A stretch of DNA of 64,000 nucleotides from Bradyrhizobium valentinum (GTDB taxonomy: Bacteria; Pseudomonadota; Alphaproteobacteria; Rhizobiales; Xanthobacteraceae), in the NCBI RefSeq assembly GCF_001440405.1, contig NZ_LLXX01000141.1, positions 25,230 through 89,229 of the forward strand, given 5' to 3'. The position numbers and the translations under genes were made by a program. The notes beneath the pieces were generated by a model. That model did not search any database and had not been told where the DNA came from. It was given only the letters and a program-made list of their open reading frames with translations. This document shows positions 1 to 64,000 of this stretch, piece after piece. How positions within the stretch are numbered: the stretch's first letter is position 1; each line of letters starts with the position of its first letter.

Positions 1-1107
1 GAATCCGGCCATAAGGGACCAGTTTCCAGCCGCATTTTCTCCGCCGGCGACGGACGTCGGCAGCATGCCGCTGAGCTGGGCATCGTTCAACAACGCGCCG
101 CGGACGTATTCAAAATGGCGGCTGGGCCCGTCAGGTCACGCAGGACTCCTTTGCGGTTGCGGACACCATCTCCGGCGTCAACATGCGGCTGACGGCCGGC
201 GGCATCCGCGAGATGCACTGGCACCAGTTTGCGGAGTGGGCCTACATGACGTACGGCACGTGCCGTATTACCACTCTGGACGAATTGGGACGACCGTATA
301 TCGCCGACGTGAAAGAAGGCGACCTTTGGTATTTCCCCGCCGGCTTGCCGCATTCTCTCCAGGGGCTCGGCCCGAACGGCTGCGAGCTTCTTATTTTCTT
401 TGATGAAGGCAAGGCCTCCGAGTTCACCACCCTCCTGATGTCGGAATGGTTCACGCACACGCCGCCGGATATCCTCGGCCACAATTTCGGCGTCCCCGCC
501 GAGACGTTCAAGGATATTCCGCTGCGCGACCTCTACATCTTCCAAGGCAAATTGCCGGGCGATCTGGCCGCCGACCGCGCGGCGGTGAGCGGAAACGGCG
601 TGCCGCCGCATCCTTTCACCTTCTCGCTCGGATCGGGAGCCCCGGCGCGCGAGACCAAGGGCGGTTCGGTGCGGATCGCCGACAGTCGCAACTTCACCGT
701 TTCCACAACGGTCGCCGCCGCACTGGTCACCGTGCGTCCCGGTGGCCTGGGAGATGCACTGGCACCCCAACGCCGACGAATGGCAGTATTGGATCAAGGG
801 CAAAGGGCAAATGACGGTGTTCAACACCGGCCCGAACGCCGTCACCATGGATTTCAACGCGGGCGACATCGGCTACGTCAAGAAGAACCTCGGACATTAT
901 ATCAAGAACACTGGCGACACCGATTTGCAGTTTCTCGAAGTGTTCAGAGCTCCCTATTTCGCAGATGTCTCCCTCTCCGACTGGATTTCCCGCACGCCGC
1001 CATCGATGGTTGCCCAGCACCTGAACGTGAGCAAGGCTACCATCGCAAAATTCCCCAAGAACAAGCCGGAAGTCATGCCGGAGTGTTCGGATCACGGGTG
1101 CATGTAG
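1..1107 (+). pseudogene. Decayed bicupin oxalate decarboxylase copy, 5' end outside window
   Basis: This is a second, broken copy of the intact bicupin gene at 6407-7648. Reading starts in frame 2 at base 2, matching the intact protein from about residue 53. It shifts frame near 108-118, where one extra base lies between the NNAP and GW-R-Q-VTQ segments. It shifts again near 745-752, where two bases are missing just before EMHWHPNADEWQ. It then runs to TAG at 1105-1107. Both cupin metal motifs (HWH-x3-E and HWHPNADE) and the lid segment SEFTT are still readable, so decay looks recent. No single frame can make the full protein. Whether the two halves are made separately cannot be told from sequence. 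Confidence 0.85.
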
Positions 1108-1273
1108 CCGAAAGCAACATGCTGCCCCCTCCGACTTGGGCCGGCCGATTGCCCTGATATCCGCTTCGCCGGCCGGGTGTTTAGCATCCAGCCGGCGGTT
1201 CTCGACAAGGGCGCGCTTTCTTCGATCGGCGGAAGAAACTCACCGCGAGCACACCCGGACGAGAAATGGGAAG

Positions 1274-1354
1274 ATGCGCGCAGTCGATCATGTCACGATC
1301 GGTGTCACCACCGAGCAGCCGCGACCGTGGCCTCAGTTCGACGCGGATATCTAA
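1274..1354 (+). pseudogene. N-terminal relic of FlK-like thioesterase
   Basis: Twenty-six codons from ATG 1274 to TAA 1352-1354 resemble the start of the intact thioesterase at 7735-8151: MRAVDHVTIGVTTEQ here against MDALDNVMIGMTAEK there. After that the similarity is lost and the frame stops. The relic lies downstream of the broken bicupin just as the intact thioesterase follows the intact bicupin, so the two genes were copied as a pair. The truncation point falls exactly where the dyad motif at 1351 begins. Confidence 0.6.
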
Positions 1355-1369
1355 ACTCCAATTTAGTGG
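1351..1369 (+). promoter_or_regulatory. Dyad motif CTAAA-N6-TTTAG-TGG before cupin/pao operon
   Basis: CTAAACTCCAATTTAGTGG is a perfect CTAAA/TTTAG dyad with a 6-base spacer. Its TGG end points to the cupin start, 61 bp downstream. TAACTT at 1389-1394 is a candidate -10 element 20-25 bp past the motif. This is one of 17 copies in the window. Confidence 0.7.
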
Positions 1370-1430
1370 TTTTCTGAACGGCCGCTGCTAACTTTTCACG
1401 GTTACCCATTCAAACAGGATCCGGGACGCC

Positions 1431-1835
1431 ATGAGTTCTCCTTCTGAAATTCATATCGTCAGCCCCGCCCAATTCGATCCGGGAACAGCGCAGACGCCAG
1501 GCTCCGAACGTCGCGCTGCTATCGCGCCAACGCTTGGCATAGCGTCCGGAATCTGGGGCGGCCTGTTCGTGGTGGAGCCAGGATCGCGGACGGGAATACA
1601 TCATCACGGAGAGCAGGAGACGATCGCCTACGTGCTCTCTGGCATCTGCGAAATACGATGGGGTGCGCGAGGAAAATCGGTCGCGCGTGCGAAGGCCGGA
1701 GACTTCATTCATGTCCCCGCCTTCCTGCCCCACATGGAAATCAATCCTTCGAAGAAGGCGCCGTTTCGATGGGTTGTCGTGCGTAGCACGGCGACGCCCA
1801 TCGTGATCAACCTACCGGACGACACTTGGCCGTAA
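1431..1835 (+). CDS. Single-domain cupin protein
   Basis: A 134-residue small cupin. The first cupin motif is IHHHGEQETIAYVLSG (two or three His plus Glu as likely metal ligands) and the second is AGDFIHVPAFLPHMEIN. There is no signal peptide, so it is probably cytosolic. It is the first gene after the dyad motif at 1351 and lies 52 bp upstream of paoA in the same direction, so it probably heads the pao transcript. Single cupins of this type bind metal and can be sugar or small-acid binding proteins, isomerases or dioxygenases; the substrate cannot be inferred. The fold is clear, the function unknown. Confidence 0.8.
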   Translation: MSSPSEIHIVSPAQFDPGTAQTPGSERRAAIAPTLGIASGIWGGLFVVEPGSRTGIHHHGEQETIAYVLSGICEIRWGARGKSVARAKAGDFIHVPAFLPHMEINPSKKAPFRWVVVRSTATPIVINLPDDTWP

Positions 1836-1887
1836 GCCCGGATGTCTTCCAGACAGCCATCATCGACTTGGCGAACATGGAGCAGTC

Positions 1888-2562
1888 ATGGACGAGCATG
1901 ATTCCAATACAGAACCCGGTACTCCAAATGCATTTGAAGTTACGCGCCGCACGGTAATTGAGACGGGAGCCACCGCATTGCTGTTGACCACGCTGCCGAA
2001 TGCTGTACTTGCGGACGATCAGATCGATGGCAACGAGCCCCCTTCATCCCCCGTGAAGGTCGAACTCCAGATCAACGGCCGTTCGCATTCGCTGGCCCTC
2101 GATCCCCGGACGACATTGCTCGATACTTTGCGGGAGCACCTCGCGCTGACGGGCTCGAAAAAGGGCTGCGATCACGGCCAATGCGGCGCGTGCACTGTGC
2201 TGATCGAAGGACGCCGCATCAACTCCTGCCTGACGCTCGCGGTGATGCACGACAGCCAATCGGTCACCACGATCGAGGGGTTCGCCCAAGGCGCGAATTT
2301 GCATCCAATGCAAACGGCCTTCGTCGAGCATGACGGCTTCCAGTGCGGCTACTGCACCTCCGGCCAGATCTGCTCGGCCATCGGAATGCTGGCCGAAAGC
2401 CAGCAGGGCATGCCGAGCTACGTGACCGAGGACCTGACGAAGTCGGCCCCCGAACTCACCGATGCGGAAATCCGCGAGAGAATGAGCGGCAACATCTGTC
2501 GCTGCGCAGCCTACCCCAACATCGTGGAGGCCATCAAACAAGCCGCGGGAATGCCAACATGA
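1888..2562 (+). CDS. paoA: Periplasmic aldehyde oxidoreductase, [2Fe-2S] subunit
   Basis: A 224-residue small subunit of a xanthine-oxidase-family molybdoenzyme. The N-terminal [15 protein letters not shown] followed by an Ala-containing cleavage region is a twin-arginine signal, so the complex is probably exported folded. Residues ~50-130 carry the plant-type [2Fe-2S] loop ([12 protein letters not shown]). The C-terminal half has the second cluster motifs [10 protein letters not shown] and NICRC. This matches PaoA/YagT of the PaoABC aldehyde oxidase, which oxidises aromatic and other aldehydes to acids. Its stop overlaps the paoB start (ATGA at 2559-2562), indicating translational coupling. 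Confidence 0.9.
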
Positions 2563-3539
2563 AAGCCTTTACTTACCAACGCGCCGACTCGACGGCGCAA
2601 GCGGCCGCCGCTGCCGTCAAGCCTGGCGCGAAAATTATCGCTGGCGGCACCAATTTGCTCGACCTGATGAAATTGCAGGTCGAGACACCTTCGAATCTGG
2701 TCGATATCAACCGCCTGCCGCTCGACAAGATCGAAGAGACTCCCGATGGCGGCTTGCGTATCGGCACGCTGGTTCGCAACAGCGATCTCGCCGCCGACCC
2801 ACATGTGCGGCAGCGTTACGGCGTGCTGAGCCGTGCGCTGCTGGCTGGCGCCAGTGCGCAATTGCGCAACAAGGCCACAACTAGCGGCAATCTGCTGCAG
2901 CGAACCCGCTGCTATTACTTCTATGACGTCACAAAACCCTGCAACAAGCGCAGCCCCGGCTCCGGCTGTGCGGCGCTCGCTGGCTTTAACCGCATTCATG
3001 CCGTCCTGGGCACAAGCGAGCACTGCATCGCGACGCATCCGTCGGATATGGCGGTGGCGATGCAGGCGCTCGACGCCAAGGTGGAGACGGTCAATCGCCA
3101 GGGTGAAACCAAAGCGATTCCGATCGCGGAATTTTATCGTCTTCCCGGCAACACCCCCGAGATCGAGACGTCGCTCAAACCGGGTGAAATCATCACCGCT
3201 GTGACGCTGCCTCCACCGCCTCCGGGTGTGCAGCTTTATCGCAAGGTCCGCGATCGCGCTTCCTACGCGTTTGCACTGGTTTCCGTCGCCGCAATCGTCG
3301 ATAGCAACCGCGGCCGGATCCGCTCGGCCCGGCTGGCTTTCGGCGGGTTGGCGCCCAAGCCCTGGCGTTCAGCGCAGGCCGAACAACGCCTGGCTAACGC
3401 GCCTTCGACTACCACCACCTTCAACTCAACCGCAGCTGCGGTTCTAGAAGGCGCGCGCGGATTTGGCGGTAACGATTTCAAGATGCCGCTGACGCGGCGC
3501 ACGCTGCACAGCGTGCTTGCAGAGATGACTCGGACCTGA
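2559..3539 (+). CDS. paoB: Periplasmic aldehyde oxidoreductase, FAD/[4Fe-4S] subunit
   Basis: A 326-residue FAD-binding middle subunit of the xanthine oxidase family. The FAD motif [11 protein letters not shown] is near residue 30. The PaoB-specific insertion with extra Cys residues is present (RCYYFY, KPCNKR, SGCAAL, then SEHC), which holds an additional [4Fe-4S] cluster in the E. coli enzyme. The start is the ATG overlapping the paoA stop; the longer frame upstream is spurious. It transfers electrons from the molybdenum subunit through FAD to an acceptor. The 12 bp gap to paoC fits one operon. Confidence 0.9.
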
Positions 3540-3551
3540 CGGAGCGAACGC

Positions 3552-5753
3552 ATGGAAATGAACTCACCCGTTGGTGCCAATGTCCTCGATACACCAGGCA
3601 TCGTCGGCAAGCCAATCGACCGCGTGGACGGCCCATTGAAGGTTACCGGCGGCGCGCGCTACGCCTATGAGGTGCAAGAGAACAACGTGCTGTATGGTTT
3701 TGTGGTCGAAGCCTCGATCGGAAAAGGAAGGATCAAATCGATTGAGACGCGGGCGGCGGAAAAGGCGCCGGGCGTCGCGCTGGTCCTCACCCATCGCAAC
3801 GCGCCGGCGCAGGGCACCGGTAATCACCGCGAAGCGCATCCCGTACTCACCGGGCCGCAAGTGACAGGTTACGGCCAACCGGTTGCCTTCGTGGTTGCCA
3901 ACAGCTTCGAGGAGGCCCGGGCGGCGGCTTACCTCGTAAACGTGAAGTATGATCGGTCGAACGGAAAATATGCGCTCCGTGCCAACCTCAACGAGGCCCG
4001 CGTTCCAAAGCCAAGCGACGCGCCGGCAGCCGACAGCGCGGTGGGCGATTTCGCAATTGCATTCGCGAGCGCTCCGGTACAACTCGACGTGACCTATACC
4101 ACCCCATTGCAAAGTCACGCGATGATGGAACCCCATGCCACGCTCGCGATGTGGGACGGCGACAAGTTGATGCTGCACACGGCGAACCAGATGCTCAATC
4201 AGGGTCAACAGGTCATCGCGACAACCCTGAAAATTCCTGTCGAGAATGTACGCCTGATCAGCCCGTTCATCGGTGGCGGGTTCGGCGGCAAACTCTGGGT
4301 CAATGCCGATGCGATCCTGGCGGCGATCGCATCACGGCAGCTCAAGCGGCCGGTGAAGATCGCGCTGACCCGGCAGCAGATCTTTCACGTCACGACGCAC
4401 CGCTCCGACACGATCCAGCGGGTTCGTCTGGGCACCGATCGCGAGGGCCATATTCTCGCGATCGGCCACGATGTATTCTCCGGCAATCTGCCCAGCGAAC
4501 AAACCTATGAGGGCGCCGCCCTCCAGACGCGTACGCTTTATGCCGGGCCCAATCGGTTGACGCGACATCGTCTGGCGCCACTGGATATTCCGGTGGCGTC
4601 GTCGATGCGAGCCCCCGGCGAGTCTGTCGGGCTAATGGCGCTTGAATGCGCGATGGATGAAATTGCCGAGAAATTGAATCTCGATCCGATCGAGCTGCGA
4701 GTGCTCAACGAGCCGAGCGAGGATCCGGAAAAGCATATTCCCTATTCCAGCCGTCATTTGATCCCCTGCATGCAGGAAGGTGCGCGCCGCTTTGGATGGG
4801 ACAAGCGCAATCCGAAACCGGGTCAGGTACGTGACGGACGCTGGCTAGTGGGAATCGGCATGGCTGCGGCGACACGAGGCAACCCGCTTCTACTTTCCAA
4901 GGCTAATGTCCGGCTGGGTCCTGACGGTACCTGTACCGTGCGAATGGCAATGACCGACATAGGAACCGGGACTTATACCATCCTGGCGCAAATCGCAGCG
5001 GAGATGCTCGGCCTGCCGACGGAACGCATCCAGGTCGAACTCGGTGATACCAGCTTTCCGCAGGCGGCAGGTTCGGGTGGCTCATGGGGCGCTGGCAGCT
5101 CGGGCTCGGCCCTTTTCGAGGCCTGCAATGCGCTGCGCGAAAAGCTGGCACGGACCGCCGGCATGGATCCGGCAACCGCAAGGTTCGCCAACGGTAGTAT
5201 CGCATCGGGCGACCAGTCCAGAAAGCTGACGGACCTTGTGGGCGTCGGGATGGACGCCGATGGTGAAATCCGGCCCGGCCGCAACAACAAGGATTTCTCT
5301 CAGCAATCCTACGGCGCACATTTCGCCGAAGTCGGCGTCGACGAGGATACCGGTGAGGTGCGCGTGCGGCGCATGCTGGGCGTATTCACGGCCGGCCGTG
5401 TCCTGAACGCAAAGACGGCGCGCTCCCAAGCGATCGGAGGAATGGTTTTTGGCGTCGGTGCAGCGTTGCATGAAGAGATGACGCTCGATCCGCGCTTCGG
5501 GTATTTCGTCAACCACGATCTCGCCGAATATCATGTTCCGGTGCATGCCGACATTCCGGACATCGATGCCGTCTTTCTTGCCGAACTGGACGACCAATCC
5601 AACCCGCTCAAGAGTAAGGGCATCGGTGAACTCGGAATCTGCGGCGCCGGCGCATCGATTGCCAATGCGATCTACAACGCGTGTGGCGCACGGATTAGGG
5701 ATTACCCGGTCACACTCGCCAAGCTGCTTTCCAGGTTGCCAGTGCGCGCATGA
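3552..5753 (+). CDS. paoC: Periplasmic aldehyde oxidoreductase, molybdenum-binding subunit
   Basis: A 733-residue large subunit, the usual length for PaoC/YagR. The N-terminal aldehyde oxidase hammerhead domain begins at VGKPIDRVDGPLKVTGGARY. The cofactor-binding segment FIGGGFGGKLW is near residue 240. The C-terminal KSKGIGELGICGAGASIANA carries the catalytic Glu of the family (GIGE). There is no signal peptide, so export would hitch-hike on the PaoA Tat signal. A PaoD/XdhC-like maturation factor, which normally inserts the cofactor, is absent from this cluster and must be supplied elsewhere. The stop overlaps the next gene by ATGA at 5750-5753. Confidence 0.9.
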   Translation: MEMNSPVGANVLDTPGIVGKPIDRVDGPLKVTGGARYAYEVQENNVLYGFVVEASIGKGRIKSIETRAAEKAPGVALVLTHRNAPAQGTGNHREAHPVLTGPQVTGYGQPVAFVVANSFEEARAAAYLVNVKYDRSNGKYALRANLNEARVPKPSDAPAADSAVGDFAIAFASAPVQLDVTYTTPLQSHAMMEPHATLAMWDGDKLMLHTANQMLNQGQQVIATTLKIPVENVRLISPFIGGGFGGKLWVNADAILAAIASRQLKRPVKIALTRQQIFHVTTHRSDTIQRVRLGTDREGHILAIGHDVFSGNLPSEQTYEGAALQTRTLYAGPNRLTRHRLAPLDIPVASSMRAPGESVGLMALECAMDEIAEKLNLDPIELRVLNEPSEDPEKHIPYSSRHLIPCMQEGARRFGWDKRNPKPGQVRDGRWLVGIGMAAATRGNPLLLSKANVRLGPDGTCTVRMAMTDIGTGTYTILAQIAAEMLGLPTERIQVELGDTSFPQAAGSGGSWGAGSSGSALFEACNALREKLARTAGMDPATARFANGSIASGDQSRKLTDLVGVGMDADGEIRPGRNNKDFSQQSYGAHFAEVGVDEDTGEVRVRRMLGVFTAGRVLNAKTARSQAIGGMVFGVGAALHEEMTLDPRFGYFVNHDLAEYHVPVHADIPDIDAVFLAELDDQSNPLKSKGIGELGICGAGASIANAIYNACGARIRDYPVTLAKLLSRLPVRA

Positions 5754-6286
5754 TCGGGCCAGAAGAAACAGGCATCCGGCGCCGCCCATTCATGGTTGTG
5801 GCGATCGCAATTACCGCAGCCGCCATCCTGGCGATCTGTCTTGCGGCCTTGCGCGGCGTAGCCGCAGGGCCAGAAGCGACGCCCTCACCTCATGCCATCG
5901 AATATCTGCCGAGCATCAGCGACCTGATGATTGCGACAATTCAGCCACGGCATGAGCGGCTCTGGCAGGCCGAGCAGGACGGAAATTGGGAATTTGCGGC
6001 CTACGAGCTTGGAAACCTGCGCGGCGCGTTCGATCGACTCGGGCGCGCCCATCCCAGTGAACACGACATCTCCTTTCCGGACATGATCACCTCCGTTACG
6101 GAGCAACCGTTCAAGGAACTCAACAGCGCGATCCAATCCAAAGACGGCACCGCATTCGCCAAGGCCTATGCCGATCTGACCGCCGCATGCAATTCATGTC
6201 ATCAGGCTCTCAACCACAGCGTGGTCGAAGTCCGCGTACCGAATCGGACGTCTACGTCGGACCTAAACACCGACACCCGGAATTGA
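5750..6286 (+). CDS. Membrane-anchored cytochrome c, probable electron acceptor of PaoABC
   Basis: 178 residues. A single N-terminal membrane segment (VVAIAITAAAILAICLAAL) precedes a mostly helical domain ending in a haem motif, AACNSCHQALNH. The late CxxCH resembles the helical-bundle cytochrome c'/c-556 arrangement rather than class I. It is coupled to paoC by a 4-base overlap, so it is very likely the dedicated electron acceptor in place of a soluble partner. No clear axial Met was identified. The gene ends 38 bp before the next dyad motif, so the operon appears to stop here. Confidence 0.75.
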   Translation: MIGPEETGIRRRPFMVVAIAITAAAILAICLAALRGVAAGPEATPSPHAIEYLPSISDLMIATIQPRHERLWQAEQDGNWEFAAYELGNLRGAFDRLGRAHPSEHDISFPDMITSVTEQPFKELNSAIQSKDGTAFAKAYADLTAACNSCHQALNHSVVEVRVPNRTSTSDLNTDTRN

Positions 6287-6324
6287 CGCTGGGCATGCCG
6301 GCGACTCCAGATCCGCAAGACACT

Positions 6325-6343
6325 CTGAATATTAATTTAGTGG
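6325..6343 (+). promoter_or_regulatory. Dyad motif CTGAA-N6-TTTAG-TGG before oxalate decarboxylase
   Basis: CTGAATATTAATTTAGTGG lies 63 bp upstream of the bicupin start and points to it. CTATCT at 6362-6367 is a candidate -10 element 19-24 bp past the motif. Confidence 0.7.
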
Positions 6344-6406
6344 CTCGGGATAATCGTGGACCTATCTCTGATAGACCCGCGGTCGATTTTTTGAGGAGCG
6401 ACGACG

Positions 6407-7648
6407 ATGTTTTCGAGACGGAATGTGCTGGCAGTCAGTGCTGCAGGTGCAGTTGCAACCGCGGCGCACGCCGCTTCCTTCGGTAATCCGGACCAGCCGG
6501 CGCAAGGCGCTGTCAACGCGAAAGCTCCGGGAAATCTCAGAGATCCTGGCCCGCAAAGCAAGGCCATCGGCAACCAGTTTCCTTCGGCGCAAACTCCGCC
6601 CGCCACTGACGTCGGCGGCATGCCGATGGACTGGGCCTCCTTCAACAACGCGCCAAAGCGCATCCAGAACGGCGGCTGGGCACGGCAGGTGACGCAGGCT
6701 GATTTCGCCATCTCAAACACGATCACGGGCGTCAACATGCGTTTGACCGCCGGCGGCATCAGGGAATTGCATTGGCACCAGGCTGCCGAGTGGGCGATCA
6801 TGACCTACGGCAGCTGCCGCGTGACCGTTCTGGACGCCGTAGGCCGGCCATACGTGGCGGACGTCAACGAGGGCGACCTTTGGTATTTTCCGGCAGGCCA
6901 GCCGCATTCGCTGCAGGGTCTCGGCCCGGACGGCTGCGAATTCGTAATCTGCTTTGACGACGGCGATGCCAGCGAATTCAATACGCTATTGGTGACGGAC
7001 TGGTTCGCTCATACGCCGCCCGAGATCCTTGCCAAGAATTTTGGCGTCCCGGCCCAGACATTCGCCAAGATCCCGCTGCAGAACCTCTGGATCTTCCAGG
7101 GCACCGTGCCCGGCGATCTGGCATCTGACCGCGCTGCGATCAGCAAGACCGGCCGCGTTCCACCTCATCCGTTTATCTTCCGTCTTGCATCGTCAGCACC
7201 GGCGAGAGAATCCAGGGGGGGCGACGAGCGGATCGCCGACAGTAGCAACTTCCCCGTCGCAACCAGGATTGCAGCCGCGCTGGTAACCGTTCGCCCCGGC
7301 GGTGTGCGCGAGATGCACTGGCACCCGAACGCCGACGAATGGCAGTATTACATCAAGGGAAAGGGACGCATGACGGTCTTCAATACCGGCCCGAATGCGA
7401 TGACGATGGATTTCAATCCTGGCGACATCGGCTACGTCAAGCGTAACCTTGGACATTATGTCGAGAATGTCGGCGACACCGACCTGCAGTTCGTCGGCGT
7501 CTTCAGGGCTTCGCGCTACGAAGAGATTTCTCTGTCCAACTGGCTGACGCATACGCCGCCGGCGTTGGTAGCCCAGCATCTGAATATCGACGAGGCGACC
7601 ATCGCGAAATGGCCGGACAACGCCCCGGGCGTAATGCCCCAATCCTAG
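6407..7648 (+). CDS. oxdC: Exported bicupin oxalate decarboxylase
   Basis: 413 residues, slightly longer than typical OxdC because of an exported N-terminus (MFSRRNVLAVSAAGAVATAA, Tat-like). Cupin 1 has the Mn ligands H122-W-H124-x3-E128; cupin 2 has H304-W-H306-x3-E310. The lid over the first site reads S189-E190-F-N-T193; the retained Glu matches the residue that makes OxdC a decarboxylase rather than an oxidase. It converts oxalate to formate and CO2, consuming a proton. It has its own dyad motif and is followed 86 bp later by the thioesterase gene. A broken paralogue lies at 1-1107. Confidence 0.88.
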   Translation: MFSRRNVLAVSAAGAVATAAHAASFGNPDQPAQGAVNAKAPGNLRDPGPQSKAIGNQFPSAQTPPATDVGGMPMDWASFNNAPKRIQNGGWARQVTQADFAISNTITGVNMRLTAGGIRELHWHQAAEWAIMTYGSCRVTVLDAVGRPYVADVNEGDLWYFPAGQPHSLQGLGPDGCEFVICFDDGDASEFNTLLVTDWFAHTPPEILAKNFGVPAQTFAKIPLQNLWIFQGTVPGDLASDRAAISKTGRVPPHPFIFRLASSAPARESRGGDERIADSSNFPVATRIAAALVTVRPGGVREMHWHPNADEWQYYIKGKGRMTVFNTGPNAMTMDFNPGDIGYVKRNLGHYVENVGDTDLQFVGVFRASRYEEISLSNWLTHTPPALVAQHLNIDEATIAKWPDNAPGVMPQS

Positions 7649-7734
7649 ATCGCGGTCGAAGTCGGGCCTGCCATGCAACGGAGTTACTGGTGGCGCCTGA
7701 CCCAGTTCGCCACAAGACCGAGAACGAGGAAGAT

Positions 7735-8151
7735 ATGGATGCGCTCGACAACGTCATGATCGGCATGACGGCCGAGAAGACCGTCACCGTGACCTCCGAT
7801 ATGACAATCGGCCACTTCGTGGCGCAGATGCCGCAGGTCTACGCCACGCCGATGATGATCCTGCATATGGAAATGGCGTCAGGCTCCGCGATCGCCACGC
7901 ATCTGCCGGCGGGTTTCGTCAGCGTCGGCATGGACGTGAAAGTCCGTCACCTCGCAGCAACGCCGGTTGGCCGCGTGGTCCGCGCCCTTTCTCGCGTCGT
8001 CAAGATTGATCCCAAGAGCGTTGTATTCGAGGTCGAGGCCTGGGACGGCGACCGCAAGATCGGCGATGGCACCCATCGCCGCGGCATCGTCAATGTGACG
8101 GAGTTCGAACAACGGTTCGGAGTAAGGCAGCTCGCCGCGAGCCTGAATTGA
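7735..8151 (+). CDS. FlK-like hotdog thioesterase
   Basis: 138 residues from the ATG at 7735, chosen because GAGGAAG lies just upstream; the longer frame from 7609 runs into the bicupin. The protein has the fluoroacetyl-CoA thioesterase (FlK) pattern: YATPMM, HMEMAS, KVRHLAATPVG and IGDGTHRRGIV. Candidate catalytic residues by analogy are T38, E46 and H72. FlK-type enzymes hydrolyse small acyl-CoA thioesters. Its repeated pairing with the bicupin, here and as a relic at 1274, suggests a linked role, perhaps hydrolysing a small acyl-CoA such as oxalyl- or formyl-CoA; that substrate is a guess. Confidence 0.8.
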   Translation: MDALDNVMIGMTAEKTVTVTSDMTIGHFVAQMPQVYATPMMILHMEMASGSAIATHLPAGFVSVGMDVKVRHLAATPVGRVVRALSRVVKIDPKSVVFEVEAWDGDRKIGDGTHRRGIVNVTEFEQRFGVRQLAASLN

Positions 8152-8246
8152 ACTGAAACCGCCCGTTGTGCCGTACTTGGCGCTAGACTAACCTCGATCT
8201 TTGCCCTCAGACGTAATCTTTTCTGAGTCCACGGACGATTCTACGT

Positions 8247-9500
8247 TCATGGGGGAAACGCCGACATGGCAAGCAGCGACAGCACGAGCGCCGGCGGCAT
8301 AACGATGAAGCCGAGTCTCAGAAACCGAAGAGCCGTAACGCTCTCGCCCTCCCGGCGCAGTGCGATCAGCCACAGAATGGTGGCGAGCGAGCCTGTCACG
8401 GAAAGATTCGGCCCGAGATCGACGCCGACCATAATCGCACCAACCACCTGCTGCGGCACCTGCGCAGCATGACTTGTGGCCGACGCGATCAGACCCACCG
8501 GCAGATTGTTGACGAGGTTGGAGGCAACAGCAACGGCCATGCCTGCGACCCACGACGTCGCTTGCGGCGACGCCGCGGCAGCGTCGTGCAGGTTGCGCGC
8601 CAGCGCCCACAACACGCCGGTTTGATTCAATCCCGCGACAACAACGAATAGGCCCGCGACGAGCGGCAGCACGCCCCAGGAAACGTCCTTGAGAATCGGC
8701 AGCGGCGATCGCCGCGCGATTACCAGCACAACAGCAGTCAAAGATACGCCTGCGCAAAAGCTCGGTAACCCGAGTGGCCGATCGAACGCAGATGCCGACA
8801 GTTGCACTACGACTGTCAGTGCGATTCCGATCGCTGCAAGCTTGCCGCCTACCGTCAGCGGTGGCGCGTCCTTGATGGCGGCGACCTTTGCAGCGAGCGC
8901 CGGCCGTTGCGTCAGCCGTAATGCGACGTATGTCGTGAGAATCGCGGCCAATGACGGCCCGGTAAAATAACGCAGCCAATCCAAAAGAGCCGGCATCTGC
9001 CCGCCGAACACGACGAGGTTGGCAGGATTGGCGATCGGAAGGACAAAGCTCGCGGCGCTGGCGACGAAAGCGCAGATGAAGAGATAAGGGAGCGGCTCGA
9101 CCTGCGCGGCCCGAGTCGTGGCGTAAACCGCCGGCGTCATCACCACAGCGGTGGCGTCGTTCGACAGGAACACCGTAACCATGGTGCCGACGACGTAAAT
9201 GATCAGGAACAATCGTTTGGCCGAACCACGCGCATGCCTCACCGCCTGGGTCGCGAGCCAGTCGAACAACCCTTCCTTCCTGGCAACTTCGGACAGCAGC
9301 ATCATGCCAATCAGAAAGAGGTAGACGTCAGTGCCCTCGCCGATCGCTGCGAATGCCTGCCGCCAAGACAGCAAGTTGAACAGAACCAGCATCGCGGCAG
9401 CCGCCGTCGCCCAAACGAACTCCGGCGAATTCCATGGCCGGGCGATCACGCCCAACGTTGCAACAGCCGCAATCGCCCAGATGGCTGAATTGAACGCCAT
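8247..9500 (-). CDS. arsB: ArsB-like arsenite/anion efflux permease
   Basis: A 417-residue polytopic inner-membrane protein with about 11-12 hydrophobic segments. It has the paired half-repeat motifs of the ArsB/NhaD ion transporter superfamily: FLSNDATAVVMTPAVYA in the first half, then NLVNNLPVGLIA and GPNLSVTGSLATILWL in the second. These fit ArsB, which extrudes arsenite or antimonite using the proton motive force. No arsR, arsC or arsA is adjacent, so the substrate is uncertain and a related organic-anion carrier is possible. It stands alone between convergent neighbours. Confidence 0.75.
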   Translation of the reverse strand: MAFNSAIWAIAAVATLGVIARPWNSPEFVWATAAAAMLVLFNLLSWRQAFAAIGEGTDVYLFLIGMMLLSEVARKEGLFDWLATQAVRHARGSAKRLFLIIYVVGTMVTVFLSNDATAVVMTPAVYATTRAAQVEPLPYLFICAFVASAASFVLPIANPANLVVFGGQMPALLDWLRYFTGPSLAAILTTYVALRLTQRPALAAKVAAIKDAPPLTVGGKLAAIGIALTVVVQLSASAFDRPLGLPSFCAGVSLTAVVLVIARRSPLPILKDVSWGVLPLVAGLFVVVAGLNQTGVLWALARNLHDAAAASPQATSWVAGMAVAVASNLVNNLPVGLIASATSHAAQVPQQVVGAIMVGVDLGPNLSVTGSLATILWLIALRREGESVTALRFLRLGFIVMPPALVLSLLAMSAFPP

Positions 9501-9651
9501 CAGCCCGCACTTACGAGCTCGGCCGCAAGGATTCTCCCGCCGTGCTCCGCAAGCCTCCCTCCTCGATAAGGGTCCAGACGTCGACGACTGCGCGGATTAA
9601 GCTGATCGAGGATCCCATCGAAAGCGGTTTCGCTCCTGCGCGCGATTTGTG

Positions 9652-10146
9652 TCAGTTGCCCTTTTCTATCCATAGCAACGTGTCGGCGTTGACGGCTTCA
9701 ACCCGATGATGTGTGGCCAGCAAGACCGCTCGCCCGCGCGTTTCGAACCGAATATTCTCGACCACGAGGGCGGCGGTTGCGCCATCAAGTCCTTCCGTCG
9801 CTTCGTCGAAAACGTCGACATCCGGCGATGCGACAAGCAGACGAGCAATCCCCAATCGCCGCCGCTCCCCGCCCGAGAGACCTGTTCCACCGTCTCCAAG
9901 CTGATGGTGTAATCCCTTCGACAGATTTGCGATTGCCAGATCAAGACCAACCGCCGCCACAGCGATCTGCAGCTTGTCATCGTTTGCGTCGGGCCGGCCA
10001 AGCAGCAGATTGTCGGCGATCGAACCGCGGAACAATTCGGTTCGCTGCAAGAGATAGCCGATGCGACCACCATATGCCGCCATTCCCGGCCGGGCGAGAC
10101 GCTCGCCACCGAGCGCGACAGTCCCGCTATCCGGCGTGAGCACGCC
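9652..10146 (-). pseudogene. C-terminal relic of an ABC exporter ATPase (CydC/CydD-like)
   Basis: About 165 codons of an ABC nucleotide-binding domain. Visible are GVLTPDSGTVALGG (just after where Walker A should be), the Q-loop region GYLLQRTELFRGS, the signature LSGGERRRLGIARLL, Walker B-like VDVFDEATEGLD and H-loop LLATHH. Walker A and the whole membrane domain are missing: upstream sequence in this frame (10147-10275) has no ABC resemblance. The domain cannot bind ATP normally, so this is a 5'-truncated relic. The style, with the domain following a membrane part and LFRGSIADNLLL, is that of cytochrome bd assembly or related exporters. Confidence 0.75.
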
Positions 10147-10308
10147 GGCAGGAATAGAGCCGCGGAGTCCATGAAACCTCCTAGGATACCTTGTCGCGAA
10201 CTGGTTAGATCCGGTCGACCGGCTCATTTTGCGCAATTCCCGACGAGCCGAGTACAAACTGAGGGACAGCAGCAACGCCTTCCCTGTGTGATGCCGACCA
10301 CCACCGCG

Positions 10309-11337
10309 TCACGCTGCAACGCTCCGCGACGGCGGGGCCATAAATTCCGGTCCGACCGGATCGGTGATAGCTTCGCGCAGAATCCGATCGATCTCGGCCT
10401 TGGCCGAATTATCGAGCGACCAGCCGGTCACCTCGTCGACGGGCTGCAACTGATCGGGATGACGCGCCCCCCACAATGCCGTGGTGATGCCCTGATCCAG
10501 CATCCAGCGGACCGCCAAGTGAATAACGCGCTTGCCAAACCGTTGCCGAGCGAGGCGGTCGAGCCTATGCACGGCGGTCTGATATTGCGCGAAGCGAGGC
10601 TTGAGGAACTTCGGATCGGCGCGCCTAAGATCGTCGCCACCGAAAACCGTATTCGCCTGCATTCGTCCGGACAGGAGACCCCGGCACAGCGCTCCATATC
10701 CCAGCATCGCAATACTATTCCTAAGGCAGTAGGGTAGAAGGTCGGCCTCGATGCCACGTTCGAACAAGTTGTACGGCGGTTGCAGCACATGCAGCGGCGC
10801 GACGCGGCGAAAACCTTCCATCTGGCCGACCGAAAAGTTGCTGACGCCGATGGCGCGGATTTTGCCCTGCGCAAGCAGCATATGCATTGCGTCCGCGGTT
10901 TCTTCGATTGCAATCAATGGATCAGGCCAATGGACCTGATAGATATCGATGTAATCGGTTCGAAGCCTGCGCAAGGAATCTTCGACCTCGCGCATGATGC
11001 GGGCGCGGCTGGCGTTGCGAGATACCCTTCCGCCCTCCCATTGAAGTCCAGTCTTGGTGGCAATTAGCACGTGCGAGCGTAACCCGCTTTCGGCGATCGC
11101 CCTGCCAACGATCTCTTCAGAGCGGCCGAATCCGTAGACCGGGGCGGTGTCGACAAGATTGATGCCGTGCTCGAAAGCGGCCTGGATAGTAGCGACAGAT
11201 TCAGCTTCGTCGGTTCCGCCCCACATCCACCCGCCGATGGCCCAGGTGCCAATGGCGACGGGCGACACCTTGAGCGACGTGCCGGGAATTTCGGTAAGCG
11301 GCAGTTTCCTTGCGAGAGCGTCTGCTTGATGAGTCAT
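10309..11337 (-). CDS. Aldo/keto reductase
   Basis: A 342-residue AKR-fold oxidoreductase. The catalytic tetrad is visible as Asp in NLVDTAPVYG, Tyr in VYGFGRSE, Lys in IATKTG and His in YQVHWPD, with IGVSNFSV in the middle strand. It reduces aldehydes or ketones with NADPH in the cytosol. It lies 61 bp downstream of the dehydrogenase at 11399-12424 on the same strand and is probably co-transcribed; the pair would suit carbonyl detoxification. The specific substrate cannot be told. Confidence 0.85.
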   Translation of the reverse strand: MTHQADALARKLPLTEIPGTSLKVSPVAIGTWAIGGWMWGGTDEAESVATIQAAFEHGINLVDTAPVYGFGRSEEIVGRAIAESGLRSHVLIATKTGLQWEGGRVSRNASRARIMREVEDSLRRLRTDYIDIYQVHWPDPLIAIEETADAMHMLLAQGKIRAIGVSNFSVGQMEGFRRVAPLHVLQPPYNLFERGIEADLLPYCLRNSIAMLGYGALCRGLLSGRMQANTVFGGDDLRRADPKFLKPRFAQYQTAVHRLDRLARQRFGKRVIHLAVRWMLDQGITTALWGARHPDQLQPVDEVTGWSLDNSAKAEIDRILREAITDPVGPEFMAPPSRSVAA

Positions 11338-11398
11338 AATCCTGTTCTTTCTTCGAGTGAATACGCCTTCAGGCTGTGGATGGCGGACAAGTCCAACC

Positions 11399-12424
11399 TC
11401 AATCGGCAGCGACCGGTGGTACGGCGTAGAGACCGGCTTCCTCCTCGGCGATGCGCCCCAGGGCGGTCCAGTCGAGGTCGCCGTAACCCCGCGCGATTCC
11501 CGTGATCAAACGGTCTCGAAGCACGCCCACCGATGGCATCGGCGCGCCCGCGTTCTCTGCTTCTGCAAGGGCAAGCCGCACATCCTTGAGCACGAGGGGC
11601 AAGACAAATCCCGGCGCGTAGCTCTGTCGTGCAATCTTGTCGCCGTAAATTTTATGCGCACGCCCGCCGAACATTGTGCTCGTCATGATGTCGATGAAGG
11701 GCTGGGGATCCAGCCCATGCTTCCGGAGTACGGCAACGACTTCTCCGAGCATCTCTAGTGCCGTGGCGCTCATCATATTGCCGAGCAGTTTGATGAGGTT
11801 TGCGTTTCCCGGCTCGTCACCGATTACGAACGTCCTTTGTCCGAGACTGTCGAGGATCGGCTGGCAGCGCTCGACATCGGCCGCGACGCCGGCGGCGACG
11901 ATGAACAGCTGGCGCGCCTTGGCGGCATCCGGATTCCCGAAGACCGGCGCAGCGACATAACCTTGTCCGTTCCGCGCATGCTCGCGCGCCAGCAACGACG
12001 CAGCCGCCGTGCTGATCGTACTCATCGACAGATGGATTGCGCCGGGCATCAGACCCGCGGCCAGACCGTCGAGGCCAACCTCCGTGCGACCGAACACGAC
12101 TTCGCGCACGGCGTCGTCGTCCGGCAACATACTAATGACGACGTCGCAGTGGAGCAGATCGCCAATGTCCGTGGTGGGCCTCAGACCGAGCGCCTCAAGC
12201 TCGCCGACCCGATCCGGGCGGCGGACATAGGCGATCAACTGTCGTCCCTTGGCCGCGAGGTTTGCGGCCATCGCCGCCCCCATGCGGCCGAGGCCGACAA
12301 ACCCAATTTCGCCCAGCGCCGGCGGGCGGGCAGCGGCCAATTTCGAAACGCCTCCGCGTTCGCGGGACGGAACTACGGACGCACCTCCGGAAGCGAGAGG
12401 AGGGCCGGGTTCGTGTTCGGACAT
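11399..12424 (-). CDS. 3-hydroxyisobutyrate dehydrogenase-family NAD(P) oxidoreductase
   Basis: 341 residues from the ATG at 12422-12424, preferred over the longer frame because AGGAG lies 5 bases upstream. After an unusual ~35-residue N-terminal extension the Rossmann motif IGFVGLGRMGAAMAANL appears. The substrate motif region (HLSMSTISTAAASLL) and the catalytic Lys segment NLIKLLGNMMSATALE follow. The family includes tartronate semialdehyde, glyoxylate/succinic semialdehyde and 3-hydroxyisobutyrate enzymes. It is first in a two-gene unit with the aldo/keto reductase, and dyad sites lie about 200 bp upstream, between it and the divergent AraC gene. Confidence 0.82.
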   Translation of the reverse strand: MSEHEPGPPLASGGASVVPSRERGGVSKLAAARPPALGEIGFVGLGRMGAAMAANLAAKGRQLIAYVRRPDRVGELEALGLRPTTDIGDLLHCDVVISMLPDDDAVREVVFGRTEVGLDGLAAGLMPGAIHLSMSTISTAAASLLAREHARNGQGYVAAPVFGNPDAAKARQLFIVAAGVAADVERCQPILDSLGQRTFVIGDEPGNANLIKLLGNMMSATALEMLGEVVAVLRKHGLDPQPFIDIMTSTMFGGRAHKIYGDKIARQSYAPGFVLPLVLKDVRLALAEAENAGAPMPSVGVLRDRLITGIARGYGDLDWTALGRIAEEEAGLYAVPPVAAD

Positions 12425-12625
12425 AGGAACTCCTGACCCGGCGCAGCCGCACCGATTGATGCGCACCTTGCGACGGACACACCGGAGATCTGGTAATGAG
12501 CGGATCTTGCGCTTGTCTCGGCTTGCGGCGCTTTACGCTTTATTGCCCCGGATTTCCCGATTACGGTCGTCCAGCCTGATACGCGCATGGCGGACGTTCC
12601 GCCGGGCTCACAGATGCCGCCTCGC

Positions 12626-12641
12626 ATAAAATCGAATTTAG
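12626..12641. promoter_or_regulatory. Dyad motif copy A (ATAAA-N6-TTTAG)
   Basis: ATAAAATCGAATTTAG, a near-perfect dyad without the TGG extension on either side. It starts 19 bp upstream of copy B, about two helical turns, so two dimers could bind the same face. Confidence 0.55.
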
Positions 12642-12644
12642 AAT

Positions 12645-12663
12645 CTGAACGGCAATTTAATGG
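12645..12663 (+). promoter_or_regulatory. Dyad motif copy B (CTGAA-N6-TTTAA-TGG)
   Basis: CTGAACGGCAATTTAATGG points toward the AraC gene, 180 bp away. Together with copy A it forms one of the two clear tandem arrangements in the window. Confidence 0.6.
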
Positions 12664-12843
12664 TGCCGAGATTCCACCCGCATTAGTTTGGCCTTTGATT
12701 ACAGTTCTCGCAAAGGCAGATAGCGTCTTTGGTCGCGAGCACCAATGATGGTTAGTGACAAATGACCCCACCATCGCTTTCATGCCCTTGTCACAGGGAC
12801 GCTGACCAAAAGGGGAGCCGTTGCACTTGTCAGGAGAACACCA

Positions 12844-13761
12844 ATGAGTGACATCGGCATCAGTATTTCGGGTTATTGTCGTCCGTCTTCTCCATCAATC
12901 GTTGAAATTACGCCACCCGATATCGCTCGCCGGCGACTAGCGAACTGGGGGGCAATACAAGCGGACGCGGTAAAGGTTACCCGACGCGAAACCTTCGAGT
13001 ACCGTTTTCAGGCGCGAAGACATCTGCTGATCGCTTACGAGCGCGCAGAACGACATGATGGTGAGACGCTTATCGAGGGTTTGCCCAAATCGACTTTGCG
13101 CGAGTTCAATGGCAAGCTCAGCTTCGTGCCTGCCGGCCATTGCTTCTACGGATGGCAGATCCCGCGAGTACTCACGCGCGTCACATACTTCTATATTGAT
13201 GTGCAGGATCCGTTGTTTGATCCGGAAACTGGCATCACTTGTCCCCTGATCAGTCCGCGACTGTTCTTCTTCGATCAAGCCGTCTGGAACACGGCGCTCA
13301 AACTCAAGGCCGAGGTCGGGAGTTGCGATCCGGGAAGCCGCCAGTATGCAGAGGCCCTGAGTCTAGTACTGATCCACGAACTCATCCGATTGGAACGAAC
13401 CACTTCCGTTGCGACGAGGCCGATTCGCGGCGGCTTGCCAGTGTGGCAGCAGAAGCGGCTGGTGGAATTCATCGAGGAGCATCTAGCGGAGGACGTTTCG
13501 CTGCTCACTCTCGCAGAACTCGTCGATCTAAGCGTCTATCACTTTGCGCGGGCCTTCAAACAATCCTTCGGCGTGCCGCCGCATCGCTACCATATGGACC
13601 GCCGGATGGATCGCGCCAGGAGCCTGCTGCAGAGGCCGGCGCTCTCGGTGACACAGATCGGAATCCAGATTGGCTTTCGCGAAACGAGCTCATTCACGAG
13701 AGCATTTCGTAAAATCACCGGACTTACGCCGACCGAATATCGGGGTCACCGAGAGGCTTAA
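12844..13761 (+). CDS. AraC-family transcriptional regulator
   Basis: 305 residues. The N-terminal ~190 residues form a variable sensory domain. The C-terminal AraC domain (residues ~200-300) has both helix-turn-helix units: LTLAELVDLSVYHFARAFKQ and VTQIGIQIGFRETSSFTRAF, then the closing GLTPTEYR. It is divergent from the dehydrogenase/AKR pair and may control it. Tandem dyad sites lie in its upstream region, so it is either a member or a candidate controller of the dyad regulon. The inducer is unknown. Confidence 0.88.
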   Translation: MSDIGISISGYCRPSSPSIVEITPPDIARRRLANWGAIQADAVKVTRRETFEYRFQARRHLLIAYERAERHDGETLIEGLPKSTLREFNGKLSFVPAGHCFYGWQIPRVLTRVTYFYIDVQDPLFDPETGITCPLISPRLFFFDQAVWNTALKLKAEVGSCDPGSRQYAEALSLVLIHELIRLERTTSVATRPIRGGLPVWQQKRLVEFIEEHLAEDVSLLTLAELVDLSVYHFARAFKQSFGVPPHRYHMDRRMDRARSLLQRPALSVTQIGIQIGFRETSSFTRAFRKITGLTPTEYRGHREA

Positions 13762-13998
13762 GCTCACAATGCGGGAACCAAACCAAATCTTTGCCGGCAA
13801 GGAAGGCAGCTGCTTCGCCCTTAGCACCCTCCCCGCTATCCTTCTGGATTGACCGTTGCGGCTCATGGATCAAGATGGGCAACTGCCTTTTCCGGTTCTG
13901 AATTGACAATGCCCGCAAGCAGGCACTGGATGGGTAACGGTCGAAGGGTGCCGCATCTCTGGACAGTTAGTAGAGTAGTTGGACGGTAGGAGGGCGCG

Positions 13999-14949
13999 AT
14001 GGCTCGCACTGCTCGGCATACAGCAATAACCGGCTTTCTGCTTCTGCTCGCGACATGTTCGGAAGGGTCGGCGGCCTACGTCGGAGACCGCTTCTTCCCC
14101 TCAACATTGGCGACCACTGTTCCCACCCCGGCGGACTTCTACAATCCCCCATATTTTGTGCGGCTGCCTGACACCGCCACCGCGCCGACCACGCACGAAA
14201 TCGATATTCCCACGACCTACAGCAGACTTGTTACCAGGGACTTGTCGGTGTTCTTCACCGAGACGTTTCGTATCCTGGAGGATTCGAACAGGGGCACACG
14301 CTCGGGCTTCGACAATCTCGTGATCGGCACCCAGTATCAGCTTTATGCCAACCCCGAGCACCAATTCGTTTTTACTGTGGGTGGCACGGCGGCGATCGGC
14401 GGCACCGGAGCGCCCGGGATCGCCTCGTCGTTCTCCACGCTGACGCCGACCGTCTACATCGGCAAGGGCTTCGGCGATCTACCTGATTCGGTGGCGTGGT
14501 TGCGGCCGCTGACGATCAGCGCCACGGCCGCTGTCGCTATGCCGACCGACCCTGTCAGCCTTACCGCGACGGCGCTGCCCTCCGGCGCGACCACGCTCAC
14601 CGAGACGATCAACCCGAAGATCCTGCAGCTGGGCTTGGCGCTCGAGTACAGCCTGGTCACCAACCATTATACCGGCGCCAACCGTACCGGGACCCGCTAC
14701 CCGGAGGGATGGGTTCCGCTGGTTGAATTCACAACGTCGACGCCACTCAACGGGCCAAACGCGGGGAAGACAACCGGCACTGTCAATCCGGGCGTCATCT
14801 GGGTTAGCCGCTATCTCCAGGTCGGGGTAGAGGCAATCATCCCGATGAAAGCCCAATCCGGCCGGGACGTGGGTGTGCGCGCACAGGCTCACCTGTATCT
14901 GCCCGCGATCTTTCCCGATTTTTACGGCAAGCCAATCTTCGGGAAGTAA
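13999..14949 (+). CDS. Secreted/outer-membrane beta-barrel-like protein
   Basis: 316 residues with an N-terminal signal peptide (ITGFLLLLATCSEGSAA). The mature part is rich in alternating hydrophobic and polar strands with many Gly, Thr and aromatic residues, and it ends in beta-rich sequence (VRAQAHLYLPAIFP). This resembles outer-membrane proteins of the MetA/phenol-transport-like kind, but no diagnostic motif is seen. No partner gene is evident: upstream is the AraC gene 237 bp away, downstream a convergent small gene. Confidence 0.6.
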   Translation: MARTARHTAITGFLLLLATCSEGSAAYVGDRFFPSTLATTVPTPADFYNPPYFVRLPDTATAPTTHEIDIPTTYSRLVTRDLSVFFTETFRILEDSNRGTRSGFDNLVIGTQYQLYANPEHQFVFTVGGTAAIGGTGAPGIASSFSTLTPTVYIGKGFGDLPDSVAWLRPLTISATAAVAMPTDPVSLTATALPSGATTLTETINPKILQLGLALEYSLVTNHYTGANRTGTRYPEGWVPLVEFTTSTPLNGPNAGKTTGTVNPGVIWVSRYLQVGVEAIIPMKAQSGRDVGVRAQAHLYLPAIFPDFYGKPIFGK

Positions 14950-14994
14950 GTACGAGCCGCGCACGCGATTCGCTAGATCGGCGAGCCCGTGCCG

Positions 14995-15255
14995 TCAATC
15001 GTTTGACTTCGGTCCGCCATGATAACGGTACGCATCGAGCCCGGTCGACTGTGTTGCATGGCCTAAGACCATACCGCTCCCGTTCCGCCGGGAATCGCCA
15101 TCGGTGTACGGATTGCCCGGTCCCAGATTTTGACAATTGGCGTCAGGGTAGAACTGCGCGCAATAGCCGGGGTCTTCGATAACAGCCTGCGACAGGACAG
15201 GAGTTGCGAAAGCTGCGGCGGCAACAGCGGCGGCGCCGATCAATGCTAACTTCAT
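14995..15255 (-). CDS. Small secreted protein
   Basis: 86 residues with a clear signal peptide (MKLALIGAAAVAAAAFATPV-LSQA). The mature ~63 residues contain two Cys (GYCAQF, NCQNLG), many Asn, Gly and Asp, and the segment NPYTDGDSRRNGSG. No known function. GGAG lies upstream of the ATG on the minus strand. Similar short signal-peptide proteins recur in this window (30298, 39818, 42392, 62499). Confidence 0.65.
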   Translation of the reverse strand: MKLALIGAAAVAAAAFATPVLSQAVIEDPGYCAQFYPDANCQNLGPGNPYTDGDSRRNGSGMVLGHATQSTGLDAYRYHGGPKSND

Positions 15256-15375
15256 CTTGGTCTCCTTTGGAGCGTGTGAGGTGGTGCAAGGCTACATCGG
15301 AGTGCGATTGCAGTTCCGCCAGTAAACTCCATTTGAGGAAGACGCGCGTCGGAGCGGACGTTCGCGCGTTGATCT

Positions 15376-15394
15376 CATTCAAATAATTTAATGG
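15376..15394 (+). promoter_or_regulatory. Dyad motif, degenerate left half, before sulfur cluster
   Basis: CATTC-AAATAA-TTTAATGG keeps the right half and TGG but has a poor left half. It lies 57 bp before the DsrE-like gene. TATCTATCT at 15411-15419 occupies the usual -10 position. Confidence 0.5.
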
Positions 15395-15451
15395 CCCCGA
15401 GTTGGCCCGCTATCTATCTGCCTGAAGAGAACAGGCAGGAGTTAGACGTCC

Positions 15452-16249
15452 GTGAAGGTCATCACTGGAAGAAGAGGCATACTGAAAACATTCGCTTTGA
15501 GCCTGGCTACAGGCGCGGTCAGCCTTGCATCGGCCGCGGCCAAGCCTGTAACAGCGACCATCGAATCCGCGTTGACACCGTCCGCTGCAACACATCTTGA
15601 CGCGTTAAAGAAGCGTCTCGCGCAGGCACCTCGCCGCCGCGACTTCAAGACGGTGCCGATGATCCTGAACAGCCAAGAGCAATGGGATCACGAAGCATTG
15701 ACGGAAGTGCTGTCCTACGGTCCTGCGCCAAGGCAGGCATGGGATAATACTGACATCGCGGGCCCCTGGCTGAACCTGATGCGCAACGCGCTCAATTCGC
15801 AGATATGGTCGTTCAAGCATCCTGACTTCCTCACTGTCTCGGTTACGCATGGTACGGCGAATCTTGCGCTCTATGATCAGGCCACGTGGGACAAGTATCA
15901 GCTTACACAACTCGCTGGCGAGGAATTCCCGACCAATACGTCCATCGTCGAGCGGAAAGCGGCGGCTGCCAATCCGGCGAACTATGAGGATCCGGCGGGC
16001 CCGTTCTCCGGCGGCGATAACTCGATCCCGGCCCTGATGCGGCGCGGCGTTGTCTTCTTGTCTTGCCACAATGCAATTTGGGAACAGGCTGCGGCCCTTA
16101 TCAAAGTCGATATCAATCCCGACAAGCTCTCTCATGCCGCGCTGGCGGCGGAATTGACCAACCATCTGGTGGATGGCGTGGTTCTGATCCCTGGTGCCGC
16201 CGGCACGCTGCCCGAGTTGCAGCAGGTCGGCTTTCACTACGCTAAATAG
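15452..16249 (+). CDS. Exported DsrE-like protein
   Basis: 265 residues. The N-terminal GRRGILKTFALSLATGAVSLASAA is a Tat-like export signal. The C-terminal part (MRRGVVFLSCHNAIWEQAAA, then VLIPGAAGTLPELQQVGFHY) has the shape of the DsrE/DsrF-like fold, including one Cys in the position often used for sulfur binding. It sits 15 bp upstream of the DoxDA gene, so a role in handling reduced sulfur in the periplasm is plausible. The assignment rests on pattern rather than strong motifs; a non-sulfur role is possible. Confidence 0.6.
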   Translation: MKVITGRRGILKTFALSLATGAVSLASAAAKPVTATIESALTPSAATHLDALKKRLAQAPRRRDFKTVPMILNSQEQWDHEALTEVLSYGPAPRQAWDNTDIAGPWLNLMRNALNSQIWSFKHPDFLTVSVTHGTANLALYDQATWDKYQLTQLAGEEFPTNTSIVERKAAAANPANYEDPAGPFSGGDNSIPALMRRGVVFLSCHNAIWEQAAALIKVDINPDKLSHAALAAELTNHLVDGVVLIPGAAGTLPELQQVGFHYAK

Positions 16250-16263
16250 CCCCAGGTTAGGCC

Positions 16264-17409
16264 ATGACATCCTTACTTCGCCGTATTGGTTTCGCATCGG
16301 TTGCCGTCGTCCAGGTCAAAGACGGTACGGCTGCCGCCTCCCATCCAGCCGCTGCCCTGCGCGGCAGGACAGACGCGCTGCGCAGCGCTGCACTCGCTCT
16401 GCTTTCGATCCGCTTCATTCAAGGATTCATTTATTGGGGCGGCGGCTCGCGCCGCTTCATCTACGCGCCCGCCAAACTCGATCCGAACGCCGCGAGTTGG
16501 ATGGCCAACAAACTCCAATCGGCGATGCCGGGCGCCTTGCTCGGAACGGATCAGCTCATTGCCTTTCTGCTACATCATTTCTATCTTCTGTATACCTCAC
16601 TCATCCTGTTCAGCGCAGCCGAGCTGATCACGGGACTGCTCCTGATCACCGGCTTGTTCACCCGGGCCGCGGGTTTGGTCTCAATCGGCCTTTCCGTGAT
16701 GCTGATGCTGATGTTCGGATGGCAGGGTGCAACCTGCATAGACGAATGGACAATGGCGGCCTGCAATTCGGCGATCGGTGCCACCCTGATGCTTGGCGGC
16801 AGCGGCGCCTTCTCGCTCGACAACGCGCTGCTGGCACGCAGGCCTGCGCTCGCCTGCCGGGCGTGGTTTCGGTGGCTGTCTGGAGCCTTACCGCTCCCGA
16901 TGCGAAGGGAGTCTTTCCAGCGAATCGCAGTCGCGGCGTTTGCTGCTACTGTCATTCTCAATGTTGCCACCTACGATTACTTTCGCGGCTCGGTGGTCAC
17001 GGCGTTTCATAGTGGACCGGTTAGTCCGAGCAAGCATCATCTTAGTCTAGCGGACGGTGTCCTGCTCCCGAACGGCGCCGTGCGCTTTCATGCCTATCTC
17101 GATGGCGGCACGCCGGCAGCGCCTTCCAATGTGATGACTGCAGTCTTGAAGTCCAATGATGGCGCCGTGCTTGAGCAATGGGACGGCAGCGCGTTAAATC
17201 ACCTGCCGGCTTCGGCGATCGCCAACGACTTCGCCTACAATCGCTTTGCACCGGGTCCGTTCGGGCTGCGCGCGCAAGTGGGTGCCATGGCGACGATCAC
17301 GCTACCCACTGCGGGCGCCTCGGACATAGGCCGCCTCTCTAACGCCGCGACGTTGCAGCTGCGCACCGTCAACGGCAATACATTCAACGTCGCGATCAGA
17401 ACGGAATAA
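16264..17409 (+). CDS. Thiosulfate:quinone oxidoreductase, DoxD-DoxA fusion
   Basis: 381 residues. The first ~200 are a DoxD-type membrane domain with four hydrophobic segments (ALLSIRFIQGFIYWGGGSRR begins it; FGWQGATCIDEWTMAACN is in a loop). After another membrane segment near residue 225, the C-terminal ~150 residues are an extracytoplasmic DoxA-like domain (LSLADGVLLPNGAVRFHAYL). In archaeal TQO the two are separate subunits; here they are fused. The enzyme couples thiosulfate to tetrathionate oxidation with quinone reduction. It is flanked by DsrE-like and AhpD-like genes in the same direction. Confidence 0.75.
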   Translation: MTSLLRRIGFASVAVVQVKDGTAAASHPAAALRGRTDALRSAALALLSIRFIQGFIYWGGGSRRFIYAPAKLDPNAASWMANKLQSAMPGALLGTDQLIAFLLHHFYLLYTSLILFSAAELITGLLLITGLFTRAAGLVSIGLSVMLMLMFGWQGATCIDEWTMAACNSAIGATLMLGGSGAFSLDNALLARRPALACRAWFRWLSGALPLPMRRESFQRIAVAAFAATVILNVATYDYFRGSVVTAFHSGPVSPSKHHLSLADGVLLPNGAVRFHAYLDGGTPAAPSNVMTAVLKSNDGAVLEQWDGSALNHLPASAIANDFAYNRFAPGPFGLRAQVGAMATITLPTAGASDIGRLSNAATLQLRTVNGNTFNVAIRTE

Positions 17410-17486
17410 GGCGAAGGAAAGTGGGGCATGTCGCCCTCGCACTTTTGGAAGAGCCACTTATCCAAGCCGAAATCAGGAGCAGTCAC

Positions 17487-17837
17487 ATGGCCATGCTTGA
17501 ATGGAACACCTATCGCCAGCAGCTCAAAGTCCGGATTGGCGAAATTGCCAAGCTTAGCCCCGACACGATCAAGGGCCATCAAGCGCTGACCGCCGCTGGC
17601 CAGAACACAAACCTGCTCGGGCCGAAGACCCGTGAACTGATCTCACTCGCGGTCGCCGTTACCGTCCGGTGCGACGGTTGTATCGCCGTGCACGCCGAAG
17701 CTGCGGCGCGTCACGGCGCCGCGCGGGAAGAGATCGCTGAGGCGCTCGGTGTTGCGACCGCCGTCAACGCCGGTGCCGCCCTCGTCTACTCCACCCGCGT
17801 GTTGGACGCCTATGAGCAGGTAACCGCTGCGCCATGA
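17487..17837 (+). CDS. AhpD-like / carboxymuconolactone decarboxylase-family protein
   Basis: 116 residues from ATG 17487, chosen for the AGGAGC ribosome-binding site; a longer frame from 17421 lacks one. The AhpD core motif is present as C62-D-G-C65-x3-H69 (RCDGCIAVHAEAAARHG). Proteins of this kind are thiol-based peroxidase partners or small decarboxylases. Gene order (dyad motif, DsrE-like, DoxDA, this gene) suggests a single transcript and a redox or sulfane-sulfur role. Confidence 0.8.
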   Translation: MAMLEWNTYRQQLKVRIGEIAKLSPDTIKGHQALTAAGQNTNLLGPKTRELISLAVAVTVRCDGCIAVHAEAAARHGAAREEIAEALGVATAVNAGAALVYSTRVLDAYEQVTAAP

Positions 17838-17963
17838 TCCTCCGCGGTCATTGCCCCGTACGCATTCTGGAAGCCGCAAAGCTTCGCGCGCATGCTGCAG
17901 TTTGCTTTGACCGCCGGATGAGCGCCGGAACCGGCCACGTCCGTCGGAGCCAGCTCCCGTTGT

Positions 17964-19334
17964 TTACGACGGCGTCGACGCATACGGACATGCAATCTCA
18001 ACCACACACCCAGACCCTGGAAGGATGGTAAACCGAAAGCCGTGCAACTTTACAATTGCTGCTACCAGGTTAAGGCCGAGACCCAGGCCTGATGTGTGTC
18101 TTACTTTATCCGACCGGTAGAAACGCCTTAGCACCGCGTCGCGCTCGTGTTCGCTGATGCCGAGACCGTTATCCCTCACGCGCACGATATTCTCGCCTTT
18201 GCCGCGAAACAATTCGATCTCAACCTGCCCACCGGCGGGCGTATACTTTATGGCGTTGTCGATGAGATTGGCCACCGCCTCGATCAGCAAGTCCCGGTCA
18301 CCATGGACGCTTAGTTCATCAGCTGACCGGATCAGAAGGGCGATACCTTTGTCTTCCGCTATCGGCTCGTACATGTCGACCACTTCGCGTGTGATATCCG
18401 CCAGCGCGACCTTGCCAAAGCCGGCCGATCGCTGACTTTTCTCGATTTCCGCAAGCCGCAGAATGGCGGTAATGATCGAAAGCGACTGATCTAGTGAGCT
18501 TATCGTTTTGTCTGCGGCAATCTGCAGCTGCTCCAGCGTGCTGGCGTTCGCGCGACCGCGCTCGAGCGTCAATAGTGCACGCGTGAGCGGCGTGCGCAGG
18601 TCATGCGCGATATCGTTGCCGAGGCCTGCTAGGGCGTGGATGAGAGTTTCCATCTCGTCGAGCATGCCATTGACTATCATGGCAAGTTTGGAGAAGGGGT
18701 CGTCGGTGTTCCGATGCGGGATTCGTTCACGCAGGTTGCCGGCGACAATGCGCTGTACCCGCTCGTTGATTTCAACGATTCGCCTGCGGGCGCGAGCGTA
18801 CAACACTACGCCGACCGCGAAGCAAAGAAGTACCGACGAAAGCAGACCAAGTGCGACCGCCCCTTCAACGACGTGCGCGATCTCCGTGACATCATCGACG
18901 TTTCGTCCGATCAAAAGCAGGTCACCGTTCGGCAACCTTCGCGCGATCAGGCGGACAGCCTGTTTTTTCCGGCCACTTTCGTCTCCCCGGTCGACCGCAG
19001 CGTCCTGTACCGCGTTGTCGGTTTTAAGATTTGGCGGCAGGTCTTCCAGATTGCCCGCAATCCTGCTGCCATTTGGTCCAAACAATCCCGCGAGCCTAAG
19101 GCGGCCCGGATCCTGCTTCAGATAGTCGTCGATCGCGTCGAGCCTACGATCGGGCGACAAGCCCGCAAAGAAGCCGCTTTGCGAGGCGATCACACGGTCG
19201 GAACGCATCGTCAGGTCATCGCTTATTTTCAAATAGACGAAGCCAAGCAATGCAACGATAAAGGCCGCAAAAGCCGCGGCCACCAGTACCGTCCACCGTA
19301 GCGTGGTCGAGCGCATGAACTCAGGCAATTGCAT
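17964..19334 (-). CDS. Sensor histidine kinase (OmpR-partner type), paralogue 1 of 3
   Basis: 456 residues from the ATG at 19332-19334. A membrane segment near residue 20, a ~120-residue periplasmic region and a second membrane segment frame the sensor. HAMP follows, then HisKA with GNDIAHDLRTPLTRALLTLE and HATPase with NLIDNAIKYTP, RDNGLGIS and GLGLGLNLVAAIVKLHG. The closest visible relatives are the kinases at 40804 and 44544, sharing the DPRRIRLAGLF-like periplasmic segment. No OmpR-type regulator is adjacent, so it is an orphan or shares the regulator at 45979. Confidence 0.88.
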   Translation of the reverse strand: MQLPEFMRSTTLRWTVLVAAAFAAFIVALLGFVYLKISDDLTMRSDRVIASQSGFFAGLSPDRRLDAIDDYLKQDPGRLRLAGLFGPNGSRIAGNLEDLPPNLKTDNAVQDAAVDRGDESGRKKQAVRLIARRLPNGDLLLIGRNVDDVTEIAHVVEGAVALGLLSSVLLCFAVGVVLYARARRRIVEINERVQRIVAGNLRERIPHRNTDDPFSKLAMIVNGMLDEMETLIHALAGLGNDIAHDLRTPLTRALLTLERGRANASTLEQLQIAADKTISSLDQSLSIITAILRLAEIEKSQRSAGFGKVALADITREVVDMYEPIAEDKGIALLIRSADELSVHGDRDLLIEAVANLIDNAIKYTPAGGQVEIELFRGKGENIVRVRDNGLGISEHERDAVLRRFYRSDKVRHTSGLGLGLNLVAAIVKLHGFRFTILPGSGCVVEIACPYASTPS

Positions 19335-19634
19335 AGAATGCTTACCCGTGAGATCCAGTTTTCTGCCGGCTCTCGGACGCGCTTGGGAGGCTTGGCACAA
19401 AGGGGCAATGACCTCGTCAATATCATAACCCTTTGGCGCGTTCGCTCTCGCCTGCCCGACCGCAGCTCTGGTCTAACTGCTTAGTCCGATCAAGGCGAAC
19501 GGCTCGATCCTACGGTGGTTGTTTGGAAAGTCGTGTTGGTTTGGGTCCCCCTATACCTTTGTTTGCTATCAGGACACGCCCGCTGACGTCGAAAAGGCCA
19601 GAGGAAGCGTCGTACTCGGGCAGGGCTCAGGATC
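19335..19634. other. 300 bp gap without a supported gene
   Basis: It lies between the kinase start and the 3' end of the receiver gene. No dyad motif, convincing reading frame, RNA structure or repeat was seen. The upstream extension of the kinase frame to 19400 is not supported by a ribosome-binding site. Confidence 0.5.
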
Positions 19635-20018
19635 TCATTTTCCCGCGTCGCCTCGACGTTCGCTCAGGGCAATCTCGATGCATTTGATCAAGACGGATCC
19701 CGCGAAGGGCTTGGCCAGGAAGGAAATAGCTCCGGCCTTCAGCGCTTGCGTGCGGACGTTCTCTTCGGGAAAAGCCGTGATAAAGATAAATGGCGCATCG
19801 TAACCTTGGCCGCGCATGTGCATCAGAAGGTCCAAGCCGCTCATAGCCGGCATCTGGACGTCCGCAATGACACAAGACGATTCGTCCAGGCAACTCGACT
19901 GCAAGAACTCCTCAGCCGACGCAAATGTATGGACCCGGTATCCATGCGAAGTTAGAAGATTGTCGGTCGCGACGCGGACGGAAGCGTCGTCATCAACGAC
20001 CGAGATTACCGAAAGCAT
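19635..20018 (-). CDS. Stand-alone response regulator receiver domain
   Basis: 127 residues from the ATG at 20016-20018; the longer frame from 20114 adds 32 residues with no domain. The receiver core is complete: acidic cluster VVDDDAS, phospho-acceptor Asp in VIADVQMPAMSG, Thr in FITAFPE and Lys in FLAKPFAGS. There is no output domain. Sequence style is close to FixJ-type receivers. Such single-domain regulators act as phosphate sinks or control partner proteins. It lies 250 bp downstream of the FixJ-type gene on the same strand. Confidence 0.8.
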   Translation of the reverse strand: MLSVISVVDDDASVRVATDNLLTSHGYRVHTFASAEEFLQSSCLDESSCVIADVQMPAMSGLDLLMHMRGQGYDAPFIFITAFPEENVRTQALKAGAISFLAKPFAGSVLIKCIEIALSERRGDAGK

Positions 20019-20268
20019 GGACAAGGCAGAACTTCCTGAGGTAGGACCAAGGCGAACGCTCGCATTAGCACCGCCCCTGCCAATATGGACGGTCAAATAG
20101 GTTTGGGAAGTCATACTTAGGTCTGTACGCCAACGACTTGTTGCGCAAGCTTTGCCGCACTGGCGCGGACCGTTACCGGCTCAGCACCTGTGCGAAGGTC
20201 GTCTAGGGGCAAATTCACTACGGATACGCCCGCTTCTGCCAGTCCCTTCGCCTAGTGCCCAAAACGGC

Positions 20269-20928
20269 CTAGGGCTTGATGCGACCAACCCCGAGCGTTT
20301 GGGCCTTTCTCAGCAGATCGGCCAGTGACCTCGCTCCCATCTTCTTCATAATGCGTCCCCGATGGATCTTAACGGTAATCTCGGCCAGTCCGAGTTCGGC
20401 TGCTATCTGTTTGTTCAGGCGTCCGGACGCTACCCAAGCCAGAACCTCCCGCTCGCGGGGAGTCAGGGTCTCAAGAAGTGCTTGCAAATCCGCGACGATC
20501 TTGTCGGCCTCGCGCCGTTTCCGATCCCGTTCGATCGCCGTCACCACCGCGTCCAGCATGTCTTGGTCGCGAAACGGCTTGGTCAGGAAATCGACCGCTC
20601 CGCCCTTCATGGCCCGGACCGACATCGGGATATCGCCATGGCCCGTCATAAAGATGATTGGAATGTGGATGTTCGCCTTGGCCAGTTCGGTTTGAAAGTC
20701 CAATCCGCTCAGGCCGGGCAACCTAATGTCAAGCACCAGGCAGCTGGCGACGTCCGGAAGCTTGCTGTCCAGCATTTCGGGCGCCGAAGCGAAAACCTCA
20801 ACCTTCAAGCCTATTGATTCAAAAAGATTGGTCAGCGCCCTGCGCATCGATTCGTCGTCGTCGACAACAAGGACGATCGATTCCTTGGCGCTCGCGGATC
20901 CATACGATGATTTTGGACGCTCGGTCAC
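20269..20928 (-). CDS. FixJ-type response regulator (receiver plus LuxR HTH)
   Basis: 219 residues. The receiver domain has [36 protein letters not shown] and FLTKPFRDQ. The C-terminal LuxR-type DNA-binding domain reads [20 protein letters not shown] and [13 protein letters not shown]. Its start overlaps the kinase stop by four bases (20925-20928), so it is the cognate regulator of the PAS kinase. It is one candidate controller for the dyad regulon, though FixJ-like proteins usually bind different sites. Confidence 0.92.
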
Positions 20929-23651
20929 AACGCATCCTCCTGATGCAAGGGCAGGACGAATTGAAATGTCGCACCTGGCCCCTCGTTGCGACAGATTGAC
21001 AGCCGTCCTCCGTGAGCTTCTACGATCGAACGGCAGATCGAAAGGCCCATACCCAGCCCGCTGGACTTAGTGGTGAAAAAGGCATTGAAAAGTTGGTTTG
21101 CATTCTCAGCGGAGATTCCGACGCCGCAATCCGTCACACTTACGAGCACTCGACCTGTCTCGTCCTGGCCTGATCGGATCACAAGTTCGCGCGGCCGATC
21201 CATGACCGGCTCCATTGCTTCAATGCCATTCATCACCAGGTTGATAATTACCTGCTGAAGCTGGACCCGATCGCCAAGGACCATGGGTAGACTCGGCGCC
21301 AACTCCTTGCGCAATGATACGCTGTGGCTGCTTAACTTACGCTGCACCAGCGCGATTACCTCCTGAATGACGTGATTGACATTAAGGAGCGCTTTCTCCA
21401 TCTCGGATTTTTTCGCGAGCGCCCGCACTCGGCGAATCACCTCGCTTGCCCGAATACCGTCCTCGATGACCCATTCTGCCGAACGGCGCGCCTTGGCCAA
21501 GTCGGGAGTTTTGTTGTCCAGCCAGCGCAGACAGGCTTCGGCGTTAGCGATGACGGCGGCGAGCGGCTGGTTCACTTCATGGGCGATGGACGCCGTCAGT
21601 TCGCCCAGCGCGGTCACGCGGGTTACATGTGCGAGTTCCGCCTGCGCGTTGCGCAGCGCCTCTTCGGCGTGATCTGCGCGGATCGTCGCCGTAATATCCG
21701 TACCGGTTCCCCGATAGCCCAGGAAGTTGCCGCTTGCGTCAAAAAATGGCTTACCGCTCGACCGGACATAGACGGGAGATCCATTTGCGCTTACGGCGCG
21801 ATACACGAAATCGCGAAATGGCTGATGTGCGTCGTGCACCGCCCGATGCAGCCGCCATTTTTCGGGCTCCGATTCGACATCAGTTGCGACATCCCAGCGA
21901 GCCAAACCAGTTATGCGTGAAGGCACGATGCCGACAGCATTGTAGTGCTCCGATATACGCGTGACCCTGTGGTCAGGTCCGGTTTCCCAGAGCCAGTCGG
22001 AGGCCGTTTCGGCATAATCGCGAAAACGCTGCTCGCTCTCGCGAAGCGCAACTTCAGTCTGCTTGAGGTCTTCGATATCGGTAGCCGACCCATACCATTT
22101 GACAATGTTGCCTGCCTCGTCGTGCATCGGCTCGGCTTCGAACAGAAACCAGCGATACTCGCCATCGAAACGCCGGAGCCGAGCTTCAAGCCCACCTCGC
22201 GTCCCGGTCTCCCGTATTGCACTCCACTTCTGCAACATGCCCTTCTTGTCGTCAGGGTGAAAAGCGCGAGGCCAGCCAGTTTCAGCTTGGTCCAATGACA
22301 GGCCGGTATAGTAGAGAGCCGGTTCATTAAGAAAGTCGGGGATCCCTTCGGGTCCGGCGCGCCAGACCAGCGTCGGTATTGTATCGATGACCAGCCGAAG
22401 GCGATCTTCCGACTTCTTGATTTCGTCAAATGCCCTTTGCAATTTCTCCTGTGCTTCGTATTGCTCGGTGACATCCAGGTGTGTGCCGATCATTTCGATC
22501 ACTTCGCCGTCGCTATTGACGACAGGATGTCCCACGGAATGTACATGCTTTATCGATCCGTCAGGAAGAACTATCCGAAAATCAACTTCGAAGTCCGCCT
22601 TCTCTCGGATCGCCCGGGACAATGCTTCGACATTGCGGACCCTGTCGTCGGGGTGGATACGATCCCGGAAGGTCTGCAGCGGCACAGCGCCCTTCTCCGG
22701 ATCGAAACCAAAAATGTAGTACACTCCGGTCGAGCGATACACGAACTCTCGACGGCGCACATCCCACGCCCAACTGCTTGTGTGACTTAAGCGCTGGGAT
22801 TCGGCCAGATAGGTTTCACTCCGTCGCAGCTTCCGCTCCGCTTCCTTTGCATCCGTCACATCCGTTACCGCCCCAACAAACCTGACGCTCCCCGACGCAT
22901 CTCTCTCGGCACGAGCTACGGCATGGACGTATTTCACCGAGCCATCAGGCATCGCCAGCCGAAATTCAAGGTCGAAATCGCTTCCCTTGCTCGACGCCTG
23001 CTGGAGGATGTCTTGCACCGCAGCACGATCGTCCGGATGGGTGCGTTGGATAATGAATTCCACGGTCGGTATAGTCGTCCGATCGCATTGGAAGATTCGA
23101 AACGTTTCGTCGGACCAGACGATTTTTCCGGTCAAGACATTCCATCCAAAGCTTCCGGTACGGCTCAATCTTTGTGCCTCGGTCAAATACATTTCGCTGC
23201 GCCGCAGCGCGGCTTCAACTCGCTTTTGCCCCTCGATCGCTGTTTGCAAGTCAGCGCCGGAATGCCGGAGTGCCTCTGTCGCATTCTTCTGCGCTGAAAT
23301 AGCGAATGCAACGAAAAGAGATGTAATAGAAAACAGGATCAGACGCGGCACCTCTGAGATGCCCACAACCAGTAGATTGTGCTTCCAAGTAAATGAATTG
23401 CTGGGGGGCACCAGGTAATAATGAAAGGCCAAAAGGGCGAGTGTGATCGCCAACACGGCCGGACCGAACCCGCCGAACCACGCAGCGAGGATAACAGCGC
23501 AAAGCATCAACGATGCGATGGGCTCAGCGTGCAGAGAACGTGTTATAAGTTCCACGGCCACTATCGCAACGACGACCGACAAGACCGCGATAGGGTAGGA
23601 AGCAATCCTATGCGGCTTTTTCCACGCTTGACGGAGATCAGATTCAATCAT
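20925..23651 (-). CDS. Membrane multi-PAS sensor histidine kinase
   Basis: 908 residues from the ATG at 23649-23651 (MIESDLRQ), where AAGGAG directly precedes; a longer frame to 23774 is possible. The N-terminus has four closely spaced membrane helices like the KdpD DUF4118 module ([19 protein letters not shown]). About four PAS/PAC units follow, each with a DPDD-type motif ([27 protein letters not shown]). Then comes HisKA ([20 protein letters not shown]) and HATPase ([28 protein letters not shown]). This layout is typical of FixL-like kinases acting through a FixJ-type partner, here the overlapping downstream gene. No haem-binding PAS signature was identified. Confidence 0.9.
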
Positions 23652-24137
23652 CTCCTTGCTTATCCTGAAGGTGAGGAGACTGCTAACGGCCGCCGAATTG
23701 CCGAAGCCGAAAGTCGTCCCATGAACTGCGATCGACCGGGCGGAACCCGTCCAAGCAGCTCGATGCGAAGCCAAGAGAACACAAAAGCCCCCTGTGCGAG
23801 CGCATTAGAGCACTTTGGAGCACAATCAGCAATTTGTTCCAGCCGCCAACGGCGGCCACAAACGGGGTCCGAGGGCCAGTCGCCATTGATCGCGGCGGCA
23901 TCTGTTTACGGGGACCATTTCCGGCGACGCGATTGCGGCTAGATCCTGGCCTTAGGCATCATCAGCATCCCGCTTCGCAGCTTACGTCCGGGAAAATTGA
24001 GCAAGGCGACCATTGCAAACGACAGTATGACCCGCTCGATCCCTTTCGATATCGGATGCTTACCTGCGTACGATTGAGCGATCGGTCTCAACCCTCCTAG
24101 TCTCTGCTAATCGCAAGAGCCGATTGCAGGTGACAAA
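23652..24137. other. 486 bp gap, nothing recognised
   Basis: This is the upstream region of the PAS kinase and of the divergent small-gene cluster. It should hold two divergent promoters, but no dyad motif or recognisable consensus was found. The short reading frames here have no supporting start sites. Confidence 0.5.
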
Positions 24138-24275
24138 ATGTCCACGATCCCGGCCAAAACGATTGAGCGCAGCCGCAATAAGTCATTTGGGCGGAATCGA
24201 GTCCGTGCTCCGCCGGCAAATTACCCTTGTGACGGCGAAGCGGTCTGCAGCTTTAGCTTGGGAGACGGCACATGA
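24138..24275 (+). CDS. Small basic protein, first of an ATGA-coupled chain
   Basis: 45 residues: a basic, Arg/Asn-rich N-terminus (TIERSRNKSFGRNRVR) then two Cys in a short tail. AGGTG lies 6 bases before the ATG. Its TGA overlaps the next ATG (ATGA at 24272-24275), the first of three such overlaps in a row. That, rather than any homology, is the reason to call it. Function unknown. Confidence 0.45.
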   Translation: MSTIPAKTIERSRNKSFGRNRVRAPPANYPCDGEAVCSFSLGDGT

Positions 24276-24688
24276 GGGTCAAGCTCTGCACGCGTTGTCC
24301 CTATACGCCGCGAGATTTGGCAGGCCACTACGATCCCGAGGGCGAGCTTTACGCTTGCGCGAAGTGTGACGGCGGACAAGAGGTGAGCACCAACCACTAC
24401 CCACGCAAGACCGGGAGGAGGCAAGAATGCGCAACAGCCCTCAATATCCTTGGAACGTCGCACCCAAGCGTTGCGCTGTCTGCGACGGAAGGTTTGGTCT
24501 CATCCGCCACTACTCCTGGCGAACCGCCCTCTGCTCAAAGAAATGCGTTAACCGCTTCAAGGCCCGTCAAGAGGGCGACCACAGGTGGTTACGTGGACTT
24601 CATTCCGCAGCCTGGCAACGGGCGCAATGAACGCCATGCACCAATGTCTCGACGTTCAGAATTTCGGAGCGAGGAGGTTGCACAATGA
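24272..24688 (+). CDS. Small Cys-motif protein with long overlapping C-terminal half
   Basis: 138 residues. The N-terminal ~55 contain two CxxC pairs (LCTRCPYTPRD and YACAKCDGGQE) about 20 residues apart, which suggests a zinc ribbon. The rest is Ser/Thr/Pro-rich with no features and overlaps the separate reading frame 24427-24630. Both ends use ATGA overlaps with neighbours, supporting the full length. The alternative is a frameshifted gene whose true product ended near 24430. Confidence 0.5.
   Translation: MRVKLCTRCPYTPRDLAGHYDPEGELYACAKCDGGQEVSTNHYPRKTGRRQECATALNILGTSHPSVALSATEGLVSSATTPGEPPSAQRNALTASRPVKRATTGGYVDFIPQPGNGRNERHAPMSRRSEFRSEEVAQ
24427..24630 (+). CDS. Zinc-finger-like small protein in an overlapping frame
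   Basis: 67 residues. A strong Shine-Dalgarno (GGAGG with 5 bases to ATG) precedes it. The centre has a zinc-finger-like arrangement (RCAVCDGRFGLIRHYS, then ALCSKKCVNRFKARQ). It is read in a different frame from, and lies wholly within, 24272-24688. The composition looks more like a real folded protein than the frame it overlaps. DNA or RNA binding is possible; no function is assigned. Confidence 0.55.
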   Translation: MRNSPQYPWNVAPKRCAVCDGRFGLIRHYSWRTALCSKKCVNRFKARQEGDHRWLRGLHSAAWQRAQ

Positions 24689-25083
24689 TTCATTTATGCA
24701 AACTCGTCTTCTGGGGCTGCATCTGTTGCCTGCTGGCGATGGAGGTCAAAGCGCAGAATGGACAAAGCCAGGCCGGAATTCATCGCCATCCACCGCAGGA
24801 TCAGCCCCTGCACGAGAAGTTCTATTCGAAATGGCAAATGCCCGATAATCCTTTGGTTAGCTGTTGCAATGAGGCGGACTGCTATCCGACTGAAATCAAG
24901 TACGTTGACGGCAAGATCTACGCAAAGCGCAGAGAAGACGGAAAGTACATTTCCGTGCCACCTGAAAAGGTCGAGCGGAACAGGGACAATCCCGATGGCA
25001 GAAACCATCTCTGCGCCCCGCCGCCCAATTTCTCCCATTCATCCGACACCGTGTTCTGCTTCGCATTAGGAGGCGCGACATGA
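24685..25083 (+). CDS. Secreted conserved protein with four-Cys core
   Basis: 132 residues with a signal peptide (LCKLVFWGCICCLLAMEVKA). The mature domain has a compact motif, SKWQMPDNPLVSCCNEADCY, then IKYVDGKIYAKRREDGKYIS and a later HLCAPPP. The Cys set suggests disulfides in the periplasm. It is coupled to both neighbours by ATGA overlaps (24685-24688 and 25080-25083). Function unknown. Confidence 0.7.
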   Translation: MIHLCKLVFWGCICCLLAMEVKAQNGQSQAGIHRHPPQDQPLHEKFYSKWQMPDNPLVSCCNEADCYPTEIKYVDGKIYAKRREDGKYISVPPEKVERNRDNPDGRNHLCAPPPNFSHSSDTVFCFALGGAT

Positions 25084-25304
25084 GATTCGTATTGGTAATT
25101 GGCAGGACGCCCTGCCAGCAATCCGTCTGCGTGCTGTGCGGCGAGCCAATCGGGACAAGTTATCTCCGAGAAGTCGGAACGCAGCTCACCTATTGCGATC
25201 ATGATTGCTACGCCGATCACTGCGCAAGCGCTGCCCTGCTTTTAGAATCGGCCTTGGGCCCAGAACCTTCGGATGCCGCCAAAGCACTGGGCCGCGGCCG
25301 CTGA
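25080..25304 (+). CDS. Small Cys-rich protein ending the coupled chain
   Basis: 74 residues with two Cys pairs, VCVLCGEPIG and YCDHDCYADHC, which look like a small treble-clef or zinc-ribbon site. It starts within the stop of the previous gene. It is the last member of a tightly coupled row of short genes (24138-25304), three of them with putative metal-binding Cys pairs. No function known. Confidence 0.65.
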   Translation: MRFVLVIGRTPCQQSVCVLCGEPIGTSYLREVGTQLTYCDHDCYADHCASAALLLESALGPEPSDAAKALGRGR

Positions 25305-25511
25305 ATGACTTCCGCCATCTGCGGATTAACGCAATTCCGGTGTCATCACAGCAATATTGGCAAAGTCATTGCGAAGCGGACGCATACATTCTCATTGCAA
25401 CGCGGTTAAACGCAACTCCGTCAACAGCTGACGCTCCGAAAGCAAAGAGTCACGCCGCTGCGGGGCAGTCGGGTACCGGGATTTCGACGACGCGCAACAC
25501 AGGAGCAATCC

Positions 25512-25640
25512 GTGGCCAAACGCCCGACACTCACCACCGGAGCAACCCAATGAACGACAACTCCAAACGACCGCCCTGGTCCATGCATCGGGTATGCCCG
25601 TCACCGACAACCCCAACGTTCAGACTGCCGGTCCGCGGTT
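25512..25640 (+). pseudogene. N-terminal relic of a catalase gene
   Basis: Two adjacent stretches look like starts of monofunctional catalases. The first is GTG 25512, VAKRPTLTTGATQ then stop. The second is ATG 25551, MNDNSKRPP, continuing one frame over as ASGMPVTDNPNVQTAGPR. The latter compares directly with [18 protein letters not shown] of the intact catalase at 26448. Similarity ends near 25640, before the first catalytic region. This looks like a truncated, frameshifted leftover of another catalase next to the working one. The match is short, so certainty is moderate. Confidence 0.5.
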
Positions 25641-25679
25641 GTTAATGTGCTCTCAAGATCAATCGGCAGGCGACGTGCA

Positions 25680-26339
25680 ATGAATACCGATCTTACCATC
25701 AATACCGATCTCGCCGGGACCACAATCCCCGACAGCAAGCTCGCGCGCGAAATAACGGAGCTGGTGCGGGATACCGAATCGCCACTGCTCTTTCACCATT
25801 CGAGCCGCGTCTACTACTGGGGCGCGCTGGCCGGCAAGCGTCGCCGGCTCAAATTTGATCCCGAACTGCTTTATGCAGGGGCGATGTTCCACGACATGGG
25901 ATTGACCCATCAACACAGCAGCCAAATCGAGCGATTCGAAGTCGACAGCGCGAATGCCGCGCGTGATTTCCTCCGAAGCCACCTCATCGCGCAACAGGAT
26001 ATCGAAACCGTCTGGACCGCAATCGCCTTGCATACGACGCCCGGCATCCCGCAGCACATGCACCCGGTCGTCGCGCTAGTGACGGCGGGCGTCGAAATGG
26101 ACGTCCTTGGGCTGGCTTACTCACAATACAGCGATGCGGAGCGCGAGGCGGTGGTGCATGCACACCCGCGTCCGCCGCATTTCAAGGAGGATATCATCCA
26201 GGCCTTCTATGACGGCAACAAACACAAGCCGGCGACGACCTTCGGCAACGTCAATGCCGACGTGCTCGCAGACAAGGATCCGCGCTTCACCCGCGTCAAT
26301 TTCTGCAGCGTGATCCGAGGATCCGCCTGGCGGGGGTAA
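25680..26339 (+). CDS. HD-domain metal-dependent phosphohydrolase family protein
   Basis: 219 residues from ATG 25680. The HD-domain signature is present: His in LFHHSSRVYYWG, the HD pair in GAMFHDMGLTHQH, and a later conserved His-Asp region (GVEMDVLGLAYSQY). This subfamily includes cyanamide-hydratase-like and nucleotide phosphohydrolase proteins; the substrate cannot be told. It lies 108 bp upstream of the catalase in the same direction. Confidence 0.75.
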   Translation: MNTDLTINTDLAGTTIPDSKLAREITELVRDTESPLLFHHSSRVYYWGALAGKRRRLKFDPELLYAGAMFHDMGLTHQHSSQIERFEVDSANAARDFLRSHLIAQQDIETVWTAIALHTTPGIPQHMHPVVALVTAGVEMDVLGLAYSQYSDAEREAVVHAHPRPPHFKEDIIQAFYDGNKHKPATTFGNVNADVLADKDPRFTRVNFCSVIRGSAWRG

Positions 26340-26447
26340 GCCCGGAAAACCTCAAGTCGAGAAGCACGGCACTGAAGCCGCCATCGGCCGAACAGCAGGG
26401 CCGATGCAGGCACCCGCGACCTAATCCAACACAATGGAGGACTGATC

Positions 26448-27926
26448 ATGTCTAGCGAGCAAGGCAACACGAACAAGTTTACCAACGCGACTGGAGCCCC
26501 GGTTGCTGACAACACCAACATCATGACCGCAGGTCGGCGCGGCCCGGCGCTGCTGCAGGATATCTGGCTTATCGAGAAGCTGGCGCATTTCGACCGCGAG
26601 GTGATCCCGGAGCGGCGCATGCACGCCAAGGGCTGGGGCGCCCACGGGACCTTCACGGTCACGCACGACATCACTCGCTACACCAAGGCCAAGGTTTTCT
26701 CGAAGATCGGCAAGCAGACGCCGATGTTCGCGCGCATATCGACCGTCGCCGGTGAGCGCGGCGCCGCCGATGCGGAACGCGACATCCGCGGCACCGCCCT
26801 CAAGTTCTATACCGAGGAGGGCAACTGGGACATCGTCGGCAACAACACGCCGGTGTTCTTCTTCCGCGATCCGTTGCGGTTCCCGGACCTCAACCATGCC
26901 ATCAAGCGCGACCCGCGCACCGGGCTGCGCAGCGCGGATAACAACTGGGATTTCTGGTCGCTGCTGCCGGAGGCGTTGCACCAGGTCACGATCGTCATGT
27001 CCGATCGAGGCATTCCGAAGAGCTTCCGCCACATGCACCTGTTCGGCAGCCATACCTTCGCGATGATCAATGCCGCCAATGAGCGCGTCTGGGTCAAGTT
27101 TCATTTCCGCTCGCAGCAGGGCATCCAGAACCTCACCGACGCCGAGGCCGCAGCTCTCGTCGCCGCGGATCGCGAAAGCCATGGCCGCGACTTGCTCAAT
27201 GCGATCGAGGCGGGCGACTTCCCGCGCTGGACGCTTTTCATTCAGGTGATGACCGAAGCTCAGGCGAAAACCCACAGGCACAATCCCTTCGACGTGACCA
27301 AGGTGTGGCCGAAAGCGGAGTATCCGCTGATCGAGGTCGGCGTAATGGAGCTCAATCGATACCCTGATAACTTTTTCGCTGAAGTGGAGCAGGCCGCGTT
27401 CTCGCCCGCCAACATCGTGCCCGGCATCGGCTTTTCGCCCGACAAAATGCTCCAGGGGCGGCTGTTCTCCTACGGTGATGCGCAGCGCTACCGGCTCGGC
27501 ATTAACTTCAACCACATTCCGGTCAACGCGCCCCAATGCCCGTTCCAAAGCTACCATCGCGATGGAAAGATGCGCACCGACGGCAATCTGGGCGGAACGC
27601 TCACCTACAATCCCAACAGCGCGGGGCTCTGGGACAACCAGCCGGATTTTTCCGAGCCGCCGCTCGCGCTGGAAGGGGGCGCAGCGCACTGGGACCACCG
27701 CGTCGACGACGATCATTGGGAGCAGCCGGGAAATCTGTTCCGGAAGATGACGCCGGCCCAGCAGCAGGTGCTCTTTGAGAACACGGCGCGGGCGATGGGC
27801 GATGCGAAACTGCACATCAAGGAGCGGCACGTCGCAAACTGTGCCAAGGCCGATCTGGCCTACGGCGCAGGCGTCGCGAAGGCGCTGGGCATCAATTTCA
27901 GACCGCAGACGATCGCCGCGGAGTAG
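26448..27926 (+). CDS. katA: Monofunctional haem catalase (small-subunit type)
   Basis: 492 residues, the normal size of clade-3-like small-subunit catalases. The distal site has H59 in [14 protein letters not shown] and N132 in [12 protein letters not shown]; the proximal haem ligand is Y342 in [14 protein letters not shown]. It dismutates hydrogen peroxide in the cytosol. GGAGG precedes the ATG. A GC-rich hairpin follows the stop. Nearby are aquaporin and ALA synthase genes in the same direction, which could support peroxide entry or exit and haem supply. Confidence 0.95.
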
Positions 27927-27930
27927 GCCC

Positions 27931-27962
27931 GCCGGCCGGCGCGCTCACGCGCGCTGCCGGCC
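27931..27962 (+). terminator. GC-rich hairpin after catalase
   Basis: The arm GGCCGGC-GCGC and its near-complement GCGC-GCTGCCGGCC surround a short loop just after the catalase stop. There is no T-tract, so termination efficiency is uncertain; it may instead protect the 3' end. Confidence 0.45.
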
Positions 27963-28034
27963 ATTCCCAACTAACAACGCTCCCTGGCGAAGCCTGATCG
28001 CCCCAAAGCGGAAATCTCATCTCTGGAGAGAACG

Positions 28035-28781
28035 ATGTCCAACCGGATCGCACCAAAGCTCCTGGCGGAGTTCATCGGTACCTTTGCATTCGTATTCATC
28101 GGCGCCGGCGCCGCAGCCGTGGTCGGCGACGGTGTCGGCCTGCCCGGTATCGCCGCGATTGCCTTCGCCCACGGCTTCGCCATCATGGTCTTCGCCTTCG
28201 CCTACGGCCCCGTTTCGGGCGGGCACATGAACCCCGCCGTAACCATCGGCGTGGCCGCCGCCGGCGCGATGGGCGTCGGCGAGGCGATTGGCTACATCGT
28301 CAGCCAACTCGCTGGCGGCGTCGCCGGGGCGCTCTTGTTGTCGGCCGTACTGGGCGGCGCCGAGACCGGCCTCGGCCTGCCTGCACTTGCGCACAACCTC
28401 CCACTAGGCGCCACGTCCCTCACAATTACGCCCGCTGCCGGTTTCGTGATCGAGGCGGTGCTCGCGTTTTTCTTGGTGACGGTCGTACTCAGCACTGCGG
28501 TTGCGGGCCGCGCCGGCAACCTCGCGCCGCTTGCGATCGGGATGACGCTCACTCTCAACATCATCATGGGTGGGGCCCTCACCGGTGCCGCGTTCAATCC
28601 GGCCCGGGCTCTCGGCCCGATGGTCGCGGCTGCCAATTTCCACAATGCCTGGCTGTACCTGACAGCGCCGATCGTTGGCGCCATCATCGCTGCCATTCTG
28701 CACACGGCCCTTGCCCGGCTCGCCCAAGATCGGATGCCAGCGCCCGCGCCGGGCAGCGCCGCCGCGACGCCCGCCGAATGA
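28035..28781 (+). CDS. aqpZ: Aquaporin / MIP channel
   Basis: 248 residues with six membrane helices. The two NPA boxes are HMNPAV (N66-P67-A68) and AFNPARALGP near residue 190. The motifs fit water-selective AqpZ-type channels more than glyceroporins, though selectivity-filter residues cannot be fixed by eye. Such channels also pass hydrogen peroxide in some cases, which would make sense next to a catalase. The C-terminal tail is Ala/Pro-rich. Confidence 0.88.
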   Translation: MSNRIAPKLLAEFIGTFAFVFIGAGAAAVVGDGVGLPGIAAIAFAHGFAIMVFAFAYGPVSGGHMNPAVTIGVAAAGAMGVGEAIGYIVSQLAGGVAGALLLSAVLGGAETGLGLPALAHNLPLGATSLTITPAAGFVIEAVLAFFLVTVVLSTAVAGRAGNLAPLAIGMTLTLNIIMGGALTGAAFNPARALGPMVAAANFHNAWLYLTAPIVGAIIAAILHTALARLAQDRMPAPAPGSAAATPAE

Positions 28782-28861
28782 ATCCCATTCCCTCGCCGCA
28801 CGCAACGTAGCAGCCGAGCACGCAGCGTAGCAGACGACTTACCAACAAGGAAATCTCTGGA

Positions 28862-30124
28862 ATGTTCGACTATAACGGGAGCTTTCAATTTGCCATTGCT
28901 GCTCTGAAACGTGAGCGCCGCTATCGCGTGTTCGCCAACCTGGAGCGCAAGGTGGGACAGTTTCCCCACGCCCTTTGGAACAGCCCGAGCGGCAAACGGG
29001 ACGTCGTTGTCTGGTGCTCGAATGATTATCTCGGCATGGGCCAACACCCCGAGGTGATCGAAGCGATGTGTTCCGCCGCGCGCACGATGGGCGCGGGTGC
29101 AGGCGGAACGCGCAACATCTCGGGTACGAATCGGGCGCTGGTAGAGCTGGAGGCCGAGCTCGCGGACCTGCATGGCAAGCAGGCGGCGCTCGTCTTCACG
29201 TCGGGCTACGTGTCTAACCATACGGGTATCGCGACGATCGCCAGGCTCCTTCCGGATTGCCTGATCCTGTCCGATGCACTCAACCATAATTCCATGATCG
29301 AAGGCGTGCGTGCCGCCGACTGTGCCAAGCAGATCTGGCGCCATAACGATACTCAGCACCTGGAGGAGTTGCTATCGCGCGCAGCGCCCGGCCGCCCGAA
29401 GCTGATCGTGTTCGAGAGCGTCTATTCGATGGATGGCGACGTCGCTCCACTCGAAGCGATCTGCGACCTTGCGGAGCGCTATAACGCTATGACCTATCTC
29501 GACGAGGTCCACGCTGTTGGCATGTACGGGCCGCGCGGCGCTGGCATCGCCGAACGGGACGGAGTGATGGAGCGTATCGACGTCATAGAGGGAACGCTTG
29601 CCAAGGCCTTCGGCGCACTTGGCGGTTATATCGCCGGCACGAGCGATGTAGTGGACGCCGTCCGATCCCATGCTCCCGGATTTATCTTTACGACGGCCCT
29701 GCCTCCCGCGGTAGCGGCGGCTGCGACAGCCTCGATCGCCCATCTCAAGGCATCGGGTGCAGAGCGCGCGGGCCAGCGCGACGCGGTGGCGGCAACCAAG
29801 GCGGCGCTACGGCAAGCCGGCCTGCCGGTGCTGGCGACGGAGACGCACATCGTTCCGGTCATGGTCGGGGATCCCGACCTGTGTAAACAGGCGAGCGACC
29901 TCCTGCTTGACCGGCACGGCATCTACATCCAGCCGATCAATTATCCGACGGTTCCCCGCGGCACCGAGCGATTGCGGATTACCCCCACCCCGGCACATGA
30001 CGCGCGGCTGATCGGACGGTTGGCTGACGCCCTGATTGCGGTATGGCAGGAGCTCGATCTTCCGCTCGGAAGAGACCACCGACCTGTCCAACAGCGTGCA
30101 CAGACGGTCGCGGCCGGCGGCTAG
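28862..30124 (+). CDS. hemA: 5-aminolevulinate synthase
   Basis: A 420-residue PLP enzyme of the alpha-oxoamine synthase family. [19 protein letters not shown] is the family start motif and [14 protein letters not shown] follows. The PLP Lys is K248 in [13 protein letters not shown]. It condenses glycine and succinyl-CoA to start haem synthesis (C4 pathway, a marker of alphaproteobacteria). Position after catalase and aquaporin suggests an extra, stress-linked copy supplying haem to catalase and the cytochromes encoded nearby; whether another copy exists cannot be seen here. Confidence 0.93.
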
Positions 30125-30297
30125 TCAGTCTCGCTGTTTACTCCACCAATTGCATTTTGGTGAGCAGTGCGCCGTCCCTGCTCGATTCCGAATTGCCGGA
30201 ATGACCGCGGCGAAACTCCCGAAGCAGTTTCGCCTTTGTAAGATGGTCGCCTTCCAAGGAAGGCTGCTTAGGTTCTCATGCAATGCGGGAACGTTTC

Positions 30298-30534
30298 TTA
30301 GTTGTACCCGCTGGTGCCGGGCGACGAGCCGCCGAACTGGGAGTTGCCGGTGCCGCTCAACGTCGTCGGACCGTCTGGATTGCCGTTCGGGTTGCCGTAG
30401 TTCGGATGCAGCTGGACCGTGCCGACAGCATCGCGGTCGGTCCTCGCGAGCGGCTTGTGATGAACTGTGTTTGCAAAGGCGACGGTGCCTGAAAGCGCGA
30501 GCGCAAAGGCCAACGCGATTGCGGGGAGTTTCAT
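30298..30534 (-). CDS. Small secreted Gly/Asn-rich protein
   Basis: 78 residues. Signal peptide MKLPAIALAFALALSGTVAFA, then a polar mature chain (NYGNPNGNPDGPTTLSGTGN) ending in a Gly/Ser tail. GAAAGGACACAACC before the ATG gives a usable ribosome-binding site. It lies 66 bp downstream of a minus-strand dyad motif with a TTATCT -10 candidate. Function unknown. Confidence 0.65.
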   Translation of the reverse strand: MKLPAIALAFALALSGTVAFANTVHHKPLARTDRDAVGTVQLHPNYGNPNGNPDGPTTLSGTGNSQFGGSSPGTSGYN

Positions 30535-30600
30535 GGTTGTGTCCTTTCGTGTAGATCGTTGCCCCCTTCTTCACGCAGATAAGAGACAATCTCGATCATC

Positions 30601-30619
30601 CCATTAAATTCCTCTTCAG
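30601..30619 (-). promoter_or_regulatory. Dyad motif CTGAA-N6-TTTAA-TGG before small secreted gene
   Basis: On the minus strand CTGAAGAGGAATTTAATGG points to the gene starting at 30534, 66 bp away. TTATCT at 30582-30577 is in the -10 position (19-24 bp past the motif). Confidence 0.7.
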
Positions 30620-30740
30620 GCGCGATAGACAAGCCGCTCGCATGCGAACTCACGCGGAGCCGGCAGGCCCTGATCATCTTGCTGGCTTCCGCGTGCCAGG
30701 CTTGCTTTGACATAAAACGCGGTTTGACGCGCCGAGCAGA

Positions 30741-30759
30741 ATGAATCCCTTTTTAATGG
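30741..30759 (+). promoter_or_regulatory. Dyad motif (ATGAA-N6-TTTAA-TGG) before DUF202 gene
   Basis: ATGAATCCCTTTTTAATGG is 47 bp upstream of the DUF202 start. Its position argues against the apparent earlier ATG at 30741, which would be inside the motif. Confidence 0.6.
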
Positions 30760-30806
30760 ATTTGGCTGGCGCCGCGCTTCATTATTGTAAAGAGACGAGA
30801 GATGCA

Positions 30807-31190
30807 ATGATCGCGAACTACACCGACCACGCAGCGAACGAGCGAACCTTTCTTGCCTGGATACGGACCGGCTTGGCCGTGACAGCGTTTGGATTCTTTC
30901 TCGTCAAGCTGAACCTCCTCGTTGCGGTGGCGGGCGGCGGGAGCTCATCTCATCTTCCGGTGGAAAGCGGCGAGCCGTTGGTCGCGGCCGCGGCGCACTA
31001 TGCTGGCCTGGCGTTGGTGGTGACTGGAATCGCCATTATCGCACGAAGCGGCACTGGGTTTGAGCGCACGCGCCGCGCAATCGATCGCGATGAGGTCATA
31101 CACATCCCGCGGACCCGGGCGGAATCGCTACTTTCGGCGGCTGTGACCGTCGCCGTGGTGATTTTCTGCATCTATCTCGCGAAGCTTTGA
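30807..31190 (+). CDS. DUF202 (YidH-type) small membrane protein
   Basis: 127 residues. The DUF202 signature NERTFLAWIRTGLAVTAFGF begins at residue ~10. Three membrane segments are visible (the one just named, a middle AAHYAGLALVVTGIAIIA and a C-terminal LLSAAVTVAVVIFCIYLAKL). Start 30807 is preferred: the family begins close to the NERTFLAW motif, GAGAG lies upstream, and the dyad motif occupies the longer frame. Function of the family is not established. The stop is 33 bp from the sulfite-oxidase-type gene. Confidence 0.85.
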   Translation: MIANYTDHAANERTFLAWIRTGLAVTAFGFFLVKLNLLVAVAGGGSSSHLPVESGEPLVAAAAHYAGLALVVTGIAIIARSGTGFERTRRAIDRDEVIHIPRTRAESLLSAAVTVAVVIFCIYLAKL

Positions 31191-31223
31191 CGTTTCGCGA
31201 CGCGCAATCCATAGGAGAACGCC

Positions 31224-32327
31224 GTGGACATGAGAAACGACAATTGGTCCTGCACAGGCGTGCGCCCCGCTGGGCTGATCATTCGACAAAAAGACCCGAA
31301 CAATCTCGAAATGCCGTTCGATCAGCTTGGCGAATTCATCACGCCAACCGAGTTGTTCTACATACGCAGCCATTTTCCCACGCCAGAGCTGGATCCTGTC
31401 GCCTATCGACTGTCGATAGGCGGTGCGGTGGGCAAGGCGCTAAGACTGAGCTACGCCGAGATCCGCGCCATGCCATCGCGGACTCGCGTCGCTACGCTGG
31501 AATGCGCCGGCAATGGCCGGGTTTTCCTGGTGCCGCCGGTGCCGGGCGCACAATGGGAACTCGGTGCGGTCGGCAATGCAGAATGGACTGGTGTTCCGCT
31601 CTCCTTGCTTTTAGAGCGCGCCGGACTCGCGGACGATGTCTGCGAAATAGTGCTTGAAGGAGCTGATCGCGGCATGCCCAAGGAAGAGCCAAAGCCGCCG
31701 GGGCCGATCTCATATGCCCGCAGTATCCCGAGGGCGCGGGCGATGGAGTCCGATGTGCTGATCGCCTACCAGATGAACGGGCGAGATCTGACGCCCGATC
31801 ATGGCTATCCACTGCGCGCCATAGTGCCCGGGCATTACGGCATGGCGTCGGTGAAGTGGCTGACCAATGTCGTTGCAACTACACAGCCCTTCCAGGGTTA
31901 CTGGCAGACTTCCGACTATGGCTATTGGGACGATTCCGCGGGAGTACCGGTTCGCCGGCCACTCGCGGAGATGAAACTGAAGTCCCAGATCGCACGCCCC
32001 CGTGTGTACGAGACCCTCGAACCCAATCGCTCCTACTGCATTTTCGGTGCTGCCTGGGCGGGAGATACCGATGTCACCGAGATTTCGATAAGCGATGATG
32101 GAGGCGCGTCATGGGTTCAAGGCGAGTTCCTCGACCCGATAAACCGGCACGCATGGCGCCGCTGGAAGTACGACTGGATCACTCCGACACAGCCGGGCCG
32201 CTATACACTGTTGGCGCGCGCCACCGGAGCAGACCAACGCACCCAGCCGGACGGTCATGATCCGAATTTCGGCAGCTATGTGATTGATCACCCGTTGCCG
32301 ATTGAGGTTTTTGTGGCCGCGCTTTGA
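31224..32327 (+). CDS. Sulfite-oxidase-family molybdoenzyme
   Basis: 367 residues from GTG 31224, with AGGAG 6 bases upstream. The molybdenum-coordinating Cys is C94 in TLECAGNGR. The sulfite oxidase core (PDHGYPLRAIVPGHYGMASV) and the C-terminal immunoglobulin-like dimer domain (VTEISISDDGGASWVQGEF) follow. There is no signal peptide or haem domain, so it may be cytosolic and use an unknown acceptor. Substrates in the family include sulfite and oxidised sulfur compounds. It probably shares the DUF202 transcript. Confidence 0.85.
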   Translation: MDMRNDNWSCTGVRPAGLIIRQKDPNNLEMPFDQLGEFITPTELFYIRSHFPTPELDPVAYRLSIGGAVGKALRLSYAEIRAMPSRTRVATLECAGNGRVFLVPPVPGAQWELGAVGNAEWTGVPLSLLLERAGLADDVCEIVLEGADRGMPKEEPKPPGPISYARSIPRARAMESDVLIAYQMNGRDLTPDHGYPLRAIVPGHYGMASVKWLTNVVATTQPFQGYWQTSDYGYWDDSAGVPVRRPLAEMKLKSQIARPRVYETLEPNRSYCIFGAAWAGDTDVTEISISDDGGASWVQGEFLDPINRHAWRRWKYDWITPTQPGRYTLLARATGADQRTQPDGHDPNFGSYVIDHPLPIEVFVAAL

Positions 32328-32425
32328 ATCGCGGTGCCGCCTTACAAATCCCCCTTATGAGGCAATTGCGCGATAGTCCACGCCTTGAATGCGTTCGCCA
32401 CGGCGCCTATCGGGCGAAGATCATC

Positions 32426-32444
32426 ATAAATCCTTTTTTAATCG
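32426..32444 (+). promoter_or_regulatory. Dyad motif (ATAAA-N6-TTTAA) before first dps
   Basis: ATAAATCCTTTTTTAATCG lies 82 bp before dps. It keeps the dyad but has TCG where most copies have TGG. TCATCT falls at about the -10 distance. Confidence 0.5.
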
Positions 32445-32526
32445 AATTCCTGCGCCGGCGAGTTCATCTTCGTCGTGATCAGCTGCGCCAACCAGACGCG
32501 TGGCTATCTTAGAAGGAGATGACCAG

Positions 32527-33048
32527 ATGAACGTGCATGATGCCAAAGCGTTGCAGATTGCCTCGCTTGAAACGCCAACAGACCTTGGACCAGATGCAGT
32601 CCGGGACATATCAGGCGCGCTCAATATTTTTCTAGCGGACATGTTCGCGCTGTATGTGAAAACGAAGAACTTTCATTGGCATATGTCAGGGCCGCATTTC
32701 CGCGATTATCATCTTCTGCTCGACGAGCAGGCCCAGCAAATCTTCGCCACCACCGACGCAGCCGCCGAGCGTGTCCGCAAGATCGGCGGAACGACACTGC
32801 GTTCGATCGGCCAACTTGGCCGGTTGCAACGTTTTCGGGATAACGAGGCCGATTTCGTTACGCCCCTGGACATGCTCACCGAGCTGCGTAGCGACAACAA
32901 ACAGCTGGTGGCCAACTTGCGCGAGACACATGATCTTTGCGAAATGCTTGGCGATGTGGCGAGCGCAAGTTTGCTGGAAAACTGGATTGATGAGGCCGAG
33001 CGGCGCACTTGGTTTCTGTTCGAGGCCACCCATAGCAGCACTTCTTGA
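32527..33048 (+). CDS. dps: Dps-family DNA-protecting ferritin-like protein, copy 1
   Basis: 173 residues from ATG 32527, behind AAGGAGATGACC. The ferroxidase signature is clear: KTKNFHWHMSGPHFRDYHLL with LDEQAQQI after it. Dps dodecamers bind DNA and oxidise Fe(II) with peroxide, protecting against oxidative damage. A second copy at 58237 shares the central region almost exactly. Both copies are preceded by the dyad motif, which suggests joint induction. Confidence 0.92.
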   Translation: MNVHDAKALQIASLETPTDLGPDAVRDISGALNIFLADMFALYVKTKNFHWHMSGPHFRDYHLLLDEQAQQIFATTDAAAERVRKIGGTTLRSIGQLGRLQRFRDNEADFVTPLDMLTELRSDNKQLVANLRETHDLCEMLGDVASASLLENWIDEAERRTWFLFEATHSSTS

Positions 33049-33162
33049 GAATGATTTCAGTGGCATCGTCGCTGGAACGTAGGAGCGGATGCTCCCCAAC
33101 TTGAAGGCGCGCTCCTATCACGACGCGTGCTAACCATGACGCTGCTGACCCAGGATTTCTTG

Positions 33163-33369
33163 ATGAGCGAGCACAAAGCAACCATCGGGCGACGTCAGCT
33201 ACTTCGCACCGGGATAATCGGCTTTATCGCAACAGCCACCAGCACCCTGGGAAGCCGCGGCGTCGCCGCTGACACGGAAGCCAAGGACGACAAACGCAGG
33301 GCTCGCTTTCAGGTCAACGCGGCGGAGGTTCAAACCTTTTATCGGGTCAACCGCTACCCGAAGCATTGA
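33163..33369 (+). CDS. Formate dehydrogenase region Tat-target protein
   Basis: 68 residues from ATG 33163 (CAGGAT upstream). It carries a Tat motif (IGRRQLLRTGIIGFIATATS) and a short mature tail ending AEVQTFYRVNRYPKH. This is the small twin-arginine protein regularly found just upstream of periplasmic formate dehydrogenases; its role there is not established. It lies 11 bp before the catalytic subunit gene. Confidence 0.8.
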   Translation: MSEHKATIGRRQLLRTGIIGFIATATSTLGSRGVAADTEAKDDKRRARFQVNAAEVQTFYRVNRYPKH

Positions 33370-33380
33370 GGGGATTTCCC

Positions 33381-36335
33381 ATGCTGATCAAGCGCTCAGA
33401 GCGTCAAGTGCGCCGAGGCAAAGTTGCCACAGATTTGGCCAAGCAATCGGGTGACAACCTTGATCGTCGCTCCTTCCTGCGCCGCTCAGGTCTCGCCGCT
33501 GGAAGCCTAGCTGCGCTCGGCAGCTTACCACTTGCCGGCATACGGCAAGTGGAGGCAGGTCCGCCGCCGCCGCCCGGCGCAACCGTCACCACACGGAAGA
33601 ATTTCTGCACCCATTGCTCAGTGGGTTGCTCGGTCATCGCGGAAGTCGCAAACGGCGTGTGGATCGGCCAGGAGCCGGACTATGACAGCCCCATCAATCG
33701 TGGCTCACATTGCTGCAAGGGCGCGGCAGTCCGCGACGACGTGTTGAGCGACCGCCGGTTGCGCTACCCGCAAAAGCTGGTGGACGGCCAATGGAAGCGG
33801 CTCTCCTGGGATCAGGCCATCGATGAGATCGGCGACAAGCTTCTGGAAATCCGTCAAAAATCGGGTCCGGATTCGGTCTACTGGCTTGGTTCGGCCAAGT
33901 TCACCAACGAAGCGGCTTACCTCAACCGCAAGCTCGCCGCGTTCTGGGGAACGAACAATTCCGATCATCAGGCGCGCATCTGTCACTCCACCACAGTCAC
34001 CGGAGTCGCCAATACCTGGGGCTACGGTGCGATGACCAACAGCTACAACGATATCCGTAACTCCAAGACCATTCTGCTGATGGGCGGTAACCCCGCCGAG
34101 GCGCATCCGGTTTCGTTGCAGCACATTCTTGAGGGCAAGGAACTCAACCGCGCGAATTTCATCGTCGTCGACCCGCGGATGACCCGAACTGCGGCGCATG
34201 CGACCGAATATGTCCGAGTGCGGCCCGGAGTTCACATCCCCACCATCTATGGAATGCTCTGGCACATCTTCGAGAACGGCTGGGAGGACAAGCAATTCAT
34301 CCAGCAGCGCGTCTATGGGATCGAGGACATTCGCAAGGAAGTCGCGAAATGGACGCCTGATGAAGTTGAGCGAGTCACTGGCTTGCCTGAAGCCCAGGTC
34401 AAGCATATCGCAAAAGTTTTCTCCCACGAGAAGCCTGCAACGCTCATCTGGGCGATGGGACAGACGCAATTCTCCACGGGTACTGCAAATGTCCGGGCGA
34501 GTTGCATCCTGCTGCTCGCCACCGGCAATGTGGGTCATGCCGGCGGAGGAGCCAACATTTTCCGCGGCCACACCAATGTGCAAGGTGCCACTGATCTCGG
34601 CCTCGATGTGACGACGCTGCCGCTCTATTACGGTCTTTCCGAAGAGGCGTGGCAGCATTGGTGCCGGGTGTGGGAGATCGACATCGACTGGATGCGCTCG
34701 CGCTTCGCTGACAAGACCCTGATGGAAAGCCCGGGCATCCCCAGCACGCGCTGGTTTGATGCCACGTTGCTGCCGAGGGATCAGGTCAGCCAGCCGGATA
34801 CGGTGCAGGCCATGTTCATCATGGGGCATGGCGTCAATACCATCACCCGCATGCCCGAAGCCAAGCGAGGGATCGAGAAACTCGAGTTGCTGGTCGTCTG
34901 CGATCCCTATCCCACCGCATGGTCGGTGCTCTCGGAGCGCAAGGACGGGATCTATCTTCTGCCGGCCTGCACGAGTTTCGAGATGGATGGCTCGCGCACC
35001 GCATCGAACCGCTCTCTGCAGTGGGGTGAGAAAATCGTGGATCCCGTCTTCGAATCCAAGAACGACTACGACACGATGTACATGCTCGCCCACAAATTCG
35101 GTTTCGCCGACAAGATGTTCAAGAATATCAAGGTGGAGAACGGCTCCGTATCGGCCGAGGACATTCTGCGCGAGATCAATCGTGGCGGGTGGTCGACCGG
35201 ATACTGCGGCCAGTCGCCCGAGCGCCTCAAGGCGCACATGAAGAATCAGTCAAAATTCGATCTGGTCACCTTGCGGGCACCTAAAGACGATCCCGAGGTC
35301 GGCGGCGACTATTACGGGCTGCCGTGGCCATGCTGGGGAACGCCGGAAATCAGGCACCCCGGATCATCGATCCTCTACAACACCAATCTGCCGGTCAAGG
35401 AAGGTGGCGGGACCTTCCGCGCCCGTTTCGGCGTTGAGCGCGTGGTCAAGCGCAAGGTCATGGAGAACGGGCGGGAGGTCGAAAAAGAAGAGCATGACAA
35501 TCTGCTCTCGGAAGGCTCCTACTCCGTCGGCTCGGAAATCAAGGATGGCTATCCTGAGTTCACGCTCGGTGTCCTCAAGTGGCTCGGCTGGGACAAGGAC
35601 CTCACCGCCTCGGAGATGAAAATCATCCGGAAGGTGAACGAGGGCAATCCCGATACTGTTTCATGGTCGCTGGATCTTTCCGGGGGTATCCAGCGCGTGG
35701 CCATCGAGCATGGTTGCAGCCCCTATGGCAATGGCAAGGCGCGCATGGTTGCCTGGAACCTGCCGGATCCGATCCCGGTGCATCGCGAAGTCATTTACAC
35801 CTCGCGGCCCGATCTTGTCGGCAAATATCCGACCCTTCCGGATGCCCGACAGTTTCGCGTGCCCAATATCGGTTTCACCGTCCAAAAGTCCGCTGTCGAC
35901 AGGGCCATCGTCAAGCAATTCCCGCTCATTCTCAGTTCCGGCCGGCTCGTCGAATATGAAGGCGGCGGCGAGGAGACACGCTCTAACAAGTGGCTCGCCG
36001 AATTGAAGCAGGACATGTACGTCGAGATCAATCCGGCGGACGCCGCCGAGCGCGGCATCAAGGACGGCGGCTGGGTCTGGGTCACCGGAGCCGAGAGCAA
36101 CTCCAGGACGCGGGTAAAGGCGTTTGTGACCGAGCGTGTCGGCAAGGGCGTCGCCTGGATGCCCTACCACTTTGCCGGCTGGTACGAAGGCGCCGATCTG
36201 CGCAGCAAGTATCCGAAGGGAAGTGACCCGATCGTGCTTGGCGAGAGCGTCAACACGCTAACGACCTATGGCTACGATGCCGCCACCGGAATGCAGGAAC
36301 CCAAGGCAGCGCTTTGTCAGATTCAAGCGGCATGA
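33381..36335 (+). CDS. fdnG: Membrane-bound formate dehydrogenase, catalytic subunit
   Basis: 984 residues from ATG 33381, set by GAGGGG 7 bases upstream. Tat signal: DRRSFLRRSGLAAGSLAALG. The [4Fe-4S] motif FCTHCSVGC (C76, C79, C83) plus GSHCCKG follows. The active-site residue is C201 in RICHSTTVTG, so this is the Cys rather than selenocysteine form. The C-terminal molydopterin-binding domain is complete. It oxidises formate to CO2 in the periplasm and passes electrons to the Fe-S and cytochrome b subunits encoded next. Confidence 0.94.
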   Translation: MLIKRSERQVRRGKVATDLAKQSGDNLDRRSFLRRSGLAAGSLAALGSLPLAGIRQVEAGPPPPPGATVTTRKNFCTHCSVGCSVIAEVANGVWIGQEPDYDSPINRGSHCCKGAAVRDDVLSDRRLRYPQKLVDGQWKRLSWDQAIDEIGDKLLEIRQKSGPDSVYWLGSAKFTNEAAYLNRKLAAFWGTNNSDHQARICHSTTVTGVANTWGYGAMTNSYNDIRNSKTILLMGGNPAEAHPVSLQHILEGKELNRANFIVVDPRMTRTAAHATEYVRVRPGVHIPTIYGMLWHIFENGWEDKQFIQQRVYGIEDIRKEVAKWTPDEVERVTGLPEAQVKHIAKVFSHEKPATLIWAMGQTQFSTGTANVRASCILLLATGNVGHAGGGANIFRGHTNVQGATDLGLDVTTLPLYYGLSEEAWQHWCRVWEIDIDWMRSRFADKTLMESPGIPSTRWFDATLLPRDQVSQPDTVQAMFIMGHGVNTITRMPEAKRGIEKLELLVVCDPYPTAWSVLSERKDGIYLLPACTSFEMDGSRTASNRSLQWGEKIVDPVFESKNDYDTMYMLAHKFGFADKMFKNIKVENGSVSAEDILREINRGGWSTGYCGQSPERLKAHMKNQSKFDLVTLRAPKDDPEVGGDYYGLPWPCWGTPEIRHPGSSILYNTNLPVKEGGGTFRARFGVERVVKRKVMENGREVEKEEHDNLLSEGSYSVGSEIKDGYPEFTLGVLKWLGWDKDLTASEMKIIRKVNEGNPDTVSWSLDLSGGIQRVAIEHGCSPYGNGKARMVAWNLPDPIPVHREVIYTSRPDLVGKYPTLPDARQFRVPNIGFTVQKSAVDRAIVKQFPLILSSGRLVEYEGGGEETRSNKWLAELKQDMYVEINPADAAERGIKDGGWVWVTGAESNSRTRVKAFVTERVGKGVAWMPYHFAGWYEGADLRSKYPKGSDPIVLGESVNTLTTYGYDAATGMQEPKAALCQIQAA

Positions 36336-36347
36336 GGAAGATTGATC

Positions 36348-36944
36348 ATGGCTCGCGTCAAATTTCTTTGTGATGCCGACCGTTGCATCGAGTGCAACGC
36401 CTGCGTGACAGCCTGCAAGAACGAACATGAAGTGCCGTGGGGCATCAATCGCCGCCGCGTCGTCACCATCAATGACGGCAAGCCCGGCGAACGCTCGGTC
36501 TCAATGGCCTGCATGCATTGCACGGATGCGCCGTGCGCCGCGGTTTGCCCGGTGTCGTGCTTCTACACCACGGCCGACGGCGTCGTGCTGCACTCCAAGG
36601 ATCTGTGCATCGGCTGCGGCTACTGCTTCTACGCCTGTCCGTTCGGTGCGCCGCAATATCCGAAAGTCGGCAACTTCGGTTCGCGCGGCAAGATGGACAA
36701 ATGCACCTATTGCGCAGGCGGACCGGAAGACGATTCCTCGCCGGCCGAATACGCCAAATATGGCGCCAACCGCCTGGCCGAAGGCAAGCTGCCGATCTGC
36801 GCCGAGATGTGCTCGACCAAGTCGCTGCTCGCCGGCGACGGCGCGATCATCGCCGAGATCTACAAGGAGCGGGTGATGAAGCGCGGTTACGGTTCGGGCG
36901 CATGGGGTTGGACCACCGCCTATCACGAAGGCATCGCTGTCTGA
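36348..36944 (+). CDS. fdnH: Formate dehydrogenase, iron-sulfur subunit
   Basis: 198 residues from ATG 36348 (GAGGAAG upstream). Four [4Fe-4S] Cys groups are seen: CIECNACVTACKNEHEVPWG, CMHCTDAPCAAVCPV, CIGCGYCFYACPFGAP, and CTYC with a late CAEMC. It lacks the C-terminal membrane helix of E. coli FdnH, so it is the shorter alphaproteobacterial form. It wires electrons from the catalytic subunit to cytochrome b. It lies 12 bp after fdnG. Confidence 0.93.
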   Translation: MARVKFLCDADRCIECNACVTACKNEHEVPWGINRRRVVTINDGKPGERSVSMACMHCTDAPCAAVCPVSCFYTTADGVVLHSKDLCIGCGYCFYACPFGAPQYPKVGNFGSRGKMDKCTYCAGGPEDDSSPAEYAKYGANRLAEGKLPICAEMCSTKSLLAGDGAIIAEIYKERVMKRGYGSGAWGWTTAYHEGIAV

Positions 36945-37001
36945 TTGACGATTGGTAGCGCTGCCGCAGGACCGGCATTCGCGAACCACGGGAGAATGAT
37001 T

Positions 37002-38021
37002 ATGAGGACGTATCTTTCCCACATTCGTTCCATCATCTTCACGTTGGCAATTCTGACCGCGATGGCGGCGATGCCGGTGCTCGCACAGCAACTCGGCCCG
37101 GACGGAGCGCCTAATCCAACCGCGAGCGTCGTGCCCGAGCATAAACTGCTTCAGCAATCGCCCCGCATCGAGGGACGGATCGATATTCCAAGCGAAAGGG
37201 CTCGCGTCCTCATGCAGCCCGCCGGGCGGCAATGGGATCATTTCCATGAAATCACATTGCACTGGCTCGGCGCGACCGTGATCGTTGGCATGATCGCCGC
37301 CCTGGCTGCCGCCTATTTGATCATAGGGCGTTTACGGATTTCGAACGGGCGTTCCGGGCGGAAAGTACTACGCTTTAGCTCCTTCGAGCGCTTCTCACAT
37401 TGGCTGACCGCCGCGTCGTTCGTGGTCCTCGGCTTGACCGGTTTGAACATCACGTTCGGCAAGATCGTGCTGCTCCCAATAATCGGGCCTGAAGCGTTTA
37501 GCAGCATGTCAGAAGCTGCCAAGTACGTGCACAATTACGTCAGCGCCGCCTTCGTCATCGGTCTCGCGCTTATCGTAGCGCTTTGGATAAAGGACAACCT
37601 CCCGCGAAACGTCGACATCGACTGGGTCAAGCAGGGCGGCGGCTTCATCAGATCGAAACATGCGCCGTCGGGGCGTTTCAATGCCGGAGAAAAGCTCGTG
37701 TTTTGGTTTGCGCTTGGCGCTGGAGCGGCGGTCATTATTTCCGGTTGTCTACTGATTTTCCCGTTCTATGTGACTGATATCGCAGGGATGCAGATCGCAC
37801 AGGTCGTGCATGCCGTGATCGCCGTTCTGTTCATTGCGGTTATCATCGCGCACATCTACATCGGCACGCTCGGTATGGAGGGCGCCTTCGAGGCGATGGC
37901 CACCGGCGAGGTCGATCTCAACTGGGCGAAGGAGCATCATGACCTCTGGCTCGAAGAGCAACTGGCCAAGGAGCGTCTCGCTGCTCGATCCGGACAATCA
38001 TCAGCAGTTCCGGCGGAATGA
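37002..38021 (+). CDS. fdnI: Formate dehydrogenase, cytochrome b subunit
   Basis: 339 residues from ATG 37002, which gives proper spacing to GGGAG; nearby ATG 36996 is too close. A signal-like N-terminus (ILTAMAAMPVLAQQ) and a ~70-residue periplasmic stretch precede the four-helix FdhI-type domain. Likely haem His residues are in FERFSHWLTAAS, YVHNYVSAAF and VVHAVIAVLF. It delivers formate electrons to quinone in the inner membrane. The extended N-terminus compared with E. coli FdnI is usual in this lineage. Confidence 0.9.
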   Translation: MRTYLSHIRSIIFTLAILTAMAAMPVLAQQLGPDGAPNPTASVVPEHKLLQQSPRIEGRIDIPSERARVLMQPAGRQWDHFHEITLHWLGATVIVGMIAALAAAYLIIGRLRISNGRSGRKVLRFSSFERFSHWLTAASFVVLGLTGLNITFGKIVLLPIIGPEAFSSMSEAAKYVHNYVSAAFVIGLALIVALWIKDNLPRNVDIDWVKQGGGFIRSKHAPSGRFNAGEKLVFWFALGAGAAVIISGCLLIFPFYVTDIAGMQIAQVVHAVIAVLFIAVIIAHIYIGTLGMEGAFEAMATGEVDLNWAKEHHDLWLEEQLAKERLAARSGQSSAVPAE

Positions 38022-38158
38022 GCCTGCCGCTGACGATCCTCCTCTGTGCCGGCAATTACGGATTGGTCCATGGCTTTGACCCGTAAACGAAGATCCCTGC
38101 CCAGCCCGCATAGTGCATGTCGTCCCGACGTCTACAAAATCAGCGATGGAGATCAAGC

Positions 38159-38680
38159 GTGAGATCAACTGCGCTCACTAGAATTGCGGTTGGTGTGGTG
38201 ATCGAACGCTGCAAAGCGAAGAGCCCGTGGCTCGATTTCCTCTGGCGGCCGATCTCTGTGCTGGTTGGAACGCCGTCGGCCACACCCTGGACCCAGATCG
38301 GTCAAGAAGGCGACGCAACGACATTTTATGCGGGTGAGGCTGCGATCGAACTGCATCGGACCGAAACGGCGAACTATCGGGATAATCTCTCGTCCGGGAC
38401 ACCCGCGCTTTGGGTCGTGCTGCGACCGAGGCCTACCAATTCTTCGCGTCCCGCGTTCAACATCCTTATGGTTACGGCTGATCCCTCGGAGGGTGAAGCT
38501 TTGACCGATGCCGGCAATGATCTGGTCGCAACCGTTCCGATGCCCGCTTCGATTATCGAGACGATCGAGCTTTTCATCGCCGAGCATCACGTCGAGCGCC
38601 CCTTCAATAAGCGGCAGCGGGACCGAGGTGAGCCGCGGGTGCCTGGCCACCGCAGCGAGAATACGGAGAACAGCAAATGA
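38159..38680 (+). CDS. DUF3305 protein, formate dehydrogenase cluster
   Basis: 173 residues from GTG 38159 with GGAG 7 bases upstream. The DUF3305 pattern is clear: IAVGVVIERCKAKSPW, AIELHRTETANYRDNL, ALWVVLRP, and VERPFNKRQRDR near the end. Proteins of this family accompany formate dehydrogenase accessory genes in alphaproteobacteria; their molecular function is not established. It is coupled to the next gene by ATGA at 38677. Confidence 0.85.
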   Translation: MRSTALTRIAVGVVIERCKAKSPWLDFLWRPISVLVGTPSATPWTQIGQEGDATTFYAGEAAIELHRTETANYRDNLSSGTPALWVVLRPRPTNSSRPAFNILMVTADPSEGEALTDAGNDLVATVPMPASIIETIELFIAEHHVERPFNKRQRDRGEPRVPGHRSENTENSK

Positions 38681-39753
38681 CCCGGTCAGAAAGCACCTTG
38701 TCGCGCTGGTCGCGAATGAAGCAAGAATCCGTCGAGGTCGGGGCACCGGACCGTTCATCGGAGCTCAAATCCATTGACGCAGAGCGTGCCGATTTGAACG
38801 AAGCAACGGCGACACCGGCAGCAAGCTCTCCAACCTCCCCTCCCTTCGACCCGGCAAGCTTGCCACCGCTGCAATCGATTGCTGCGGGTACCGACATCCG
38901 ATTGTTTCTGGGATCAAATGTCCCGGTCGAACTAACGAAAGCTGCGCTACGCCGGACCTGGGTAACCGATCCGGCCATTCGCGACTTCGTTGAGATTGCG
39001 GAGAACCAATGGGATTTCAACGATCCAACCGCGATGCCCGGCTTTGGACCGCTAACAGCCAACGATGTCTCTGCTGTTTCCGGTGCACAACAAGCTCTTG
39101 CTGGGCTCAGAGAAGCCGAGCAGGCCCGCGGACTTACGAAAGACGCTGTCGATGCCGAGCCCATCCCAGACACGCGCCAGATTGATGAGATCGATCGTGC
39201 ACGGGCGCAGGAATATGCGTTGCTCGCGGCATTGCTTTCACACAGTCCCGACACGCAAATGATCGAACGTTTGTCCCGCCTAACCGGCGATACGACCCAG
39301 CTGGGCGCTGCGCATGCGGAGCTCAGTGCGGCAGCCGCCGGCGTGCCACCAGAACAGATCGAGCGCGAACATTTCGATCTTTTCGTTGGACTTGGGCGTG
39401 GTCAACTTTTCCCCTACGCGTCATATTACCTGACGGGTTATCTCCATGGGCGGCCCCTCGCCCGTCTCCGTCAAGCCCTGAAGCAAATTGGTATTGAGAG
39501 GACGGAGGAAAACTCTGAACCTGAGGACCACGCCGCGGTACTTTTCGAAGTCATGGCCGGGCTCACCAGTGGCCAGATCATTGCTCCCCGCGAGACCGAT
39601 CGGGATATCTTCGAGAACCATATCAAGCCGTGGATCGGGCGGTTCTTTTCGGACCTCGAGCATGCCGAATCCACGCCATTTTATGTGAGCGTCGGAAAAC
39701 TCGGCCGCATCTTCATGGAAATCGAAGCAGAAGCATTCTTGCGTTCATCATAG
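38677..39753 (+). CDS. DUF3306-TorD fusion chaperone
   Basis: 358 residues. Residues ~1-150 are a DUF3306 domain (FDPASLPPLQSI, KAALRRTWVTDPAIRDFVE, NQWDFNDPTAMPGFGPL). Residues ~165-355 are a TorD-family molybdoenzyme chaperone (YALLAALLSHSPD, EHFDLFVGLGRGQLFPYASY, then YVSVGKLGRIFM). The two are normally separate neighbouring genes; here a continuous frame joins them. TorD proteins bind the Tat signal and help cofactor loading, so FdnG is the likely client. The linker shows no internal stop or ribosome-binding site. Confidence 0.8.
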   Translation: MTRSESTLSRWSRMKQESVEVGAPDRSSELKSIDAERADLNEATATPAASSPTSPPFDPASLPPLQSIAAGTDIRLFLGSNVPVELTKAALRRTWVTDPAIRDFVEIAENQWDFNDPTAMPGFGPLTANDVSAVSGAQQALAGLREAEQARGLTKDAVDAEPIPDTRQIDEIDRARAQEYALLAALLSHSPDTQMIERLSRLTGDTTQLGAAHAELSAAAAGVPPEQIEREHFDLFVGLGRGQLFPYASYYLTGYLHGRPLARLRQALKQIGIERTEENSEPEDHAAVLFEVMAGLTSGQIIAPRETDRDIFENHIKPWIGRFFSDLEHAESTPFYVSVGKLGRIFMEIEAEAFLRSS

Positions 39754-39817
39754 GAACGTAAGCTGGGTGGCAGACGGGTTACTGCCATCGCCGTCGTGTA
39801 AGCGGCAAGGCTTGCGC

Positions 39818-40108
39818 TCAACAGCCGCGGCAGATGTTTCCGATGGCCCGATCAACGGCGGCTTCTTCAGGGGTAGGTTTTAGCATGGCGTCTGGAAGCG
39901 AAGAAACATCCGCCGCTGTCGGCTGACGATGTGGTGGAACAGGCGCGGTCCCCGTGAGGCGCGAATCTGGCGTCAGCGAGGGTGGGACGGTTGGATTCGC
40001 TGGGGTCATCAAGCCATGCGTCGTGGGCCCATGCATCCCGCCTTGCGCATAACTGGCAGAAAGTCCGGCCAGAACGAACACCACGGTCACTATAATAAGT
40101 TTTCGCAT
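39818..40108 (-). CDS. Small secreted Pro/Thr-rich protein
   Basis: 96 residues with signal peptide (MRKLIIVTVVFVLAGLSASY-AQ). The mature chain is Pro/Thr-rich (THGLMTPANPTVPPSLTPDS) and ends AAVDRAIGNICRGC, with two Cys. AAGGAG is present upstream on the minus strand (complement of ctcctt). Function unknown. Confidence 0.6.
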   Translation of the reverse strand: MRKLIIVTVVFVLAGLSASYAQGGMHGPTTHGLMTPANPTVPPSLTPDSRLTGTAPVPPHRQPTAADVSSLPDAMLKPTPEEAAVDRAIGNICRGC

Positions 40109-40206
40109 CTTACACTCCTTGCCATGGCATTGAACGTTTCAAACGTATATGCGTTCGCGCGATCTGACCGGTAGGCGATCACGTTCGCTAGCCCTGCAGG
40201 TAACTA

Positions 40207-40356
40207 TCACGGCATTACCGTCCCGGCTCCATACAAGATGCGATGCGGATGCGTGAACAACTCGAACCCGTCAGTACGCGCGATGGCTGCAAGCGTGATG
40301 CCCGCGGCCTCCGCCAGGTTGTTGGCGCACTTTTCAGCACAAGCCCGTCTATGCAT
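40207..40356 (-). pseudogene. fdhD: C-terminal relic of fdhD
   Basis: A 49-codon frame on the minus strand reads CANNLAEAAGITLAAIARTD then GFELFTHPHRIL. This is the C-terminal end of FdhD, the sulfurtransferase needed to activate formate dehydrogenases. The other ~80% of the gene, including the catalytic Cys pair, is absent. It lies just past the formate dehydrogenase accessory genes, on the opposite strand, so an fdhD once here was lost and its tail stranded. The enzyme must rely on an fdhD elsewhere. Confidence 0.65.
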
Positions 40357-40439
40357 GCCTGAACACTTTCCGTTTCACGCTCATGATCTTGAGCGGACCG
40401 CCGGCAAGTAGACGTCGCTCTCCACGGCATTCCTTTCAA

Positions 40440-40455
40440 CTAAAAACGAATTTAG
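40440..40455. promoter_or_regulatory. Perfect dyad CTAAA-N6-TTTAG
   Basis: CTAAAAACGAATTTAG is fully symmetrical in its half-sites and lacks a TGG extension. It lies 114 bp upstream of the polar copy at 40554. Confidence 0.55.
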
Positions 40456-40553
40456 CTTTCCGGCGTCCAGTCGATGACATTGAGCCAATCCTTACCGCCC
40501 GATACGGGCGCGAGAATATGGATTCGCCCTGGCACGATCACTCTGCGGCGACG

Positions 40554-40572
40554 CTAAAACCCTATTTAATGG
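40554..40572 (+). promoter_or_regulatory. Dyad motif CTAAA-N6-TTTAA-TGG upstream of kinase
   Basis: CTAAAACCCTATTTAATGG, followed by TG, is identical over 21 bases to the minus-strand site at 46924-46942. It points to the kinase, whose start is 231 bp away. TTAGAT at 40592-40597 is in the -10 position, implying a long leader. Confidence 0.6.
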
Positions 40573-40803
40573 TGAAATTAGTCCCGCGATCTTAGATCAC
40601 GCTCAGAACGTTACTCTCGATGGGTTCATGTGGTTGTCGAGTGGACGGTGCGCTCCGCGCCCTGCGCCCCCGAACGAAGCGGGCGTGCGCCGTTTCATTT
40701 TTGAGAGGGCTGAAGTCACGACTTATCTGCAGCAGCAGTGGATCACCCCGCGCCCGATTGCGTTTCGGGGTGGACGCACCGAATGAAACCTGGATGATGC
40801 ACG

Positions 40804-42186
40804 ATGTTCGCAGGGATTGATTCATTCTCCGTGCAGCTTCCCGACGTTGTCCGCACCAGGACATTCCGCTGGGCCGCCGGTGCATTCGCGGTGTGCATCG
40901 TGCTGTTCTCGGCTTTCGTTTATTGGCAGGCTGTCGACTATATGTTGGCGAGAACGGATGCCGCCCTTACAGAGGAACTCCTCGCTATTGCCGCGGACTC
41001 TCCGGCTCGGCAGTTGAACGCTATCGACGATCGATTGAGCCACGATCCGCGTCGCATCAGACTTGCGGGTCTGTTCCGCCCGGATGGGCATCGAATCGCG
41101 GGCAATCTCGCGAGCCTTCCGCCAAGCCTCAAGATCGACGCTCCAGTTCAGAGCGTCGCGGCGATTCGGATCGATCCAAATGGCCCGGAAGAGATGACCG
41201 TTCGCGCAATTTCCCGCAACTTGCCGGACGGCAACGTGCTGGCGGTTGCCCGCAACATCGACGAACTGAAGCAGCTTGCGGAGGTCGTGGCGCGAGCCCT
41301 GCTATTGGGGTTACCCCTCGCCCTGTGCTTTGGCCTGGCGATCGGCATGGTCCTGAGCGTCAGAGCCCAGAAACGCGTGGCCGAATTTAATACACTCGTC
41401 CGCCGCATCGTCGCCGGCGATTTGCGACAGCGCCTGCGCACGCAGGGCCTTGACCATCCGTTCGACAAGCTTGCAGAAACCGCAAACGGAATGCTGGACG
41501 AAATTGAAGCTCTCGTGCGGGAGATGGCAGGGGTTGGCAACGAAATTGCTCACGATCTCCGTACACCGCTCACCCGGGTGCGCCTCGGCCTCGAACGAGG
41601 ACGCGCCAATGCCAAGAGCCTCGAGGAGTTACAGGCGGCCACCGACCGGGCGATTGGTGGCGTTGACCAGTCATTGACGATCATAACCAAGCTCTTGCGG
41701 ATCGCGGAGATCGAATATGGCGGACGCTTGAACGAACTCGACAATGTCGCGCTGCCCGACCTTGTCAGGGAAGTTGGCGATCTATACGCGCCCATCGCGG
41801 AGGACAAGCATATCACCCTGTGCGTGGTGGCGAGCGGTGATGCAACAGTGCGCGGCGACCGAGACCTGCTTCTTGAGGCAGTGGCCAACCTGGTCGACAA
41901 TGCCATGAAATTCACACCTGTAGGTGGGTCTGTCGAGGTCGCCCTGGTCCCCGGCAAGAACGAATCCATCGTTCGAGTTTCGGACTCGGGACCCGGCATC
42001 CGGGAGGATGAGCGGGATGCCGTCATTCGGCGCTTCTACCGTTCGGACAAGAGCCGAACCACATTCGGGTTTGGCCTGGGTCTGAGCCTGGTGTCAGCGA
42101 TCATCAAGCTGCACGGCTTTCGGCTCACGATAGCAACCGGTCCAGGTTGCGTGGCTCAGATCGCATGTACACTTCCTACCGTTTGA
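40804..42186 (+). CDS. Sensor histidine kinase, paralogue 2 of 3
   Basis: 460 residues. Layout: membrane helix near residue 30, ~120-residue periplasmic sensor (HDPRRIRLAGLFRPDGHRI), second helix, HAMP, HisKA with GNEIAHDLRTPLTRVRLGLE, HATPase with NLVDNAMKFTPVGG, DSGPGIREDE and GLGLSLVSAIIKLHG. It is clearly paralogous to the kinases at 17964 and 44544. No response regulator is adjacent. A dyad motif identical to that before the regulator at 45979 lies upstream, hinting that it belongs to the same circuit. Confidence 0.88.
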   Translation: MFAGIDSFSVQLPDVVRTRTFRWAAGAFAVCIVLFSAFVYWQAVDYMLARTDAALTEELLAIAADSPARQLNAIDDRLSHDPRRIRLAGLFRPDGHRIAGNLASLPPSLKIDAPVQSVAAIRIDPNGPEEMTVRAISRNLPDGNVLAVARNIDELKQLAEVVARALLLGLPLALCFGLAIGMVLSVRAQKRVAEFNTLVRRIVAGDLRQRLRTQGLDHPFDKLAETANGMLDEIEALVREMAGVGNEIAHDLRTPLTRVRLGLERGRANAKSLEELQAATDRAIGGVDQSLTIITKLLRIAEIEYGGRLNELDNVALPDLVREVGDLYAPIAEDKHITLCVVASGDATVRGDRDLLLEAVANLVDNAMKFTPVGGSVEVALVPGKNESIVRVSDSGPGIREDERDAVIRRFYRSDKSRTTFGFGLGLSLVSAIIKLHGFRLTIATGPGCVAQIACTLPTV

Positions 42187-42249
42187 GTCTTACTTGTTTG
42201 ATCCACGTTTCTGTTTGGCTCGAGCGGGCCGGATATTCAAGTCGGATGG

Positions 42250-42268
42250 TTGAACGAGAATTTAATGG
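42250..42268 (+). promoter_or_regulatory. Dyad motif TTGAA-N6-TTTAA-TGG before Gly-rich gene
   Basis: TTGAACGAGAATTTAATGG points to the Gly-rich gene 123 bp downstream. No clear -10 element at the usual distance. Confidence 0.55.
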
Positions 42269-42391
42269 AAAGCACGCGTGAGCATTCCCACCTCCAGTGT
42301 ATCGTGACGTGGGCGGTTGCCTCGCTCAGACATGCCAGCGTCTGACCAAACCCTGTGGCGGAAAAGCCCGCCCATTCCAAAGGAGAATGTG

Positions 42392-42751
42392 ATGAGAGGA
42401 CGAGTTATGATGATCCTGGCAAGCGCGGTGTTAGCCGGCAGCCTTGCCACCGGTGCACAGGCACGCGGCGGCGGTGGCGGCGGAGGACACGGTGGTGGCG
42501 GCGGCGGCCATATGGGCGGGGGCTTCGGCGGAGGTCACATGGGTGGCATGGGTGGCGGCTTTGGTGGGGGCCACATGGGTGGCCTTGGCGGCGGTCGCAT
42601 CGGAGGTTTTGGCGCGGGCATGGCGCATGTCGGTCACGAGCACTTCGGCGCAGGAAGGCGTCGTTTTGTTGGCGGCGGCTATTACGGCTACGGGCTTGAT
42701 TGTCCCTATTACGGGTCTCCCTACACCTGGCCGTACACCTGCACTTACTGA
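42392..42751 (+). CDS. Secreted Gly/His/Met-rich repeat protein
   Basis: 119 residues from ATG 42392 behind AAAGGAG. Signal peptide MRGRVMMILASAVLAGSLAT-GAQA. The mature N-terminal half is low-complexity Gly with repeated GGGH, GGHMGG and GGGFGGGH units; the C-terminal third is aromatic and Cys-containing (YYGYGLDCPYYGSPYTWP). His/Met-rich Gly repeats might bind metal or act in the envelope. A smaller Gly-rich protein is at 62499. Function unknown. Confidence 0.7.
   Translation: MRGRVMMILASAVLAGSLATGAQARGGGGGGGHGGGGGGHMGGGFGGGHMGGMGGGFGGGHMGGLGGGRIGGFGAGMAHVGHEHFGAGRRRFVGGGYYGYGLDCPYYGSPYTWPYTCTY
42471..42606 (+). repeat. Imperfect GGN/GGH codon repeats in Gly-rich gene
   Basis: Short imperfect tandem repeats built on GGCGGN and the longer unit GGHMGG(M/L)GGG, within the coding sequence. 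It is a likely site of slippage and length variation. Confidence 0.6.
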
Positions 42752-42903
42752 ACGGCTGCTGACCCAAGTCGCGCGGCCTTCGCTCTGGTGGGCTCACCTG
42801 GAAGAATTGGCGAACAAAACGCCAGCTCTGCCGGGTGGGCCCCCTCACCGTCGTAGGCGCCTCGCACCGTCTCCGTTCGAACGTCATGGGAATAGCTCCG
42901 CTC

Positions 42904-42919
42904 TTGAATTCGAATTTAA
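42904..42919 (+). promoter_or_regulatory. Dyad motif copy A before rpoH
   Basis: TTGAATTCGAATTTAA followed by TG. It starts 20 bp upstream of copy B, the same arrangement as at 12626/12645. Confidence 0.6.
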
Positions 42920-42923
42920 TGTC

Positions 42924-42942
42924 CTAAACCTCAATTTAATGG
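42924..42942 (+). promoter_or_regulatory. Dyad motif copy B before rpoH
   Basis: CTAAACCTCAATTTAATGG, 89 bp before the sigma factor start. TATCAT at 42962-42967 matches the -10 position. This is one of the cleanest promoter-like arrangements in the window. Confidence 0.7.
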
Positions 42943-43031
42943 CTCCGCCGCGCTCGACACCTATCATTTGGTGATCCGCTCGGGTTTCGAGTGCCGGAAG
43001 ATATTCAATCTTCCATGATGGAGCGACTGGT

Positions 43032-43964
43032 ATGGGCATTGAAGGGCAATTTGCAGGCCTCGCAATTCGAACACGGCGCGAACCAGCGCTAGCCAATGGT
43101 GGCACTGGTAAAGGCTATCTCCACGACATCCGGCGTTTCGCGATGCTCGAGAGGGAGCAGGAGTTTGAGCTCGCCAAGCGCTGGCGCGAGCACGGCGACC
43201 GTGATGCTGCCAACCAGCTTGTTACAAGTCATTTGCGTCTGGCCGCTAAAATCGCCATGGGCTACCGCGGCTACGGTCTTCCGGTCTCGGAAATCATCTC
43301 CGAAGGCAATGTAGGCTTGATGCACGCATTGAACCGGTTTGAGCCAGAGAAGGGCTTTCGCTTCACCACTTACGCGATGTGGTGGATCAAGGCTTCCATC
43401 CAGGACTATATTCTGCGCTCCTGGTCCCTTGTGAAAATAGGCACTACCTCGAACCAGAGGAAGCTCTTTTTCAAACTGCGAACCGCAAAGAGCAAGATTG
43501 CTGCATTCGAAAGTGGAGACCTGCGCCCGGACCAGGTCGCTTCGATCGCAAAGAGCCTCGATGTCACGGCCCAGGATGTCGTCGACATGAATCGACGCCT
43601 CGCCGGCGATAAATCGATCAATGCGCCGATACATAACGACACCGAAGTCGGCGAATGGCAGGACCATCTCGTCGATCAGTCGCCCTCACCGGAAGCCATC
43701 GTCGTCGAACAGGACGAGCAGGACTACCAGCGCAAGGCGCTGATTGCTGCAATCGACGTGCTGGACGACCGCGAACGCCGTATCTTCGAGGCGCGACATT
43801 TGGTCGACGAACCATCGACGCTGGAAGACCTCGCGGCCAAATTCAGCGTGTCGCGTGAACGCATCCGGCAGATCGATGCCCGCGCCTTCGAGAAAGTACG
43901 AAAGGCGGCCAAGAATCTTGCGGTAAAAGCGCATGTGGCGGAGCAGGAGGCTTGGAACCGCTGA
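43032..43964 (+). CDS. rpoH: RpoH-type alternative sigma factor
   Basis: 310 residues. Region 2 includes SHLRLAAKIAMGYRGYGLPV and SEGNVGLMHALNRFEPEKGF, then TYAMWWIKASIQDYIL; the RpoH box QRKLFFKLR is present. Region 4 is TLEDLAAKFSVSRERIRQID. These identify a sigma-32 (heat-shock) family factor. Alphaproteobacteria often carry several rpoH genes; this one, behind tandem dyad sites, may link the dyad regulon to protein-damage responses. Confidence 0.93.
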   Translation: MGIEGQFAGLAIRTRREPALANGGTGKGYLHDIRRFAMLEREQEFELAKRWREHGDRDAANQLVTSHLRLAAKIAMGYRGYGLPVSEIISEGNVGLMHALNRFEPEKGFRFTTYAMWWIKASIQDYILRSWSLVKIGTTSNQRKLFFKLRTAKSKIAAFESGDLRPDQVASIAKSLDVTAQDVVDMNRRLAGDKSINAPIHNDTEVGEWQDHLVDQSPSPEAIVVEQDEQDYQRKALIAAIDVLDDRERRIFEARHLVDEPSTLEDLAAKFSVSRERIRQIDARAFEKVRKAAKNLAVKAHVAEQEAWNR

Positions 43965-44230
43965 ACCGAGACTCGATGATTCCGCAGATCGCGACAAAGG
44001 ATCGAGTCGGCGCTCGGAACGCGCCCACCAGCTCGACCTATCATCATCTCGTGGGCCTCCCCTCCAGCGCTGCTGTAGACCGCTCCGCGTCGAGCCACAC
44101 TTTGGGGACCGGACGACGCGGAGGCAAGATCGCCGTTGCCCCAGAAACAAAGTTAAGTTTTTTATAGTCGATTCCGCCGTCGTGTGTCCCCATCTCGACG
44201 ATTAGGCATTCAGTGAGTGGGAGACCCGAC

Positions 44231-44503
44231 ATGAACATGATTTCGTCCATGTTGTTAGCTTCGGCTATCGCGATATCGGTGATCGGTTTCGGCAGGCTGG
44301 AATCGGCAAAGGCAGGTCCCATCGTTCCTCCCGGACATGACTGTATCCAGTATGACGAGGGTGGGACGGATTGTAGTTTCACGAGCTATTCGCAGTGCGA
44401 GGCGACGGCTTCGGGGTTAGCCGCGGAGTGCTATGGCAGTCCAGTTCAAGATGACCAGTATTGGCGATGGAACAGCAAGACCCGCGGTCCGCACACCAGG
44501 TAG
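44231..44503 (+). CDS. DUF3551 small secreted protein
   Basis: 90 residues from ATG 44231 (GGGAG upstream); the longer frame from 44213 is unnecessary. Signal peptide MNMISSMLLASAIAISVIGF. The mature part has the DUF3551 pattern: a Cys/Tyr pair followed by DCSFTSYSQCEATASGLAAE and C. This family is common in Bradyrhizobium relatives; function unknown. Confidence 0.75.
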   Translation: MNMISSMLLASAIAISVIGFGRLESAKAGPIVPPGHDCIQYDEGGTDCSFTSYSQCEATASGLAAECYGSPVQDDQYWRWNSKTRGPHTR

Positions 44504-44543
44504 TCCTCCATCTTCGCATCGCCGGCTTTGGTAACGAGTTGTT

Positions 44544-45911
44544 TCAGCCTGATTGACGACCGGGACAAATGATCTCCATCCGGCCGCCGGGGCCTGAATG
44601 AATCGCCAGCCTGAAGCCGTGAAGCTTTACGATGGCAGCCACAAGGTTGAGGCCAAGCCCCACACCCGGCGTACTGCGGATCTTGTCCGACCGGTAGAAA
44701 CGCCGCAGCACGGCCTCGCGCTCCTGTTCGCTGATGCCGGGGCCCGTATCTGTAATGCGCACGATAGTTTTTTTGTCGCCGCTTTCCAGCTCGATGCCCA
44801 CCCGGCCGCCTTCGGGCGTGAACTTGATGGCGTTGTCAACGAGGTTGGCGACCGCCTCAAACAACAGATCCCGGTCACCAAGCACGTTAAGGTTGTATTT
44901 CACCTTGGCTCGCAAGTCGACCTTCTTGTTCTCCGCGATCGGCTCGTATAGGTCGCAGACCTCGCGCAGCATTGCGTGCAGGGGCACGCTGCCGAAGGCC
45001 GCCGAGCGCCGGCTGTTTTCGATTTCAGCCAGACGCAACAGCGCAGTGATAATGGCCAGCGACTGATCAATACTTGCGATCGCCTTATCTGCAACCGTCT
45101 GGAGCTGTTCGACCGTGGTCGCGTTGGTGCGGCCGCGTTCAAGAGCGAGCCGTGCCCGTGTCAGCGGCGTACGCAAGTCGTGTGCGATGTCGTTGCCGAC
45201 GCCGGCGAGCGCGTGGATCATCGTTTCCATTTCATCGAGCATGCCATTCACGATGACGGCGAGCTTCGAAAACGGCTCGTCGGCGTTACGGTGCGGAAGC
45301 CGTTCGCTCAGATCACCGGCGATGATGCGCTGTACCCGTTTATTGACCTCTTCGACCCGCTTCTGGGCGCGCATGCTCAACAACGCCCCCGCCAGCAGGC
45401 ACAGGCAAAGCGCCGGCAACAAACCCAGCGCGAGCGCCTGACCGACGACGTGGGAAATCTCCCTCGTTTCATCGACCTCACGTCCGATGACCAGCGTGTT
45501 GCCGTTCGGCATTGTTCGGGCGATCGCGCGGATGACGCGAGCGTCCCGCCCTGTCGGAAGCATCCGAGTGACCGAGACGTTATGGACAATATCGTTCAAC
45601 CTGAGCTCGGGCGGAATCCGTTCCATGTTGCCGGCTATCCTGCGGCCGTCCGCGCCGAACAGTCCGGCATGTTGAACCCCGCGGGAATCCTGCTTCAGAT
45701 TTTGATTGATCGCAGACAGCTGCTGTTCACCAGGCAGGCCAGCGATAAAGTCTAATTGGCTGCTGATCATCCTGTCGGACCGTGTGATCAGGTAGTCGTC
45801 GACCTTCCAATAGATGAAGCCGAACAGCGTAATGACGAAAACTGCGAACACCCCGGCCACCGCGAGGGTCCAGTGAAAAGTACTCGAACGTATGAATTGC
45901 GGTTGACGCAT
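44544..45911 (-). CDS. Sensor histidine kinase, paralogue 3 of 3
   Basis: 455 residues from the ATG at 45909-45911 (MRQPQFIRSSTFHWT). Two membrane helices frame a periplasmic domain. Then HAMP, HisKA (GNDIAHDLRTPLTRARLALE), HATPase (NLVDNAIKFTPEGG, DTGPGISEQE, GVGLGLNLVAAIVKLHG). It is directly downstream of an OmpR-type regulator on the same strand (67 bp), so this is the one kinase of the three with an evident partner. Confidence 0.9.
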   Translation of the reverse strand: MRQPQFIRSSTFHWTLAVAGVFAVFVITLFGFIYWKVDDYLITRSDRMISSQLDFIAGLPGEQQLSAINQNLKQDSRGVQHAGLFGADGRRIAGNMERIPPELRLNDIVHNVSVTRMLPTGRDARVIRAIARTMPNGNTLVIGREVDETREISHVVGQALALGLLPALCLCLLAGALLSMRAQKRVEEVNKRVQRIIAGDLSERLPHRNADEPFSKLAVIVNGMLDEMETMIHALAGVGNDIAHDLRTPLTRARLALERGRTNATTVEQLQTVADKAIASIDQSLAIITALLRLAEIENSRRSAAFGSVPLHAMLREVCDLYEPIAENKKVDLRAKVKYNLNVLGDRDLLFEAVANLVDNAIKFTPEGGRVGIELESGDKKTIVRITDTGPGISEQEREAVLRRFYRSDKIRSTPGVGLGLNLVAAIVKLHGFRLAIHSGPGGRMEIICPGRQSG

Positions 45912-45978
45912 CGGATCTCGCCGCCCGGATATCGTGCTAGCCGTCAACGACGGCGCATTGCTCCCGGCCATTGTAAAC

Positions 45979-46656
45979 TTATGGTCCCGCGCGAAGAATG
46001 AAGCCGGCGCCGCGGACATTGTGGATCATTGGGACTTCGCCGGGACCATCCACCTTATGCCGCAGGCGGCCCATATGCACGTCCACAAGATTGGTCGTCG
46101 GAACGAACTTGTAATTCCAGACTTCCTCCAGAAGCATGGCCCTCGTCAAAAGCTGATCGCTACGTTGCACCATATATTCGAGCAGGCGAAACTCGCGCGG
46201 CAGCAGATCGATGACGCGATCGCCGCGTTTGGCGGTGCGCTTGATCAGATCGAGCTCGAGCTGCCCTGCCCGCAGCGTCGTTTCGCGCGATTCCGCCGGA
46301 CGGCGCAGCAACGCCTCGACCCGGGCGATAAGTTCGACCAGCGCAAAGGGTTTGGTGAGATAGTCGTCGCCACCCATCCGCAATCCGCGCACGCGGTCGT
46401 CCACCGCGCCTAGCGCGCTCAGCACCAGCACCGGAGTGCGCACCTGGTCCTTTCGCAGCGCCTCGATCACCGTAAGCCCATCCATTCCGGGCAACAGCCG
46501 ATCGACGATCATGGCGTCCGGCCGCGATGATCGCGCCTTGTCGAGGCCATCGATCCCGTTGGCCGACCATTCGACTTCAAAACCGCGATCGGCCAGCTCG
46601 GCGGTGATTTCCTCAGCCGTCTCGCTATCATCCTCGATCAGCAGCACTTTTGTCAT
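45979..46656 (-). CDS. OmpR-family response regulator
   Basis: 225 residues from the ATG at 46654-46656 (MTKVLLIEDDSE). The receiver has IEDDSE, the Asp in IVDRLLPGMDG, VLSALG and LTKPFALVEL. The C-terminal winged helix ends in LVDVHMGRLRHKV and VRGAGFILRAGP. It pairs with the kinase at 44544, and may also serve the two orphan kinases. A dyad site upstream (46924) makes it a candidate autoregulated controller of the dyad regulon. OmpR-type proteins bind half-sites one helical turn apart, consistent with the 11-bp centre spacing. Confidence 0.92.
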   Translation of the reverse strand: MTKVLLIEDDSETAEEITAELADRGFEVEWSANGIDGLDKARSSRPDAMIVDRLLPGMDGLTVIEALRKDQVRTPVLVLSALGAVDDRVRGLRMGGDDYLTKPFALVELIARVEALLRRPAESRETTLRAGQLELDLIKRTAKRGDRVIDLLPREFRLLEYMVQRSDQLLTRAMLLEEVWNYKFVPTTNLVDVHMGRLRHKVDGPGEVPMIHNVRGAGFILRAGP

Positions 46657-47012
46657 CAATCGATTCCCGACTGCGGCGAAAACATTCGCAGACCTTGAGG
46701 TTCCTACCCCCACGACTGCACGCTTGCCCGAGACCCCTGTCATGTCAACGACCACCTGCCATGGATTGCTCCCGAAAAGAGCGGGACGGCGCCGCCGCCC
46801 GCCTCATTCGGGGGCAAAAGGCTTGGCGTGCGCCGTCCGCTCGGCGACCATCTGCCACCGCCTGAGGGGGCAAGCGCGGTGGGGCCGCTCACGGGTGAAT
46901 TTAGGCCGGGTCCGTCGCGCGCACCATTAAATAGGGTTTTAGAATTCGGAGCTGCCGCCGTCAGGACCTCTGCAACGTTTGATGGCCCCTGTCGAGGGAA
47001 GGCGTTACCCTC
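46657..47012. other. 356 bp region upstream of OmpR regulator
   Basis: It contains the minus-strand dyad site at 46924-46942 and a lone CTAAA half-site at 46900-46904. The latter falls at the -10 distance (as TAAATT on the minus strand). No supported gene. Confidence 0.5.
46924..46942 (-). promoter_or_regulatory. Dyad motif CTAAA-N6-TTTAA-TGG upstream of OmpR regulator
   Basis: Minus-strand CTAAAACCCTATTTAATGG (plus TG), identical to the site at 40554. It points to the regulator start 267 bp away. The candidate -10 is TAAATT 21-26 bp past it. Confidence 0.6.
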
Positions 47013-48017
47013 TCAACAGCCTGATGGCAATGGAGGCGATACGCCCGGCGTCGCAGCGGCGCCCGTTGCATTGGCTGGGGCCATCGCGGCTGGCGTCGCC
47101 AGGTTCATCGTCATGCTCTCGGCGCAAACCGACGTGTTCGGCGTCGGCACCACCGTCATCGTTGGATCAAGGCTGGTGGCGGCAAGCTGCGTGATGCCGG
47201 GCTGGATCGTGCCGGGTGGCGGACTTGCGGGAATTTCCGGCGTCGAGAGTGTCAAAGCAGCACCGTTGGTCGGGGGACCTCCCGGCGTTGAGCTACATAT
47301 GGTTGTCGATGAGGTGCCCACCGGGGACACTGGCGATATGGTTCCGGTCGTGCTGGCGACGAGGGATGTGGGAATTGTTCCCAAGGGGGTTGATGACGCC
47401 GTTGTGGTCGACGGCGTCATCGCAGCTGTGCCACGCGCCATGGATGTGGAAACCGTGCCTGATGCCTTCGATAACATAGGCACGGGCGGTATGGTGATGG
47501 GAGTCAAAGGCAGGGGCGGCACTGTGGGTGGCTGCGGCGCCGGTATGGTCGTGCCGAAAATATCCGTCATGAACGATGTGGCCGGTTGTGCGGACAGCGT
47601 CAGGTATGGTGCAGTCCCGCTAGTTGTTGTGGACGCGGAGGAGGCCGCCAGTACTGCGGGCATCGTCGGTGCCGCGGAAACCGATGGCAGCGGTCCGGTT
47701 GCACCGCCTGTTGCTGACATGGACGTAACCGAGACCGCCGGCGTCCCCGGCGCGATTTGTCCTGTCGGTGCAGCGCAAGTCACGACTGTCCCCGGCATTG
47801 TGGGGTCGGACGCCAACGGGACGGGTGCCAACGTCGTGCCGGGAGTGCCTGGCTCGGTGACCGCCGAGAACGGACTAGGACCATTGAGCGGGGATGTCAC
47901 GATCGTTCCCGGCGTCGTTGGAAGGCCCATGGCTGTGGTGCCCATTGTGGAGACCTGCGCCAGACAAGCGCTGGAGCCCGCTAGCAGGGCCGCCATCGTG
48001 AACAGCAAGCGTCGCAT
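47013..48017 (-). CDS. Secreted Thr/Ser/Pro/Ala-rich low-complexity protein
   Basis: 334 residues. Signal peptide MRRLLFTMAALLAGSSACLA, then an almost pure Thr/Ser/Pro/Ala/Gly chain with repeated TP and PGT units (for example TLAPVPLASDPTMPGTVVTC). Four or so Cys are scattered. There is no recognisable fold; it may be an intrinsically disordered envelope protein. It lies 25 bp downstream of the RND adaptor gene, where an outer-membrane channel gene would be expected. Codon bias creates a long open frame on the opposite strand. Confidence 0.6.
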   Translation of the reverse strand: MRRLLFTMAALLAGSSACLAQVSTMGTTAMGLPTTPGTIVTSPLNGPSPFSAVTEPGTPGTTLAPVPLASDPTMPGTVVTCAAPTGQIAPGTPAVSVTSMSATGGATGPLPSVSAAPTMPAVLAASSASTTTSGTAPYLTLSAQPATSFMTDIFGTTIPAPQPPTVPPLPLTPITIPPVPMLSKASGTVSTSMARGTAAMTPSTTTASSTPLGTIPTSLVASTTGTISPVSPVGTSSTTICSSTPGGPPTNGAALTLSTPEIPASPPPGTIQPGITQLAATSLDPTMTVVPTPNTSVCAESMTMNLATPAAMAPANATGAAATPGVSPPLPSGC

Positions 48018-48042
48018 CGCGTCTTCTCCTCCCCTGCTCTAC

Positions 48043-49305
48043 CTAACCAGGTTGCGCTTTTCGTACCGAGACCTTGCTGCCTTCCGCCAAGCCCACCATC
48101 GGATTGAGGATGACCTGGTCGTCGGGCTTGACGCCGTCATGAACCTCGACCTCCTTGCCGAAGTCGCGTGCGATCGTGATCTTCTGCAGATGGACGGTGC
48201 CATCTTGGACAACCGCAACGTGCAAGCCATCTTGATCGAAAACGACAGCGCCTGCGGGAACAATCATCGCTGGCGTCTTGCGTGGAATAAACAGCTCGAC
48301 CGAGCAGTAAATTCCGGGGCTGAGCGCGCCGTCCGGATTGGGAACATCGATCTCGGTCAAAAGCGTCCGGCTTCCGGGCTGCAACGCGCTCGCTATCCGT
48401 GTCACCTTGCCCGGAAACGTACGATCCGGAATCTCGGGGACACGAACCACCGCGTCGACGCCGGGTCCAAGCCCGAACGCCTCGTCCTGCGGGACGAACA
48501 CCTGCGTTCGGATAACGTTGGGGTGCATCAGCGTAAACATGAAGGTCGATCCGGATGTCACCAGGCTGCCGTTGTCGATGGCGCGCTGTGTGATCACGCC
48601 GTCGAACGGCGCCACCACGCGCTGGTAGGCCTTCTCCTGCCCAAGTACTCGAACTTGAGCCTCCTGGGCTGCAATATTCGATTGAGCCACTGCAACAGCA
48701 GCCTGCTGTGCCTGCAGGGTGAGGCGATCGTTGTCGCCTTGCTGAAGTGTGAGCCATCCCTGCTTGACCAGATTGCTGTCACGCGCATTGGTGACCTGGG
48801 CGAGGTCCCGGCTTGCCTGCGTTTGCTGCAGTGTGGCCTGGTTCTGAGCCAGCGTCGCCTTGGCTTGCGTAATCTGATGATCGAGCTCAGGGGCCGTGAT
48901 GTTCGCCAGCAGCGCTCCCGCCTTTACCTGATCGCCGATATCGACATAGCGCTTTTCGATATAGCCGCTGGTACGGGCGAAAATGTTCGCGGCCTCAAAT
49001 GCTGTGGTGGTCGCCGGCAACGTGACGGTTATCTTGCTGTCGCTGGCACGGACCGCGGCGACGCGAACATCGGGGACAAACGCCCTGCTCTGCTGCGCGG
49101 TGGCCATGACGTCGACCTCCGCCTGGTAATGGCGCCAGGCGCCCGCGCCAACGCCGCCCACGAGTAGCAGCAACGCACTTCCGCCGAGCAGCGCCCCTCC
49201 GTAACGACGCCGCCGCTTGCATGGTAGCGCAACAACGCGATCTGACTTAGGGTCAGTCCGGTTCTCGGCATTTTCATCTGTGGGCCGCGCACTAATGTCG
49301 GTCAT
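48043..49305 (-). CDS. RND efflux periplasmic adaptor (membrane fusion protein)
   Basis: 420 residues. A membrane anchor (ALLGGSALLLLVGGVGAGAW) near residue 40, lipoyl/barrel-sandwich segments (TSGYIEKRYVDIGDQVKAGA and VVAPFDGVITQRAIDNGSLV), a coiled-coil hairpin rich in Gln/Ala between, and a beta-barrel. This is the HlyD/AcrA-type adaptor. Its ATG overlaps the RND gene stop (49302-49305), so it is translated after the pump, the reverse of the common order. Confidence 0.9.
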   Translation of the reverse strand: MTDISARPTDENAENRTDPKSDRVVALPCKRRRRYGGALLGGSALLLLVGGVGAGAWRHYQAEVDVMATAQQSRAFVPDVRVAAVRASDSKITVTLPATTTAFEAANIFARTSGYIEKRYVDIGDQVKAGALLANITAPELDHQITQAKATLAQNQATLQQTQASRDLAQVTNARDSNLVKQGWLTLQQGDNDRLTLQAQQAAVAVAQSNIAAQEAQVRVLGQEKAYQRVVAPFDGVITQRAIDNGSLVTSGSTFMFTLMHPNVIRTQVFVPQDEAFGLGPGVDAVVRVPEIPDRTFPGKVTRIASALQPGSRTLLTEIDVPNPDGALSPGIYCSVELFIPRKTPAMIVPAGAVVFDQDGLHVAVVQDGTVHLQKITIARDFGKEVEVHDGVKPDDQVILNPMVGLAEGSKVSVRKAQPG

Positions 49306-52300
49306 TCCGGGACCTCCTCAAATACGCCATGGTGAGGCTTTCCGTCGTTGCCCTTGCGCAGGATGGCGAATAGGTAGGGCACGATCAGCAGCGTCGTCGG
49401 TGTCGCAAACAGCAGCCCGCCGATGACGGCGCGTGCGAGCGCCGCGTTCTGCTCCTCGCCCGCGCCTCCGATCGCCATCGGGATCATGCCGACCATCATG
49501 GCTGCAGCCGTCATCAGCACGGGACGGATCCGGGTATAGCCGGCGCTCAGGGCGGCCTCAAAGGCGGAGTGCCCTTTCAACTGCTGCTCGCGCGCGAAGG
49601 TCACGAGTAGTATCGAGTTCGCCGAGGCAACGCCGACCGCCATGATCGCTCCCATCAGCGAGGGAACATTCAGCGTGGTGCCAGTGACGAACAACATCGT
49701 GACAATGCCGCAGAGTGTCGCCGGCAGCGCCAGAATCACGACGAACGGGTCGCCGAAATTCTGATAATTCACAACCATCAGCAGATAGACGAAGACCGCG
49801 GCGAACAGCAAACCGATACCCAGATTTCGAAACGAGTCGTTCATGCTCTGGATCTGTCCGATCACCTGAATTGAATTGCCGGGCTTGAGTGTCTTCTGCA
49901 GCTCGGTCGTGACCTTGTTGATGTCAGCGGCAACGCTGCCGAGATCACGGCCCTGCACACTGGCATACACATCAAATACCGGCTGGATGTTGGTCTGATT
50001 GGAGTTCGTGGCGATCTTTTCCCGCTTGAACGTCGCGACGTTGCTGAGCATGCCGGGGACCGTTTGGCCACTCACCGCGAGCGAAGTGGAAACCGGCGTG
50101 TTTGCGAGCGCATTCAGCGAGTTGACCTTGTACTCTGGCGTCTGCACAGCCAGATAATACGGAATCCCCGAGATCGGATCGGTCCAGAAATTGGGCGACA
50201 CCTGCTCCGATGAACTCAGGCTGACATTGATGTTGGTAGCGATCGTGCTGGCATTGAGACCAAGCTGCGCCGCGCGGGTCCGATCGATCTGGGCAAAGAA
50301 GGCCGGACCGTCGACTTCCTGCTGCAGATGCGCGTCGACGATGCCGGGAATCGCGGCAAGGCGTTGGCGAAGCTCCCTTGCGACCGCGAGATTGTTGAGA
50401 TCGTAGCCCACGGTTCGGACGTCGATCTGCGCCGGTAACCCGAAGTTCAGAATCTGCGTAACGATATCGGCGGCCTGGAAATAGAATGTAGCCTCCGGAA
50501 ATGCGGCGGGCAGTACCTGACGCAGTTTCTTGATGTAGTCGGCGGTCGGCTTGTGTCCCTCCTTGAGCGCCACCTGGATGACGCCATCGTTGATCCCGAT
50601 CGTCGAGCCATCGGCGAATGCGAGATTGTAGGCTCGCGCCGGCAGTCCGATATTGTCGACGATCATCAAGCGGTCCTTCTCCGGAATGACCTCGCGGATC
50701 TTGTCCTCGACCGCCTGGAACATCGCCTCCGTGCTCTCGATGCGCGTTCCCGCAGGAGCGCGTACATGCAGCTGGATCTGCCCGCCGTCGATCAGCGGGA
50801 AAAAGTCGCGCCCAACAAACGTAACCATCACCGCGCCAAGGCCGAGTATCAACACGGCAACGACGGGAACGATCGCCTTCCGCCGAAGCAGGGTCGTCAG
50901 GAGCTTCGAGTATCCATCGCGCAGCCGATCGAAGCCGCGGTCGAATGCCGCCGTCATCCGCGAGAACAGGCCTGCCGGCGCCCCCTCACCCGTGTGGCGA
51001 CGTTCACTCCTGAGCAATAGCCCGATCGTGATTGGCGTCAGGGTCCGCGATAATCCATAGGAAGCCAGCATCGCAAACACGACGGCCAGTCCCAGCGGCG
51101 TGAACAGGTACTTGGCCGGTCCGTCGAGGAACACCACTGACGTGAAGACGCAGCTGATGGCGAGCGTCGACACCAAGGTAGGCACCGCGATTTCGGCGGC
51201 GCCATGCAGCGTCGCCTCGGAGAGCGGCATGCCTTCCTCCGTCCATAGGCGATGGGTATTCTCGATCGTCACGGTCGAATCGTCGACCAATATGCCGACC
51301 GCCAGCGCAAGGCCCCCGAGGGTCATCGTGTTCAGGGTTTCGCCGAGAAAATACAGCACGGTGAGTGACGACAGGATCGCCAGCGGAATTGAGATCATCA
51401 CCACCAGCGTCGAGCGCCATGAACCCAGGAAAACCAGAATCATCAACGCCGTGAGGCCGGCCGCGATGGCACCTTCGCGCAGGACACCATTGACGGAGTT
51501 CTTGACGAATACCGACTGATCGAACAACTCCTTGACGTTGAGCCCGGCCGGCGCAGCGGCTCGGATGTTCTGCAGCGCCTGCTTCACGCCATTGACGACC
51601 GCCAATGTGGAAGCATTGCCGTTCTTGATCACGCTGAGCAGAACCGAGCGGCGGCCGTCTTCGCGCACGATGTTTTGTTGCACCATGGATCCGTCACGGA
51701 CCTGCGCCACGTCTTTCAAAAAGATGGTGGCCCCATTTGAAAACTTTACCGGCATCATGTTGAGATCGTCGATAGATGCCGGCGTCGCGTTGGTTCGCAC
51801 CGTGTATTGGGTTTCTCCGATCTTCGCTGTTCCCGACGGCAGCGTCAGATTCTGCGTATTGACCGCGTTCACGATGTCGAGCGGCGTCAATCCTCGGGAC
51901 AGGAGCTTGTCCGGGTCGATATCCACCATGATCTGACGATACTTGCCGCCGGCCGGCGTCGGCAGAGTGACGCCAGGCACCGGCGCCAGTTGCTGCCGGA
52001 CCCGATAGATACCGAAGTCATAGAGCTGCTGCTCGTTCAGGCTGTCCGAGCTGAGGCTGAGCTGCAGCACGGGAACGCTCGACGCATTGAACTGCACAAC
52101 GATCGGCGGCTGGATACCGGGCGGCATCAACGAGCGAATGGAATTGGTAGCGGAGACGATTTGCGCGATAGCGAGGTCGAGATTGACGTTCGGCTGGAAG
52201 TAAATCTTCTGGATCGACAGACCATTGAGCGTCTGCGCTTCCATGTTCTTGATGCCGTTGACGTTCGCACTGATGGAATATTGGCTGTAGGTGGTGACGC

Positions 52301-52484
52301 GCTGCTCCATTTCCGGCGTGGTAAGTCCGGTGTATTGCCAGATCACGGTGACCACCGGGATTTGGATTTCCGGAAATATGTCCGTCGGCATCGACCGGAT
52401 GGCGGCGACGCCGAGAAACAGGATCAGTGCTGCCAGCACATAGAAAGTGTGCGGAAGCCGTAGCGCAAACCGAACGATCCCCAT
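49302..52484 (-). CDS. RND-family multidrug/metabolite efflux pump
   Basis: 1060 residues with 12 membrane helices and two large periplasmic loops. RSMPTDIFPEIQIPVVTVIW is the family start. TM4 carries the proton-relay pair in VGILVDDSTVTIENTHR. The second half repeats the fold (GLGAVMVTFVGRDFFPLIDG). The sequence resembles the HAE-1/MdtB-like branch. No TolC-type channel lies in the operon. A minus-strand dyad motif 96 bp upstream makes the operon a member of the putative regulon. Confidence 0.92.
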   Translation of the reverse strand: MGIVRFALRLPHTFYVLAALILFLGVAAIRSMPTDIFPEIQIPVVTVIWQYTGLTTPEMEQRVTTYSQYSISANVNGIKNMEAQTLNGLSIQKIYFQPNVNLDLAIAQIVSATNSIRSLMPPGIQPPIVVQFNASSVPVLQLSLSSDSLNEQQLYDFGIYRVRQQLAPVPGVTLPTPAGGKYRQIMVDIDPDKLLSRGLTPLDIVNAVNTQNLTLPSGTAKIGETQYTVRTNATPASIDDLNMMPVKFSNGATIFLKDVAQVRDGSMVQQNIVREDGRRSVLLSVIKNGNASTLAVVNGVKQALQNIRAAAPAGLNVKELFDQSVFVKNSVNGVLREGAIAAGLTALMILVFLGSWRSTLVVMISIPLAILSSLTVLYFLGETLNTMTLGGLALAVGILVDDSTVTIENTHRLWTEEGMPLSEATLHGAAEIAVPTLVSTLAISCVFTSVVFLDGPAKYLFTPLGLAVVFAMLASYGLSRTLTPITIGLLLRSERRHTGEGAPAGLFSRMTAAFDRGFDRLRDGYSKLLTTLLRRKAIVPVVAVLILGLGAVMVTFVGRDFFPLIDGGQIQLHVRAPAGTRIESTEAMFQAVEDKIREVIPEKDRLMIVDNIGLPARAYNLAFADGSTIGINDGVIQVALKEGHKPTADYIKKLRQVLPAAFPEATFYFQAADIVTQILNFGLPAQIDVRTVGYDLNNLAVARELRQRLAAIPGIVDAHLQQEVDGPAFFAQIDRTRAAQLGLNASTIATNINVSLSSSEQVSPNFWTDPISGIPYYLAVQTPEYKVNSLNALANTPVSTSLAVSGQTVPGMLSNVATFKREKIATNSNQTNIQPVFDVYASVQGRDLGSVAADINKVTTELQKTLKPGNSIQVIGQIQSMNDSFRNLGIGLLFAAVFVYLLMVVNYQNFGDPFVVILALPATLCGIVTMLFVTGTTLNVPSLMGAIMAVGVASANSILLVTFAREQQLKGHSAFEAALSAGYTRIRPVLMTAAAMMVGMIPMAIGGAGEEQNAALARAVIGGLLFATPTTLLIVPYLFAILRKGNDGKPHHGVFEEVPE

Positions 52485-52580
52485 CCTCTGTCCTTACTGC
52501 GTTCCGCGTAAACGGCATTGCGAGCCGGCCAACAAATCTACTGGAGCTGGCCCATACATGGCGGCCGTTCGCAGCACTCT

Positions 52581-52599
52581 CAATTAAAAACCGATTTAG
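52581..52599 (-). promoter_or_regulatory. Dyad motif CTAAA-N6-TTTAA-TTG before RND operon
   Basis: Minus-strand CTAAATCGGTTTTTAATTG, 96 bp before the RND start and pointing to it. TTG replaces TGG, as at 58109 and 60857. Confidence 0.6.
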
Positions 52600-53033
52600 A
52601 CTTTCGCAGTCGTTCGCGGTCTCCGCCAACGGCGGCGATGTAAACGTTCGTATGATCCTTCGAACCCTTATCCACATAACTGACCGTACCCACGTACAAT
52701 TGAGCGAACCATCCGGGCGCCTCTACTCTCGGTGCTACTCGACAACCTGCAGTGACTGAACGTCTACTACTCCGGTCAACTCAATGTATCAGCGGCGCCA
52801 CCTCGCGATGAATGCGAACACATCGCAGCACATGCTGTACGAATGGCCGGCTAATCTGCACCGGTTCCGATCGACACGATTGTGAACAGGACGAACCGGC
52901 GATGCTGCCCTCCGGCGACACTGGAAATGGCCAAAGGCTTCACCCCGTACATCATCAGGCCGTGATCAACGGACGCGGCGACGAAGTCGTCCGACTGGCA
53001 AAAACAAATCTCTGGCGCTGAAAGACTTTGACC
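52600..53033. other. Upstream region of ctaB-cyo operon
   Basis: A 434 bp stretch between the RND promoter and ctaB. It should hold the oxidase promoter, but no dyad motif, FNR-type box or recognisable -35/-10 pair stood out, and no reading frame is convincing. Confidence 0.45.
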
Positions 53034-54080
53034 ATGAAGATCACAGCCATCTCCCTTGCTCGCCCGCGAGTGCTGCCCCGCTCCGGTTTGACGACACGGG
53101 TGCCTGATTTTCTCGCCCTCATGAAGCCACGCGTGATGTTGCTTGCGGTGTTCACCGCATTCGTTGGGATGATGATTGCACCGGTTTCTTTCGATCCACT
53201 ACTCGGCTCGCTTGCGATGGTCGCAATCGCCGTTGGGGCCGGCGGCGCCGGGGTGCTGAATATGTGGTACGACGCCGACATTGACGCCGTGATGGCCCGT
53301 ACGGCGCGGCGTCCGATCCCTCGCGGCCGGATTTCGCGCCGAGCAGCGCTTGCGTTCGGCTTATTTCTTTCCTGCGGCGCGGTTCTCGTCCTTGGTATGG
53401 CGACCAATGTCGCAGCTGCTGCCCTGCTCGCCTTCACGATCTTCTTCTACGTCGTCGTCTACACCCTCTGGCTGAAACGGATTACGCCGCAGAACATCGT
53501 CATTGGCGGATCTGCCGGCGCACTTGCTCCGGTGGTCGGCTGGACCGCCGCCACCGGCAGCGTCGCCATTGAGCCGGCCATTCTGTTTCTGATCATCTTC
53601 CTGTGGACGCCGCCCCATTTCTGGGCGCTGTCGCTCAATCGTGCAGACGAATACGGCCGTGCCGGCGTGCCCATGCTGCCGGTCGTTGCCGGACGGACCG
53701 CAACGACGCTGCAAATCCTCATCTACAGCGTTCTGTTGATACCGACCTCGCTGCTGCCATGGGCGCTCGGGTATGCCGGAGCGCTATATGGCGTGGCTGC
53801 CCTCGCCAGCGGAGCGATCTTCCTTGCGCTGGCGTTGCAGCTGCGTTGGAGGCAGGAGAGCGATCGGCGAGCGGCACAGCGTCTGTTCCTGTTTTCGATC
53901 TCCTATCTGTTCTTGCTGTTTGCCGCACTGTTGACCAACGCCATCGGCGATCGATCGTCGGAGACGGTCTCAGCGCTTGAGGACGCCCGGCGAATCACGC
54001 GATCCGCTCCGCTCGCAGCCCAGCAGCTCCCGCTCCGTACCGCAATCGCTTTCACCGTTGCGAAGTCAGACGAGGCCTAA
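53034..54080 (+). CDS. ctaB: Protohaem IX farnesyltransferase (haem O synthase)
   Basis: 348 residues from ATG 53034. It is a UbiA-superfamily membrane protein with about nine helices. The prenyl-diphosphate motif is [20 protein letters not shown]; the second Asp-rich loop is present after [20 protein letters not shown]. It farnesylates haem B to haem O for the oxidase encoded next. Placement ahead of cyoA, with only 1 bp between them, is the alphaproteobacterial arrangement; in E. coli the homologue (cyoE) is last. Confidence 0.92.
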
Positions 54081-54081
54081 A

Positions 54082-54957
54082 ATGCGCTACAGAATACTCG
54101 CTCTCATCTTACTCGGCGTCACGCTTGGCGGATGCTCGGAAGGCGTCCTCGACCCAAAAGGACCCATTGCTGCAGCCGAACGGCTGATCCTGTTCAATTC
54201 GCTCGGCATCATGCTGGCGATCGTTATTCCGACGATCCTCGCCACGCTCGCCGTCGCCTTCTGGTTTCGCGCGTCTAATTTGCGCGCTGCATACTTACCG
54301 GATTTCGAGTATTCCGGGCGTCTCGAGCTGCTCGTCTGGTCGATCCCCGCCATGACGGTGCTTCTCGTGGGCGGCGTCGCGTGGGTTGGCGCACACGACC
54401 TCGACCCGCGTAAGCCGATCAGCTCCAGCGTAACGCCCGTTACGGTCCAGGTCGTCTCGCTCGACTGGAAATGGCTGTTCATCTATCCGGAGCAGGGAAT
54501 CGCGAGTGTCAACAAGCTGGTCGTGCCGGTCGGCACGCCGGTCAGCTTCGAACTGACCTCATCGAGTGTCATGAACAGCTTCCACGTGCCTCAGCTCGGC
54601 AGCCAGATCTACACGATGTCCGGAATGGTGACGCGCCTTCACCTGCAGGCCGACCATCCCGGGACATACCCGGGGCGGTCCACCATGTTCAGCGGTGACG
54701 GCTTCTCCGACATGCGCTTCACGGTCGATGCAATGACGGACAGCGGATTTGCGCAATGGGCTCGCCAGGCTCGCCAAACCGGTCCGGCACTCGACACGCA
54801 GGCCCTTGCCGATCTGGCAAAGCCGAGCAAGGCGGTCGCGCCGTTCACCTACCGAACCGTCGCCGCCGATCTGTTCAGCGGCATCGTGGACGCCGGCATG
54901 GGCACGCAAGAACCGTCTCTACCAATTTGTTCCACGCCGCAGAGGGCCGAACCATGA
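54082..54957 (+). CDS. cyoA: bo3-type quinol oxidase subunit II
   Basis: 291 residues from ATG 54082, directly after ctaB. The N-terminal [20 protein letters not shown] is a lipoprotein signal (LGGC lipobox). Two membrane helices precede the cupredoxin domain, with [19 protein letters not shown] and [12 protein letters not shown] as in CyoA. The CuA Cys ligands of cytochrome c oxidases are absent, confirming that quinol is the donor. The frame's longer upstream version overlaps ctaB and is spurious. Confidence 0.93.
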
Positions 54958-56939
54958 ATCTGCTCGGCAAGCTCGATTGGAGCGCGATTCCCCTTCATCA
55001 GCCCATCGTCATGGCCGCAACGGCGTTCATGGCCCTTGTCGTGGTGGCCGTGCTCGGATTCATCACGATGAAGGGCGCCTGGCCGTATCTGTGGCGCGAA
55101 TGGCTAACCTCGGTCGACCACAAGCGCATCGGCGTCATGTATTGCATACTGGCGCTCGTCATGCTGCTGCGCGGCTTCAGCGACGCGATCATGATGCGCG
55201 CGCAGCAGGCGGTCGCAGCCGGCGGCGCACAGGGGTATTTGCCGACCGAGCATTTCGATCAGATCTTCTCGGCGCACGGTACGATCATGATCTTCTTCAT
55301 GGCCATGCCGTTCGTGGTAGGTCTCATGAATTTCGCGGTGCCGCTGCAGCTCGGCATCCGCGATGTCGCCTTCCCTACGCTCAACTCCGTCAGCTTCTGG
55401 CTGACCGCCGCGGGTGCGCTGTTGATCAACGTTTCGCTCGCGGTCGGCGAGTTCTCGAAAGCCGGCTGGTGGGGTTATCCGCCACTCAGCGAATTGCAAT
55501 ATTCGCCCGGCGTCGGCGTCGACTACTATCTTTGGTCGCTGCAAATTTCCGGACTCGGTACCTTGCTGTCCGGAATAAACTTCGTCACGACCATACTGAA
55601 GATGCGCGCCCCGGGCATGAGCTACATGCGCATGCCGGTTTTCTGCTGGACTTCGCTCGCCACCAACCTGCTGATTGTGGCGGCCTTTCCGGTGCTGACC
55701 GCGGCTCTCGCGATGCTGCTGCTCGATCGTTATCTGGGCTTCCATTTCTTCACGAATGAGGCCGGCGGCAATCAAATGTTGTACGCCAACCTGTTCTGGG
55801 TCTGGGGACACCCGGAAGTCTACATCCTGATCCTGCCGGCGTTCGGCGTGTTTTCCGAGGTCATCGCAACCTTCTCTGGCAAGCCGCTGTTCGGATACCG
55901 CTCGATGGTGGTAGCGACCATGGCGATTTGCATTCTCTCGTTCTTCGTCTGGCTGCACCACTTTTTCACCATGGGCGCCAGCGCAAACGTCAACGGCTTC
56001 TTCGGCGTCATGAGCATGATCATCGCCTTGCCAACCGGCGTGAAAATCTACAACTGGCTGTTCACGATGTACGGCGGCCGCGTCCGGCTCACAGTGCCGG
56101 TGCTATGGACGGTCGGCTTCATGGTGACCTTCGTCATCGGTGGCATGACCGGCGTGCTCCACGCCGTGCCGCCGGTCAGCTTCCAGCTTCACAACAGCGT
56201 ATTCCTCATCGCGCATTTCCACAACGTCATCATTGGCGGCGTACTGTTCGGCGCGATGGCGGGATACACCTATTGGTTCCCCAAGGCTTTCGGCTTCGCG
56301 CTCGACGAACGCTGGGGCAAAGCCTCGTTCTGGTGCTGGTTCGTCGGGTTCTATCTCGCATTCATGCCACTCTACCTGTTGGGCCTGATGGGCATGACCC
56401 GGCGCATGCAGCATTATGACGATCCGGCGTGGCAGCCGTGGCTGGTGGTCGCGATGATCGGCGCCGTCGTCATCCTGGGCGGGATCATCTGTCAGATCGT
56501 GCAGCTCGTCGTGTCGATTCGCGCTCGCGACAAGTTGCGTGTGACCGCCGATCCATGGAATGGCCGTACGCTCGAATGGGCGACAGCGTCGCCGCCGCCA
56601 GCCTGGAATTTTTCTTCCGCACCAAACGTTACCGGAAGGGACGCTTTCTGGACCAGCAAGCGAAGGGACCGGGCAAGGCAGGACAGGCCGGGGTCGGCGC
56701 ATGTGTACGAACCGATAGAAATGCCCAAAAACAGCGCCACCGGTTTTGTCTCGGCCTTCTTCGCCGTCCTCATCGGTTTCTCGATGATCTGGCACATATG
56801 GTGGCTCGCCTGCGTCGGCCTGTTCGGAGCATTCGCGACACTGCTTGCCTTTGCATTCCGCAGACACCCTGAATTCGAGGTGCCAGCCAAGCAGATTGCC
56901 CAGTTCGAACGGGCTCAATCGGCAGGAGCTGCCGCATGA
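54954..56939 (+). CDS. cyoB: bo3-type quinol oxidase subunit I
   Basis: 661 residues from ATG 54954, which overlaps the cyoA stop. It starts [17 protein letters not shown], as CyoB does. The haem-copper ligands are seen in [24 protein letters not shown] (CuB His and cross-linked Tyr), LHHFFTMG and HFHNVIIGG. It reduces oxygen to water and pumps protons. Length and sequence match CyoB (663 in E. coli). The predicted upstream extension to 54756 is a shadow of cyoA. Confidence 0.95.
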
Positions 56940-57568
56940 ACATCGCCGCCGCCATCGATAGCGTCCCGCCAGAGGCGCTGCCAAGCGCAAGTGAAACGGG
57001 GCCCGCCCCAAAGAGGGTCGTGGTCGCCTATGGCTTCTGGATACTCCTGTTGAGCGACATCGTCATGTTTGCCGCGCTGTTTGCGAGCTATGCGATTCTC
57101 GTTCGCGCAACGGCGGGAGGTCCAACCGGCGCCCAGCTCTTCAATCAGACCACGGTGGCGATCGAAACCGCGTGCCTACTGGTCTCCAGCTACACTTGCG
57201 GACTGATGTCGCTCGCGGTCAATTCGCGAAATCGTCTCGGGACATATTTGGGTGCCCTGGTCACGTTTGCGCTCGGCGCGACATTTCTCACGCTCGAGCT
57301 CCGCGAATTCGCCGACATGATCGCTCACGGCGCGACGCCGCAGCGCAGCGCCTTTCTCTCCGCCTTCTTCACGCTCGTCGGCTGCCACGGGTTGCACGTC
57401 GCCCTCGGGCTGATCTGGCTCGTGGTGATGATGGTCCAGGTGGCGGTGATGGGATTCGTCGACAGCGTACAACACCGCTTGCTCTGCTTCTCCCTGTTTT
57501 GGCACGCGCTCGACATCGTTTGGGTCGGCGTTTTCACGGTAGTCTATCTGATGGGAATTAGCCTATGA
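56936..57568 (+). CDS. cyoC: bo3-type quinol oxidase subunit III
   Basis: 210 residues with five membrane helices ([20 protein letters not shown] first; [20 protein letters not shown] later; [20 protein letters not shown] last). Matches CyoC. The start overlaps the cyoB stop by four bases. Confidence 0.92.
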
Positions 57569-57960
57569 CGGACGTTCGATACGATCGTGCCCCCGGAGAT
57601 ATCCCGAACGAGGAAATGCAGGCACGGTCTCCCTCGGAGGCTCTGGTCTACACCATCGGCCTGCTGGTGGCGCTCATTCTCACGGCGACGTCCTTCTGGG
57701 TTGCGAACACGTCGCTGCTCTGGCCAGGCGGCATTGGCCTGGGGCTCGCGGTCCTCGCCATTTCCCAGATGGGAATTCACTTGGTGTTTTTCCTGCACCT
57801 CACCAGCGGGCCGGACAGCACCAACAACATACTCGCGCTCGCCTTCGGCCTGCTCATCGTATTCGTGGTGGTCGTCGGTACGATGTGGATCGTGACGGAT
57901 CTGAACGACAACATGCTGATGCCGCCGTCCGATGCGATGAACATTCGGATGCAGCGTTGA
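57565..57960 (+). CDS. cyoD: bo3-type quinol oxidase subunit IV
   Basis: 131 residues with three membrane helices (TIGLLVALILTATSFWVANT, VLAISQMGIHLVFFLHL, LAFGLLIVFVVVVGTMWI). This is the CyoD small subunit, slightly longer than E. coli's at the C-terminus. It overlaps cyoC by four bases and ends the operon. No terminator hairpin was evident after it. Confidence 0.9.
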   Translation: MTDVRYDRAPGDIPNEEMQARSPSEALVYTIGLLVALILTATSFWVANTSLLWPGGIGLGLAVLAISQMGIHLVFFLHLTSGPDSTNNILALAFGLLIVFVVVVGTMWIVTDLNDNMLMPPSDAMNIRMQR

Positions 57961-58108
57961 GATCATGAGCGATCATTGCAGACATGGAGATAGCGACCAT
58001 GGCGCATGTCCATCGCGGCAGGCTCGGGCGAGAGTACCGTCATGCTGACGCCCGCTGCTTCGCAACTATTTTGGGCGCATGCCGCTCTCTTGTGACGGTC
58101 CTGGAAGG

Positions 58109-58127
58109 CTAAACAGCTTTTTAATTG
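58109..58127 (+). promoter_or_regulatory. Dyad motif CTAAA-N6-TTTAA-TTG before second dps
   Basis: CTAAACAGCTTTTTAATTG lies 109 bp upstream of dps copy 2. No strong -10 at the usual spacing (best is GATCTA at 21-26 bp). Confidence 0.6.
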
Positions 58128-58236
58128 AAACATCCGGGAACGAGGACGATCTACGGACTATCCGATCGATACGCCGCAGATCGCCATCTGCTTGCTGCTG
58201 AAAATCACCCGACCAACAATCGACGAGGTCACTCAC

Positions 58237-58731
58237 ATGTTGCAGAAAACGCCGCTCACGACTCCCACCACTCTTTCGGAAAACGCGGTTCGCGATATTT
58301 CCGCCGAATTGACGGTGCTTCTCTCGGACGTGTTTGCGCTGTATCTCAAGACCAAGAATTTCCATTGGCATATGTCTGGTCCGCATTTCCGCGACTATCA
58401 CCTGATGCTCGATGACCAGGGCGACCAGCTTTTCTCCATGACGGACGACATTGCCGAACGCGTGCGGAAGATCGGCGGGACGACCGTTCGTTCGATCGGC
58501 CAGATCTCGCGCCTTCAGCGCGTCGTAGACAACGATGCGGAATACGTTAAGCCGCTCGGCATGATAGCCGAACTCCGCGAAGACAACGCAACACTGACGC
58601 GGAACATGCGCGAGGTTCATTCGCTCTGCGACAAGGCAGGGGATGTGGCCACTGCAAGCCTGCTGGAGAACTGGATTGACGAGACTGAGAAGCGAACCTG
58701 GTTCCTCTTCGAGTGCGGTCAGCATACCTGA
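58237..58731 (+). CDS. dps: Dps-family DNA-protecting ferritin-like protein, copy 2
   Basis: 164 residues from ATG 58237 (GAGG upstream). KTKNFHWHMSGPHFRDYHLM is the same core as copy 1 at 32527, and SLLENWIDETEKRTWFLFE matches its C-terminus. N-termini and the middle differ, so they are diverged paralogues rather than a recent copy. Function as for other Dps proteins: iron sequestration and DNA protection. Confidence 0.92.
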   Translation: MLQKTPLTTPTTLSENAVRDISAELTVLLSDVFALYLKTKNFHWHMSGPHFRDYHLMLDDQGDQLFSMTDDIAERVRKIGGTTVRSIGQISRLQRVVDNDAEYVKPLGMIAELREDNATLTRNMREVHSLCDKAGDVATASLLENWIDETEKRTWFLFECGQHT

Positions 58732-58750
58732 GCCCTGGACGAAAGAAACG

Positions 58751-58879
58751 ATGCGGAAGTTCACCCTCGCGGATTTCTCCCGATTTACCCGTCGATGGAT
58801 GAACATGTTCGACCAGAGTCCTAACGACGGCCTTTCTGTCCTGACTTGCGCCAGCATCAAAGGAGGCACCAATGAGTGA
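58751..58879 (+). CDS. Possible 42-residue small protein
   Basis: MRKFTLADFSRFTRRWMNMF begins a short frame 20 bp after dps, ending inside the next gene's start. AACG(A)AGAAACG before the ATG gives only a weak ribosome-binding site. No homology recognised; it may be spurious. Confidence 0.25.
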   Translation: MRKFTLADFSRFTRRWMNMFDQSPNDGLSVLTCASIKGGTNE

Positions 58880-59060
58880 CAGGAGCGGCCGAACAGTTCC
58901 CAAACGTCGAGCCAAGGTTCGAAAGAAACCTCGATCAACAAGATCGAGAATGCAGGGTGCGGAGTGGGAACGTGTCAACAGCCAACTCGACGACGCCCTC
59001 AGGCAAACCTTCCCTGCCAGTGACGCGCTGTCGATTATTCAAATCGTTCGCTGCCGCTAA
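58872..59060 (+). CDS. Small basic protein with LRQTFPASD motif
   Basis: 62 residues. A strong AAAGGAGG lies 5-6 bases before the ATG. The N-terminal half is highly basic (KRRAKVRKKPRSTRSR). The C-terminal half has LDDALRQTFPASDALSI, a motif of a widespread family of short proteins of unknown function. It follows dps closely and may be co-transcribed. Confidence 0.7.
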   Translation: MSDRSGRTVPKRRAKVRKKPRSTRSRMQGAEWERVNSQLDDALRQTFPASDALSIIQIVRCR

Positions 59061-59180
59061 AGCTCGAGGCCGGGCCTTTCCCCAGCATAGCTGGCACTTC
59101 CGACCAGGAAAATGCCGGTTTGATCATTGAGCATTTCGGTCACCGCCACCGAAAATCCAAGGCACGGATGAGGATATGTC

Positions 59181-60116
59181 ATGAAGATCGGAATTGTCGG
59201 AGCAGGAGCCGTCGGGGCCGCATGTGCAATGGCAACCCTCATGCGAGGTTGCGCCAGCGAGCTGGTTCTCGTCAACCGAGCCCGCGATCGCGCGAGAGGC
59301 ATGGCGACCGACATGGGCTACGGGGCGCCACTGTCATCTACTGCCAGGGTGACAGAAGGAGACTATTCGGATCTGGCAGGCGCCGCACTCATCATGATCA
59401 CCGCCGGCGTCAACGAGAAATCCGGCGGGGCAACGGATCGCAGCGATCCCCTAGGCCGCTTGCGCCTGCTGGACAGGAATGCCGAGATCTACCGCAAGGT
59501 AATTCCGCCGATCACCACGGCCGCGCCGGACGCCGTTCTGCTCGTCGTCACCGACCCTCCTGATCCGCTTGCCTATCTTACCCGCGAACTGGCCGGCCAT
59601 GAACGCGTTCTCTCTACCGGCACGCTGCTCGACAGCCTGCGCTTTCGCGTGCATCTGGGCCGACGGCTCAGGGTAGCTCCTACAGCCATCGAAGCGCAGG
59701 TTCTGGGCGAACACGGAACATCCCAGATTTTTCATTGGTCCGCCGCCCGCGTGGGCGGCGTCCCGCTTCCGGATGCGCTTGAGCAGTTCGGGGTTATGCA
59801 AGGCGACGACGTCCGCACGACGATCGAGAATGAAGTGCGCTATGCAAACATCACGATCATTGAAGGTATTGGAGCCAGCCAGTATGGAATTGGAATGGTC
59901 TGCGCACGGATCGCCGAAATCGTGCTGCGCGACGAACGCACCGTAGTTCCGATCGGGGCCTATAATTCAAAACTTGGAGTGACACTCTCGCTACCCGGCC
60001 TCGTCGGCCGCGACGGTTGCCTCCAGGCCCTCGAGCCTCCTCTGTCGAATGACGAACATGCCGGTCTCAAGAAATGCATAGAAACATTGCGTAAGGTCCA
60101 AGAGCGAATTCGCTGA
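59181..60116 (+). CDS. Lactate/malate dehydrogenase-family NAD enzyme
   Basis: 311 residues. Rossmann motif KIGIVGAGAVGAACAMA; catalytic Asp and Arg in LLDSLRFRVHLG; catalytic His in LGEHGTSQ. The substrate-specificity loop reads GVNEKSGGATDRSDPLGRL, where L-lactate dehydrogenases have a QKPGETR-type sequence and malate enzymes an Arg. So the substrate is uncertain, possibly another 2-hydroxy acid. No dyad motif lies directly upstream, though the dps unit is just ahead. Confidence 0.85.
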   Translation: MKIGIVGAGAVGAACAMATLMRGCASELVLVNRARDRARGMATDMGYGAPLSSTARVTEGDYSDLAGAALIMITAGVNEKSGGATDRSDPLGRLRLLDRNAEIYRKVIPPITTAAPDAVLLVVTDPPDPLAYLTRELAGHERVLSTGTLLDSLRFRVHLGRRLRVAPTAIEAQVLGEHGTSQIFHWSAARVGGVPLPDALEQFGVMQGDDVRTTIENEVRYANITIIEGIGASQYGIGMVCARIAEIVLRDERTVVPIGAYNSKLGVTLSLPGLVGRDGCLQALEPPLSNDEHAGLKKCIETLRKVQERIR

Positions 60117-60215
60117 CTAATGTCGACGGAAATAATTTCGGGTGGCTTTGGCTTTTCCCGGGCGCCGAACATGAAGGCCTTGATGTCCAGCGCGCCTATG
60201 CGGCAGTCGTGACGT

Positions 60216-60785
60216 TTATGCCGCCGCTCGAACAAAGCGCGCTGCCCTGATCTCCTCGAGGAGATCATCGACACCCGCAAGTGCGAAGCTGAGCGCAGCT
60301 TCGTCGATGAGGCGCCCGTCGCGCACCTTCTCGTGCACGCCGCCGATCACGATCTGCGGCCGAAAAACAGGACGTGCCGGTATCGATGCGAGTGTCTCGT
60401 ACATCTGCTGCTGCGCGCGCACACCACCGGTGAAGGCGGGCGAGGCCGTCATCGTCAGCACCGGCTTGCCTTTCAGCGCCGACAGACCGTAGGGCCGAGA
60501 GGCCCAGTCGAGCGCATTCTTCAGGACGCCGGACATGCCATGATTGTATTCGGGTGAGATCATGATCACGCCATAGCTCGCCTCAATCGCCGAACGCAGG
60601 GCACGCACCGATTCAGGTGCGTGCTCGGCGTCATCATCCTCGTTGTAGAGCGGAATCGCATGCAGCGGGAAAATGTCGAGCGCAGCCCGGGACCCGAGCG
60701 CGTTCTGCAGGCCGCGAAGCACCGCGGTGCTGTTGGAGGCGCGGCGCAGGCTGCCGGAGAGGCCGAGAAGCGAGAGTTGTGTCAT
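60216..60785 (-). CDS. NAD(P)H-dependent FMN reductase (flavodoxin-like)
   Basis: 189 residues from the ATG at 60783-60785. FMN phosphate loop GLSGSLRRASNSTAVLR and the second site SPEYNHGMSGVLKNALDWAS are typical of the ChrR/azoreductase-type NADPH:FMN oxidoreductases. These reduce quinones, chromate or flavin and can limit redox cycling. A minus-strand dyad motif lies 71 bp upstream, placing it in the putative regulon. Confidence 0.88.
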   Translation of the reverse strand: MTQLSLLGLSGSLRRASNSTAVLRGLQNALGSRAALDIFPLHAIPLYNEDDDAEHAPESVRALRSAIEASYGVIMISPEYNHGMSGVLKNALDWASRPYGLSALKGKPVLTMTASPAFTGGVRAQQQMYETLASIPARPVFRPQIVIGGVHEKVRDGRLIDEAALSFALAGVDDLLEEIRAARFVRAAA

Positions 60786-60856
60786 CGGGGGACGAGGCTC
60801 CAAAAAACTGGCATTTCCAAATTGGCGATCAGAGAAACATCGCCGTCGGTCAAGCT

Positions 60857-60875
60857 CAAGTAAATTCGATTTTAG
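60857..60875 (-). promoter_or_regulatory. Dyad motif CTAAA-N6-TTTAC-TTG before FMN reductase
   Basis: Minus-strand CTAAAATCGAATTTACTTG, 71 bp before the start codon and pointing to it. GTTTCT at 19-24 bp is a weak -10 candidate. Confidence 0.6.
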
Positions 60876-61003
60876 ATTCCACGCCCTGTGACTGTTCGCG
60901 AATGTCGACGTTTCAGTAAACGGATGCGTGATCAGGCTCGTATTCCTGTGTCGCGGTGCGCATTATCCTGTTGGGGATACTGAGATCGCAAGGAAGCAGA
61001 GCT

Positions 61004-61225
61004 GTGACAAAAGACCTTAAGAAAGCCACGCGCATCGGCCGCAAGCCGAGAAGCGTCACCGAGGTGCGGATTGCTCCGTCTCGTATCATCGTGTTCAAGC
61101 CGTCGGCCGTTCTGAAGAAACGAATCAATCGCCCCAACCAGACGAGGTCGCGTGAGCAGCCGGGATATTCTGGCTCTATTGGGACACGTTCTGCGCGACG
61201 TTACTTAGCGCCGTCTGGTTCATGA
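61004..61225 (+). pseudogene. Truncated HU/IHF-like DNA-binding gene
   Basis: Frame from GTG 61004 (AAGGAAG upstream), 73 residues. Residues ~10-40 read RIGRKPRSVTEVRIAPSR then IIVFKPSAVLKKRIN, the pattern of the C-terminal DNA-binding arm and last helix of HU/IHF proteins (GRNP..GE..IPAS..V.FKPGK.LK). The N-terminal dimerisation half is missing: only MTKDLKKAT-like residues precede. An internal deletion of the N-terminal half is the simplest reading. A short functional protein cannot be excluded. Confidence 0.5.
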
Positions 61226-61312
61226 CCATCAGTTCGCATCCGGACACTGAGATCACCGACAGGTAGCGCCACGCCATCGGTTCTGAAATTCCATCGCCGC
61301 AAGAGAATAACC

Positions 61313-62410
61313 ATGCATCGTAACAACAGCCATATCCGACTGGCGGATCGCGCCTCCGATTACAAACGACTTGGGATCAAGCCGGTTGAAATAGCGGAGT
61401 TTGAGGACGGCCAACGTATCGGCACGGAAAGTGGCCGCTATGAATGGTGGTACTTCGATGCCCATCTCGACAATGGGGCCACCGTCGTCGTGGTTTTCTA
61501 CACCAAACCGAATGTCAGCCCGAACGGTCCCCTTGCGCCGAGGATCACCATCAACCTCACCTTGCCAGACGGCCGCAGCTTCGCGAAGCTTCTCGACACC
61601 AGGCCGGAGCTCTTCAAGGCATCGAAATCCGGTTGCGATGTCAGCATCGGTCCCAACCGTTTCGTTGGCGATCTCAAGCGCTATCACATCACCGCAATCA
61701 TCGAGGAGATATCGGTCGATATCGAATTGACGGCCGACGTCCCCGCCTGGCGCCCCAAATCCGGCCATCTCTATTTTGGTGCCGAAGAGCGAGAAAAGCT
61801 CTTTGGCTGGCTCCCCGCGGTGCCCCAGGGGCGGGCAAACGTCTGCTACACAATCGGCTCTGAGGAACACCGCGCCTCCGGCAGCGGATATCACGATCAC
61901 AATTGGGGCGACGTCCCCATGCAGACGCTGATGCACAACTGGTACTGGGCCCGCGCCAGCGTCGGTCCCCACACCGTCATCGCGTCCTACATCACCGCCA
62001 CCGCCTCTTACGGCCATGAAACGCAAACCATATTCATGCTAGCCAAGAGCGGCAGAATCATTGCTGACAACGATGCGAAGGTATCCTTCGAGACGGATCG
62101 GATCGCGATCGACGGCAAGACCGGCAAGCCGGTGGCCGATGTCACCCGCTACACTTATCACGATGCCGATACGCGCTATGTCGTGTCATTCGAGCGCGAG
62201 AAGACCATTTTGCAAGCCATCCTCACCGACCGCGCGCCGCTGCTCAAGCGGATCATCGCCCGCCTGATCGGATTCGACGGCGCCTATCACCGCTTCACCG
62301 GCAAGGTAACGATGGAGAGGTTCGAGAGGGGCGTGCGTGTGGATCATTTCGAAGACCGTGCCATCTGGGAACTGATGTATTTCGGCAAGGCGCGCGATCT
62401 CAAGGCCTAA
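61313..62410 (+). CDS. CrtC/AttH-like lipocalin-fold protein
   Basis: 365 residues. Early motif RYEWWYFDAHLDNGATVVVV and the later GSGYHDHNWGD with NWYWARASVGPHTVIASY match the CrtC (hydroxyneurosporene synthase) / AttH fold family, a double lipocalin-like structure. Members hydrate carotenoids or isoprenoids or have unknown roles. There is no signal peptide, and no other carotenoid genes lie nearby, so a carotenoid role is not supported here. Confidence 0.7.
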   Translation: MHRNNSHIRLADRASDYKRLGIKPVEIAEFEDGQRIGTESGRYEWWYFDAHLDNGATVVVVFYTKPNVSPNGPLAPRITINLTLPDGRSFAKLLDTRPELFKASKSGCDVSIGPNRFVGDLKRYHITAIIEEISVDIELTADVPAWRPKSGHLYFGAEEREKLFGWLPAVPQGRANVCYTIGSEEHRASGSGYHDHNWGDVPMQTLMHNWYWARASVGPHTVIASYITATASYGHETQTIFMLAKSGRIIADNDAKVSFETDRIAIDGKTGKPVADVTRYTYHDADTRYVVSFEREKTILQAILTDRAPLLKRIIARLIGFDGAYHRFTGKVTMERFERGVRVDHFEDRAIWELMYFGKARDLKA

Positions 62411-62498
62411 AGTTTCAGGACCTTCTTGCCATTCTGGGTCAGCGATCAGCGACTACTTCTCAGCATGGCACTTTGACGCGGCCATGCGGCTCTCAATT

Positions 62499-62783
62499 TC
62501 AAAGCGCGGGAATCATGGGTCCATAGTAGGTGCCCCAGTGGCCCAACACATCGCGGCTCTCGTGGTCGCGGAATCCGTTGCGCAAACCACCGGTGCGGCT
62601 ACCGTAACCGCCAAAGCCGCCACCGGAAATGCCACCGAACGCGCCGCGAAAATGATTGCCGCGAAAGCTGTCACCTGTGCCACCGCCACCATGGCCGCCG
62701 CTTCGGGCAAATGCGCTGGTGGAAAGGCCGTGACTTCCGAAAACAAGGACAATTGCAAGAACGACTGTGGCTTTGCGCAACAT
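62499..62783 (-). CDS. Small secreted Gly-rich protein
   Basis: 94 residues from the ATG at 62781-62783 (GAGG upstream). Signal peptide MLRKATVVLAIVLVFGSHGL ending near AFA. The mature part has Gly/Phe/Arg repeats (FRGNHFRGAFGGISGGGFGG). It resembles in style, not in sequence, the protein at 42392. Function unknown. Confidence 0.6.
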   Translation of the reverse strand: MLRKATVVLAIVLVFGSHGLSTSAFARSGGHGGGGTGDSFRGNHFRGAFGGISGGGFGGYGSRTGGLRNGFRDHESRDVLGHWGTYYGPMIPAL

Positions 62784-62950
62784 TGGCGACCTCATGAGAT
62801 GCTTGCACATTCGACGACGATGTCGATCATTTGCCCGCACGGAGCTTGCAGTGGATTTCTAAAATATGCGAACGTACACTTGTACTCGCTTGTCCCATAT
62901 TGCTGCTGTTGACGCGTCATCGCAGCATTTCGGCAGAACAACGTGCGACG

Positions 62951-63514
62951 TCAGCAGTTCGACATGCATTCCGGGTTTTTGACGTCGGGCCTGGGATCGC
63001 CAACGAACATGTTGCGATTTGGCATCTTGATTGCGGCAAGCGACTTGGCATCAAGCGTCGCATTCGCCGGCAGCAGGCCGTTGAGGCTAAGGATATAGGC
63101 GGACAACGCGTAGACGTCGTCGTTGCTTAGCGATTGCGGCGCGTTCTGTGGCATGGCGCGGCGTATGTAATCGAACAACGTCGGCGCGTATGGCCAGTAG
63201 CTGCCGACCGTACGCACCGGATTTGGCGTTCCGAGCGTGCCCTGCCCGCCGACGAGCCGGTCGCCGATGCCGCCCTCGCCCTTTGCGCCGTGACAGGCCG
63301 CGCATTGCTGATCGAATACTTCACTTCCACGGCTGACGGTGCCGCTTCCCGGCGGCAGGTTGCTGCCGTCGCCGCCGACATCGATGTTCCAACCCGCGAT
63401 CTCCGCGGGCGTCGCCGCGCGGCCGATGCCATACAGGCTTTGCGCCTCCGCGCGGGTCGCGCACAGCAGTGTGGCAACAGCCAATGCTGAAAATACAAGC
63501 CTACGCGTTGGCAT
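62951..63514 (-). CDS. Periplasmic c-type cytochrome paired with SoxC-like enzyme
   Basis: 187 residues with signal peptide (LVFSALAVATLLCATRAEAQ). One haem site, QQCAACHGAKGEGG; candidate axial Met in RAMPQNAPQSLSNDDVYALS. The gene overlaps the upstream sulfite dehydrogenase gene by 14 bp, so it is the electron acceptor subunit. It is monohaem, unlike the dihaem SoxD of Paracoccus, so the pair is closer to a SorAB-type or simplified SoxCD layout. Confidence 0.82.
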   Translation of the reverse strand: MPTRRLVFSALAVATLLCATRAEAQSLYGIGRAATPAEIAGWNIDVGGDGSNLPPGSGTVSRGSEVFDQQCAACHGAKGEGGIGDRLVGGQGTLGTPNPVRTVGSYWPYAPTLFDYIRRAMPQNAPQSLSNDDVYALSAYILSLNGLLPANATLDAKSLAAIKMPNRNMFVGDPRPDVKNPECMSNC

Positions 63515-64000
63515 TTGTTATCTCGCCGTCTTCAGCGATACGCCATGGCCAGATCGCGTTGTTATGGTAGACGTAGTTGTCGCCGCGTACCGCGAGCAAT
63601 TCAGCCAAGGTCGGCTGTACGTACCCGGTTTCGTCGATGGCACGGCTCTGGATCACCGCAGGCTTGCCATCCCAATGCCACGGCAGGCGGAAGCGGGTCA
63701 GCGCCCGGGTCAGCACCGGCTCCTGCAGTTGGGCCTGCTGCCAGCTCTTGCCGTCATCGACGGATACATCGACACGACTAACCTTGCCGCGTCCGGTCCA
63801 GGCGATGCCGCTGATTTCGCGGAAACCCGGCGCCGTCAGCCGCTGGCCGCCTGACGGCCGGGTGATGATGGATTTGGCTTCCATGTAGAAAGTGAATTCG
63901 CGCGCCGTACCGTTGGGCATTGGGTCGGTGTATTTGGACGTCTCTTCACGCGAGTAAGCTGGCTCCGCGGTGACATGCAGGCGGCGCAGCCACTTCACAT
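63501..64000 (-). CDS. soxC: SoxC-like sulfite dehydrogenase, C-terminal part (runs off window)
   Basis: At least 166 residues of the C-terminal region, continuing past the window edge. VKWLRRL-type start of the visible part, SREETSKYTDPMPNGTAREF, then the dimerisation domain ISGIAWTGRGKVSRVDVSVD and LPWHWDGKPAVIQSRAIDE are typical of SoxC-type sulfur dehydrogenases. The molybdenum site is outside the window. With the overlapping cytochrome c gene it would oxidise sulfite or protein-bound sulfane sulfur in the periplasm. Confidence 0.82.
   Translation of the reverse strand, partial: VKWLRRLHVTAEPAYSREETSKYTDPMPNGTAREFTFYMEAKSIITRPSGGQRLTAPGFREISGIAWTGRGKVSRVDVSVDDGKSWQQAQLQEPVLTRALTRFRLPWHWDGKPAVIQSRAIDETGYVQPTLAELLAVRGDNYVYHNNAIWPWRIAEDGEITNANA

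Follow-up and report, generated by a model that had tools for sequence, protein, structure and literature searches.

A dyad-containing promoter motif recurring in Bradyrhizobium valentinum and a CzcR-like response regulator as its candidate reader

A 64,000-nucleotide stretch of the Bradyrhizobium valentinum genome (G000), referred to here as the window, carries a short polar motif, CTRAA-N6-TTTAR-TGG, of which a sequence-only reading had listed 17 copies in gaps before genes. Which protein reads it, and what kind of promoter element is it? The best candidate is most probably, judging from sequence, an OmpR/CzcR-like response regulator (P0003) that is encoded in the same window (Table 1).

A recurrent motif with promoter-like anatomy

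The motif proved real. With a matrix trained on sites of this genome, those of the window included, 17 window sites scored above 14, compared with a mean of 0.1 (maximum 2) in 60 dinucleotide shuffles, while the pattern itself, allowing two mismatches, gave 16 window matches against 1.38 expected, a number reached in none of 100 shuffles. Genome-wide (8.85 Mb), 18 exact copies were found and none of the reversed-pattern control; with one mismatch allowed the figures were 43 and 29, so that lone weak matches in other parts of the genome are frequently due to chance. Contig C141 (123 kb, containing the window) holds 12 of the 18 exact copies, seven of them inside the window. Across 195 same-genus genomes there were 223 exact copies versus about 76 for the reversed pattern (counted by eye); since the two patterns differ in context, the matrix was preferred over this control. 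A pattern scan of genome contigs (at least 118 stretches) returned mainly AT-rich genomes among the matches listed, together with two Bradyrhizobium loci bearing a strong site each (34.8 and 32.4).

Most of the listed copies were retained. Those at 12626 and 40440 score better on the opposite strand, as 12623 and 40437, the copy at 15376 finds no match with the matrix, and a further site, at 15319 on the reverse strand, was absent from the list. The weak window sites (scores 15.5 to 16.6) are those at 12623, 15319, 30741, 32426 and 42904. The claim that each polar copy points to a target gene largely holds, the exception being 40437, where only small ORFs follow and the signal-like one starts 347 nt away. 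No good copy had been seen inside a supported gene, and likewise none of 45 sites scoring above 14 on six contig stretches fell in called genes, the coding fraction being 61%, the stretches having been selected for holding matches and the gene calls being our own, conservative ones.

Table 1. Sites (with matrix scores) and genes discussed in the window.
Feature	Position	Strand	Context
Site, exact, 32.3	1351..1369	+	Before cupin gene (1431; Cupin_2) and paoABC-like molybdenum hydroxylase genes (Fer2)
Site, exact, 24.8	6325..6343	+	Before bicupin / oxalate decarboxylase-like gene 6407 (Cupin_1 twice)
Weak site, 15.8	12623..12641	-	Overlaps the listed copy 12626; towards NAD-binding dehydrogenase gene (NAD_binding_2)
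Site, exact, 31.7	12645..12663	+	Before AraC-family regulator 12844 (AraC-type matches under curated cut-offs)
Weak site, 15.6	15319..15337	-	Before 86-aa secreted-looking ORF 15255-14995
Right half-site, TGG and -10 only	15376..15394	+	Before 15452 (DoxDA-AhpD-like cluster); no matrix match
FixJ/NarL-type response regulator P0001	20269..20928	-	Rival candidate
PAS kinase	20925..23774		With P0001
Site, exact, 24.2	30601..30619	-	Before 78-aa secreted-looking protein 30534-30298
Weak site, 16.6	30741..30759	+	Before DUF202 protein and sulfite oxidase-like gene 31230 (Oxidored_molyb)
Weak site, 15.6	32426..32444	+	Before first dps-like gene 32500/32527 (Ferritin)
Site, 20.0	40437..40455	-	Listed copy 40440; small ORFs only downstream
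Site, exact, 30.1	40554..40572	+	Before CzcS-like kinase gene 40804
Second CzcS-like histidine kinase	40804..42186	+	HisKA, HATPase_c
Site, 22.6	42250..42268	+	Before glycine-rich small protein (start 42317 or later)
Weaker tandem site, 15.5	42904..42922	+	Before rpoH-like gene
Site, exact, 31.3	42924..42942	+	Before rpoH-like sigma factor gene
RpoH-family sigma factor P0004, putative target	43032..43964	+	rpoH_proteo 351.1 bits, cut-off 323.1
Partner histidine kinase, CzcS/CopS-like	44544..46019	-	Best NCBIfam match cztS_silS_copS, below cut-off
OmpR/CzcR-like response regulator P0003	45979..46656	-	Response_reg and Trans_reg_C
Site, exact, 35.2 (top window score)	46924..46942	-	Before response regulator gene (putative autoregulation)
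RND pump permease, putative target	49302..52484	-	ACR_tran
Site, TTTAATTG type, 23.8	52581..52599	-	Before RND efflux pump genes
Site, TTTAATTG type, 20.4	58109..58127	+	Before second dps-like gene 58192/58237 (Dps match under cut-off)
Site, TTTACTTG type, 26.9	60857..60875	-	Before NADPH-dependent FMN reductase gene (FMN_red)

What had been described as a polar dyad resolves into a 16-bp dyad, TRAAM-N6-TTART, followed by a degenerate -35 element (TGG, or TTGA in some copies), and the latter best explains the polarity. A -10 element, CTAYMT, starts at one of two neighbouring positions (+37 or +38) in 101 of 120 non-redundant sites. The inverted symmetry scores 4.41 and the best direct repeat 3.14, and the direct-repeat reading was rejected on this lower score. 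The assigned starts in the window lie mostly about 50-270 nt downstream of the site. The earlier proposal of a regulon under a dimeric activator is supported by the inverted symmetry, the near-fixed -10 spacing and the downstream starts.

An alternative, that the motif is an RpoH-type sigma promoter whose -35 is TGG, with an RpoH-like -10 in CTAYMT, and whose readers are the rpoH paralogues among its own targets, is improbable. The -35 here reads TKG, that of RpoH promoters being of the CTTG type, and the -10 resembles the RpoH type. P0004 is an RpoH preceded by sites, and rpoH-like genes lie downstream of sites in several genomes among the matches listed. However, a conserved dyad stands upstream of the -35, and P0004 matches of at least 73% identity occur in 13 of 195 genomes whereas promoter matches occur in 87, so that RpoH as sole reader is not required; it could act jointly with an activator. 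The -10 also fits the housekeeping rhizobial consensus equally well, CTTGAC-N17-CTATAT as given in the excerpt of PMC2873474. Measured against that excerpt, the promoters share with rhizobial sigma-70 promoters the -10 and, to within one base, the spacing, but differ in their degenerate -35 (TGG), as expected with activator dependence. The -10 falls outside the matrix and is still near-fixed in its spacing.

It is hardly credible that the copies lack a regulatory role and are instead a spread repeat or mobile element or serve as nucleoid or partition sites. Their clustering would suit such an origin, since the sites of G000 lie on few contigs, all 17 exact copies of G019 fall within 131 kb and some promoters among the matches listed have a longer common stretch like GGCGGATTGCGAACCTACATCA. 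Against this stand the absence of all 45 sites examined from called genes, the near-fixed -10 spacing, the position before orthologous genes and the chromosome-wide dispersal in G052 (28 copies, 20 of them listed) and G025 (13, all listed). The 37 kb flanking the G019 cluster on each side contain no tRNA, and no island is claimed.

The candidate regulator across the genus

The sites, with their promoter-like anatomy, are linked to the P0003 gene. An orthologue of P0003 (E < 1e-90) is present in 85 of the 195 genomes; for 107 of the other 110 the only matches lie between about 1e-65 and 1e-73, and the remaining three have none at E <= 1e-60. Promoter-model matches were obtained in 85/85 genomes with the orthologue and 2/110 without it (Fisher p = 6e-54), a contrast that is partly circular because regulator promoters make up at least 21 of the 62 used for training and the regulator gene itself has a site. 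Of the two P0003-negative genomes with such matches, G053 has one strong site and G077 has three. Regulator-positive genomes also contain 220 of the 223 exact copies, and in all 40 upstream regions retrieved the G000-trained matrix found a site directed towards the regulator gene (score at least 13.1, 98-610 nt from the ATG). Exact copies occur nowhere in 25 of these 40 genomes, whose regulator upstream region has the site. Promoter matches number 1-5 in 67 of the 85 regulator-positive genomes and 6 to at least 30 in the other 18, and the targets differ between lineages.

The first candidate had been P0001, the FixJ/NarL-type response regulator encoded with a PAS kinase, whose closest orthologues coincide with most of the site-rich genomes. 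NarL-type boxes are also inverted repeats of about 16 bp. The 13 genomes with the best P0001 matches (E <= 1e-104, 77-100% identity) have 6 to at least 30 promoter matches compared with 1-16 in the 72 further genomes that have P0003, and the partial rank correlation is 0.45; the Spearman correlation with promoter match number is 0.57 for P0001 and 0.62 for P0003. Yet the promoter was found in all 72 P0003-positive genomes outside the best-match group, including G144, which has an 80% P0001 match over 194 residues (outside the cut) and five promoter matches, and G152 (16 matches) and G102 (10) possess weaker P0001 matches only. The promoter of P0001 itself has no site above 14 in the window, and outside the genus the motif adjoins relatives of P0003. 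P0001 was dropped on the presence-absence of P0003 and the upstream-site tests, and we consider it a most unlikely regulator of the motif. It accounts for the one GerE match on C141 out of 38 in the genome. CRP/FNR proteins were likewise set aside, the 35 HTH_Crp_2 matches in the genome including none on C141 and one on the site-bearing contig C1.

Relatives outside the genus and known systems

P0003 comprises receiver and winged-helix domains (PF00072 and PF00486 above their cut-offs). Its best NCBIfam match among those listed is TIGR01387 cztR_silR_copR, at 212.9 bits below the curated cut-off of 279.2, and the top match of the partner kinase, cztS_silS_copS, reaches 190.4 bits against a cut-off of 292.55. 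The CzcRS, CopRS and CusRS systems of Pseudomonas and E. coli are thus the closest named counterparts of the regulator and kinases described here, which nevertheless remain under the heavy-metal subfamily cut-offs and differ from them in box sequence.

The motif accompanies several P0003 relatives beyond the genus. In Methylorubrum (M. extorquens) CM4 (regulator identity 58%), a site lies between the regulator and divergent CusA/CzcA pump genes, and in M. extorquens AM1 (61.5%; record without a gene table) at the equivalent place. G459, from another family (59%), has a site 64 nt upstream of its regulator. Sphingomonas parapaucimobilis and Polymorphobacter (57%) carry divergent site pairs in the regulator-pump gap, with TTGAC or TCGAC as -35 in place of TGG and three of the four sites scoring below 14 (11.9-12.5). 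In CM4 and the two Sphingomonadales records the regulator adjoins a CusA/CzcA-type pump, as in CzcRS/CopRS/CusRS-like systems, and a palindromic box lies beside them; the pump of the window, which has a site, is of the ACR_tran type. Beijerinckiaceae RH AL1 (60%) has no site at regulator or pump, nor have Azospirillum (58%) and Methylocella (56%), the Methylocella record excluding the pump start. No site (best score 3.0) was found within 1.5 kb of 23 regulators of 51-56% identity from other families, drawn from 38 such matches listed. Among plasmid records, 9 of 79 matches were examined: five have a regulator-adjacent site (sp. 184, AM1, CM4, Sphingomonas and Polymorphobacter), a Mesorhizobium record has a weak one (16.1) before pump genes, and three have none.

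The motif had been said to match no known element. This stands for the sequence of the box and not for its layout, which is that of CzcR/CopR boxes: in the excerpt of PMC11195947, the P. aeruginosa CzcR box is GAAAC-n6-GTAAT, a palindrome of the same 5-N6-5 form. In the part of the literature seen, CusR regulons are described as very restricted, in contrast to up to about 30 promoters here. A search of open-licence PMC papers did not find the motif or system described among the best-ranked matches, and AATTTAATGG with Bradyrhizobium gave none. Other stress and redox regulons of Bradyrhizobium (FixK/FNR, RegR, EcfG) cover overlapping kinds of target genes under different boxes. We know of no metal response of the present system.

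Targets and a proposed mechanism

Conservation in orthologous promoters splits. The site of the regulator is kept throughout (40/40). For the oxalate decarboxylase, 40 genomes other than the site-rich ones were compared: of 36 with the regulator, only G173 has the site, scoring 11.3 against 3.1 for the next best, and the 4 regulator-negative ones have none. In all seven site-rich genomes checked (G000, G019, G050, G090, G137, G158 and G176), an exact copy lies 63-66 nt upstream of this gene. Sites before the rpoH-like, paoABC-like, AraC, cupin and RND pump genes are kept in other site-rich genomes among the matches listed.

Very probably, to judge from these comparisons, the good copies are the activator site plus -35 of promoters driven by P0003 and its kinase, and we infer binding, activation, autoregulation, start sites and a signal for this system. 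Briefly, the membrane kinase would phosphorylate P0003, a dimer of which would bind the 16-bp dyad adjoining the weak -35 (TGG/TTG) and help RNA polymerase to start at the CTAYMT -10, beginning 18-19 nt past TGG, so that the dyad centre would lie near -42. As the regulator gene is preceded by its own site, self-activation is likely. The system would be narrow in the 67 genomes with 1-5 promoters and broad in the 18 with 6 or more. Here the broad set is clustered chiefly on the 123-kb contig, and its predicted targets are redox and stress genes, the RND pump, a further CzcS-like kinase, the AraC regulator and rpoH paralogues.

More tentatively, with the balance slightly against it, a narrow metal-efflux-type two-component system may, in one Bradyrhizobium group, have turned into a master stress regulator through repeated promoter capture, now driving its own extra kinases and RpoH-type sigma factors in a self-amplifying arrangement in which several sensors feed one regulator. 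The analysis names a regulator, a box and a promoter layout, all open to testing, for redox and stress genes lacking a described regulator in the literature found, and the growth from 1 to about 30 promoters per genome, apparently under the same regulator and box, offers a comparative case of regulon expansion.

Some gene assignments deserve comment. The site at 30741 overlaps the ATG of the longest ORF, and the probable DUF202 start is 30807. ORF 15452 has no Pfam match, DoxD/DoxA and CMD domains lying downstream of it. ORFs similar to 15255-14995 in G015 and G158 are also preceded by sites.

Motif recurrence and promoter-like anatomy

The dyad CTRAA-N6-TTTAR-TGG is proposed to combine an activator site with the -35 element of a promoter. 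Allowing up to two mismatches, the window contains 16 copies where 1.38 would be expected, and an iterated matrix returned 17 window sites scoring above 14 versus a mean of 0.1 in 60 dinucleotide shuffles, bearing out the sequence-only reading that the element is recurrent. Exact copies number 18 in the source genome (8.85 Mb, 242 contigs) and 0 for the reversed control; with one mismatch allowed, the counts are 43 versus 29. Twelve of the 18 lie on C141, the contig containing the window, as do 30 of the 45 sites above 14 detected across six contig stretches. The same reading had placed the element outside genes, and none of these 45 falls inside a called gene, in stretches picked for containing matches and by our own gene calls. 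Two further source contigs, C186 and C188, carry a near-identical pair of divergent sites close to their ends, either a duplicated locus or an assembly split.

Among 120 non-redundant sites from the source and other genomes, the core reads T[AG]AA followed by AATTTA[AG]. In all 120, T occupies +16 and G occupies +18, and the base separating them is G in 105 and T in 12; since these columns belong to the matrix used for picking sites, part of their conservation reflects that choice. Outside the matrix lies another element, C-T-A-Y-M-T, which starts at either +37 or +38 in 101 of the 120 sites. Taking the rhizobial sigma-70 consensus CTTGAC-N17-CTATAT from PMC2873474, TGG coincides with the TTG of the -35, at a spacing of 16 or 17. 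This position reads TTGAC or TCGAC in two Sphingomonadales records and TTGA in the window copies 52581, 58109, 60857, and 40437. The remaining dyad, TRAAM-N6-TTART, scored 4.41 as an inverted repeat versus 3.14 as a direct repeat, and its centre would fall near -42 relative to the predicted start, an activator position. Several promoters (loci L208 and L213 of G025; C141:8749(-) and C188:32190(-) of the source genome) also have in common a more extended sequence resembling GGCGGATTGCGAACCTACATCA between their -35 and -10 elements, and look as if copied from one ancestor.

Candidate regulators

Two window regulators, the OmpR-type P0003 and the FixJ-type P0001, were compared across a genus sample of 195 genomes, a subset of a larger group. 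The genus is taken to be Bradyrhizobium, since Bradyrhizobium records contain the closest named relatives found for proteins of the window. P0003 orthologues are present in 85, and the promoter model R1, built from sequence only on 62 promoters with matches taken to E 0.1, matched 85 of these 85 and 2 of the 110 genomes without an orthologue. Because regulator promoters make up at least 21 of the 62 used for training, more weight is given to a matrix trained on source-genome sites, themselves including two regulator promoters. In upstream regions taken from 40 of the 85 genomes, it found a site directed at the regulator gene in all 40, and 25 of these genomes lack any exact copy. An orthologue at least 90% identical occurs in 17 genomes, 15 of them with 8-30 promoter matches; these 15 include G152, G102, and G031, which have no close P0001. 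The two exceptions with a promoter and no orthologue are G053 and G077; the G053 promoter, L314:1525(-), is very strong (score 36.9) and possibly a relic.

The closest P0001 matches (E <=1e-104) are confined to 13 of the 195 genomes, each with 6-30 promoter matches. P0001 was rejected as a required reader, the promoter being found in all 72 P0003-positive genomes outside the P0001 group, with G144 (an 80% match over 194 residues) placed outside that group. Over the 85 genomes, match number correlates with P0003 (0.62, partial 0.53) and P0001 (0.57, partial 0.45); as both correlate, P0001 may have a secondary role. P0003 remains the favoured reader, and its binding and activation at the sites are proposed from sequence. 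It is the one OmpR-type regulator gene noticed in the window, and together with three CzcS-like kinases suggests a possible layout of several sensors feeding one regulator.

Signalling and sigma-factor features of the window
Feature	Position
CzcS-like kinase	17964-19334
Receiver-only protein	19635-20018
FixJ-type regulator (P0001, 20269-20928(-)) and large PAS kinase	20269-23774
CzcS-like kinase	40804-42186
RpoH-like paralogue among sites	43032-43964
CzcS-like kinase	44544-46019
P0003	45979-46656(-)

Content and spread of the proposed regulon

Window genes preceded by sites encode a cupin with molybdenum hydroxylase, a bicupin, AraC, DUF202 with a sulfite oxidase-like protein, two Dps-like proteins, an RND pump, an FMN reductase, an RpoH-family sigma factor, a CzcS-like kinase, P0003 itself, and several small secreted-looking proteins. 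Among the matches listed, relatives of several of these targets carry sites in other site-rich genomes. Promoters were counted with Infernal under stricter filters and with at most 30 candidates scored per genome, so the numbers are lower bounds with a ceiling of 30, which G052 reaches. Among the 85 regulator-positive genomes, 1-5 matches were counted in 67 and 6-30 in 18.

Conservation at orthologues, the check put forward in the sequence-only reading, gave a split outcome: it held for the regulator gene, but the oxalate-decarboxylase site (at 63-66 nt), present in each of the 7 site-rich genomes checked, occurs in 1 of 36 other regulator-positive genomes, which argues for recruitment of targets in particular lineages, defined here by regulator identity. 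Plasmid p184_1 of Bradyrhizobium sp. 184 bears sites before the regulator and before aldo/keto reductase-cupin-xanthine dehydrogenase genes. The tblastn matches of the RpoH-like paralogue in G019 and G158 have one internal stop, and some copies may thus be decaying. A catalase gene paired with what we read as an aquaporin-like gene occurs twice in the source genome (window 26448-28781 and C125:9258-11568), both on site-bearing contigs.

Sites outside the genus

An order-wide sample of 297 genomes gave seven regulator matches at E <=1e-78, six from the same genus. In Methylorubrum extorquens CM4 (58% identity), the gap separating the regulator gene from divergent CusA/CzcA pump genes contains a site that points to the pump, and AM1 (61.5%; record without a gene table) has one at the equivalent place. 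In G459, from another family, a site located 64 nt before the start of the regulator points away from it, facing an ORF that we read as a likely ECF-type sigma factor. No site was found in Beijerinckiaceae RH AL1 (60%), Azospirillum (58%), or Methylocella (56%), nor within 1.5 kb of 23 regulators of 51-56% identity; in Mesorhizobium (56.5%), a weak site precedes the pump genes. Two divergent sites occupy the regulator-pump gap in Sphingomonas parapaucimobilis (57%; scores 18.4 and 12.0) and Polymorphobacter (57%; 12.5 and 11.9). The site has the form of the P. aeruginosa CzcR box, given in PMC11195947 as GAAAC-n6-GTAAT with a second half-site common to CopR and CusR. On the S. parapaucimobilis plasmid, the regulator-kinase pair adjoins the CusA/CzcA pump, followed by Dps and catalase genes, an arrangement that resembles the stress link on a small scale.
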